NCBI GenBank assembly: GCA_902782245.1
Contig: CACZMI010000021.1
Coordinates: forward strand, 1 to 38,495
Direction: 5' to 3'
From: an uncultured Bacteroidales bacterium
Lineage (GTDB): Bacteria > Bacteroidota > Bacteroidia > Bacteroidales > Bacteroidaceae
DNA length: 38,495 nucleotides
Shown here: piece after piece, positions 1 to 38,495 of the stretch
Position numbering within the stretch: the first letter of the stretch is position 1
Layout of the letters: each line of letters starts with the position of its first letter
Notes under the pieces: model-generated
The model's input: only the letters and a program-made list of their open reading frames with translations
What the model was told of the DNA's origin: nothing
Database searches by the model: none
Position numbers and translations under genes: made by a program

Positions 1-1092
1 GACCGCGACGGAACCATCATAGTAGAGCCGTCCGACGAGCAGCTTGACAGCTTTGACAAACTGCAGTTTGTACCCGGAGTATTCCGCAGCCTCACGTTCC
101 TGCGCCAGCACACTGATTTTGAGTTTGTTATGGCCAGCAACCAGGACGGACTGGGCACCTCATCGTACCCCGAGGCGGACTTCTGGCCCACACAGAACTT
201 CATCCTCAACACCCTGAAGGGTGAAGGCGTGGAGTTCAACGACATCCTCATAGACCGCCACTTCCCACAGGACAACGCCCCCACCCGCAAGCCCGGCACC
301 GGCATGTTCGGAAAGTACATGACCGATGAATACGACCTGGCTGCCAGTTACGTAATTGGCGACCGCGCCACCGACGTGGAGCTGGCACGCAACCTGGGCT
401 GCCGTGCCATTTTGCTGCAGGACAGTGCAGATGGCTTATCGGACGATTTGAAGTCAGTTTGCGCTTTTGCCACCCGCGACTGGTGGAAAGTTGCCGAATT
501 CGTGTTTGCAGGCGAGCGCCGTGCATCGGCCCACCGCGCAACAAAAGAGACAGATATACTGGTAGAACTCAATATAGACGGAACCGGCCAGTGCGATATC
601 AGCACCGGCCTGGGATTCTTTGACCACATGCTGGAGCAGATTGGCCGTCACGGAGGTATGGACCTGACCGTCAAGGTCAAGGGTGACCTCTACGTCGATG
701 AGCACCACACCATCGAGGATACCGGAATCGTGCTGGGCGAGTGCATCCGTAAGGCACTGGGTGATAAGCGTGGCATAGAGCGCTACGGCTACGCCCTGCC
801 CATGGACGACTGCATGGCTCAGGTAGTCCTTGACTTTGGAGGCCGCAGCTGGCTGGTATGGAACGCCGAGTTCAAGCGTGAAAAGATTGGCGAGATGCCC
901 ACCGAGATGTTCCTGCACTTCTTCAAGTCCCTGAGCGACGCCGCCGCTATGAACCTGAACATCCAGGCGCAGGGTGACAACGAGCACCACAAGATAGAGG
1001 CCATCTTCAAGGCCTTTGCCCGCGCCCTCAAACAGGCCGTGCGCCGCGACATCTGGAACTACACACTCCCTTCATCAAAGGGCGTGCTGTAG
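1..1092 (+). CDS. hisB: HisB, bifunctional histidinol-phosphatase / imidazoleglycerol-phosphate dehydratase (5' end off window)
   Basis: The frame is open from base 1, so the gene begins before the window; the ATG at 130 is internal. The first visible residues, DRDGT, are the HAD phosphatase motif I. They are followed by ASNQDG, a KPGTGM lysine motif and [10 protein letters not shown] (motif IV), which form the histidinol-phosphatase half. From about residue 175 comes the IGPD half, with [22 protein letters not shown] and DNEHHKIEA; its paired His/Glu clusters bind manganese. Together the halves carry out two steps of histidine synthesis. About 363 residues are visible against about 355 in E. 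coli, so only a few are missing. The loop that binds zinc in E. coli HisB (CxH...CxC) reads [14 protein letters not shown] here and has lost its cysteines. The TAG stop directly abuts the stop of the convergent gene. Identification is secure. Confidence 0.96.
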
Positions 1093-1620
1093 TCAGTATC
1101 GGCCTACTTTGGGTTTACTGGCCTGGTATTCACTCCAGTTTCCATCATCGTTCCGTTGATATGTGACTTCGCCCCAAGCCCATGGGGTCGTCTTGCCGGT
1201 CTCGTAAAAGTCAATACGGAACTTGCCCTCATAATTGATGATTCCGGGATCTGTGGTGTACAAATGTGTCCAAAAATCATCGGAATACCTGTATCCGTCA
1301 ACGACGACTGCAACCGAATCATTTACTACAACCAATGAGGAATGGACATCGGCTGAATCTCCTTCCTCTTTTCCTGACAGCCATCTCATATCCAGTTTCA
1401 GAGTATCCTCCTTAGAGACAATCACACTTGGATGCCCGTATCTGTCTTCAATTATTGTATCATCATGCAAACAATCCATCACTCTTGATACATATACATC
1501 AGACCAATAGGCGGTAATACACGCCAGTTCGTCGTCCGTATCCCAATTTCTACCCTCACATCCTGTCAAGGTCCAGGATGCAACAACTATAAGCGCAAAA
1601 TATAATATAATCTTTTTCAT
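1093..1620 (-). CDS. Hypothetical lipoprotein, 175 aa
   Basis: I do not recognise the family. I chose the ATG at 1620 because it gives a clean lipoprotein signal: MKKIILYF, a hydrophobic run, then the lipobox LTGC at about residue 21. An in-frame start 27 bases upstream would put charged residues ahead of it. The mature part is acidic and aromatic-rich, with a run of short beta-strand-like segments (SSLVVVNDSVAVVVDGYRY, KFRIDFYET, WAWGEVTYQR) that would suit an NTF2-like or other small beta fold; that is a guess. Its ATG lies 4 bases after the stop of the outer-membrane barrel gene, so the two are probably co-transcribed and work together at the outer membrane. Its stop codon touches the hisB stop. 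Confidence 0.75.
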   Translation of the reverse strand: MKKIILYFALIVVASWTLTGCEGRNWDTDDELACITAYWSDVYVSRVMDCLHDDTIIEDRYGHPSVIVSKEDTLKLDMRWLSGKEEGDSADVHSSLVVVNDSVAVVVDGYRYSDDFWTHLYTTDPGIINYEGKFRIDFYETGKTTPWAWGEVTYQRNDDGNWSEYQASKPKVGRY

Positions 1621-1624
1621 ATCA

Positions 1625-2329
1625 TCAGAATTTGAAACTGGCACCAACTCTTACTCCCGGAATAATCGGAATAGAAAGGAAACAATACTCTGAACCATAA
1701 CCCAGTTCAGTTAAAAATCCGATATTACTATTCATGGGTCTGAACCTGAATCCAAGTAATGTCAGATGCCAACGTATGTCTTTTTCACCTAAAGTGCCTC
1801 TATTCACCACATCACCGGTCAAATCCCAATAATCGCAATCATTCCTTATCTCTCCACCCAGAAAAGCCTGAGTATACATACTGAGTTGTGGACGGTCAAA
1901 AATGTGATATCTTAAACCCAACAGGAAATCCATCTTAAAGGCATATTCTCTGTAGTCTTTTGTGCCGTGAATAACATTGACATCCTGGTAATCAGCTACA
2001 TGGAGTCCTGTATATCCCACTAAAGAAAGGCGTTTAAAGAAACCCGAGTCTGCCAGTTTGTATGCCAATTCTACAGATATACTGGGATACAATGTAGAAT
2101 TGTAGGATTCTTTATTCAAATCACTCAGTTCCATAGGACGGAGAGAATAGAAATCAAGATGATTACCAATATAATTTCTATGGTTTTCAGTATCTGCAAT
2201 AGAGTATAAACCTGGCGTGGATATACCGATATTAAACTCAAAATCTCCTTTTTTATCTTGCGCTTTTAGAGCAAGCGACCCGAATAAGGAAAAGGCTAAT
2301 GTAAAAAGCAAACAATGTCTCAAATGCAT
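1625..2329 (-). CDS. Small outer-membrane beta-barrel protein, 234 aa
   Basis: It has a secretory signal peptide (MHLRHCLLFTLAFSLFGS, cleavage probably after LKAQ), then alternating hydrophobic/polar strands. The C-terminus GVRVGASFKF ends in the aromatic residue typical of barrels assembled by BamA. Aromatic-girdle segments (YTQAFLGGE, RWHLTLLGFRFRP, GFLTELGYGSEYCF) fit a barrel of roughly eight to ten strands. No enzymatic motif is visible. It is the first gene of a two-gene unit with the lipoprotein at 1093-1620. A TATATTTG promoter box lies 19 bases upstream of the ATG, and a family A palindrome lies immediately behind that. Specific function is unknown. Confidence 0.8.
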   Translation of the reverse strand: MHLRHCLLFTLAFSLFGSLALKAQDKKGDFEFNIGISTPGLYSIADTENHRNYIGNHLDFYSLRPMELSDLNKESYNSTLYPSISVELAYKLADSGFFKRLSLVGYTGLHVADYQDVNVIHGTKDYREYAFKMDFLLGLRYHIFDRPQLSMYTQAFLGGEIRNDCDYWDLTGDVVNRGTLGEKDIRWHLTLLGFRFRPMNSNIGFLTELGYGSEYCFLSIPIIPGVRVGASFKF

Positions 2330-2348
2330 AATTGTAATAATAAGTTCC

Positions 2349-2356
2349 CAAATATA
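2349..2356 (-). promoter_or_regulatory. -7 promoter box TATATTTG for the barrel-lipoprotein unit
   Basis: This matches the Bacteroidetes consensus TAnnTTTG. On the same strand a TTTG at 2379-2382, inside the family A palindrome, lies 22 bases upstream and could act as the -33 element. That spacing is slightly longer than the usual 19 to 21. Confidence 0.6.
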
Positions 2357-2373
2357 CGTACTTTTTCAAAAAA

Positions 2374-2404
2374 TGACGCAAAGGGGTCGTTTCTCTTTGC
2401 GTCA
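2374..2404 (+). repeat. Family A palindrome, copy A1
   Basis: A 31-bp element with arms TGACGCAAA and CTTTGCGTCA around the conserved spacer GGGGTCGTTTCT. It lies between the 3' end of the TonB receptor and the promoter of the barrel gene. A decayed extra arm (TTTTGCATCA, 2406-2415) follows and contains the receptor's TGA stop at 2413-2415. Confidence 0.9.
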
Positions 2405-2412
2405 CTTTTGCA

Positions 2413-4419
2413 TCAGAGCGGGATATTGAGCTTCAGGGTGATGTTGCGTCCGGGATTGCGGATGCCAACGTACTTGAGGCGGCTTAGGTGATCAACATAC
2501 ACCTTATCTGTCAGATTATCAGCAACAAGAGTGAGTTGCGCCACACATTTGCCCTTACACATTATGTCCGTATGGGCCGATGCCCCCACGAGCAAATATG
2601 CATCGGTTGCAGTCTCGGTTCCCTGCAGAAAATGATCCTGCCTGAAATGCTGGTCGGCACGCACAGACAGATAGCTGTTGTTCAGTATCTTGCCCGAATG
2701 GGTAATCTCCCATTTCACCTCGGCGCCCACCTTGGGCGCAGGGATAAGCGGCATGTCACTTGACTGAAACCTTCCGCGCACGTATGAGAAATCAGCCCCC
2801 AGATGCAGGGCGTGGAACGGATGGCAATCGGCAGCGAATTCTGCCCCATACAGCAGTGCATCGGTTGCATCATAACGATACTCGTCATAGCTCTCAATAA
2901 CAGTGCCTGTCCGCAAGGCGTAAATGTAGTTGTCAATGCGGTTGCAGAACAGGGCGGCGGTCACAGACACGTGTTGCAACTGCAAATCCGCCCCCAGATC
3001 ACCCTGCAGGCTGAATTCGGGATCAAGTCTGTTGTTACCTTTCTCATAACGTACGGTTCCCTCATGGACTCCGTTCGATGCCAGTTCGCTCAGGTTTGGA
3101 GCACGGAATCCGCGAGCCACGTTCGCCCTCAGATTCAGGTTCTCAAAAGGCGAATAAACCAGTCCGATGCTACCGGTCACACCTGTAAAGTCACGCTCAA
3201 AAGCATCGAACTTATCCTCAAGATACAGACTGCTCAGGTGGCGCATATCGGCCCTTACGCCTCCGGCCAGAGTAAAACGCTCCCAGTTCTTTGTAGTTGT
3301 CACGAACAGTCCGGCATCAAACAGACGGTATGCAGGGATGAGCACCTCCTCGCCCAGATTATCACTCACCTGGTACATTCCGCCCACGCCAGCCGCCAAA
3401 CGCCAGCCGTCGGCAAACTCATCGGTGGTGTAGCGCACATCATAATTCATGGTTGAGAGTTTGAAATCAAGCTCAGCCTCATCGGCCTCTTCCTCAAACT
3501 CCTGACGGCGGTTCTGTTGCAGGCCGATAAGCAGTTTCATGCTGCCGGGACCCATCACAAAAGAATTGTCCAGCACCGCCTTGTAGTGATGTACCTGCTG
3601 GAACGGCAGTTCTACGGCATATCCTGTGGGACCTTCCAGTTCTCCGTCCTCGTAACCTTCGGTCATGCCCGGAGTAAGGTGGTAATATCCCAACGTAAGT
3701 CGTGAGAATCCCCAGTCGCGGTTCAGACCCACCTTGCCGCTGGCCGCGCGCTCCCGGAACTGGGTACCCGGCACAAGCCCGTCGGCGGCGTTGCGGAATG
3801 CATGTGCGTACTTATCGGTAAAACGAACGTCCCAGACCGTTCCACCACGGTTGCCGCTCTGGTGTAAGGAATAGGCTGCCAGGCCGCTGTTAGTCTGATA
3901 CTCGCTGCTCACTCCGGCAGAGAGCGTTCCATCCTCAGGAAACGGATTGGGGTTGAGAATGATTACGCCCGCCAGCGCATCGGACCCGTACATGAGGCTG
4001 GCCGGACCTTTCAGGATTTCGGCGCTTCCCACGGTCTCGGCGTCCACCTCTATTCCGTGTTCATCACCCCACTGCTGGCCTTCCTGGCGGATTCCATCGG
4101 CCAAAAGAATGACCCTATTGTATCCCATGCCGCGAATGACAGGCTTGGAGATGCCGCTGCCGGTGGTTACCTGGCTCACTCCGGGTATGGTTGCTATAGC
4201 ATCTATGATATTTGTCGATGCCTTGCTCTTGAGTGTCTGTGCATCGGCCACGCTTATGGCCGACGGGGTCTGGCTCAGACGGCTGGTTCCGGTCAGTCCC
4301 GTAACCGTGATTTCGTCGAGTTTAAGGTGTTTATAGAATACATCGGTACTGTCTTGAGAATATGCGGCAGTATGCGCTGCTATGCACAGCACAGCCGCAA
4401 TGATAATATTTCTTTTCAT
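2413..4419 (-). CDS. TonB-dependent outer-membrane receptor, 668 aa
   Basis: It imports a ligand across the outer membrane using TonB energy. Visible parts: a signal peptide ending near AAYSQD; a TonB-box-like segment DEITVTG at about residues 35-41; a plug domain at about 45-155 with PGVSQVTTGSG, KPVIRGMGYNRV, ADGIRQEGQQWGDEHG and ILKGPASLMYGSDALAGVI; then a long barrel ending in RNPGRNITLKLNIPL. There is no N-terminal carboxypeptidase-like domain and no SusD partner, so this is not a glycan-type SusC. The QQWGDEHG plug motif and the His/Cys-containing neighbour upstream suggest a metal ion or metal complex as substrate (inference). The stop codon lies in a decayed arm of a family A palindrome. 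It is probably co-transcribed with the gene at 4492-4842, 72 bases upstream. Confidence 0.93.
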   Translation of the reverse strand: MKRNIIIAAVLCIAAHTAAYSQDSTDVFYKHLKLDEITVTGLTGTSRLSQTPSAISVADAQTLKSKASTNIIDAIATIPGVSQVTTGSGISKPVIRGMGYNRVILLADGIRQEGQQWGDEHGIEVDAETVGSAEILKGPASLMYGSDALAGVIILNPNPFPEDGTLSAGVSSEYQTNSGLAAYSLHQSGNRGGTVWDVRFTDKYAHAFRNAADGLVPGTQFRERAASGKVGLNRDWGFSRLTLGYYHLTPGMTEGYEDGELEGPTGYAVELPFQQVHHYKAVLDNSFVMGPGSMKLLIGLQQNRRQEFEEEADEAELDFKLSTMNYDVRYTTDEFADGWRLAAGVGGMYQVSDNLGEEVLIPAYRLFDAGLFVTTTKNWERFTLAGGVRADMRHLSSLYLEDKFDAFERDFTGVTGSIGLVYSPFENLNLRANVARGFRAPNLSELASNGVHEGTVRYEKGNNRLDPEFSLQGDLGADLQLQHVSVTAALFCNRIDNYIYALRTGTVIESYDEYRYDATDALLYGAEFAADCHPFHALHLGADFSYVRGRFQSSDMPLIPAPKVGAEVKWEITHSGKILNNSYLSVRADQHFRQDHFLQGTETATDAYLLVGASAHTDIMCKGKCVAQLTLVADNLTDKVYVDHLSRLKYVGIRNPGRNITLKLNIPL

Positions 4420-4491
4420 TGTGGATTATAGTATCTTGATTAATAATGGTATATGAGGACTATATGCGAAAAAGTCCATTATCTCTGATTA

Positions 4492-4842
4492 TCAGCAAGA
4501 TACCACAGGAGGAGCACGGGATTTGGATCGTTCCTGATAACCTGCTTGCAGGCTGACGGGAACGGCAGGGCAGTCAACAACTGAACTTACGGAAATGACA
4601 GACTGAGCCGTGGGAGTAATCTCCAACTGGACAGCAGAAATGAATCGGCATATCCGGCAGTCATCAATTCCGTCATGATTTATAAAGATGTAATGGGAAC
4701 TGTGTCCCTCAATTATCTCACAGACGGAGTTATGCGGAGGAACAGGCTGATGACGGTGAAACGATGCAAGCAGCAGCGCCTGCACAAATACCGCCAGCAG
4801 CACAATGGCTGACAACCTTCCACTCCTGTTCCTGATCATCAT
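4492..4842 (-). CDS. Small membrane-anchored protein with His and Cys motifs, partner of the TonB receptor
   Basis: The frame is open to a TTG at 4854, but the TATATTTG promoter box overlaps that position. The likely start is the ATG at 4842 (or the adjacent one at 4839), giving about 116 residues. One hydrophobic segment (LSAIVLLAVFVQALLLASF) is followed at once by HRHQ, then by a CEIIEGHSSHYIF segment and DDCRICRF, a CxxC pair; the protein ends VVSC. Short proteins of this layout are common just upstream of TonB receptors in Bacteroidetes and resemble the DUF2946 type found beside copper-linked receptors. I have not confirmed that assignment. Metal binding or sensing at the cell envelope is an inference from the His/Cys content. 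Confidence 0.7.
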   Translation of the reverse strand: MMIRNRSGRLSAIVLLAVFVQALLLASFHRHQPVPPHNSVCEIIEGHSSHYIFINHDGIDDCRICRFISAVQLEITPTAQSVISVSSVVDCPAVPVSLQAGYQERSKSRAPPVVSC

Positions 4843-4851
4843 ATGACGCCG

Positions 4852-4859
4852 CAAATATA
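4852..4859 (-). promoter_or_regulatory. -7 promoter box TATATTTG for the small protein / TonB receptor unit
   Basis: A perfect TAnnTTTGC match ending 9 bases before the ATG at 4842, so the 5' leader should be only a few bases long. It rules out the TTG start at 4854, which lies inside the box. Confidence 0.65.
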
Positions 4860-4865
4860 CAAAAA

Positions 4866-4911
4866 CGACGCAAAGGGGTCGTTTCGTTTTGCGTCATTTT
4901 GCGTCGTTTTT
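4866..4911 (+). repeat. Family A palindrome, copy A2, with an extra arm
   Basis: The core element is 4866-4896 (CGACGCAAA, spacer GGGGTCGTTTCG, TTTTGCGTCA). A further arm TTTTGCGTCGTTTTT follows at 4897-4911 and is a perfect inverted match to the left flank at 4861-4874. This copy lies in a divergent promoter region, not at a gene end. Confidence 0.9.
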
Positions 4912-4913
4912 GC

Positions 4914-4921
4914 TAAATTTG
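4914..4921 (+). promoter_or_regulatory. -7 promoter box TAAATTTG for fbp
   Basis: A perfect TAnnTTTGC match 18 bases before the fbp ATG. A TTTG in the right arm of the palindrome (4888-4891) lies 22 bases upstream and is a candidate -33 element. Confidence 0.65.
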
Positions 4922-4939
4922 CAGTAAACATACAGGACT

Positions 4940-6898
4940 ATGGAGAGAAGCGTAGAATATCTGCAGTTGCTGGCCAAGAGTTTCCCAAGCATCGCGGCGG
5001 CATCGACCGAAATCATAAACCTGGAGGCAATACTCAACCTGCCCAAGGGAACCGAGCATTTTGTGACCGATATCCACGGCGAGTACGACGCGTTTGACTA
5101 CGTGCTGCGATCGGCATCGGGCGTAATCCAGCAAAAGATCGACGCGGTATTCGGCGATGAACTCAGTGCCGATGATAAGCGCACCCTGAGCGCCCTGATA
5201 AGCTACCCCGAGGCCAAACTGCGTGCCATCAAGGCCGATAACGACGACCTGGACGAATGGTACAAGGTTACGCTGATGCGCATGATTGCAGTGCTCACCC
5301 GCGTAGCGTCACGCTACACCCGCTCCAAGGTGCGCAAGGCCCTGCCCAAAGACTACGCCTACATCATTGAGGAGCTCATGCACGAGACCCGCGGCACATT
5401 CATCTCCAAGCATAACTACCTGCAGGCCATCATAGACACGATAGTCAGCACCGGCCGCGCAAGTCATTTCATAACCGCCATAGCCGATGTCACCCGCGAC
5501 CTGGTAATTGATCAGCTCCACATAATAGGTGACATATTCGACCGCGGCTCAGGCGCCCATCGAATAATGGACATGCTCTGCAGTTACCGCGATTTTGACA
5601 TCCAGTGGGGCAACCACGACGTAGTGTGGATGGGAGCCGCCACCGGCAGCGCCGCCTGCGTTGCCAACGTGGTGCGCAACAGTCTCAAATATGCCAGTAT
5701 GACCACCCTTGAGGACGGTTACGGCATCAACCTGCTGCCGCTGGCCACATTCGCCATGCAGACTTATGCCGATGACCCCTGCACGCTGTTCATTCCCGTA
5801 AAGACCGATGACACCCCGGTCGAGGATCTGCCGCAGATGGACCTGCTCTCACAGATGCACAAGGCGATCGCCATAATCCAGTTCAAGATTGAGGCCGCAG
5901 TTATTGCCCGCCACCCGGAGTTCCATATGGAGCACCGCAACCTGCTGGACAAGATTGATTTCAAGCGCGGAGTGATAAACATCGGTGGTAAGGAGTACAA
6001 GTTGCTCGACACCAACTTCCCCACTGTTGACCCAAAAGATCCGTACAAACTTACACCAGCCGAACAGAATGTAATAGACCGTCTGGTGCACAGTTTCTGC
6101 AACAGCAAGGCGCTGGCCCGTCACGTGGACTGCCTCTTTGAGCACGGATCGCTCTATCTGGTGCATAACAACAACCTGCTATATCACGGCAGCGTGCCTC
6201 TGAACGAGGACGGAACGCTGGCGTCCATGAACATCCAAGGTGTTGATTATAAGGGTTGTGAGCTGTTCGACACAATAGATAAATACGTACGTACCGCGTA
6301 TTATGCATCGGACGACGACCCCTTGAAACAGTACGGTCAGGACCTGTTCTGGTATCTCTGGTGCGGCCCAGTATCGCCTCCCTTTGACAAAAAACGCATG
6401 GCCACCTTTGAGCGCTATTTCCTGGCCGAGAAGGAGACGCATTATGAGGAGAAAGGCAACTATTACCGCCTCAAGAACCGCCGCGACATCTGCGAGATGA
6501 TACTGCGCGAATTCGGAATCACGGAGCTTGAGCACGCCCACATAATCAACGGCCACATCCCCGTAAAGGAGTCCAGCGGCGAGAGTCCCATCAAGGCCGA
6601 TGGCCGACTACTTGTAATTGACGGCGGATTCTCAAAGGTTTACCACCAGCAGACCGGAATAGCAGGTTACACGCTGATTTTCAACTCACACGGAATGCGC
6701 CTGGTACGGCACCATCCGTTTGAATCCATCCAGCAGTCTATCGCCCAGGGCATGGATGTGATTGCCGCCACGCAGGTGGTAGAGTATTCAGAACAGCAAA
6801 TTCTGGTGCGTGACACCGACAAGGGTCGCCGCCTGATGTCCCGCGTGGAGGACCTGCGCGCCCTGCTCCAAGCCTACCGCACCGGTCTTATAAAATGA
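4940..6898 (+). CDS. fbp: Fructose-1,6-bisphosphatase class III
   Basis: It hydrolyses fructose 1,6-bisphosphate to fructose 6-phosphate, the committed step of gluconeogenesis, in the cytoplasm. At 652 residues it has the normal size of the class III (Firmicutes/Bacteroidetes) enzyme. The calcineurin-like metallophosphatase motifs are all present: TDIHGEYD at residues 43-50, GDIFDRG at 197-203 and GNHD at 224-227, with further metal-ligand His residues in INGHIP near the C-terminus. The N-terminus MERSVEYLQLLAKSFPSI is family-typical and the ATG lies 18 bases after a promoter box. The TGA stop, and the final Lys codon AAA before it, fall inside a family B palindrome. The convergent neighbour pepD ends in the mirror image of the same element. 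Confidence 0.97.
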   Translation: MERSVEYLQLLAKSFPSIAAASTEIINLEAILNLPKGTEHFVTDIHGEYDAFDYVLRSASGVIQQKIDAVFGDELSADDKRTLSALISYPEAKLRAIKADNDDLDEWYKVTLMRMIAVLTRVASRYTRSKVRKALPKDYAYIIEELMHETRGTFISKHNYLQAIIDTIVSTGRASHFITAIADVTRDLVIDQLHIIGDIFDRGSGAHRIMDMLCSYRDFDIQWGNHDVVWMGAATGSAACVANVVRNSLKYASMTTLEDGYGINLLPLATFAMQTYADDPCTLFIPVKTDDTPVEDLPQMDLLSQMHKAIAIIQFKIEAAVIARHPEFHMEHRNLLDKIDFKRGVINIGGKEYKLLDTNFPTVDPKDPYKLTPAEQNVIDRLVHSFCNSKALARHVDCLFEHGSLYLVHNNNLLYHGSVPLNEDGTLASMNIQGVDYKGCELFDTIDKYVRTAYYASDDDPLKQYGQDLFWYLWCGPVSPPFDKKRMATFERYFLAEKETHYEEKGNYYRLKNRRDICEMILREFGITELEHAHIINGHIPVKESSGESPIKADGRLLVIDGGFSKVYHQQTGIAGYTLIFNSHGMRLVRHHPFESIQQSIAQGMDVIAATQVVEYSEQQILVRDTDKGRRLMSRVEDLRALLQAYRTGLIK

Positions 6899-6976
6899 TA
6901 CCATTGGGGTCAGGCCCCTTTGGTATCATTTTGGAAAAATAGTACCAAAGGGGCCTGACCCCAATGGTATCATTTT
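6892..6976. repeat. Family B palindrome, double copy B1 between convergent fbp and pepD
   Basis: Two 41-bp units (6892-6932 and 6936-6976) are arranged as an inverted pair separated by 3 bases. Each unit is itself a hairpin: AATGATACCA pairs with TGGTATCATT around a GGGGTCAGGCCCC core. The whole can also fold as one long stem. The stop codons of fbp (6896-6898) and pepD (6970-6972) occupy the equivalent TGA in the outer arm of each unit. The T-rich flanks would suit a bidirectional terminator. Confidence 0.93.
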
Positions 6977-8415
6977 ATTGTGCGCAGGATTGCAAGGAGG
7001 TGGTCAAACACCATGGGAACGGTGGCCAGTTCAAGGCGCTCGGACGGTGAGTGTACGCCGCGCAGTGTCGGGCCGATGGAAATCATATCCAGATCGGGGT
7101 ACGATGTCAGGAACAGACCGCACTCCAGACCGGCGTGGATAGCATTGACCTTGGGGTCCTTCCCGAACAGTTCCTTATACGTACGGACCGATATATCCAG
7201 CAGCTCCGACTTGGGATTGGGAGCCCAGCCCGGATAGCCGTCATTGCTTGTAACCTTGGCGCCAGCCAGACGGAAACAAGCTGCCAGAGTAGCCTGCACC
7301 GCATATTTGCCCGATTCAACACTGCTTCTCTGGCTTGCCAGCATAGTGACCTTGCCGTTCTCAGTGCGTATGCGCGCCAGATTTGACGATGTCTCAACCA
7401 GCCCCGGCACATCCATGCTCATGGCATAAACGCCGTTGAACACGGCAAACACTGACCTTATTATATTGCGAGCCACGCCCTGCTCTATGCACTCCCCAAC
7501 AGCATCGGTCGATTCCATAAAGAACTTGGCCTCACGCTCGGTAACATGATATTCATCCTGTACTTCCGATGCAAACACGTTAAAGTCAACGCGTATCTTC
7601 TCGCGGTCGGCAAACGGAACGGCAATCACAGCCTGGGCGTCACGCGGAATTGCGTTATGCAAATTTCCGCCGCTGATGGAACACAGCCTCAGGTCATATT
7701 TGTCAAGAGCGCCGTAAAGGAACCGTGCCAGTATCTTGTTGGCATTGGCATAACCCTTGTCGATATCATCGCCCGAGTGGCCGCCGTGCAACTTATCGAC
7801 CCCTACTCTAAGGAAGAAATATCCCGCAGGAACAGCCTCGGTCTTATATTCAAACTCAACGCTGGTATTGATACCACCCGCACAACCGATGAATATCTCG
7901 CCCTCATCCTCCGAGTCCAGGTTGATGAGCATCTTGCCGTTCATCATGCCCGGCTTGAGGTTCTCGGCACCGGTCAGACCGGTCTCCTCGGATATAGTAA
8001 AGAGGCACTCCACCGGTCCGTGCTCAATCTCCTTGCTGTCCAGAACAGCCAGAGCCATGGCAATACCCATACCGTCATCGGCCCCAAGAGTAGTGCCGCG
8101 TGCCTTGAGCCAGCCGTCCTCCACGTAGGTCTCAATGGGCTGGGTCATGAAATCGTGCTTCAGGGTGGCGTCCTTCTCGCACACCATATCCTGATGGGCC
8201 TGCAGAATCACCGTCTGACGGCCCTCAAAACCGGGAGTTGCAGGCTTGCATATCAGCACGTTACCAACCTCATCCTTCTTTGCGGCAAGCCCGCGTGCGG
8301 CTGCGAACGACATAAGGTACTCACCCATCTTCTCCTCACGACCCGACGGACGCGGAATCCTGCAGATTTCCAGAAATATATCCATCACTCTCTTGGACCA
8401 ATCTATCTTTTCCAT
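6970..8415 (-). CDS. pepD: Cytosolic nonspecific dipeptidase (beta-alanyl/aminoacyl-histidine dipeptidase, M20C)
   Basis: A zinc dipeptidase of the PepD type that releases amino acids from dipeptides, in the cytoplasm. The family motifs are visible: LQAHQDMVCEKD with His74 and Asp76, GADDGMGIA with the bridging Asp at 113/114, SEETGLTGAENL with the catalytic Glu at 143/144, and later HAGLECG, which supplies the last metal ligands. At 481 residues it is the normal family length (about 480-490), and it has no signal peptide. A promoter box TACTTTTG (8466-8473) lies about 50 bases upstream, with GTTG 20 bases further up as a weak -33. The stop codon lies in the family B double palindrome shared with fbp. 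Confidence 0.96.
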   Translation of the reverse strand: MEKIDWSKRVMDIFLEICRIPRPSGREEKMGEYLMSFAAARGLAAKKDEVGNVLICKPATPGFEGRQTVILQAHQDMVCEKDATLKHDFMTQPIETYVEDGWLKARGTTLGADDGMGIAMALAVLDSKEIEHGPVECLFTISEETGLTGAENLKPGMMNGKMLINLDSEDEGEIFIGCAGGINTSVEFEYKTEAVPAGYFFLRVGVDKLHGGHSGDDIDKGYANANKILARFLYGALDKYDLRLCSISGGNLHNAIPRDAQAVIAVPFADREKIRVDFNVFASEVQDEYHVTEREAKFFMESTDAVGECIEQGVARNIIRSVFAVFNGVYAMSMDVPGLVETSSNLARIRTENGKVTMLASQRSSVESGKYAVQATLAACFRLAGAKVTSNDGYPGWAPNPKSELLDISVRTYKELFGKDPKVNAIHAGLECGLFLTSYPDLDMISIGPTLRGVHSPSERLELATVPMVFDHLLAILRTIK

Positions 8416-8465
8416 ATATATTTTAATAAATTATAATAATGTCTTAACAACTCAAAAATGCTTCC

Positions 8466-8473
8466 CAAAAGTA
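8466..8473 (-). promoter_or_regulatory. -7 promoter box TACTTTTG for pepD
   Basis: Matches TAnnTTTG, with GTTG about 20 bases upstream on the same strand as a weak -33. The predicted leader is about 45 bases. Confidence 0.5.
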
Positions 8474-8506
8474 CATTATTCTTGGCATTAATTCAACTAA
8501 AATCCA

Positions 8507-8514
8507 TATCTTCG
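8507..8514 (+). promoter_or_regulatory. -7 promoter box TATCTTCG for the small membrane protein and ompH-like gene
   Basis: One mismatch to TAnnTTTG, with TTGG 21 bases upstream (8482-8485). It ends only 8 bases before the ATG at 8523, so the leader is very short. Confidence 0.5.
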
Positions 8515-8522
8515 CGCCGCAT

Positions 8523-8738
8523 ATGTGGAAAACGTTTCTTACAGTTGTACTTTTCCTTCTTGCCGCAGTACTTTTAATGTCTGTAAGCATTCTGCTTAAG
8601 AAGAACGGCAAATTCCCCAACATACATGTCGGGCGGAATCCTGCAATGAGAAAAAGACACATAGGATGCGTTGAGGAGCAGGACAGAGAGGCACAGAAGG
8701 TTAATCCTATGGCCGTTAATGAAATAGTAAATAATTGA
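8523..8738 (+). CDS. Small membrane protein, 71 aa
   Basis: An N-terminal membrane helix (about residues 4-25, FLTVVLFLLAAVLLMSVSIL) is followed by a conserved-looking soluble tail: KKNGKFPNIHVGRN, AMRKRHIGCVEEQDREAQ. From memory, short proteins of this pattern (helix, KFPNxHVxxNxAMRxRxIxCVxxQDRE) recur across Bacteroidales, which supports a real gene; the function is not known. The single Cys and the helix recall NqrM-like assembly proteins, but I see no convincing match. The stop lies 10 bases before the ompH-like ATG, so the two probably form one transcript. Confidence 0.75.
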   Translation: MWKTFLTVVLFLLAAVLLMSVSILLKKNGKFPNIHVGRNPAMRKRHIGCVEEQDREAQKVNPMAVNEIVNN

Positions 8739-8748
8739 ATTTAGCTAT

Positions 8749-9330
8749 ATGAACTTCAAATCAGTTACATCGTTCGTACTGTCAACAGTGATGGTTCTCG
8801 GTTTCACCCAGTGCTCACAGCAGGCAGCCGCACCCCAGCAGGCTCAGGCACCCGTTGCCGTATCAGGTCTGAAAATAGCATATATCGATGTTGATTCACT
8901 CCTGGCCAACTACGCCTTCTATCAGGACCTTGCAGAGGAGATGACCCGCAAGGAGGAGAATTACCGCCTGGCTCTCACAGAGGAGAACAACAAACTCCAG
9001 AAAGAGTATGCCGAGCATCTCAAAAAGATCCAAAACAATGTTTACTCATCGTCAGAGCGTGCTCAGTCAGAGGAGAACAGATTCCAGAAAAGGAATCAGG
9101 CCCTGATGGAGAAGAGTGACAAATACAGTCAGGAACTCCTGGCTGAGAGCAATGCAAACTCACAGAAAATCAGCGAAACCGTTGACAATTACGTAAAGGA
9201 GTACAACAAGACTCACGGTTTCAACCTTATCATTTCAAAGGCCAGTCTGCTTTATGCCGATGAGGCCCTGAACATCACAGCAGAGATTCTGGATGGTCTT
9301 AACGCCGCATACAACCGCGCAGACCAATAA
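8749..9330 (+). CDS. OmpH/Skp-family periplasmic chaperone-like lipoprotein
   Basis: The signal sequence ends in the lipobox GFTQC (Cys at about residue 22), so this copy is membrane-anchored, unlike the soluble Skp of E. coli. After an Ala/Gln/Pro linker comes KIAYIDVDSLLANY, the typical start of the OmpH domain. A long charged coiled coil follows (about residues 65-140, rich in EENYRLAL and ENNKLQKEY), then the returning strand GFNLIISKASLLYADEALNIT that closes the trimer core. Skp-type proteins hold unfolded outer-membrane proteins in the periplasm. The length of 193 residues fits. It follows the 71-residue membrane protein and ends at a strong hairpin terminator. Confidence 0.88.
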   Translation: MNFKSVTSFVLSTVMVLGFTQCSQQAAAPQQAQAPVAVSGLKIAYIDVDSLLANYAFYQDLAEEMTRKEENYRLALTEENNKLQKEYAEHLKKIQNNVYSSSERAQSEENRFQKRNQALMEKSDKYSQELLAESNANSQKISETVDNYVKEYNKTHGFNLIISKASLLYADEALNITAEILDGLNAAYNRADQ

Positions 9331-9345
9331 TAAAAATAGCCAAAG

Positions 9346-9384
9346 CAAAAAAAGGTCATCCCGAGCAAGGATGACCTTTTTTAT
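9346..9384 (+). terminator. Intrinsic terminator after the ompH-like gene
   Basis: The stem AAAGGTCATCC / GGATGACCTTT has loop CGAGCAA and is followed by a T-run. It separates this unit from the CE15 gene. Confidence 0.88.
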
Positions 9385-9411
9385 TTATCTTTACAAAAAA
9401 AACAAAAGCTT

Positions 9412-10773
9412 ATGAGAAACCTGAAGTATGTCCTTTCAGCAGCCATCCTGGCTTGCATACCTTTTACAGTAAGTGCACAGTTCATGTTCGGAGGCGGCGG
9501 TAACCGCGCAGCACAGGACAGCCTGCGTAAGATTGCCGCGGCCGATTATGCCGATATGCTGGCCAAGGTAGGTGTAGGTCAGCCCCGTGAGGGACGCCAG
9601 CCCAACAGCCCCGATGAGAGCAAACACCCCAACTACGATGAGCTCATAGCCAACCCCTACCCCTTCTATCCCGATCCGCTCATCACCGAGAGCGGCAAGA
9701 AGGTCAAGAACGCCAAGATGTGGTACAAGACCCGCCGTCCCGAGTTGGTAAAACTTTTTGAAGACAACGTCTACGGCCGCATCCCCGAGAACACCCCATC
9801 GGTCAAATGGGAGGTAACCAATGAGGAGAAGAAGGATTTTGCCGGCACCCCCGTAGTGGTACGTACCCTTAAAGGCGTGGTCGACAACTCCAGTTACCCG
9901 GCAATAACGGTAGAGATATCGGCCAACGTGGTCTACCCCGACGGCAAACAGAACCTGCCGGTAATCATAGAGTTCGGATTCGGAGGCGGTGACCCCACCC
10001 GCGTACGCGGCAACCAGAAATCATGGCAGCAGATGGTAATAGAGCGCGGTTGGGCCGCAGCCAGCATCAACCCCTCATCCATTCAGGCCGATGCCGGATC
10101 GGGCCTCACCAACGGCATCATAGGTCTCTGCAACAAGGGAGAGTTCCGTCAGCCCACCGACTGGGGTTCACTCCGTGCATGGGGCTGGGGTCTGTCACGC
10201 CTCATTGACTACTTTGAGACCGATAAGACATTCGATGCCACCAAGTGCGCCATCGAGGGCGTATCACGCTACGGCAAGGCATCACTCGTGGCCATGGCAT
10301 TCGAGGAGCGCATCGCAGCCGGATTCATAGCCTCATCTGGCAAGGCCGGAGCAGCCGGATGGCGCAGAGACTGCGGTGAGAGCATCGGCAACATAGTATC
10401 CAATGAGGAATACCACTGGGTATGCGGCAACCTTATCAAATACGGCACTGACCCCTATACCGAGAATGACCTGCCCGTAGATCAGCATGAGCTTATTGCC
10501 CTGTGCGCCCCGCGCGCCTGCTTCATATCGACCGGCAGCTGGAACGGCGACAAGTGGCAGGATGTGGTGGGCTCGTTCATATCGGCCTCAAAGGCATCGC
10601 CCGTATATGAACTGCTGGGTTACAAGGGCGTAGGCACAGACCTGTTCCCCGGCATGGACAATGGTCTCATGGAGGGCCGGCTGACCTACCGCCAGCACCA
10701 CGGCGGTCACGAGGCAGGTCCCAACTGGCCCTTCTTCCTGGACTTCTTTGAGCGTGAAGTCGTTTCAAAATGA
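9412..10773 (+). CDS. CE15 family esterase (glucuronoyl methylesterase-like), secreted
   Basis: CE15 enzymes cleave ester bonds on the glucuronic acid of glucuronoxylan, including links to lignin. A signal peptide (cleavage near VSAQ) is followed by a Gly/Asn/Arg-rich stretch. The alpha/beta-hydrolase core has NLPVIIEFGFGG, the nucleophile elbow EGVSRYGKA with Ser285, the acidic RRDCGES with Glu323, and a His-rich HHGGH at 429-433 that supplies the catalytic His. ALCAPRACF and WNGDKWQ are family-typical. The gene stands alone between a terminator and a family B palindrome, without other xylan genes. A TATCTTTA sequence at 9386-9393 is a weak promoter candidate. Its last codons, AAA TGA, precede the palindrome at 10777. 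The exact substrate is not shown by sequence. Confidence 0.88.
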   Translation: MRNLKYVLSAAILACIPFTVSAQFMFGGGGNRAAQDSLRKIAAADYADMLAKVGVGQPREGRQPNSPDESKHPNYDELIANPYPFYPDPLITESGKKVKNAKMWYKTRRPELVKLFEDNVYGRIPENTPSVKWEVTNEEKKDFAGTPVVVRTLKGVVDNSSYPAITVEISANVVYPDGKQNLPVIIEFGFGGGDPTRVRGNQKSWQQMVIERGWAAASINPSSIQADAGSGLTNGIIGLCNKGEFRQPTDWGSLRAWGWGLSRLIDYFETDKTFDATKCAIEGVSRYGKASLVAMAFEERIAAGFIASSGKAGAAGWRRDCGESIGNIVSNEEYHWVCGNLIKYGTDPYTENDLPVDQHELIALCAPRACFISTGSWNGDKWQDVVGSFISASKASPVYELLGYKGVGTDLFPGMDNGLMEGRLTYRQHHGGHEAGPNWPFFLDFFEREVVSK

Positions 10774-10776
10774 TGC

Positions 10777-10817
10777 AAAATAGTACAAAAGGGGACAGAC
10801 CCCTTTTGTACCATTTT
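10777..10817 (+). repeat. Family B palindrome, copy B2
   Basis: A 41-bp hairpin: an AAAATAGTACAAAA arm, GGGGACAGACCCC core and TTTTGTACCATTTT arm. The CE15 stop codon is just upstream inside TGATGCAAAA (10771-10780), which differs by one base from the family A arm TGACGCAAAA. The hairpin plus T-run could act as a terminator. Confidence 0.88.
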
Positions 10818-10884
10818 TCAATCCAGATTTAACATTTGTGTGTTTTCTGCGTCTTAATAGTAGAAACACTTAAAAACTACGACG

Positions 10885-11616
10885 ATGAAAACAAGAATGA
10901 TGATGATTGGCATTGCAGTTGCAGCGCTTCTGCTCGCCACAGAGAGTGTTCAGGCACAGCCCAGAGAGGTCCGCAGAGAACGTACAGAGCGTAGGGACGA
11001 ACGTCACATCAATCAGGCAGATCCGCGTGACAATGATGTAATACGCTCTTTTGAGCGCGAGAGATATGATTCCAACCGTCTCAAGATGGCCGATATGGTA
11101 TTCAGCACCGGCGGATTCATGACCACTGCACAGATAATCCGCGTGGCCGATATCTTTGACTATGACAGCAACCGCGTAAAGTTCCTGATTAACGCGTACC
11201 GCAACTGTGTTGACCGATACAACTACTATCAGGTTCTGCGTACTCTCGACTACAGCAGCAGCCGTGAGAAAGTAATCAAGTTCGTGCTTGATGATAAAGA
11301 GGATATGCTGCGTGAGACCGATATGCTCCGCAAGGTAAGCAACTCGGACATGACCGCCATTCTCAAGGCTCTCAAGAACGAGACTTATGACTCAACACGT
11401 GAAAAACTGGCCAAGATGATGATATGCGGCAGCCTGCTCACCTCACGTCAGATAGCAGACATGGCCAAGACATTTACCTTTGAGAGCAACAGACTGAAAT
11501 TCCTGGAATACTCATACCAGTTCTGCGCCGATCCTCAGAACTACGTAATTGCAGCCGAAACGCTCAAGTTCAGTTCGGACCGAAGTAATCTGATGAAAAA
11601 AATATCACGGCGTTAA
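10885..11616 (+). CDS. DUF4476 domain protein, secreted, 243 aa
   Basis: A signal peptide (MMMIGIAVAALLLATESVQAQ) is followed by an Arg/Glu-rich charged linker (residues about 25-50). A helical repeat region follows in which a short motif of the form F-x-Y/F-D/E-S-x-R-x-K recurs about six times: YDSNRLKMAD, YDSNRVKFLI, YSSSREKVIKF, YDSTREKLAKM, FESNRLKFLE, FSSDRSNLMKK. This pattern is that of DUF4476, a Bacteroidetes family of unknown function; the visible region is about two domain copies. The product should be periplasmic or surface-exposed. The gene is flanked by a family B palindrome upstream and a bidirectional terminator that contains its own stop codon. Confidence 0.85.
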   Translation: MKTRMMMIGIAVAALLLATESVQAQPREVRRERTERRDERHINQADPRDNDVIRSFERERYDSNRLKMADMVFSTGGFMTTAQIIRVADIFDYDSNRVKFLINAYRNCVDRYNYYQVLRTLDYSSSREKVIKFVLDDKEDMLRETDMLRKVSNSDMTAILKALKNETYDSTREKLAKMMICGSLLTSRQIADMAKTFTFESNRLKFLEYSYQFCADPQNYVIAAETLKFSSDRSNLMKKISRR

Positions 11617-11632
11617 CCGTGATATTTTTTTT
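11596..11632. terminator. Bidirectional terminator containing both convergent stop codons
   Basis: The stem AAATATCACGG / CCGTGATATTT has loop CGTTAA and A/T runs on both sides. The DUF4476 TAA is in the loop (11614-11616), and the TAA of the thioredoxin-like gene lies in the distal T-run (11631-11633). Confidence 0.88.
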
Positions 11633-12746
11633 AGTTCCTGCTGAAGTAATCTTCCAGCGCTTCCTCCAGTTCCTTGTCCCTGAGGTTACGTCCTATTATC
11701 GTACCATCGGCATCTATCAGGAATGTTGAAGGAATAGCCGATATCGAGTACTTGACTGCAGCGGAGTTCTGCATCTCCTCACCGTTCCAGAGTTGGATCC
11801 AGTTCATACTGTTATCCTTGACAGCCTTGATCCAGGCATCGGTATCATCATCAACAGATACACTTACAACCTCAAAGCCTTTTGACTTGAACTTCTTGTA
11901 AGCAGCCTTGATATTGGGAATCTCATTGATGCAGGGAGTGCACCAGCTTGCCCAGAAGTCAAGCAGAACCACCTTATGGCCCTGAACATACTGTGACAGG
12001 CTGACCTTATCGTCAAAGCCGTATTTCTTATCCAGTATCTGTGCCTCAAAATCAATGTACTGATGTCCCAGACTGGTAGCCAGCTGAGCCTGTGTCATTG
12101 CTGTAAGCTGCAGCAGGACGATATCCTGACCGAATGAAGGAGCAAGTTTCTCAATCAGGTCCATCAGTTGCTCGGGCTCAAAAAGACTGTAGTTCTCAAC
12201 CAGTTGCTGATAACCGTAAATCTTATCGGTATTATCCTCAATGCTCTGGGCCAGAAGAGCGGTGAAACGATCCTGCAGATCGCCCATCTGACTGTAAAGG
12301 TCACTTGCGTCACCGTCTGTTGCCAGTGTCATACGGATCTTGTCCTCAAGTTCATTGGCCTCTTCATTGAACACCTCGGTGTCATCATAGAACTTCTGAA
12401 AAGCGTCGTTGTTGGGTGTTCCGGCAAGGAACTGGTTTCCGCTCTCAGTGTCTATCATAATCTTTATATCGCCGCGCTCCAGATAGAACTGGCAGCCTCT
12501 GACGGCGTCATCCATATCGAATGTGACAACTGCCACCTGTGCGGTATCGGTCTGACCCTTGAATGAGAACTTTCCGTTCTTTACTGCTACTGAGTTGAGT
12601 GAATCCAGACCGTCAAAGTCAAGTACGCTGAGTGTAATCACCGTACCGTCCTCTACGCCCATGATCTCACCGTTGATTTTATAAGAATTGCCTCCGCAAG
12701 AAGCCAGAATAACAGTTGCCAGGGCAACAAACAGTATCCTTTTCAT
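11631..12746 (-). CDS. TlpA/ResA-like thioredoxin-fold lipoprotein with DUF4369 N-terminal domain
   Basis: The lipobox ASCGG (Cys at about residue 17) anchors it to a membrane, with the rest in the periplasm. The N-terminal domain (about 22-115; YKINGEIMGVEDGTVITL, SVAVKNGKFSFKG) has the DUF4369 pattern common in Bacteroidetes. A helical middle region leads to a C-terminal thioredoxin domain from about residue 240, with DFWASWCTPCINEIP (CxxC active site) and the cis-proline region SAIPSTFLID. Such proteins reduce disulfides of exported proteins or cytochromes. The ATG is 3 bases after the prs stop, so it is the second gene of a prs transcript. This pairing looks positional; I see no functional link. 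Confidence 0.92.
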   Translation of the reverse strand: MKRILFVALATVILASCGGNSYKINGEIMGVEDGTVITLSVLDFDGLDSLNSVAVKNGKFSFKGQTDTAQVAVVTFDMDDAVRGCQFYLERGDIKIMIDTESGNQFLAGTPNNDAFQKFYDDTEVFNEEANELEDKIRMTLATDGDASDLYSQMGDLQDRFTALLAQSIEDNTDKIYGYQQLVENYSLFEPEQLMDLIEKLAPSFGQDIVLLQLTAMTQAQLATSLGHQYIDFEAQILDKKYGFDDKVSLSQYVQGHKVVLLDFWASWCTPCINEIPNIKAAYKKFKSKGFEVVSVSVDDDTDAWIKAVKDNSMNWIQLWNGEEMQNSAAVKYSISAIPSTFLIDADGTIIGRNLRDKELEEALEDYFSRN

Positions 12747-12749
12747 ATA

Positions 12750-13697
12750 TTACTTGATTAAATATTGTGAGCTTATGGACTCGTTGCTGATGACCCTGCG
12801 GATAGTCTCGGCAAACATCTGGGCTACAGAAAGCTGCTTGAGTTTCTTGCAGGGGATAGAGTTGCGGTAAGGTATGCTGTTGGTGAAAATGATCTCCTCA
12901 AGCTGTGAGTTGTCCACGCGTACGGGAGCATCGCCTGACATCACGCAGTGTGAAGCAAGGGCACGTACGGACTTGGCGCCGGCCTCCATCATCACGTCAC
13001 CGGCCTTGCAGATTGTACCTGCGGTATCAACGATATCATCCACGATAACCACGTTCTTGCCCTGAACATCACCGATAATGCGGATATCGTCCACCACGTT
13101 GGCGCGGGTACGGGTCTTCTGGCAGAGTACCAGAGGCACATCCAGAAACTTGGCATATGCGCTGGCACGCTTACTGCCGCCTACATCGGGAGCAGCCATA
13201 ACCAGCTCATCCAGTTTAAGGCTCTGGATATAAGGCAGGAACACCATCGATGCATACAGATGGTCAACCGGAACATCAAAGAATCCCTGAATCTGGTCTG
13301 CATGAAGGTCCATTGTGATCAGACGGTCAATACCGGCGGTGCTGAGCATATCGGCCACCAGTTTGGCACCTATTGATACACGCGGCTTGTCCTTGCGGTC
13401 CTGACGTGCCCAACCAAAATAAGGAACGACAGCGTTTACAGACTTGGCCGATGCACGCTTGGCTGCATCGATCATGAGCAGAAGCTCCATGAGATTGTCC
13501 GATGACGGGAATGTGGACTGAACCAGGAATACATCCCTACCGCGGATTGATTCCTCATAAGACACTGCAAACTCGCCGTCTGCAAAATGAGCCACATTCA
13601 TATTGCCCAGAGGGCAGTTAAGGTAATCGCATATCTCTTTGGCCAGGTACATAGTGTTTGTACCGCAGAAGACCAGAAAGGAATTGCTTGAATCCAT
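12750..13697 (-). CDS. prs: Ribose-phosphate pyrophosphokinase (PRPP synthetase)
   Basis: It makes PRPP from ribose 5-phosphate and ATP for nucleotide, histidine and tryptophan synthesis. Clear family motifs: NVAHFADGEFAVSYEESIRGRDVFLVQS at the start, WARQDRKDKPR (ATP-binding flexible region), DLHADQIQGFFDVPVDHLYA, and the PRPP loop VVIVDDIVDTAGTI. The frame extends 11 codons upstream of the ATG at 13697, but that ATG gives 315 residues, the usual length, and its leader begins at a TAACTTTG promoter box, so the longer form is rejected. It is followed closely by the TlpA-like gene. Confidence 0.96.
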   Translation of the reverse strand: MDSSNSFLVFCGTNTMYLAKEICDYLNCPLGNMNVAHFADGEFAVSYEESIRGRDVFLVQSTFPSSDNLMELLLMIDAAKRASAKSVNAVVPYFGWARQDRKDKPRVSIGAKLVADMLSTAGIDRLITMDLHADQIQGFFDVPVDHLYASMVFLPYIQSLKLDELVMAAPDVGGSKRASAYAKFLDVPLVLCQKTRTRANVVDDIRIIGDVQGKNVVIVDDIVDTAGTICKAGDVMMEAGAKSVRALASHCVMSGDAPVRVDNSQLEEIIFTNSIPYRNSIPCKKLKQLSVAQMFAETIRRVISNESISSQYLIK

Positions 13698-13727
13698 TAA
13701 GATCTGTTGTTTAAGAATTTTGCACTG

Positions 13728-13735
13728 CAAAGTTA
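13728..13735 (-). promoter_or_regulatory. -7 promoter box TAACTTTG for prs
   Basis: A perfect TAnnTTTGC match 30 bases upstream of the chosen ATG at 13697. It falls within the extended reading frame, so it also argues against the upstream start. No clear -33 TTTG is seen. Confidence 0.6.
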
Positions 13736-13738
13736 CAC

Positions 13739-13778
13739 AAAAATAGGACGCACCGGGAGTCGGTACGCCCTATTTTAA
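13739..13778 (-). terminator. Terminator after glycogen phosphorylase
   Basis: The stem AAAATAGGGCGTACC / GGTGCGTCCTATTTT (minus strand, one mismatch) is followed by a short T-run. It lies between the glgP stop and the prs promoter. Confidence 0.82.
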
Positions 13779-13795
13779 AATAATTTATTAACAGC

Positions 13796-16360
13796 TCAAT
13801 AGAACCACTTGACGTAGCAGAAATCCTGACGGTGAGGCAGGTCTGCGTTCTTGGGATACATGCGGTATGCAACCTTGAACGATCCGGCAAAGTCATTCTT
13901 TACGCTGCCGCGGAAAGTATAGAGGTTACCGTCACGCTTTACAAGCTCCAGCGGAATAACCTTCATCAGCTTGTCATTGCCGTCGGCATCGGACCCTACT
14001 ACTACCATCTCAACGCCTATTGCATCGTCCAGACCCTTCTCATCTATGACATACTCAATATCATAGCTCTTTCCGGTCTCAAACTGGCCCTGATTGACAG
14101 TCTCGGTCTTGTTGGCGCTTACCACGCTGATGGTGTCCCAGCGCTGTGCCACAGTCTCCTTCCAGGCTGCAATCTCCTTGGCCTTGGCAAAGTCGTTGGC
14201 CTGCAGAGAGTGTGAGCGCTCGGCCATCTTGCAGTAGAACCTGCTGAAATAGTCATCAAGCTGACGCTTCATAGTATAGTGCGGAGCAATCTGTGCGATT
14301 GAGTTCTTCATTGTCGATACCCATCCCTCGGATATGCCCTCGGCGTTCTTGTTGTAGTACAGCGGCAGGATCTCATTCTCCAGGATGCTGTAAATTGTAG
14401 CGGCATCCAACTGGTCCTGATAAGCCTGGTTGTTGTATGTGCGCTTATCGGTCAGAGCCCAACCGGCACCCTCGCGATAACCCTCGTACCACCATCCGTC
14501 AAGCACTGAGAAGTTTACCACACCGTTCATCAGAGCCTTCTCGCCCGATGTGCCCGATGCCTCCAGAGGACGTGTGGGAGTGTTGAGCCAGATATCAACG
14601 CCCGATACCAGACGGCGTGCCAGATGCATGTCGTAGTTCTCCAGGAATATAATCTTGCCCAGGAACTCCGGACGACGGCTGATGTCTATGATCTGCTTGA
14701 TAAGTCCCTGACCTGCACCATCGTGCGGGTGAGCCTTACCGGTAAAGAAGAACTGTACCGGATAGTCGGGGTTGTTCACGATCTTGGCCAGACGGTCCAG
14801 ATCGGTAAAGAGCAGATGTGCGCGCTTGTATGTTGCAAACCGGCGGCCAAAACCGATGGTAAGTGCGTTGGGGTTGATCTTCTCCATCAGTGACATGATG
14901 CGTGAAGGATCGCCCTGGTTCTTGAGCCAGCTGTCCTTGAACTGCTGACGGATATACTCAATGAGCTGCTTCTTAAGGTCGTTGTGCAGATCCCATACAA
15001 CCTTATCGGGCACCTTATAGATATCCTCCCACAACTTCTCGTTTGACTGGTCAGAGAGGAACTTCTTGTCAAAATATTTCGCATAGAGAGCCTGCCACTC
15101 CTTTGATGCCCATGTAGGCATGTGGACGCCGTTGGTAACATAACCCACGTGACTCTCCTCGGGGAAATAACCCTTCCAGATTCCGGCAAACATCTTCTTT
15201 GAAACCTCGCCGTGAAGCCAGCTTACGCCGTTTACCTCCTGGCAGGTGTTGCATGCAAATGTTGACATGCAGAAACGCTCGCTTGCATCACCGGGATTGG
15301 TTCGGCCCATATCCATGAGTTCACCCCAGCTGATACCCAGCTGCTGTGCATATCCGCCCATGTACTTGCCGAACAGGCCCTCGTCAAAGTAGTCGTGACC
15401 TGCGGGAACCGGAGTATGAACGGTATACAGTGACGATGCACGAACCACCTCCATGGCCTGGTTGAATGTAAGACCCTGCTTTACGTACTGAGTCAGACGG
15501 TACAGGTTGCACAGGGCGGCGTGGCCCTCGTTGCAGTGGTAGATATCCTTCTTTATGCCCAGAGCCTCAAGGGTAAGCATACCGCCTATGCCCAGCAGGA
15601 TCTCCTGCTTGAGGCGGTTTTCCCAGTCACCGCCGTAAAGCTGTGACGTGATGGGGCGGTCATAATCGCTGTTCATGTCTATATCGGTATCCATCAGGTA
15701 CAGAGGCACACGACCCACGTTAACCCTCCAGATAGCGGCATAAACGGTATAGTTGATATAAGGTACAGCCACAGTCAGAGGCTGACCGTTCTTGTCATAG
15801 ACGCGCTCCAGAGGCAGGGTGTTGAAATCCTGCGGCTCATAGTTGGCAATCTGCTGACCGTCCATGGACAGAGACTGTGTAAAGTAACCGTGACGGTACA
15901 GGAAGCCCACACCGCACATATCCACGTTGCTGTCGCTGGCCTCCTTCATGTAGTCACCTGCCAGCACGCCCAGACCGCCTGAATAGATCTTGAGCACATG
16001 TGTCAGACCGTACTCCATGCAGAAGTATGCAACTGACGGACGCTTGGCATCGGGCTTTACGTCTATATATTTGCGGAATTTGTCATAGATGGCATTCATC
16101 TTGTCCAGGAAAAGCTGGTCCTTGGACAGTTCCTCCAGCTTGTCATAGCCCAAGCTCTGGAGCATCATGATAGGATTGTGGCGCACACGTGTCCACATCT
16201 CGGGGTCAATCTCCTTGAACAGGGCCTTGGCGTCCTCGTTCCATACCCACCAGATGTTGTGAGCCAACTCGTCAAGTTTCTGCAAAGCCTCCGGCACGCT
16301 TGACTTTACATAGAAATCGCGCCATGAGGGCTGGTTTGAATTGCTCGCTTTAATCTTCAT
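13796..16360 (-). CDS. glgP: Alpha-glucan (glycogen) phosphorylase, GT35 with DUF3417 N-terminus
   Basis: It releases glucose 1-phosphate from glycogen using PLP. The N-terminal DUF3417 region is clear ([32 protein letters not shown]). The core carries the glucan-binding segment [41 protein letters not shown], and [14 protein letters not shown], whose Lys is the expected PLP-binding residue. About 100 C-terminal residues (from about 750) form an extra beta-rich region ending DFCYVKWFY, as in other members of this subfamily. The open frame reaches a TTG at 16378, but the ATG at 16360 ([13 protein letters not shown]) is the better start. It lies 48 bases downstream of glycogen synthase with a family A palindrome between, so synthesis and breakdown genes share a transcript. 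Confidence 0.95.
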
Positions 16361-16380
16361 ATTGTGTTTTTTTTCCAAAA

Positions 16381-16411
16381 TGACGCAAAGGGGTCGTTTC
16401 GTTTTGCGTCA
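16381..16411 (+). repeat. Family A palindrome, copy A3, between glycogen synthase and phosphorylase
   Basis: A perfect copy: TGACGCAAA, spacer GGGGTCGTTTCG, TTTTGCGTCA. The last three bases (16409-16411) are the complement of the glycogen synthase TGA stop. It is inside a probable two-gene transcript. Confidence 0.93.
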
Positions 16412-18082
16412 GTTATTATCGTAAATCTTATTCCACGTTTTCTCTACGGCAAAGTTGTAAGCCTGCAGGTAGTACTTGATAAAGTGCTTCCAGAGTGCTT
16501 TCTGCGCAATCTTACCCGCTTTCTTGCGTATCTCCTCACGCTCGGCGGCACTCTTGCTCACCCATTTCTCGACCTGACGGCTTATATCGTCCGATGCCTC
16601 ATCCCAGTTGCCGTCAGTCCGATGCACAACCTTGACTCCATCCTCCAGTTGCGCCTCATGTCCCATCAGAGTGTTGACCCACATGCCGAATCCGGCCAGG
16701 TCCGATGTCACCGTAGGCACCTTGAATGCGGCACTCTCAAGCGGAGTGTAACCCCACGGCTCATAATATGACGGGAACACAGCCAGATCCTGGCCGATAA
16801 GCAGGTCGTAGTATGACTTGTTGAAAATACCGTCGTTTCCGTCCAGATAACACGGAACGAACAGCACCTTCACATTATCCTCGGGGGCGTTGCGGAATCC
16901 CATGTTCTGCAGCGTGGTGATAACACGGTCCTCGCCCATATTGTGCAGCCAATGTGTGGTAAGCGGCATCTGCAGCGGTGTCTTGGCTGTATCAGTACCG
17001 TTGATACGGTCCTGCAGGTCGCGACGGGGCTCCATCACCCATGCCGGCACGTTTACCAGCGCCAGGATATGGGCATCGGCCACCTTTATGTTATAACGCA
17101 GGCGACGCATCGACTCCAGGAACATATCAATGCCCTTGTTGCGGAACTCGTATCGTCCGCCGGTCGCCACAATCACGGTATCATCGCCCCACTCCGTTCC
17201 GAACAGTCTGTTGGCCACGTTGAGGATGCATTTGCGGGCCTCGCTACGGATGCTTTCAAACTTATTGGCAGCAGGCAGGAAACCGTCCTCAAAGCCGTTC
17301 ATGGTAACAACGTCAGGGGTCTTGCCAAGCAGCTGGGTGCATTCGCGGGCAGTAATGTCACTCACCGTGGTAAAGCAGTCCACCTGGTGCGCGGTCTGCT
17401 TCTCTATGGAGTGCTTGGACTCCATGTTGAGTTCCTGCGCCATCTGGTCACCGTTGTAACCGTCAAAGAACTCGTACAGCGCCTTGCCGTTGCCGCAAAT
17501 GGAACGGCCGATGGACGTGGCGTGGGTTGTAAATACCGTCGATATCTGCGGAATAAAGTACTTGAGGAACAGCGCACCCAGACCGGTCATCCACTCGTGT
17601 GCGTGGTAAACCACAGTGTCATTGGCGCTTATGTTGAAGTTATAGAAACTCTTTACGGCCATTGCAGCGGCATATGAGAACATCGATGCCTCGTCATAAT
17701 CGCCGTAAGCGTGCATTGAATCCACCTTGAAAAGTTCCCAGGCACGGCTGTAGATGGAGTTCTTAAGCGGAAACATTGTCATAAAATCCACCAGGAACAC
17801 TATGGGGCGTCCGGGAATATCCCAATAACCTACCCTGACCTTCAGGCCGTCGGTGTCGCGTGCATAATCCTTCCAGATGGAATACAGGGATTTATCTTCA
17901 ACAAACAGGGGATTGTGTTTGCCCTCCCATACATCGGGGCCCACATAAATGAGTGTTGCGCCGCTCTCCTCCTTGAGTGTCTTAGCCTGGGTTGAAAGCA
18001 CAGTGTAAATGCCTCCAATCTTATTGCAGACCTCCCAGCTTACGGAGAAAATATAATTTGGCTTCCTTTTGGTACTACTCAT
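16409..18082 (-). CDS. Glycogen synthase, GT3 (eukaryote-like) family
   Basis: It extends alpha-1,4-glucan chains. The N-terminus SVSWEVCNKIGGIYTVLSTQAKTL is the hallmark of the GT3 (GYS-type) synthases of animals and fungi, which Bacteroidetes also use in place of the bacterial GT5 GlgA. Other family segments: YHAHEWMTGLGALFLK, TTHATSIGRSICGNGK, VATGGRYEFRNKGIDMFLE, and the C-terminal nucleotide-binding motif FPSYYEPWGYTPLESAAFKVPTVTSDLAGFG with the catalytic Glu pair. At 557 residues it is shorter than animal enzymes and lacks their phosphorylated tail. The promoter box TAACTTTG (18130-18137) lies about 47 bases upstream. It is first in a unit with glgP, and its stop codon is the edge of a family A palindrome. 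Confidence 0.94.
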   Translation of the reverse strand: MSSTKRKPNYIFSVSWEVCNKIGGIYTVLSTQAKTLKEESGATLIYVGPDVWEGKHNPLFVEDKSLYSIWKDYARDTDGLKVRVGYWDIPGRPIVFLVDFMTMFPLKNSIYSRAWELFKVDSMHAYGDYDEASMFSYAAAMAVKSFYNFNISANDTVVYHAHEWMTGLGALFLKYFIPQISTVFTTHATSIGRSICGNGKALYEFFDGYNGDQMAQELNMESKHSIEKQTAHQVDCFTTVSDITARECTQLLGKTPDVVTMNGFEDGFLPAANKFESIRSEARKCILNVANRLFGTEWGDDTVIVATGGRYEFRNKGIDMFLESMRRLRYNIKVADAHILALVNVPAWVMEPRRDLQDRINGTDTAKTPLQMPLTTHWLHNMGEDRVITTLQNMGFRNAPEDNVKVLFVPCYLDGNDGIFNKSYYDLLIGQDLAVFPSYYEPWGYTPLESAAFKVPTVTSDLAGFGMWVNTLMGHEAQLEDGVKVVHRTDGNWDEASDDISRQVEKWVSKSAAEREEIRKKAGKIAQKALWKHFIKYYLQAYNFAVEKTWNKIYDNN

Positions 18083-18129
18083 ATCTTAATAATCAAACAA
18101 ATAATCCTTTTTATCTGAATTTCAGGCCG

Positions 18130-18137
18130 CAAAGTTA
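18130..18137 (-). promoter_or_regulatory. -7 promoter box TAACTTTG for the glycogen synthase-phosphorylase unit
   Basis: A perfect TAnnTTTGC match, about 47 bases before the ATG; no obvious -33 TTTG. Confidence 0.55.
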
Positions 18138-18179
18138 CAAATTTCCCCCGCTCATCGTCACATCATTAACACTATTTTC

Positions 18180-18203
18180 GATGCAAACGACCCCTTTGCG
18201 TCA
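18180..18203 (-). repeat. Family A palindrome, copy A4 (opposite orientation, partly decayed)
   Basis: On the minus strand it reads TGACGCAAAGGGGTCGTTTG then CATC; the second arm has a C-to-T change and a shortened spacer. It starts exactly with the mnmA TGA stop (18201-18203). This is the only copy with GGGGTC on the minus strand. Confidence 0.82.
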
Positions 18204-19583
18204 CTTTATCACGCCTGATCCAAGCATCTCGTCGTCGGGAGCATACCACACCGCAAACTGGCCGGAGGTAATACCGCGCTGAGGCTCATCAAATAGGATA
18301 TAAAGGGCCGATTCACGCTTTATGAGCCACGCGTTCTGCAGAGGCTGACGGTAACGTATGCGCACGCGGTAACGACGCACCTCGCCCTCCTGCATCTCAA
18401 GATCCGGACGTATCCAATGTATATCGTCACGGCCGATGCACAGACAGCTGCGCGAAAGCCCCGGATGAGTATGCCCGCAACCTGCATAGACCGTATTGCT
18501 CTCAATATCAGTGGCAATCACAAACAGCGAATCATCGTGCCCGCCCACATTCAGACCGTGACGCTGGCCGATGGTAAAGAACTGCGCGCCATCATGCGTG
18601 CCGATGATCTTGCCCCAAGGATTAGCCTTGTAGCGAGTCTTTTTGACATGCTTGCGCCCCGAGCGGTAAGTCTCGGTTATGAATTTAATGCCGTCATAAC
18701 GGTACGGGGTTGCCAGACGCTCCAGGACATCATCCGTAAGCGCAGCAATTTTATCCGGGTCGTAATTATTTGAGTTTAAGGCGTTTGTACACTTATCTTC
18801 ACTGATGTATCCCGTTACCAGGTTTGCCGCGCGACCATCGGCTGTAAGGCTGTCCAGTGTCTCTTTCTGGAACTTATAATGCGGATTATTTGTATAGAAA
18901 TCGGGATAAACCTCCACTATATTGCCCTCCACGCTCTTTAGTTTCTGCTTGAGAAACTCCGGCAGATCCACCTTGCCCACAAAACATATCCCCTGCGAGT
19001 CCTTCTTTGTGGCCGATGGCAGACCGGCCTTAGCGGCTATCTGACGAACCTCCTTCTTGAGCAGATGTCCAATGGGGAACATTGCCCTTGAGAGTTGCTC
19101 CTGATTAAGCTGACACAGGAAATAACTCTGGTCCTTGCCCGGATCCGTCCCCTCAAATATGCGGTACGTGGTGCTGCCATCATCGGCCTTGAACTCCTCC
19201 TTGCGGCAGTAGTGCCCGGTGGCCACCATATCGGCCCCCAATTTCAAAGCAGCGTCCAGGAACGCATCGAACTTTATCTCGCGGTTGCACAGCACATCGG
19301 GATTTGGGGTCCTGCCCTGCTCGTACTCAGAGAACATATAGTCCACCACGCGGCGGCGGTACTCATCGCTCAGGTCCACAAAATGGAACGGTATGCCAAT
19401 CTTCTTGGCCACCATCTCGGCCACCATGCGGTCCTCCTCCCACTCGCAGTCTCCGTGCAGCGTGCCCTCGGTGTCATGCCAGTTCTGCATGAACATGGCA
19501 AAAACGTCACAGCCCTGCTGCTTGAGCAACAGGGCCGCTACGCTGGAGTCAACGCCTCCCGATAACCCTACGCACACTTTCAT
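18201..19583 (-). CDS. mnmA: tRNA-specific 2-thiouridylase MnmA with a large internal insertion
   Basis: It thiolates U34 of tRNAs for Lys, Glu and Gln. The PP-loop SGGVDSS is at residues 8-14, the catalytic Cys99 in NPDVLCNREIKF, ATGHYCR follows, then KDQSYFLCQL and the second Cys200 in QGICFVGK. The family is about 360 residues long; this protein has 460. The extra length is a block at about residues 228-324, between GNIVEVYPDF and GKIIGTHDGAQFFTIGQRHGL, where ordinary MnmA has only a few residues. The ATG is fixed by the PP-loop next to it, and a TACCTTTG box ends 4 bases upstream, so the mRNA may be leaderless. The stop codon begins a family A palindrome. Confidence 0.95.
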   Translation of the reverse strand: MKVCVGLSGGVDSSVAALLLKQQGCDVFAMFMQNWHDTEGTLHGDCEWEEDRMVAEMVAKKIGIPFHFVDLSDEYRRRVVDYMFSEYEQGRTPNPDVLCNREIKFDAFLDAALKLGADMVATGHYCRKEEFKADDGSTTYRIFEGTDPGKDQSYFLCQLNQEQLSRAMFPIGHLLKKEVRQIAAKAGLPSATKKDSQGICFVGKVDLPEFLKQKLKSVEGNIVEVYPDFYTNNPHYKFQKETLDSLTADGRAANLVTGYISEDKCTNALNSNNYDPDKIAALTDDVLERLATPYRYDGIKFITETYRSGRKHVKKTRYKANPWGKIIGTHDGAQFFTIGQRHGLNVGGHDDSLFVIATDIESNTVYAGCGHTHPGLSRSCLCIGRDDIHWIRPDLEMQEGEVRRYRVRIRYRQPLQNAWLIKRESALYILFDEPQRGITSGQFAVWYAPDDEMLGSGVIK

Positions 19584-19587
19584 GGCG

Positions 19588-19595
19588 CAAAGGTA
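19588..19595 (-). promoter_or_regulatory. -7 promoter box TACCTTTG immediately ahead of mnmA
   Basis: A perfect TAnnTTTGC match in the 15-base gap between the upstream lipoprotein stop and the mnmA ATG. Transcription would start at or next to the ATG. No -33 TTTG is seen. Confidence 0.5.
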
Positions 19596-19598
19596 CGA

Positions 19599-21485
19599 TT
19601 ATATTTTTATAGGAGTCGGAGCATCTTCTTTATTTTGGTAATAGTACACTTGGTCCATAGCATACAAATTACCTGCTTCAATCTCTACTATGAAGGTTGT
19701 GCCATCGCTAAGTGTAACCGAAGCCTTTCCTGTAATGTAATCTCCCTCTTTCAGTTCAAATCTGCCAGTGGAAATAATCTTATACTCAGGATCGCGGCCG
19801 CCCATAGGATCGTACATGCTCTTGGTTACTATCAAAGAGTGGTCTGCAAACAGGAATACAGACTCAAATACCAGAGTATCGCCCTGTTCGCTTGCGTAAC
19901 CATTGTAGTACCATGCGTCAATGGTCTTATCTGCATACCGGGCCGGAAGGTAAGGCTGGAAATCAGCCTGGAATCCACCCTGACCGCCATTGTCATCACC
20001 ATCATCATCACCATCGTCATCACCGTCATCATCACCATCATCATCACCGTCATCATCACCGCCAATGACACCGCCATTGTCACCACCCGGGTTGTTTCCA
20101 TCAGTGGGATCAAGGGCATCAGGAATATCATTAAGATCACGTTTCTTAAACACCTTGTCCTGGTTATATTCCCACACAAGACACCCGTCAGTGATAGTCA
20201 TATTGTATAATACTCCACCATCAAGGAAAATATTTGCCGCACCGTTACTGTAGTTAACAGCACTTACAAAAGCGTATGAACCCATGTACCAAATATAACG
20301 CTCTTCCTGCATGTCTTTCTCTGAGTGTACTTTGCGTTCAGTGCGTATAAACATGTTGTCATTAAACAGGAATATAGCCTCAACCCTTGTTTCCATTGGG
20401 TTAGAATCAGTAAATGAGTACCAGGCCACAACATTCTTTTTATCATATCCCGTCGGGAAGAATGCCGGCACGTCACTGTCACCCTGGTCGCCGCCCTGGC
20501 CACCCTGGTTGCCGTTATTGGTGGGATCGCTTGGCCCAGGTACCTTTGTATTATCCTGCTTGATGTAAATGGTCACACTACCATCTTCAGTATCTATGGC
20601 CTTCAACTGACCGTTCTCAATTTCCAGGATGACGGTTTTGTCCTTATCATACGTAATGGCTACCTTACCTGTATTAAAGTTACCCTCTACTATACGATAA
20701 GAACCTTCTGCTCCTACTGTACGTTCAAAACTCTGACCTGTAGGACCTGATACCGCCACGTTGCTGGTACCAACAAAAGAACCGTCAACAAAGAAATAGA
20801 TTGCAGCAACATATTTCATCTCAAAACCATCACCTGATTCAGATCCGGAATATGCAAACCATGCCTCTATGCTCTTGCCGGCGTATGCCTTGGGGAAGAA
20901 AGCATTGTCGCCGTTAACATCGCCGTTGCCATCCTGGTTATTATTGCCGCCTTGGTTATTATTGCCACCTTGGTTAATATTGCCACTTGCGGGATCGGAT
21001 GCCTTGGGAACCTTGGCGTTATCCTGCATGATAAAGACCTCCTCTCCCTGATCTGTAGTCAGGTGTCCGTCTTCAATCACAACATTCATCACACCTTGTG
21101 CTTCACCGTTATCTGCCATGACAATAGCCCTGGCCTTACCGTTTTTATAGTCGCCTTCGGTCAACTCATAAGTACCTGTAGCCTCTATATCACGTTCGTA
21201 TCGGCCATCGGTATGAACCTTGTTCTTGGTAACCACAAAAGTATTGTCCTTAAAGAGGTAAACTGCCTCTGTCTTGGTCTTGTCCTTGTCCTTATCGGTC
21301 CATTTATACCAGGCTGCGACTTCCTTACCGGCGAATGCCTTAGGGAAAAACGCCTCTTCTCCCGATAAAGTCTCCTCTTCCTTATCTTCCAGAAGATCCT
21401 CAAGTTCATCACATGAAGTGTAGGTAAAGCAAAGCATCAGAACCGATGCCAGCATCCATAATAGTCCAGATTTCTTCATAATCAT
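19599..21485 (-). CDS. Large lipoprotein with four copies of an unrecognised AWY domain, 628 aa
   Basis: The signal sequence ends at the lipobox YTSC (Cys25). Four related domains of about 115 residues follow at about 46-162, 196-318, 341-459 and 511-624. Each begins F/L-x-P-x-x-Y/F-x-x-K-x-x-x-AW-Y/F, continues with an acidic loop, a strand EAV/IxLFxDxxxxxT, a GTY/GSY-x-x-x-EGDY/F-x-x-GKA segment, a hydrophobic strand (VxIxxGxL) and usually a K/QD-x-x-x-xP end. Linkers are low-complexity: NQGG repeats (163-195), GGQGGDQGD (about 325-337), and an Asp/Gly tract (476-499) coded by a 12-bp repeat. I recognise no enzyme motif. A surface display or binding role for the tandem beta-rich domains is an inference. 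The neighbour at 21564-22430 has two more copies. The ATG at 21479 is an equally good start. Confidence 0.85.
   Translation of the reverse strand: MIMKKSGLLWMLASVLMLCFTYTSCDELEDLLEDKEEETLSGEEAFFPKAFAGKEVAAWYKWTDKDKDKTKTEAVYLFKDNTFVVTKNKVHTDGRYERDIEATGTYELTEGDYKNGKARAIVMADNGEAQGVMNVVIEDGHLTTDQGEEVFIMQDNAKVPKASDPASGNINQGGNNNQGGNNNQDGNGDVNGDNAFFPKAYAGKSIEAWFAYSGSESGDGFEMKYVAAIYFFVDGSFVGTSNVAVSGPTGQSFERTVGAEGSYRIVEGNFNTGKVAITYDKDKTVILEIENGQLKAIDTEDGSVTIYIKQDNTKVPGPSDPTNNGNQGGQGGDQGDSDVPAFFPTGYDKKNVVAWYSFTDSNPMETRVEAIFLFNDNMFIRTERKVHSEKDMQEERYIWYMGSYAFVSAVNYSNGAANIFLDGGVLYNMTITDGCLVWEYNQDKVFKKRDLNDIPDALDPTDGNNPGGDNGGVIGGDDDGDDDGDDDGDDDGDDDGDDNGGQGGFQADFQPYLPARYADKTIDAWYYNGYASEQGDTLVFESVFLFADHSLIVTKSMYDPMGGRDPEYKIISTGRFELKEGDYITGKASVTLSDGTTFIVEIEAGNLYAMDQVYYYQNKEDAPTPIKI
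19989..20060 (-). repeat. 12-bp tandem repeat encoding an Asp-Asp-Asp-Gly linker
   Basis: About six 12-bp units, close to CATCATCACCAT on the plus strand, code for a run of DDDG units joining domains 3 and 4 of the lipoprotein. The repeat length is a multiple of three, so slippage would change linker length without shifting frame. Confidence 0.85.
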
Positions 21486-21510
21486 TAATTAATAAGACAA
21501 TATTTGACTG

Positions 21511-21518
21511 TAAACATA
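21511..21518 (-). promoter_or_regulatory. -7 promoter box TATGTTTA for the four-domain lipoprotein
   Basis: One mismatch to TAnnTTTG, 25 bases before the ATG. The TTTG in the family A palindrome (complement of 21541-21544) lies exactly 22 bases upstream. Confidence 0.5.
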
Positions 21519-21534
21519 GCAATTTATTTGATAA

Positions 21535-21566
21535 TGAACGCAAAGGGGTCGTTTCTTTTTGCGTCA
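21535..21566 (+). repeat. Family A palindrome, copy A5
   Basis: Reads TGAACGCAAA, spacer GGGGTCGTTTCT, TTTTGCGTCA. The right arm ends with the complement of the TGA stop (21564-21566) of the upstream lipoprotein gene, and the left arm supplies TTTG 22 bases from the next gene's -7 box. Confidence 0.92.
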
Positions 21567-22430
21567 ATTTGGTCTGATCTCATCAGGAAGGTCTGCTATA
21601 TCCTGCTTGATGAACGTCTTGTCCGAGATAGGCATCTGCCCGTCATTGACAGTGACCTCATAAGATTCAATCACACTGAATTCAAGGTCCAGCTTACCGG
21701 TACTGAAATCGCCCTCAACAAGTTTATATCGGCCGATAGTCAGCAGATCATATGCCGGCTCACGGCCACTTGCGTAGAACACGCTCCTGGTGTAAAGCAT
21801 CAGGCTGTCAGCATCCAGGAATATGGCCTCTATCTTTGTTTTCTGTTCATCCTGTACAACATACTGGTACCACGCAACGTAGTTGATCTCAATATTTAAT
21901 GCCGGCAGATAAGCCTGAATCTTGCCGTTAAACACGTCAGTTATCGGGGTCGGAGCCGGAAGCGCAGAAATATCCTGCCTTACGTATGTCACAGCCATCA
22001 ATGTCAACTCTCCGTCCTGTATCCTGGCCCTTAAAGAGACGCCTCCAGGCAACAGGAACTGCAAGGCACCGTTGTCAAAATCACCTTCCAGGACCTGATA
22101 TGTGCCCTCATGCATCACCTCGCGTGACGGATCGCGTCCGTCCTCCTGGCTGTAAGTCTTGCTCTTGGTCACGATAACAGTGCTGTCAGAAAAAAGGAAA
22201 ACCGCCTCAATCTTTTTCTTGTAATCGGTCTCCGAATAAACTGAGTACCAGGCTGATACTGTCTTATCGGCACAATAAGAAGGCAGGAACGCCTCCACCT
22301 CCCATACGGGATTGTTGCCGTTGTCATCTGGTTGAGTAACATCGGCCTTCTCACACGATACGCAAGCCATGCCCAGCATCAATGCTGCCGCAAAAAATGA
22401 CATTAAACCGGAATTTCTCATAAGTCCCAT
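21564..22430 (-). CDS. Lipoprotein with two AWY domains, 288 aa
   Basis: The lipobox ACVSC (Cys26) is followed by a short Asp/Asn-rich linker and two copies of the domain found four times in the downstream gene: about residues 47-160 (FLPSYCADKTVSAWY, KIEAVFLFSDSTVIVTKS, GTYQVLEGDFDNGA, YVRQDISALP) and 173-284 (YLPALNIEINYVAWY, KIEAIFLDADSL, GRYKLVEGDFSTGKL, FIKQDIADLP). The shared design and adjacency point to gene duplication. An ATG at 22421 (MRNSGLMSFF) is an alternative start. A TATGTTTG promoter box lies upstream. The stop codon is the edge of family A copy A5, which lies 79 bases before the next gene. Function unknown. Confidence 0.85.
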   Translation of the reverse strand: MGLMRNSGLMSFFAAALMLGMACVSCEKADVTQPDDNGNNPVWEVEAFLPSYCADKTVSAWYSVYSETDYKKKIEAVFLFSDSTVIVTKSKTYSQEDGRDPSREVMHEGTYQVLEGDFDNGALQFLLPGGVSLRARIQDGELTLMAVTYVRQDISALPAPTPITDVFNGKIQAYLPALNIEINYVAWYQYVVQDEQKTKIEAIFLDADSLMLYTRSVFYASGREPAYDLLTIGRYKLVEGDFSTGKLDLEFSVIESYEVTVNDGQMPISDKTFIKQDIADLPDEIRPN

Positions 22431-22446
22431 TTATAAGTTTCAACTG

Positions 22447-22454
22447 CAAACATA
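22447..22454 (-). promoter_or_regulatory. -7 promoter box TATGTTTG for the two-domain lipoprotein
   Basis: A perfect TAnnTTTGC match 16 bases before the ATG. The family A TTTG (complement of 22479-22482) lies 24 bases upstream. A small CCAATAAATTGG palindrome sits between the two. Confidence 0.6.
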
Positions 22455-22473
22455 CCAATAAATTGGCACATTT

Positions 22474-22504
22474 TGACGCAAAGGGGTCGTTTAATAATGC
22501 GTCA
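22474..22504 (+). repeat. Family A palindrome, copy A6, in a divergent promoter region
   Basis: TGACGCAAA and spacer GGGGTCGTTT are intact. The right arm is AATAATGCGTCA, so the inner part of the stem is degraded. No stop codon is involved. Confidence 0.88.
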
Positions 22505-22532
22505 AAAATTCTCTGCAATAAACAACTTTGAC

Positions 22533-22540
22533 TAATTTTG
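22533..22540 (+). promoter_or_regulatory. -7 promoter box TAATTTTG for the 185-residue exported protein
   Basis: A TAnnTTTG match 31 bases before the ATG at 22572. Confidence 0.5.
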
Positions 22541-22571
22541 GAGACTGATCATTTATACAGGACTATTAAAT

Positions 22572-23129
22572 ATGAAAAAGATTTTTCTGATTGCCGCCAC
22601 CATCATGATGGCATTGCTTAACGTACAGGCCAAGGACATCCCCGCAGGAATGCGCATGGAGATAATAGAGGCCGATGAAGAAGACAAGAACCAGTATTCA
22701 ATCTTCCAGTACAAGGACGATGACGGAACCGTGGGTTATTACATGAGTGTAGGCCGATACACGGAACTCCTGGGATTAATCCGCGATGACCTGGCATCAT
22801 CATTCGGCCAGTACGATGAGGTTTGCCTCTACATGGGCAGCACCAGGGATGAAGTTGTAGCCTCACTGGACAAAATGCTGGAGCAGCTGGGCAAAGCAAA
22901 CGGCACCACCATTGAATATGACTGCCGGCTGGCCACCTGGGGAGAGCGCCTGGGAGAGAAAGCCAAGACCACCTGCATAATAACCAAGCGCTTCCTGCAG
23001 AGCAAACGCCTCTGCTTCTACTTTAACAGCGGAAAGCGCACCACTTATGCCGATCTGACCAAGTCCGGAATCAAATCCATGCGCCTGAGCGTCAAGCTGG
23101 ACATCCGCCTCCACCCCGACCGCGACTAA
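22572..23129 (+). CDS. Hypothetical exported protein, 185 aa
   Basis: I do not recognise the family. A clean signal peptide (MKKIFLIAATIMMALLNVQA, cleavage before KDIP) precedes a mixed alpha/beta protein: an acidic segment (IIEADEEDKNQ), FQYKDDDGTVGYYMSVGRYTELLG, a helical stretch SLDKMLEQLGKANGTTIEYDCR, and a basic C-terminus (RLSVKLDIRLHPDRD). Three cysteines (YDEVCLYM, EYDCRLA, KTTCIIT) may form a periplasmic disulfide. No membrane segment beyond the signal. It has its own promoter, divergent from the AWY lipoproteins, and its TAA stop overlaps the first bases of a family B palindrome, which probably ends the transcript. Confidence 0.75.
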   Translation: MKKIFLIAATIMMALLNVQAKDIPAGMRMEIIEADEEDKNQYSIFQYKDDDGTVGYYMSVGRYTELLGLIRDDLASSFGQYDEVCLYMGSTRDEVVASLDKMLEQLGKANGTTIEYDCRLATWGERLGEKAKTTCIITKRFLQSKRLCFYFNSGKRTTYADLTKSGIKSMRLSVKLDIRLHPDRD

Positions 23130-23168
23130 AATGATACAATTGGGGTCAGACCCCTTTTGTACTATTTT
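23128..23168 (+). repeat. Family B palindrome, copy B3
   Basis: A 41-bp hairpin with an AAAATGATACAATT arm, GGGGTCAGACCCC core and TTTTGTACTATTTT arm. Its first two bases are the last two of the upstream TAA stop. Probable terminator of the 185-residue gene. Confidence 0.92.
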
Positions 23169-23219
23169 GGCACAGGGAGCCGATACTTCTGTCCACGTTG
23201 AACTAACTTTATTTCAGCT

Positions 23220-25697
23220 ATGAGAAAGTCAATTACATTTTTCACATTTTTCTGCATTGCTTTGGTGACCACCAGCTCTAAGGGCTATCAGAACAACCCG
23301 GATGAGAGTTATGCCAAGATAGAAACCAAAAAGCTCGAGTATTCCATCCCATATATTCCGGTGGAGAAGCGCTCAGCCATCCTGCCCAAACACAATATCT
23401 GCTCTATCGCACCCGCGGGAGAGTCATCGGACAATTTCATCACCGGCAGCGGCACACTACGCATCCAGACTTCCGGTCAGCCCTATAACGATGTGGTGAC
23501 CTATACCCAGGAGATGCTCTATGAGCCCAAATGGGCAGAGACTCCCCTGCCTCCAGACTTGCGACCCTACCTGCCACGCATCCGCCAACTCCTGCTGGAG
23601 GACAAGCCGAATGAGGCGAACGCCCTTGTGGACGAGGCCCAGAAAAAGGCCGGCTTTGAAAAGTACATGAATTTTGACAACGATATTCTGTACCCCGTAG
23701 GCGGACCGTCCAGACACACAGCCTTCACGCTCAGATTCCGCCGTCCGGAGCAGCCCGATACCCGGGACTATTTGCGCTTCCTGGACATGCAGAACGGCAT
23801 GATTACCTCCATGTGGACCGATGCGCGCGGTTCTTTCCGTAACGAATGCTTCTGCGCCTATGACGGCGATGTCACCGTAAACCGCTTCACTGCGCCCAAG
23901 GGACAGCTGGACCTGGACGTGGAGATGCAACTGCCAAGATTGAACGGCAGCACCCACCAGCTTAATATTGAGGACGGTGTGATCACTCTGGCCACAGCGT
24001 ACAATCCGGAATTCGGCCAAAAAGGCTACGCTGTGGTCATCCGCTTCCTGCCCAAAGGCGGCACTATGAATAAGACCGAAAGAGGTATGCACATTTCCGG
24101 TGCGGACGGTCTGACGGTCGTCGCTAAGATAGAGAGGTTTGAAAGCGACTTCACCTTTGAATGCGTCAAGCCCATCCGTGAGGAACTGATGGCCATGAAG
24201 GTCGATTTCGACAAGCTGCTCAAAGGCAACGAAAAGTACATCGGCCAACGCATGGACCGTTCCCGTATCCATCTTAGCCCCGACCAGGACATGCTGCTTT
24301 CCGGCGAGGAACTGCTCCGGCGCGCCCACAGCAGGAATGAGCTGGATCCCGCCCTGCTGGAGAAACTCTATGACATGGGCCGATTCTTCCAGATCTACGA
24401 GACTGGCAAGTATATTCCTCCTTTTACAGGCCAGCACAACATCAACACTAACCTGCAGGTATGCGCGGGTAACAACACGGGCCTCTTTGACGAGATGGAC
24501 GTTTATTTCAAGTATTACGAGACCAAGTTCGATGACTTCCGCACCAACGCACAGCTGCTCTACGGTGCCCGCGGCCTGCTGGCCAGCGTTCACTGCGACC
24601 CGAATTCCGGCCTGTACTATCATTTCTCGCACACCTATCCGCATTACGGCTTTACAGGTGTCCTGGGTTGGATTTACAACGAGCTTTGGGGCTACTACCT
24701 CGTTACAGGAGACAAGGAATTCCTGCGCACCCGTGTGATTCCCGCCTACAAGGAAATGGCCCTGTTCTACGAGGATTACGCGTGTGACCGTGGCCCTGAC
24801 GGCAAGGTCATTTTCTATCCGTCCTTCTCTCCGGAGAACCCGACCCCGAATCCCGGCTATGAGACAGTCACCAGCAGAGACCGGAATCCTACCAGGATAA
24901 ACTCTGTCATGGATATAGCCATCTGCCGCGAGATCCTGATGAACCTGATCGATGGCTGCAAGACACTGGGCATCGAGCAAGACAACATCCCTCACTGGGA
25001 GGCCCAGCTGGCAGACCTTCCAACCTATCTCCTGGACCTGGACGGCGGCCTGAAGGAATGGGCCTGGCCAACTATCGAGGAGAACTACAACCACCGCCAC
25101 GTGTCCCACCATTATGACGTTTGGCCCGGTCGCGCGGTCACACCCGAAAAGGACCCCGAACTGTCGGAAGCCATCATAATCTCCAACCGCAAGCGCGCCC
25201 AGCAGGACGATTCTGCCCATGGCATCATCCACCGTGCCTTCACGGCCATCCGTCTGAAAGACATGGAAGAAGCCGAGCAGAACCTTAGCCAGCTGCTCAA
25301 CCACGGCTTTGTCCGCCGCACGCTGCAGACCAGCCACTTCCCATACAGGGGCGTGTTCCCGGACCTGACGGGCGCTGTCCCGGCATTCCTGGTTGAGATG
25401 TGTGTCTTCAGCGAGCCCGGCACAGTGGAATTCCTGCCGGTCATGCCCGACAACCTGATGAACGGCGCCATTGACGGCGTATGGCTGTACACCTTTGCCA
25501 AGCTTAATCATATGGACTGGAACGAGAAAGGCATCCATGCCTCCATCACCTCCAACCAGGCCCAGACCCTGACGCTCAGGAACCGCCGGGAAGGCTGCCG
25601 CATCCTTGTGAATGGCAAGGAGCTGACCAAGGACGGCGACCATGTCCAGTACACCTTCAAGGCAGGCGAGACCGCAAAGATTGAAATCATCCTCTGA
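23220..25697 (+). CDS. Secreted GH95-like glycoside hydrolase, 825 aa
   Basis: GH95 enzymes are mostly alpha-L-fucosidases. A signal peptide (MRKSITFFTFFCIALVTTSS) is followed by a beta-rich N-terminal domain (to about 320) and an (alpha/alpha)6 barrel. Barrel segments match the family layout: NINTNLQV, FSPENPTPNPG (Glu539, the candidate acid), SVMDIAICREI, NHRHVSHHYDVWPG (about 623-636), then LPVMPDNLMNGAIDGVW. The usual QIDGNFG segment carrying the base-side Asp reads PYRGVFPDLTG here, so activity or specificity may differ from AfcA-type fucosidases. No SusC/SusD or other glycan genes are nearby. By eye its codon use is richer in C-ending codons than that of the genes around it, which hints at recent acquisition. 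A weak promoter box TAACTTTA (23204-23211) precedes it. Confidence 0.82.
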   Translation: MRKSITFFTFFCIALVTTSSKGYQNNPDESYAKIETKKLEYSIPYIPVEKRSAILPKHNICSIAPAGESSDNFITGSGTLRIQTSGQPYNDVVTYTQEMLYEPKWAETPLPPDLRPYLPRIRQLLLEDKPNEANALVDEAQKKAGFEKYMNFDNDILYPVGGPSRHTAFTLRFRRPEQPDTRDYLRFLDMQNGMITSMWTDARGSFRNECFCAYDGDVTVNRFTAPKGQLDLDVEMQLPRLNGSTHQLNIEDGVITLATAYNPEFGQKGYAVVIRFLPKGGTMNKTERGMHISGADGLTVVAKIERFESDFTFECVKPIREELMAMKVDFDKLLKGNEKYIGQRMDRSRIHLSPDQDMLLSGEELLRRAHSRNELDPALLEKLYDMGRFFQIYETGKYIPPFTGQHNINTNLQVCAGNNTGLFDEMDVYFKYYETKFDDFRTNAQLLYGARGLLASVHCDPNSGLYYHFSHTYPHYGFTGVLGWIYNELWGYYLVTGDKEFLRTRVIPAYKEMALFYEDYACDRGPDGKVIFYPSFSPENPTPNPGYETVTSRDRNPTRINSVMDIAICREILMNLIDGCKTLGIEQDNIPHWEAQLADLPTYLLDLDGGLKEWAWPTIEENYNHRHVSHHYDVWPGRAVTPEKDPELSEAIIISNRKRAQQDDSAHGIIHRAFTAIRLKDMEEAEQNLSQLLNHGFVRRTLQTSHFPYRGVFPDLTGAVPAFLVEMCVFSEPGTVEFLPVMPDNLMNGAIDGVWLYTFAKLNHMDWNEKGIHASITSNQAQTLTLRNRREGCRILVNGKELTKDGDHVQYTFKAGETAKIEIIL

Positions 25698-25714
25698 TCA
25701 AAACAAGGTCGCAC

Positions 25715-25769
25715 ATGCTCCACATACAAAAAGAGGCCGCATTGCGACCTCTTTTTGCATGTGGAGCAT
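25715..25769. repeat. Near-perfect 55-bp palindrome overlapping the tRNA-Ala 3' end
   Basis: Arms ATGCTCCACAT (25715-25725) and ATGTGGAGCAT (25759-25769) enclose a terminator stem CAAAAAGAGG / CCTCTTTTTG and an inner CGCA / TGCG. The last 8 bases of the right arm are the tRNA's discriminator and 3' acceptor strand. A competing pair AGGTCGCA (25706-25713) / TGCGACCT (25743-25750) is also possible. Confidence 0.88.
25727..25757. terminator. Bidirectional terminator between the GH95-like gene and tRNA-Ala
   Basis: AAAAAGAGG pairs with CCTCTTTTT around a CGCA-T-TGCG top. The A/T ends allow function on either strand. Confidence 0.82.
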
Positions 25770-25835
25770 ACGAGACTCGAACTCGTCACCTCTTGACTGC
25801 CAGTCAAACGCTCTAGCCAGATGAGCTAATGCCCC
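25762..25835 (-). tRNA. tRNA-Ala (anticodon GGC)
   Basis: Read on the minus strand, a full cloverleaf forms: acceptor GGGGCAT / ATGCTCC with discriminator A, D-arm GCTCATCTGGCTAGAGC, anticodon arm TTTGA-CTGGCAG-TCAAG with GGC in the loop, and T-arm ACGAGTTCGAGTCTCGT. It is 74 nt long and the terminal CCA is not encoded. A TACCTTTG promoter box lies 30 bases upstream. Confidence 0.96.
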
Positions 25836-25865
25836 AAAACCTGAATCCCGTTCAGAATTCGGACG

Positions 25866-25873
25866 CAAAGGTA
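25866..25873 (-). promoter_or_regulatory. -7 promoter box TACCTTTG for tRNA-Ala
   Basis: A perfect TAnnTTTGC match, 30 bases before the mature tRNA 5' end. Confidence 0.6.
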
Positions 25874-25895
25874 ATGATTAGGATTGAATAATCAC

Positions 25896-25903
25896 TATCT
25901 TTG
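25896..25903 (+). promoter_or_regulatory. -7 promoter box TATCTTTG for ruvC
   Basis: A TAnnTTTG match 32 bases before the ruvC ATG, divergent from the tRNA promoter. Confidence 0.55.
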
Positions 25904-25935
25904 GCAAAATAAAAATTTCATCGGCGCAAAAAGGA

Positions 25936-26529
25936 ATGATAAAGCCCGTAGCAGAGAAAATAATCCTGGGCATAGACCCCGGCACCAACGTGATGGGTTA
26001 CGGCGTCATCAAGGTTGAAGGTACCAAGGCATCGATCGTAACCATGGGCGTTATCGATATGCGCAAGGAGTCCGATATGTACCTCAAGCTGGGCCATATA
26101 TTCCAGCGCGTGAACGGCATCATAGACTCCTACCTGCCCGATGAGATGGCCATCGAGGCCCCCTTCTTTGGCAAGAACGTGCAGTCAATGCTCAAGTTGG
26201 GCCGTGCCCAGGGCGTAGCCATAGCCGCCGCCATCAACCACAGTGTGCCCATCACCGAGTACGCCCCCATGAAAATCAAGATGGCCATAACCGGCACCGG
26301 AACCGCCAGTAAGGAGCAGGTAGCAGGAATGCTGCAGCGCATGCTCCATCTGGATGAAAAAGATATGCCCAAGTTTCTTGATGCGACCGATGCCCTTGCC
26401 GCTGCCTACTGTCACTACTTGCAGATGGGCCGCCCCGATACCGGCAAGAAAGGCCCCAAAAGCTGGAAAGAGTTTATCAATTCAAACCCCGACAAAGTCT
26501 CAAAGCGAAAAACCTCCCCCAAAGAATAA
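25936..26529 (+). CDS. ruvC: Holliday junction resolvase RuvC
   Basis: The endonuclease that cuts four-way DNA junctions with RuvAB during recombination. The RNase H-like core and acidic residues are visible: [14 protein letters not shown] (first Asp), [11 protein letters not shown] (Glu), and [15 protein letters not shown] (final Asp pair). The basic tail [18 protein letters not shown] is typical. The length of 197 residues is normal or slightly long. The ATG follows AAAAAGGA, one of the few Shine-Dalgarno-like leaders in the window. The stop codon merges into a strong terminator shared with the V-ATPase operon. Confidence 0.96.
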
Positions 26530-26565
26530 AAACAAAGACGGCCCAAACGGGTCGTCTTTGTTTTT
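26528..26565. terminator. Bidirectional terminator between ruvC and the V-ATPase operon
   Basis: The stem AAAAACAAAGACG-CCC / GGG-CGTCTTTGTTTTT has one mismatched pair and an AAAC loop. It serves two convergent transcripts. Confidence 0.9.
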
Positions 26566-26581
26566 AATGTTTAGTTCGTAA

Positions 26582-27046
<465 letters not shown>

Positions 27047-28867
27047 TTAATTTGTTATTTTAAACGGTTTGTACTCAGTGCCGCCACCGGTGTAACCCGA
27101 GTTCTTGAAGAACTCCACAAATGTGAGTCGCATGGGGTGAACAATGGCACCCAGGATATTCATAAAGATGTTCAGGGCGTGGCCGATTACAAAAATCAGC
27201 ACCATAACTATAAATCCGGTCACCTTGTTATCGGGCGCCATACCCACAGCCATGCTGTTGAATACGTTGGCCAGGATACCGCCGCTCAGACCCAGCGCAA
27301 ACAGACGCACGTATGAGAGCACGTCGCCCAGCAGGCCGGTAGCCATGTTGTAAGTATCCCAAAGTCCAAGGCCGATGTTCAGCAGCGGGTTCTTGCCCGG
27401 GCTGTTGAACAGGAATATCAGCACCGCAGCAGCAATGAGAATACCCATCACCACAGGATTGCTGAATTCAAATCCAGCCAGGACCGATACGCCTACGGTT
27501 ATAAGCAGCACCAGCCACCCTATCGTACCCAGCGCATACTTGACGCCGCACTGGATGCTCAGGTTCACAGCCTTGATTGCCATACCGAACAGAATCTGAA
27601 CCACGCCTATGCACAGTGACACGGTGAACATGGTTGAGTTATCGGTATAGAGTATTCCCTTCATCTTCTGGACGAACGGAATGTCCAGGTCATACATATT
27701 GAACCCAAAGAACGTGCCCGACAGCAGTCCGCAAAGCATGGTACTTGCGCCGAACAGCACAACAAGCCACTTGCTGAAATTGGGATTGATCAACTGGAAC
27801 AGCTTTGTGAATATGGGCAGAGCCACAATCATAAGCAGTCCGTAACCTGTATCGCCCAAACACAATCCAAAGAACAGCATAAAGAACGGCGCAAAGAACA
27901 GCGTCAGGTCCAGTTCCTGATAAGTAGGCAGCATGTAGAGCTTGGTAAGCGGCTCAAACAGCTTTGCGAACTTATTGTTGCTCAGTTGGATAGGAATATC
28001 ATCATCCGGTTGCGGATCATCCACGTCAAAGAACACGCCCTTCATGTCAAGAGCCTTGCTCACCTCATCCACATCGGCTGCGGGAATCCAGCCCTCAAGC
28101 AGCATCAGACTGTCAGCGGCAAGTTTCTCACCCGTCAGGCGAACACGGCCAAAGTCGATATTGTTCTCCAGTTCCTTTACAGCCTTCTCCAACACAGGAA
28201 TACCCACCTGTGCCAACTGTGCAAATTTGGCCGGTATGGCATCGATAGCAGCCTTGGTCTTGGCAATATCCGCCTCTACGGCCGATAACGACATGTGCGG
28301 CAGCTGAACCTGCTCGGCATCGATATCGGGCACCACATCATTGTGGGTGACTGTCACAAAGTTGATCTTCTGCTTGTCACGCTCTATCTCTACCACGCCG
28401 TACTTATCGGTCCATTCATCGTTGAATGCGCGCAGAGGGCATGTATAGAAACGGATATTATAACCGGCAGCAGTCAGACGCTCCACCTTGGAGGGCTCAA
28501 AATCGCCCCAGGGAAGCAACTGTGCGCGGTCACGTGACAGAGCCTGCAGGGTCTGCTCCTGGACCACCTTATCGGCCTCCAAAATATCAAATCTCTCAAG
28601 AACCTTGGCAGGTGTATCGAACGCAAAGTTCTTTACTGAATCCGAGACCGCACCCTCAGCTACCGTCTTTGCGCTGGACTCCAGTTCACGGATAGCGTTC
28701 TTGCATCGGGCCAGCAGATTCAGGTCCTCCTGGAGTTCCTCGTTCTGAACGGTGCCCTGCTGCTTTTGGATCACATGGACTATGCCCAGTGAGCGCAGAT
28801 GCTCCAGGAACTGATCATACTCCTTACTGTGAATAAGGAAGGAGAGTTTTTTCATCTTTGTAATCAT
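27047..28867 (-). CDS. ntpI: V-type ATPase subunit I (stator, a-subunit equivalent)
   Basis: It anchors the stator and forms the ion half-channels against the K ring. The N-terminal cytoplasmic half (to about residue 320) is charged and helical. The C-terminal half has seven or so membrane helices, beginning near LTLFFAPFFMLFFGLCLGDTGYG. It includes the conserved SYVRLFALGLSGGILANVFN, whose Arg faces the rotor Glu, and GHALNIFMNILGAIVHPMRLTFVEFFKNSGYTGGG. At 606 residues it is normal. Its ATG overlaps the D-subunit stop (ATGA), so translation is coupled. An in-frame ATG four codons later (MKKLSFL) is an alternative start. Confidence 0.95.
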   Translation of the reverse strand: MITKMKKLSFLIHSKEYDQFLEHLRSLGIVHVIQKQQGTVQNEELQEDLNLLARCKNAIRELESSAKTVAEGAVSDSVKNFAFDTPAKVLERFDILEADKVVQEQTLQALSRDRAQLLPWGDFEPSKVERLTAAGYNIRFYTCPLRAFNDEWTDKYGVVEIERDKQKINFVTVTHNDVVPDIDAEQVQLPHMSLSAVEADIAKTKAAIDAIPAKFAQLAQVGIPVLEKAVKELENNIDFGRVRLTGEKLAADSLMLLEGWIPAADVDEVSKALDMKGVFFDVDDPQPDDDIPIQLSNNKFAKLFEPLTKLYMLPTYQELDLTLFFAPFFMLFFGLCLGDTGYGLLMIVALPIFTKLFQLINPNFSKWLVVLFGASTMLCGLLSGTFFGFNMYDLDIPFVQKMKGILYTDNSTMFTVSLCIGVVQILFGMAIKAVNLSIQCGVKYALGTIGWLVLLITVGVSVLAGFEFSNPVVMGILIAAAVLIFLFNSPGKNPLLNIGLGLWDTYNMATGLLGDVLSYVRLFALGLSGGILANVFNSMAVGMAPDNKVTGFIVMVLIFVIGHALNIFMNILGAIVHPMRLTFVEFFKNSGYTGGGTEYKPFKITN

Positions 28868-29484
28868 ACCTCTGCCTCCTCCTCTTTTTCTGCTTCACGG
28901 CGCTCAAGCAGAGATTTAAGAATCTTCTGGCTTGATTTGGACAGGTTCTCCTCATCCTCCATAAAGCGTTTTATCTTACGAATGGCATCCTCATAACCCG
29001 GAATCTGCACCTTCTCAAACAGGTTCACCTTCTGGGTGGTCTTTTTGCGGGCTTTCTCCAGCAGCGCCAGCTTGGCGGTAGTAAACTCCACCAGAATAGC
29101 GTCATGGGCCAGTCCCTGCAGTATATTGATGCCGTCATAGTACCATTTGGGCTGACTGAACAGGCTGAACGGAGCAACCTCAAACTCCACCTCGTCAAGC
29201 ACCGGAATCCTGGTTCCGGCAATCTTGCGCACGGTCAGGTGAACATCCTTTACGCTCACCAGATTGGGGTTGAACTCGTTCCAAAGCGCAAACATGGAGT
29301 CATATCGGCCGATGCCCTCCTCCAGTTCACGTTCCAGCCGGACCAGATCGTCCTTGCATTTCTTGACCTCCATGCGCAGCGCACTCTCCTTACTCTTAAT
29401 AATAGGTAAGGTACGCTTACGCACTTTCAGCTGCTTCTCCAGCATCTGCAGCGAAGTCTTGTTATATTGGAACTTTATCGCCAT
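28864..29484 (-). CDS. ntpD: V-type ATPase subunit D (central rotor shaft)
   Basis: The coiled-coil shaft that turns inside the A3B3 head. The N-terminus MAIKFQYNKTSLQMLEKQLKVRKRTLPIIKSKESAL and the C-terminal helix (AKLALLEKARKKTTQKVNLFEKVQIPGYEDAIRKIKRFMEDEEN) are family-typical. The length of 206 residues is normal. The stop overlaps the I-subunit start. A family B palindrome fills the gap between this gene and the B-subunit gene upstream, which may set the amount of everything downstream of B. Confidence 0.95.
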   Translation of the reverse strand: MAIKFQYNKTSLQMLEKQLKVRKRTLPIIKSKESALRMEVKKCKDDLVRLERELEEGIGRYDSMFALWNEFNPNLVSVKDVHLTVRKIAGTRIPVLDEVEFEVAPFSLFSQPKWYYDGINILQGLAHDAILVEFTTAKLALLEKARKKTTQKVNLFEKVQIPGYEDAIRKIKRFMEDEENLSKSSQKILKSLLERREAEKEEEAEV

Positions 29485-29492
29485 ATCTCTTA

Positions 29493-29533
29493 AAAATGAT
29501 ACAATTGGGGTCTGTCCCCTTTTGTACTATTTT
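29493..29533 (-). repeat. Family B palindrome, copy B4, inside the V-ATPase operon
   Basis: A 41-bp hairpin: on the minus strand an AAAATAGTACAAAA arm, GGGGACAGACCCC core and AATTGTATCATTTT arm. The B-subunit's last codons AAA TAG are in the first arm (stop at 29527-29529). The D-subunit ATG is 9 bases past the other end. Confidence 0.93.
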
Positions 29534-30846
29534 GGCCAATATTGCTCTACCAGGGCAGCCTTGATGTTGACCTCATCGGGCTTGAAGTACTTGGCAAACA
29601 GGCCCCAGGTAACATCCAGCATCTCGGTAGTATCCAGGTTCACGTCAATTGCCAGCAACTTCTCGCTGTAATCATGAGCAAAGTCAAGAGCACGCTGATC
29701 ATAGTCAGTCAAATCAAAACCGTTCTCCACCTTGGTCTTGGCGTTCGATGCATCAGCGTACAGACGCACGGCAGCGTTCATAACCTGCGGATGGTCGGCA
29801 CGCGTCTTCTTACCGTTCACAAGCTGTTTCAAACGAGACAGTGAGCGGAACGGATCCACGATAACCTTACCTATGTCACTGTCGCGGCGCAGGAACAGCT
29901 GACCCTCGGTAATATAACCGGTATTATCAGGCACAGCGTGAGTAATATCGCCGCCAGACAGCGTTGTCACAGCGATGATTGTAATTGAACCGCCACTTGG
30001 GAACTGCACGGCCTTCTCATAAATCTTGGCCAGGTCAGAGTAAAGTGAACCAGGCATAGAGTCCTTAGAAGGAATCTGGTCCATACGGTTCGATACGATT
30101 GCCAATGCATCGGCGTACGATGTCATATCAGACAGCAGCACCAGCACCTTCTCATTCTTCTGCACGGCAAAATACTCGGCAGCGGTCAGAGCCATATCAG
30201 GCACCAGCAGACGCTCTACGGCAGGGTCCTCGGTGGTGTTCATGAAGCCGATGATACGGTCCATGGCACCTGCATTTGAGAACACGTTCTTAAAGTAGAG
30301 GTAGTCATCATTGGTCATACCCATACCGCCCAGGATAATCTTATCGGCCTTGGCACGCATGGCCACAGTTGCCATAACCTGGTTGAACGGCTGGTCAGGA
30401 TCGGCAAAGAACGGAATCTTCTGACCGGAAACCAATGTATTGTTAAGGTCGATACCCGCGATACCGGTAGCAATCAGTTCCGACGGCTGTTTACGGCGAA
30501 CAGGGTTCACTGACGGGCCGCCAATCTCTACCTCGGTACCCTCAACGGCAGGACCGCCGTCGATAGGATCACCGTAAGCGTTAAAGAATCGGCCGGCCAG
30601 GCTGTCGCTCACCTTCAGTGAAGGAGCCTTGCCCATAAACACCACCTCGGCGTTGGTAGGGATACCGCCGGTGCCCTCAAATACCTGCAGCGTAACCTCA
30701 TCGCCCACAATCTTAACCACCTGAGCCAAACGGCCGTCAATAACGGCCAGCTCATCATAACCCACACCCTGCGCCTTAAGCGAGCAGGTAGCCTTTGTAA
30801 TCTGGCTAATCTTGGTGTAAATCTTCTGGAATGCCTTTGTTGTCAT
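29527..30846 (-). CDS. ntpB: V-type ATPase subunit B (non-catalytic nucleotide-binding)
   Basis: The regulatory subunit of the A3B3 head. It shows the standard order of a beta-barrel, a nucleotide-binding domain with a degenerate P-loop (SGQKIPFFADPDQPFN where catalytic subunits have GxxGxGKT), LLSDMTSYADALAIVSNRMDQIPSKDSMPGSLYSDLA, and TEGQLFLRRD. At 439 residues it is normal. It starts 12 bases after the A-subunit stop. Its final Lys codon and TAG stop are part of a family B palindrome. Confidence 0.96.
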   Translation of the reverse strand: MTTKAFQKIYTKISQITKATCSLKAQGVGYDELAVIDGRLAQVVKIVGDEVTLQVFEGTGGIPTNAEVVFMGKAPSLKVSDSLAGRFFNAYGDPIDGGPAVEGTEVEIGGPSVNPVRRKQPSELIATGIAGIDLNNTLVSGQKIPFFADPDQPFNQVMATVAMRAKADKIILGGMGMTNDDYLYFKNVFSNAGAMDRIIGFMNTTEDPAVERLLVPDMALTAAEYFAVQKNEKVLVLLSDMTSYADALAIVSNRMDQIPSKDSMPGSLYSDLAKIYEKAVQFPSGGSITIIAVTTLSGGDITHAVPDNTGYITEGQLFLRRDSDIGKVIVDPFRSLSRLKQLVNGKKTRADHPQVMNAAVRLYADASNAKTKVENGFDLTDYDQRALDFAHDYSEKLLAIDVNLDTTEMLDVTWGLFAKYFKPDEVNIKAALVEQYWPK

Positions 30847-30858
30847 AGCTATAGCGGG

Positions 30859-32616
30859 TTAAGCGGTTTTACGTTCATCGATAAGAGCCTTAAGCTCCTT
30901 CTCGTACTCAAAGTACTTGTCCGATTCAAACGGCTGGTAGTTCATCTGCTTGCACAGGTTGATAACCTTCTTGAAATAATCAATAACCTCCAGGAAAGTA
31001 TCAAACTTGAACTCAGTGTGGCAGATGTCAATCACGCGGTCCACGATGGTCTCTTGCCTCTCCATCGGAGTCACGGCATCAATCTCATCGAACGCATCCT
31101 GCTGCAGCACGATAAAGTCTATCAGCTCTGACTTCCAGAACGTTACGTGATAATCTACAGGAACGCCGTCATCACCCAGAATGTTAATCTGCTCGGCAAT
31201 CTCCTTACCGCGCAGCAGACGGGTCTTAAGCTCGTTTACCTTACCGGTCCACTCACCGTTTATACGGTCAGTGATATATTTCTCAAATTCCGGATAATCC
31301 AGATACTTGGAGTATGAGTCAATGGGGTTGATGGCCGGATAACGCTTGCGGTCGGCACGCTCCTGCTCCAAAGCGTAGAAGCAGCGGGCCACCTTCTTGG
31401 TGTTCTCGGTCACAGGCTCCTTAAGGTTACCTCCGGCAGGCGATACAGTACCTATAAAGGTAATTGAACCCGGCTGGCCGTTGTTCAGATAAACGTAACC
31501 TGCACGTCCATAGAAGTTTGCAATAATTGATGAAATATCCATCGGGAAAGCATCCGGACCGGGCAGCTCCTCCATACGGTTGGACATCTCACGCAAAGCC
31601 TGAGCCCAACGGGATGTAGAGTCAGCCATAAGCAGGACTCTCAGACCCATACTTCTGTAATACTCCGATATAGCCATAGCCGTATAGACCGATGCCTCAC
31701 GCGCAGCCACAGGCATGTTTGATGTATTTGCTATGATGATGGTACGCTCCATCAGCTTGCGTCCGGTGTGCGGGTCATCCAGTTCCGGGAACTCGGTAAA
31801 TATCTCCACAACCTCATTGGCACGCTCTCCGCACGCGGCAATAACCACGATATCGGCCTCGGCCTGCTTTGAAATGGCGTGCTGAAGCACAGTCTTACCT
31901 GTACCGAACGGGCCGGGAATGAATCCTGTACCACCCTCTACAATGGGGTTCAGGGTATCTATGGAACGTACGCCGGTCTCAAGAAGCTTGAATGGACGCG
32001 GTTTCTCGCGATAATTGGTCATAGCCACCTTAACCGGCCATTTCTGGATCATGTTCACGCTAACGCTGTCACCCTTGGCGTTCTCCAGCACCGCAATCTC
32101 ATCAATAATGCGATACTCACCAGCGGCGGCAATCTTCTTGACCGTGTACTCGCCCTCCAACTGGAACGGAGCCATGATCTTGAGCGGCTGGAAATTCTCC
32201 TCAACCTTACCCAGCCAGTCCGATGCCTGCACCTTATCACCCACCTTCACGATAGGCTCAAACTTCCAGAGGCGGTCATTATCCAGCGGATAGGTGTACT
32301 CACCGCGCTTAAGGAATACGCCCGTCATCTTGTCCAGGTCATTCTGCAGACCGTCAAAGTTGTGTGACAACATACCCGGTCCCAGAGTAACCTCCAGCAT
32401 ATGACCGGTAAACTCGGCAGGCGCACCCACCTTGAGGCCACGGGTACTCTCAAACACCTGTACATAGACGTTCTCGCCTACCACCTTGATGACCTCGGAC
32501 ATCAGCTTGTCGCCTCCTGTCTCAATGTAGCAGATCTCATTCTGCGCAACAGGGCCGTCCACCTTGAGTGTCACCATGTTGGCAATGACTCCGCATACTG
32601 TACCTTTTGTACTCAT
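30859..32616 (-). CDS. ntpA: V-type ATPase subunit A (catalytic)
   Basis: The catalytic ATP-hydrolysing subunit. The N-terminal barrel is followed by the A-type insertion (about residues 110-195), then the P-loop GPFGTGKT, the AACGERANEVVEI catalytic Glu segment, ADSTSRWAQALREMSNRMEELPGPDAFP, and a helical C-terminus. At 585 residues it is normal. It is flanked by DUF2764 upstream (11-base gap) and subunit B downstream. Confidence 0.97.
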   Translation of the reverse strand: MSTKGTVCGVIANMVTLKVDGPVAQNEICYIETGGDKLMSEVIKVVGENVYVQVFESTRGLKVGAPAEFTGHMLEVTLGPGMLSHNFDGLQNDLDKMTGVFLKRGEYTYPLDNDRLWKFEPIVKVGDKVQASDWLGKVEENFQPLKIMAPFQLEGEYTVKKIAAAGEYRIIDEIAVLENAKGDSVSVNMIQKWPVKVAMTNYREKPRPFKLLETGVRSIDTLNPIVEGGTGFIPGPFGTGKTVLQHAISKQAEADIVVIAACGERANEVVEIFTEFPELDDPHTGRKLMERTIIIANTSNMPVAAREASVYTAMAISEYYRSMGLRVLLMADSTSRWAQALREMSNRMEELPGPDAFPMDISSIIANFYGRAGYVYLNNGQPGSITFIGTVSPAGGNLKEPVTENTKKVARCFYALEQERADRKRYPAINPIDSYSKYLDYPEFEKYITDRINGEWTGKVNELKTRLLRGKEIAEQINILGDDGVPVDYHVTFWKSELIDFIVLQQDAFDEIDAVTPMERQETIVDRVIDICHTEFKFDTFLEVIDYFKKVINLCKQMNYQPFESDKYFEYEKELKALIDERKTA

Positions 32617-32627
32617 ATATATTGTAT

Positions 32628-33389
32628 TTATTTAAACTCGGCAGGAACCTCAGTCTGTTCTTTGAGGTCTCCAATCAATTTACGGAACAGTTTCTGGCCC
32701 TCCTCACGGTCCAGACCGCTCCAACGCTCCACCATACCAAGGCGGACCATGTATGAGAACAGTTTCTCAACACTGAAATAATTAAAGAAGGTATTCTCCT
32801 CAAGCCAGCGCCAGCGTATCTGGTCAGCCTTACGCTCACGCTGTGAAAGGTCATCCTCCTCGGTCAGACGGGCCACGTCCTCAAAATAATCAAGTTCCTG
32901 GCTCAGTCCCCAGTCACGCGCTCCGCTTGTACGCAGCGCATTGGCAACGTCACCGGTACCCACAATCACCTTCTGGATGTCCAGATTGTACTTACGGGCA
33001 GTAATGGCTGTCATGATATTGTTCAGATTCAGGTTGAACTCATACCATTTACGTACAAACCCGTTGCTTGACGCCATTGCGTACTCGTAGAACAGGCCCC
33101 ACAGACGATCCTCGGCAAATGCGGCCTTATCCTGCCAGCTACCGTCCTTAAGTTCACGCAGAAAAACATCAATAAACTTGGGCTGATTATCACCCGGATT
33201 GACATTATCCCTGTCAGAAAGCAGTTTACGGCAGGTATCCTCAAGCAGGAGCAGATCCATAACCTTACGGTCCGCACCGCTCAAACCGGAGAACACCTCT
33301 TCACGGAACTGCTCCAGGGTCATGGCGGTCTTGCTGTCATCAAAACTGATGTCAGGCAGTCCGGCTATTATGTAATAGTAATTGGCCAT
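32628..33389 (-). CDS. DUF2764 protein, V-ATPase operon component
   Basis: It starts MANYYYIIAGLPDISFDD, the signature of DUF2764, a Bacteroidetes/spirochaete family found in V-type ATPase operons in the place where subunit C is coded elsewhere. The 253 residues are predicted mostly helical (MDLLLLEDTCRKLL, LNLNNIMTAITARKYNLD, RKADQIRWRWLEENTFFNYFSVEKLFSYMV), without membrane segments. By position, it may be a divergent C/d-type subunit linking rotor shaft and membrane ring (inference). Its ATG overlaps the E-subunit stop (TGATG), so translation is coupled. Confidence 0.88.
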   Translation of the reverse strand: MANYYYIIAGLPDISFDDSKTAMTLEQFREEVFSGLSGADRKVMDLLLLEDTCRKLLSDRDNVNPGDNQPKFIDVFLRELKDGSWQDKAAFAEDRLWGLFYEYAMASSNGFVRKWYEFNLNLNNIMTAITARKYNLDIQKVIVGTGDVANALRTSGARDWGLSQELDYFEDVARLTEEDDLSQRERKADQIRWRWLEENTFFNYFSVEKLFSYMVRLGMVERWSGLDREEGQKLFRKLIGDLKEQTEVPAEFK

Positions 33390-33979
33390 CAGAACAGGGT
33401 CTCAACCAACTGCGGGCGCAGTATTGACTTGAACCAGTTCTCAAACTCCTCGGTGCCAAAGTTCACCTTGTATGAACCGTCGGCAGGCTGGATTGAGAAT
33501 TCAGCGGCACGGCCGTTCACCTGAGTGATCTTGACACCCTTGTCAAGCAGTTCCTTGGCGTTAGCCTGAAAGAACTTGGTCAGAGAGTCGGCATCGGTAG
33601 TCTTAATCTCAATCTGCTGGTTCTTACCCCACTCCTTTGCGATGGTCAGAATAAACTCGTTGAAAGCCTTCTGGTCAGAGGTAAAGCCCTTGACGGCGTC
33701 CTTGACAATCTTGTCAGTCACCACAGTGGCAATCTCGCTCTTGAGAGCCTCAACAGCCTGTGCGGCATAGAGTTTCAACTCCTTGCGTACGTTCTCGGCA
33801 TTGTCCGCACTCTCCTTCCTGGCAGAAGCAAGCAATGAATCAGCCTCCTTGCGGGCATCGGCAATAAGTTTCTGGGCTTGTTCCTGGGCCTGGGCCAGAA
33901 TCTGGTCAGCCTGAGCCTGACCTTTTGCTACACCTTCATTATAAATAATGTCGGTAAGTTCCTGGATTTTGGTATTCAT
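33389..33979 (-). CDS. ntpE: V-type ATPase subunit E (peripheral stalk)
   Basis: The first gene of the operon. The N-terminal two thirds form a long alanine/glutamine/glutamate-rich coiled coil (QAQADQILAQAQEQAQKLI, ADARKEADSLLASARKES), and the C-terminal third is a small mixed domain that binds the head. The length of 196 residues is normal. No gene for subunit G/H, the usual coiled-coil partner, is in the operon. A perfect TAAATTTGC promoter box lies 37 bases upstream. Confidence 0.9.
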   Translation of the reverse strand: MNTKIQELTDIIYNEGVAKGQAQADQILAQAQEQAQKLIADARKEADSLLASARKESADNAENVRKELKLYAAQAVEALKSEIATVVTDKIVKDAVKGFTSDQKAFNEFILTIAKEWGKNQQIEIKTTDADSLTKFFQANAKELLDKGVKITQVNGRAAEFSIQPADGSYKVNFGTEEFENWFKSILRPQLVETLF

Positions 33980-34016
33980 AGGTTATAATTGATAATTCTC
34001 TTATTTATTAGGTTGG

Positions 34017-34024
34017 CAAATTTA
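34017..34024 (-). promoter_or_regulatory. -7 promoter box TAAATTTG for the V-ATPase operon
   Basis: A perfect TAnnTTTGC match, 37 bases before the ntpE ATG and downstream of the terminator of the regulator gene. Confidence 0.6.
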
Positions 34025-34056
34025 ATCAAAACAGCCAAACACCATAACGTATTAAC

Positions 34057-34086
34057 AAAAAAAAACCTCCGCAGGGAGGTTTCTTT
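34057..34086 (-). terminator. Terminator after the AraC-type regulator
   Basis: On the minus strand AAACCTCC pairs with GGAGGTTT, loop CTGC, followed by a run of about nine T. It separates the regulator from the V-ATPase promoter. Confidence 0.87.
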
Positions 34087-34104
34087 TAGTATGATTCAGA
34101 ACAA

Positions 34105-35343
34105 TCATCTCTTGGTACGCAGCGTTGCCTTCCAGACAGTAGGTGTAATACCCTCCACCTCACGGAACTTTCTGATAAACTGAGTTGAACTCTGGAAACC
34201 GCTCTTTACGGCAATGTAATCAAGTGATGCATCCGGCTCATCTTTCATAAGCTGCTTGGCATAATCCATACGCAATGAACTCAGATAATCCCTGAAAGAC
34301 ATTCCAAAGTACAGATTAACCAGTTTGGAAACATATGTACGGTTGGTATTAAGCACACGGGCAATCTCCTCTATGGTAAGTGAAGGATTAAGATATCCGC
34401 GCTCCTTAATCATATACCGCTTGAAAGAGTCCATAATCTTATCATAACCCGATGTGGCAACGCCTGCCATAGGGCCTGAATCAATACCCTGGAGATATTC
34501 CTGAGTGGACTGACGCATGGCACCGAAAGGATGACGCAACCTGTCAAGATTGATGTAACCGCCGGGGAGTGCAGGAACAGTAGTGACATATCCTATCAGG
34601 AAAAGTACCACTGCAGCGGTCAGTGACCAGACTACAGACCAGACAGAAAGGGTATCACAAATTACACTTCCAAAAATTACAGAAACCGCCCAAAGTATAA
34701 AGTAAATGACGAAAAACAAACAAATTACATTGGCCACAAAGGACGACTTCTCGCCTCTCAAAAAAGAGGCAATATGTTTAAATTTAAACTTTCCGGTAAA
34801 CAATTTAGCAAAAACATATATCAGCGATATGCAAAGGCTGATAAAGAAGGTGACAAAATAAATCTGGAAAGTAAACAGGATATACGCCTTATCAAGCCTG
34901 GAAAGGAGATTTCTTTGCACAACACCGCTGTGAATCATCTCAATTAGCTGGCCGCTGCGGTCTATTCCTATAACAGAAGTAAGCACTATAGAAATAAGCA
35001 GAAGGATCAATGAAGGCAGCGTAGAAAGGTATGGGACCCATGATATGTGGTAATCCTCATAACATGACCTTATATATAAACATATAACGGGGAACACTGC
35101 CAGGGATGAAAACTGCAGGATAACGTTGCCTATAGCCAGCCGGTTGTAGTTGGGATTGACATCCATATGCATGGATCCGCAATACAAACTGACCGCCAAA
35201 AGACCCATAACCCACATCACAAGCCTGTCTGAGAGGTTTTTATGCCTCTTTGACAACAGAATCAGGCACCATACTGCACATACTGAAAACGGCAATTGAA
35301 CTATAAAAATACCAAGCATAAAGTCCTTTATTTCCAAATTCAC
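34105..35343 (-). CDS. Membrane-bound AraC-family transcription regulator
   Basis: The N-terminal half (to about residue 255) has about seven hydrophobic helices, including GIFIVQLPFSVCAVWCLILL, VPYLSTLPSLILLLISIVL, FLISLCISLIYVFAKLF-like stretches and VVWSLTAAVVLFLIGYV. The C-terminal 105 residues form an AraC-type double helix-turn-helix: LTIEEIARVLNTNRTYVSKLVN and LDYIAVKSGFQSSTQFIRKFREVEGITPTVW. The layout suits a regulator that senses something at the cytoplasmic membrane and binds DNA directly. It is divergent from the fimbrial genes with a 252-base AT-rich space between, so control of that locus is the natural inference. Its own promoter is unclear (TATATTTA near 35376-35383 is a candidate). 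Confidence 0.9.
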   Translation of the reverse strand: MNLEIKDFMLGIFIVQLPFSVCAVWCLILLSKRHKNLSDRLVMWVMGLLAVSLYCGSMHMDVNPNYNRLAIGNVILQFSSLAVFPVICLYIRSCYEDYHISWVPYLSTLPSLILLLISIVLTSVIGIDRSGQLIEMIHSGVVQRNLLSRLDKAYILFTFQIYFVTFFISLCISLIYVFAKLFTGKFKFKHIASFLRGEKSSFVANVICLFFVIYFILWAVSVIFGSVICDTLSVWSVVWSLTAAVVLFLIGYVTTVPALPGGYINLDRLRHPFGAMRQSTQEYLQGIDSGPMAGVATSGYDKIMDSFKRYMIKERGYLNPSLTIEEIARVLNTNRTYVSKLVNLYFGMSFRDYLSSLRMDYAKQLMKDEPDASLDYIAVKSGFQSSTQFIRKFREVEGITPTVWKATLRTKR

Positions 35344-35595
35344 AGCAAAAATAATGATAAAAACGGCTCCGCAGTACTAAATATAGCCATTTTTTACTAC
35401 AAAATTGTTTATTTTGGAAAACTGGAATTGTTGTTTTGTCTATGAATTGACATGTCGAATATTGTTCATTGTCATTTTGACTATTGTTTGAAATTCGTTT
35501 TGTGATTTTGATAAACGCTTTTGTTGATGTGGGAAAATCATCACATATTATACGCGTAATTTTGTCACAGAAACAAACGAAAAGAACAAATTCAA
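35344..35595. other. AT-rich divergent regulatory region between regulator and fimbrial locus
   Basis: No gene is seen here. It holds several ATTGTT sequences (35404, 35427, 35461, 35483, and ATTGTC at 35468), an eight-base palindrome GACATGTC (35449-35456), and many TTTTG runs. These are candidate regulator-binding sites. No inverted repeats that would mark an invertible promoter were noticed. Confidence 0.55.
35557..35564 (+). promoter_or_regulatory. -7 promoter box TAATTTTG for the fimbrial locus
   Basis: A TAnnTTTG match 31 bases before the ATG at 35596. There is no -33 TTTG at the usual distance, which fits a promoter that needs an activator. Confidence 0.5.
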
Positions 35596-36837
35596 ATGTC
35601 GAACGGAAGATTTTCAAACAACAAGATGATTGCAAAGATACAGATAATTCTGGGTCTGGCAATGGTAATCATGTTCGGAACTTCATGCGAGCGCAAGGAT
35701 CTTTACCTGCGCCTTGACAGCATCAATATAGCAGTTGAAATGTATGATGTACGTCTGGACCTGCTCTGGGGTATTGACTGGGAGACCGAGTGGCAGTACA
35801 CCTGGAACGAGAGCGCAGCAGATTTCGGTACCATCGGTTACACAAAGCCCGAGCTCATCAAGGGTACTATATATAATGTTGACCGTTACACCGGCAAGCG
35901 TTACAGCTCATTCTTCAAGATTTTTGATTCAAACGGTGGCCGCGTATCACTGACCGCCGGTTCTGTATATGACATGCTGTTCTACAACTTCGGTACTGAG
36001 TACACCTCATTCTACCAGAGCGACGATTATGAGACCTACACCGCTTCAACACGCGTAAGCACCATGACCTCTTGGGTACGCACCCGCGGTGAGAATGAGA
36101 ACAGCGAGATGGCAGACACCACCAAGACCTATGTAAACTACAATCAGCCCGATGAGCTGTTCGGTTCACTCGCATCAAACCTGACCATCAGCGAGGATCC
36201 TTCAACATATGAGAAAGAGTATGACGAGTTCGGTAACATCAACTATATATATAGAGTTGACGCCGCTCTCCGCCCCTACTCATTCGTATATCTGTTCCAG
36301 GTTGTAATCCTGAACAACGACGCCGACGGCAAGGGCAACTACATCACCGGTGCCAAGGGCTTCACAATCACAGGCCTCTCACAGGGTGTTGACCTGTTCA
36401 CTCGCAAGACATTCAACAATACAATATCAGTTTCAACCGATGAGGTTAAGCCCATGCAGAACCACGACGATGTACGTCTGGCCGATGGCACCACAGTTGA
36501 AAACGCTGATATCCTGGCAGCCCGCGTTCTGACATGGGGCCTTCCCGGTGTATCACCCATCGATCTGACCAAGGCTTCAACCAAGGCTCCTGAGCTTGAC
36601 AAGAACTTCATCGGCGTAGGCGTTACTCTCCGTAACGGTTACAACTATGAGATCACCAAGGATATTACCGAGCAGATGCACGAGAAACCCGCCGGCGGCG
36701 TGATCACAATTTACATCGATGCAGCAGCCGATGTTCCTCAGAAGGAAATAGACAGACATCCTCAGAGCACAGGTGGCGGTTTCAACGCAAATGTTGAGGA
36801 TTGGGCTAATGAAGTCAATGCAGAAATCACCATTTGA
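35596..36837 (+). CDS. DUF5119-type lipoprotein of a fimbrial locus, 413 aa
   Basis: The lipobox FGTSC (Cys31) is followed by ERKDLYLRLDSINIAVEM, similar to the start of DUF5119 proteins, which accompany Mfa-like fimbrillins in Bacteroides. The rest is beta-rich with many aromatic residues (WGIDWETEWQYTWNE, GSVYDMLFYNFGTEYTSFY), a central Ser/Thr-rich stretch, and ends in VEDWANEVNAEITI. No cleavage or sortase motif is seen. A role as anchor or accessory subunit of the fimbria is inferred from the locus. The ATG at 35626 (MIAKIQIILGLAMVIMFG) would give a more standard lipoprotein signal and is an alternative start. It is first in a run of four same-strand genes. Confidence 0.75.
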   Translation: MSNGRFSNNKMIAKIQIILGLAMVIMFGTSCERKDLYLRLDSINIAVEMYDVRLDLLWGIDWETEWQYTWNESAADFGTIGYTKPELIKGTIYNVDRYTGKRYSSFFKIFDSNGGRVSLTAGSVYDMLFYNFGTEYTSFYQSDDYETYTASTRVSTMTSWVRTRGENENSEMADTTKTYVNYNQPDELFGSLASNLTISEDPSTYEKEYDEFGNINYIYRVDAALRPYSFVYLFQVVILNNDADGKGNYITGAKGFTITGLSQGVDLFTRKTFNNTISVSTDEVKPMQNHDDVRLADGTTVENADILAARVLTWGLPGVSPIDLTKASTKAPELDKNFIGVGVTLRNGYNYEITKDITEQMHEKPAGGVITIYIDAAADVPQKEIDRHPQSTGGGFNANVEDWANEVNAEITI

Positions 36838-36903
36838 TGCAAAATTGATGATTTTAGAACAAATCTTGGTTAAATATAAAAAATAGATAAAAATAAAATA
36901 AGT

Positions 36904-37116
36904 ATGTTTACAGAATCAATTAGAAAAGGCAATTGGAGCTACATGTTCCTGGCAGCAGTGGCAACACTGGCTGTTGCAGCTCTGGCCACTTTTGCAAACA
37001 CACGAACCGTTGCTCAACCCACCGGAACCAGCAAAACGGTCAAACAGGAACAGCAAGGGAATGCCTATGGCAATTATACCCGCTACAACGGAACCACTAT
37101 GCGTTTCGTAAACTAA
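36904..37116 (+). CDS. Small membrane protein in the fimbrial locus, 70 aa
   Basis: Unrecognised. There is one hydrophobic helix (about residues 13-31, YMFLAAVATLAVAALATFA), then a polar Thr/Gln/Asn-rich tail (NTRTVAQPTGTSKTV, GNAYGNYTRYNGTTMRFVN) likely outside the cytoplasmic membrane. It could also be a signal peptide with a 40-residue secreted part. It lies 66 bases after the DUF5119 gene and 54 before the fimbrillin, on the same strand, and the frame is clean with good codon use. A role in fimbrial export or assembly is only a guess from position. Confidence 0.6.
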   Translation: MFTESIRKGNWSYMFLAAVATLAVAALATFANTRTVAQPTGTSKTVKQEQQGNAYGNYTRYNGTTMRFVN

Positions 37117-37170
37117 AAAGAGAGAAAAAAAACTAAATAAAGAACTAACAAAAAACGAACAAAAGGACTT

Positions 37171-38313
37171 ATGAAGAAAATTCTTTTAGTAGCCGCTGCC
37201 GCCACAATGATGGTTGCATGCGGACAGACTGAGAAACTGAACAACGATCTCGTTAACAATGAGGCTCCCAGAGTAATCGGTTTCAACACCATTTCTGAGA
37301 AGGCTACCCGTGCAGGAGTCATCGAGGATCTGGAACTCTACCACAAGACATTTGCCGTTTGGTCAACCAAGGAGTCAATGAACACACATGCAATCGATAC
37401 CGTATTCAACGGTGACGACGCAAAGGATATCATCACTTTTGATTCAGTAAGACTTGCCCCCAACCACTGGACATACAACCCCTATCGTTACTGGGACAGA
37501 CAGGCCGTGTACAGCTTTGTAGCTGTTGCTCCTAACTCAAAGGTTATCCGCTTTAACAAGCCTGAGAACGTGGGCGATAACACCGGTACATTCGTTACCG
37601 TTAGTGCAGACGGTTACACTCTGATAGGTCAGAACCTGCAGTCAACCACCGCTCCCGCCGAGGCTGAGATCAAGGTTGGTTTTGACGGTGCTGATGGCAA
37701 CGATACAGACCTCATGACATCAGGTAAGATCAGCCGTAAGGGTTCAGACCCCGTTGCTGATGTAAACCTGTCATTCAAGCACATCCTTGCCAAGCTGAAC
37801 GTATCAATAGCCAAGGATCCCGTCTTTGATAACGTAAAGGTAGTCATCAAGAGCGTTAAGGTAACCGGTCTGGATGATAACGGTGTATATTTTGAGGCTA
37901 CATCAGATAACAACAGCGCTTGGAGATCAGCCCTTAAGGATTCAACTTACGCTCTGTCATGGGTTAACGCCAACGGTATTGAGCTCCCCAAGAGCGAGGT
38001 CGTAAACAACAAGAACGTCGCCAAGCCTCTGTACTTCATCGAGTCACTGGTTATGCCTCAGTCAATTGAGAAGGAGGTTGAAAAACTTGCCATAAACTAC
38101 ACCATCGTAACTGAGACCCGTTCAGAGAATTACGACTACGTACTCGCTCTCCAGGATTCAGTTGGTACCAAGGTATTTGACAACTTCCAGGAGCAGAACA
38201 ACTACACCATCAAGCTGACAGTTAAGCCTAACGTAATCACATTCGATGCTTCTTCTGAGGGTTGGAACGACATTGTCAACGGTGACCACGACATAATCGT
38301 GCCCAACGAATAA
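37171..38313 (+). CDS. Fimbrillin family protein (Mfa-like), lipoprotein precursor
   Basis: The lipobox MVACG (Cys17) is followed by a 25-residue linker and VIGFNTISEKATRAGVIEDLE, the start pattern of Mfa-like fimbrillins. In these, the prepilin is lipidated, moved to the surface and cut near an Arg before strand exchange. The body is beta-rich: FAVWSTKES, WTYNPYRYWDRQAVYSFVAVAP, VNLSFKHILAKLNVSI, and the C-terminal strands NYTIKLTVKPNVITFDASSEGWND. The length of 380 residues is normal. It follows the small membrane protein and is followed by a second fimbrillin-like gene. Which is the main shaft and which the tip is not shown. Confidence 0.85.
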   Translation: MKKILLVAAAATMMVACGQTEKLNNDLVNNEAPRVIGFNTISEKATRAGVIEDLELYHKTFAVWSTKESMNTHAIDTVFNGDDAKDIITFDSVRLAPNHWTYNPYRYWDRQAVYSFVAVAPNSKVIRFNKPENVGDNTGTFVTVSADGYTLIGQNLQSTTAPAEAEIKVGFDGADGNDTDLMTSGKISRKGSDPVADVNLSFKHILAKLNVSIAKDPVFDNVKVVIKSVKVTGLDDNGVYFEATSDNNSAWRSALKDSTYALSWVNANGIELPKSEVVNNKNVAKPLYFIESLVMPQSIEKEVEKLAINYTIVTETRSENYDYVLALQDSVGTKVFDNFQEQNNYTIKLTVKPNVITFDASSEGWNDIVNGDHDIIVPNE

Positions 38314-38355
38314 TTAAAAAGGTATACGCCTTATATTTAATTAAAGAAAAGAGTA

Positions 38356-38495
38356 ATGAGAAACAGATATCTGATGGTTTTGGTAGCAGGTGCCATGGTT
38401 ATGGCATCCTGCTCCGATACCACCAAGCTTAAATCCGATCTTCCTCAGTCTAACCAGACTGAGAAGATTGGTTTTGCCACATATACAGAGAAGGC
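38356..38495 (+). CDS. Second fimbrillin-like lipoprotein (3' end off window)
   Basis: Only the first 46 codons are in the window. MRNRYLMVLVAGAMVMASCSD is a lipoprotein signal (Cys19), and the next part, TTKLKSDLPQSNQTEKIGFATYTEK, closely parallels the start of the preceding fimbrillin (TEKLNNDLVNNEAPRVIGFNTISEK). It begins 42 bases after that gene and is most likely another subunit of the same fimbria. Confidence 0.75.
   Translation, partial: MRNRYLMVLVAGAMVMASCSDTTKLKSDLPQSNQTEKIGFATYTEK

Follow-up and report, generated by a model that had tools for sequence, protein, structure and literature searches.

What kind of element is the short palindrome that recurs in this DNA from an uncultured Bacteroidales bacterium? 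A sequence-only reading of the window, by which we mean the whole 38,495-nucleotide stretch of DNA analysed, had described six copies of a 31-bp palindrome (family A) and preferred a small mobile element, with an RNA hairpin as the alternative. That preference is supported by the repetition of the element across its genome and genus, by its position around a RAYT gene in sister genomes, and by orthologous sites with and without it. We consider it highly probable that the copies are short non-autonomous palindromic DNA elements (REP/TIR-like, now independent units), moved in trans by RAYT-A, a HUH/Y1 tyrosine transposase. Family A has probably spread through this genus of gut bacteria via a single-strand transposase.

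Copies of family A in the window

All six window sites contain an exact copy of the 17-mer ACGCAAAGGGGTCGTTT, in agreement with the six cores claimed earlier. The 18-mer GACGCAAAGGGGTCGTTT gave six window matches at up to three mismatches (exact in five cases, with a single mismatch in the sixth), compared with a mean of 0.02 over 100 shuffles, and a 28-mer omitting the three variable bases gave no match in the window. The asymmetric spacer GGGGTCGTTT is conserved as described; full copies have it followed by three variable bases. The description of the copies as 31-bp palindromes held only in part. All six have the core, but the perfect 9+9 palindrome is confined to A1 and A3, since A4 has no right arm and the arms of A2, A5 and A6 are imperfect (Table 1). 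The copy that had been placed at 18180 does contain the core, but reads down the minus strand from 18203. The extra tandem arms at A1 and A2 were recovered, the former in degenerate form. None of the six copies lies inside an ORF of at least 110 aa by a greedy ORF call, consistent with a position between genes or at gene ends.

Table 1. Family A copies in the window, with their structure and adjoining features.
Copy	Position	Strand	Structure	Further features
A1, full element	2374..2404	+	TGACGCAAA-GGGGTCGTTT-CTC-TTTGCGTCA	Degenerate extra arm TTTTGCATCA after the element, reaching about 2414
A2	4866..4896	+	CGACGCAAA-GGGGTCGTTT-CGT-TTTGCGTCA, extra arm TTTTGCGTCG immediately 3'	Left arm begins with C (one outer mismatch); alternative short hairpin 4863-4884, AAACGAC paired with GTCGTTT
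A3, perfect 31-bp element	16381..16411	+		Last three positions double as the TGA stop codon of the minus-strand glycogen synthase gene 16409-18082
A4, half element	18185..18203	-	Left arm plus spacer, no right arm	Its TGA serves as stop codon for the tRNA methyltransferase (tRNA_Me_trans) gene 18201-19583
A5	21535..21566	+	Left arm with additional A (TGAACGCAAA)	Ends in the stop codon of the minus-strand gene 21564-22430
A6	22474..22504	+	Right arm AATGCGTCA, two mismatches	

Spread in the genus and a flanking transposase

Family A is repeated well beyond the window. Its own genome contains 36 exact cores, 22 of which lie on C2 (100-154k), C21, C25, C40 and C41, and 21 of the 37 genomes from the genus carry the core. 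Across the bacterial family, the exact core occurred in one of 30 genera sampled. Among 48 copies examined for gene context, 24 lie between co-directional genes, some only a few bases from both, 9 between convergent and 8 between divergent genes, and 11 supply the stop codon of a neighbouring gene. Neighbouring copies are arranged head-to-head (28) or in tandem (33) and never in the opposite (reverse) inverted arrangement, so that inverted pairs have strictly one orientation. Single copies outnumber multi-copy clusters (216 of 268 clusters); family A thus does not consist mostly of inverted doublets, as REPINs do. The consensus element has neither GTAG nor GTGG on either strand and so lacks the 5' GT[AG]G of a canonical REP.

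The dispersed palindrome is linked to a transposase. The gene of RAYT-A has exact cores on each side in four sister genomes (G006, G019, G031 and G035). Three of them have inverted pairs at either end of the gene; the downstream copy in G006 is single. The RAYT/REPtron arrangement, in which an enzyme's own palindromes both flank its gene and are dispersed, is therefore present in all four genomes where RAYT-A was found. These genomes hold 12, 31, 52 and 61 exact cores. Their copy number was higher than in the rest (Mann-Whitney p = 0.0023 for 37 genomes, p = 0.018 among the 21 core-carrying genomes), by a test that ignores the relatedness and uneven completeness of the genomes. No RAYT-A was found in the assembly of the window's own genome (85.7% complete), where the one Y1_Tnp match belongs to clade B, not A. 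G034 has 56 copies yet no Y1_Tnp match.

RAYT-A is a protein of 265 aa with the motifs NHVH and YIHQNP. A profile search matched Y1_Tnp (9.2e-11) and, weakly, a C-terminal HTH_23 (6.9e-5, below the curated cut-off). The catalytic motifs are intact, with H69, H71 and Y128 invariant across 24 aligned sequences, and the top match in a structure search was 4er8, the structure of a RAYT in complex with a REP hairpin. RAYT-A accordingly has the HUH motif, the single catalytic tyrosine and the TnpA-REP fold that define a RAYT. A sequence search of the PDB gave nothing significant (4er8 at E 0.45), the NCBIfam RAYT model scored 54 bits against a cut-off of 80, and PADLOC returned no match. Rows such as those for Thg1 and a parvovirus nuclease (Foldseek, VIA) were set aside as sharing only the common general fold.

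The four RAYT-A sequences form one clade (SH-aLRT 100). A second clade of 10 transposases (SH-aLRT 100) bears another palindrome, family B, where the palindrome labels on the clades are our reading of the flanking sequences. A palindrome with a GGG[GA][AT]C core was present in at least one 190-bp flank for 29 of the 36 related transposases of the genus and in both flanks for 16, compared with 5% and 0.5% of 400 random stretches from the same genus.

Variable sites and alternative explanations

Both filled and empty alleles were seen at orthologous sites, as expected of a mobile element. The A4 site carries an inverted pair in G035 and no element in G025, G031 and G032; G025 lacks the element at the A6 site and has it at the A5 site. 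Sister species hold other palindromes or none at the same site, and one site holds several families. In most of these comparisons the two species share 80-95% identity in the flanks, or the sites bear deletion-like scars and do not resemble virgin empty sites, and no consistent target rule or duplication could be derived from filled and empty sites. Automated counting of other palindromes where family A is missing gave 16 of 84, a figure not used as a rate because site A3 is repeated many times in it and at least one case is false.

Gene conversion or homologous recombination between copies, with no transposase, could instead have multiplied the family, the RAYT gene being flanked as just another locus. 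The several families at one site would fit this, as would the scars and the units gained or lost at the arms. So would the 2.5-kb block bounded by A1 and A2, whose neighbours vary between species, and the reverse orientation of the A1 spacer in G006 and G028. We nevertheless regard this route as unlikely: one would not expect recombination alone to create new sites lacking flanking homology, the transposase clades are flanked by their own palindromes, and the inverted pairs occur in a single orientation only.

Less probable again are intrinsic terminators or mRNA-stabilising hairpins maintained for an RNA function. RNA folding gave a stable hairpin, and copies do stand at gene ends. In a terminator scan A1 passed at full length and A2 only as a shorter hairpin; A3, A4, A5 and A6 failed. 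Half of the 48 copies lie between co-directional genes and the exact core is restricted to one sampled genus, which argue against a general RNA function. Since, in addition, no Rfam family reached its gathering score at the copies, the RNA hairpin offered earlier is not required to explain the family, although single copies may have acquired an RNA role later. Least probable of all is an operator, whose half-sites would be the arms and whose regulon the adjoining genes: the dyad symmetry, the eight copies between divergent genes and the Bacteroidetes-type promoter elements beside some copies (our reading) would suit it, but not the nine copies between convergent genes, the eleven that supply stop codons, the conserved asymmetric spacer, the other or missing palindromes in sister species, or the copies that bracket RAYT-A.

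Proposed mechanism and relation to known systems

For transposition by RAYT-A, the explanation we prefer, we infer spacer recognition, cleavage and movement in trans as follows. The arms would fold into a hairpin, and RAYT-A, its own gene bracketed by the same palindrome as the dispersed copies, would cut, excise and insert the element as single-stranded hairpin DNA. DNA folding of the element sequences as entered gave z = -6.3 for a single element and -11.5 for a pair. Covariation of the arms was at chance: the outer arm base was paired in 199 of 249 (190 expected) and the base beyond it in 131 of 249 (135 expected), so base pairing rests on symmetry and folding. The enzyme would read the asymmetric spacer as the strand-specific part of the element, and the spacer would for that reason be kept, though an operator would not need it. 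Most likely the window's lineage lost, or never kept, RAYT-A, and its copies are therefore probably immobile leftovers now. Elements of this kind would explain why, in gut Bacteroidales genomes, some repeats provide genes with stop codons and mark the borders of rearranged blocks.

More tentatively, the genus may represent a radiation of transposase-palindrome pairs with a common GGGG[AT]C core, in which differing arms would give each enzyme a private address. Family A might then form a two-state hairpin setting strand and cut, in which the GTCGTTT of the spacer would either pair with the left foot AAAYGAC or leave the left foot to the right arm. If so, the HTH-bearing RAYT lineage, for which REP-like repeats were reported to be missing (PMC6006769), would gain a REP class of its own.

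The earlier statement that no described element with this sequence is known from Bacteroidales stands for the letters, but not for the class, which is known from the TIRs of TIRYT transposases (PMC3733652). A literature query by the repeat letters yielded only unrelated papers among the matches listed, and a query on palindromic elements with Prevotella found no paper. The REPINs linked to RAYTs (Bertels and Rainey 2011, PMC3116915) resemble family A in their inverted doublets forming a long hairpin, their tie to a RAYT, and singles that may be remnants. Family A differs in that each single unit is itself palindromic, in the predominance of singles and in the absence of GTAG. CGTC-tagged REPs (PMC3733652) likewise have GACG/CGTC ends on a short intergenic palindrome, whereas in family A the CGTC lies inside the paired stem and the palindrome flanks a transposase gene, which CGTC REPs were reported to lack.

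The nearest published kind is the TIRYT/TIRtron (Di Nocera et al. 2013, PMC3733652), in which a Y1 transposase gene lies between inverted repeats that also occur in the genome as singles, dimers and clusters. Its motif is GGGG-based as well: the published GGGGWSAS is matched fully by family B (GGGGTCAG) and by motifs from other genera (GGGGACAG), whereas family A (GGGGTCGT) fits GGGGWS and misses the last two letters. The examples in the text available are from Acidobacteria, Pseudomonas and Stenotrophomonas, with Bacteroidetes named once there, for CGTC repeats.

RAYT-A is a candidate member of TnpAY1 subclass 2.1 (Quentin et al. 2018, PMC6006769), as judged by published motifs, length and domains. 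That subclass is characterised by NHVH, Y[IV]HLNP, a median of 238 aa and a C-terminal HTH_23, HTH_28 or Bac_DnaA_C. RAYT-A shares NHVH, the long protein and the C-terminal helix-turn-helix, but has YIHQNP instead of Y[IV]HLNP; YIH[QN]NP is given for subclass 2.6, mostly from Bacteroidetes and 179 aa long. According to its authors, subclass 2.1 probably corresponds to TIRYT, with further analyses needed. They report no REP-like sequences adjoining genes of subclass 2.1, whereas RAYT-A has its palindromes. If RAYT-A does belong there, the genus provides clear enzyme-repeat pairs, together with sister species that differ in having the enzyme and sites that differ in having the repeat. What such enzymes recognise, and whether they can still mobilise DNA, would thereby become directly testable.

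Sequence, abundance and placement of family A

The sequence-only reading had claimed six copies of a 31-bp palindrome in the window, which we call family A. Its 17-mer core, ACGCAAAGGGGTCGTTT, indeed occurred exactly at six places, but only copies A1 and A3 were perfect palindromes; the arms were imperfect in A2, A5 and A6, and A4 was a half copy on the minus strand. Shuffles of the window gave a mean of 0.02 matches for the family-A 18-mer. The 31-bp consensus consists of the arm TGACGCAAA, the spacer GGGGTCGTTT, three variable bases and the arm TTTGCGTCA. Among 289 distinct contexts in the DNA examined, GACGCAAA preceded the spacer in 247, and frequent triplets 3' of it were CGT, AAC, CCC, CTC and AAG. 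Folding demonstrated the hairpin potential of the element. A2 could alternatively form a short hairpin (4863-4884) in which GTCGTTT of the spacer is bound to AAACGAC of the left foot; we hypothesise that the 18-bp distance between tandem units corresponds to this short hairpin. In some copies the loop contained extra GC-rich sequence (TCGCTTCGCTTGG..GGGCCGAGCG), about 44 bp long or longer, and the orthologous copy in locus L156 was free of it.

The genome searches proposed in that reading showed that the core extends well beyond the window. The window's own genome (2.51 Mb, 98 contigs, completeness 85.7%) held 36 exact copies, and 63 places at up to three mismatches versus 5 for the reversed pattern. 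The spread was patchy, with 22 of the 36 exact copies on C2 (100-154 kb), C21, C25, C40 and C41 of its contigs. Overall, 21 of the 37 genomes of the genus had the core (429 exact copies in total), and the reversed pattern had no match in these 37. In the family-wide search of 399 genomes, the core was found in 19, all within one of 30 genera, and the reversed pattern matched once, in a different genus. A scan of named genomes returned at least 106 stretches with the core; the 80 listed were all titled Bacteroidales, Bacteroidaceae, Prevotellaceae or Prevotella, several of them from reticulum or omasum.

With ORFs of at least 110 aa taken from greedy calls rather than gene-caller output, 41 of the 48 own-genome copies (at most one mismatch) lay outside ORFs; of control positions drawn at random from these stretches, 83% fell inside. 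The remaining seven copies were 12-209 bases from an ORF end. The neighbours of the 41 extragenic copies were co-directional in 24 cases, convergent in 9 and divergent in 8. In 11 of the 48, including A3, A4 and A5, the neighbouring gene takes its stop codon from the TGA of the element.

Pairing and variation at orthologous sites

Pairing was one-sided: neighbouring copies were head-to-head in 28 cases, of the opposite kind in none and in tandem in 33. Thirteen of the 28 head-to-head pairs had a CGTTTT type facing an AACAAT or AAGAAT type. Comparison of orthologous single copies showed the same orientation in 92 of 93 cases; many of these cases are not independent.

The suggested comparison of orthologous sites revealed both filled and lacking alleles, between species. 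Depending on the species, palindromes of several different families occupy site A3, which separates the phosphorylase gene from that for glycogen synthase; judged by eye in 20 genomes including the window, the site had A or a close variant in 5, another GGG-core palindrome in 7 and none in 8. Site A4 holds one copy in the window and an inverted pair in G035; G025, G031 and G032 have none there. G025 lacks A6, but shares A5 with the window. One locus, whose flanks are 95-99% identical, is occupied by a pair in G006 and by a single copy in G035; the window's genome (G000) has only TGACGCA there. The locus of RAYT-A, an HUH/Y1 transposase gene flanked by family A in four genomes, was assembled in G000 without the roughly 1-kb cassette seen in G006 and G035 (flanks 94-98% identical), leaving TGACGCAAAGGGGTC; this could reflect cassette loss or decay of a single copy. 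In contrast to the conserved orientation of single copies, the spacer of A1 is flipped relative to its counterpart in G006 and G028, and the sequence on its left side differs as well; the 2.5-kb block delimited by A1 and A2 has other neighbours in other species. Together, the flip and the block point to recombination at the repeats.

Transposase-palindrome pairs and family B

The genus holds an unusual wealth of cognate transposase-palindrome pairs. From 38 distinct transposase frames we used the 36 with at least 100 bases upstream, including the distant relative L258. A GGG[GA][AT]C-core palindrome stood in at least one 190-bp flank of 29 and in both flanks of 16, compared with 5% and 0.5% of random stretches; the same detector found none beside the other 7. 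In a tree of 35 transposases, the four RAYT-A rows grouped with support 100, as did ten RAYT-B rows, which adjoin family-B palindromes (GGGG and CCCC around five bases; labels by eye). The sole Y1_Tnp match of the own genome, on contig 57, is RAYT-B, 47% identical to RAYT-A. In other genera of the family, 13 loci yielded an open frame in 7; by a looser motif used without a chance control, a GGGG-based 8-mer lay no more than 200 bases from all 7, and 5 of them had one on both sides. By eye, the spacer GGGGTCGTTTC differs at two positions from GGGGACGGTTC of several other families.

Family B is also a window palindrome, with core GGGGTCWGWCCCC. On contig 57, the reading frame of a mannose-1-phosphate guanylyltransferase-like ORF (named by eye) runs through family-B palindromes, encoding the peptide VPMGPDPNGII three times, the first ahead of the likely start. 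In the stretches examined, 4 of 48 family-B cores lay 90 nt or more within ORFs of at least 150 aa; the script behind this count assigned the guanylyltransferase-like ORF to the other strand. The window's GH95-type gene, with a tRNA-Ala and adjacent inverted repeat at its end, is 97-98% identical in G004, G014, G027, G033 and G036, whereas the rest of the shared DNA is mostly about 74-91% identical, which on sequence identity indicates recent interspecies transfer.

Coordinates of family B, its transposase and other features
Feature	Location	Positions
Family B	window	6892-6979, 10777-10820, 23128-23171, 29493-29536
RAYT-B, family-B-flanked transposase	L077 (contig 57, own genome)	4719-5588
Mannose-1-phosphate guanylyltransferase-like ORF	L077 (G000:C57)	6677-7774
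GH95-type gene	window	23196-25775
GC-rich loop insert	L071	about 17880-17947
GC-rich loop insert	L063	2681 and 12960
GC-rich loop insert	L172	1639

Putative mobilisation and known systems

The best explanation so far is that family A comprises non-autonomous elements that RAYT-A would move in trans. Counted against it are the score of RAYT-A below the cut-off of the NCBIfam RAYT model, the 56 family-A copies of G034, a genome yet without a Y1_Tnp match, the predominance of single copies (216 of 268 clusters) and the family-A arms, in which covariation was looked for and not found.

The open-licence papers listed for these subjects included none that deals with the family-A repeat, and none that deals with Bacteroidales REP-RAYT pairs. 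REPINs are defined in PMC3116915. According to PMC6006769, subclass 2.1 is probably TIRYT, and its authors did not find REP-like sequences for it. TIRYT genes, as described in PMC3733652, are flanked by inverted repeats, some with a common GGGGWSAS and some repeated in the genome; family A matches GGGGWSAS only in part, which also counts against the trans-mobilisation explanation. The same paper describes the E. coli RAYT as recognising single-stranded REP DNA and cutting it at GTAG. By analogy with that enzyme, RAYT-A would bind the single-stranded family-A hairpin, may read its asymmetric spacer and would move the element in trans.
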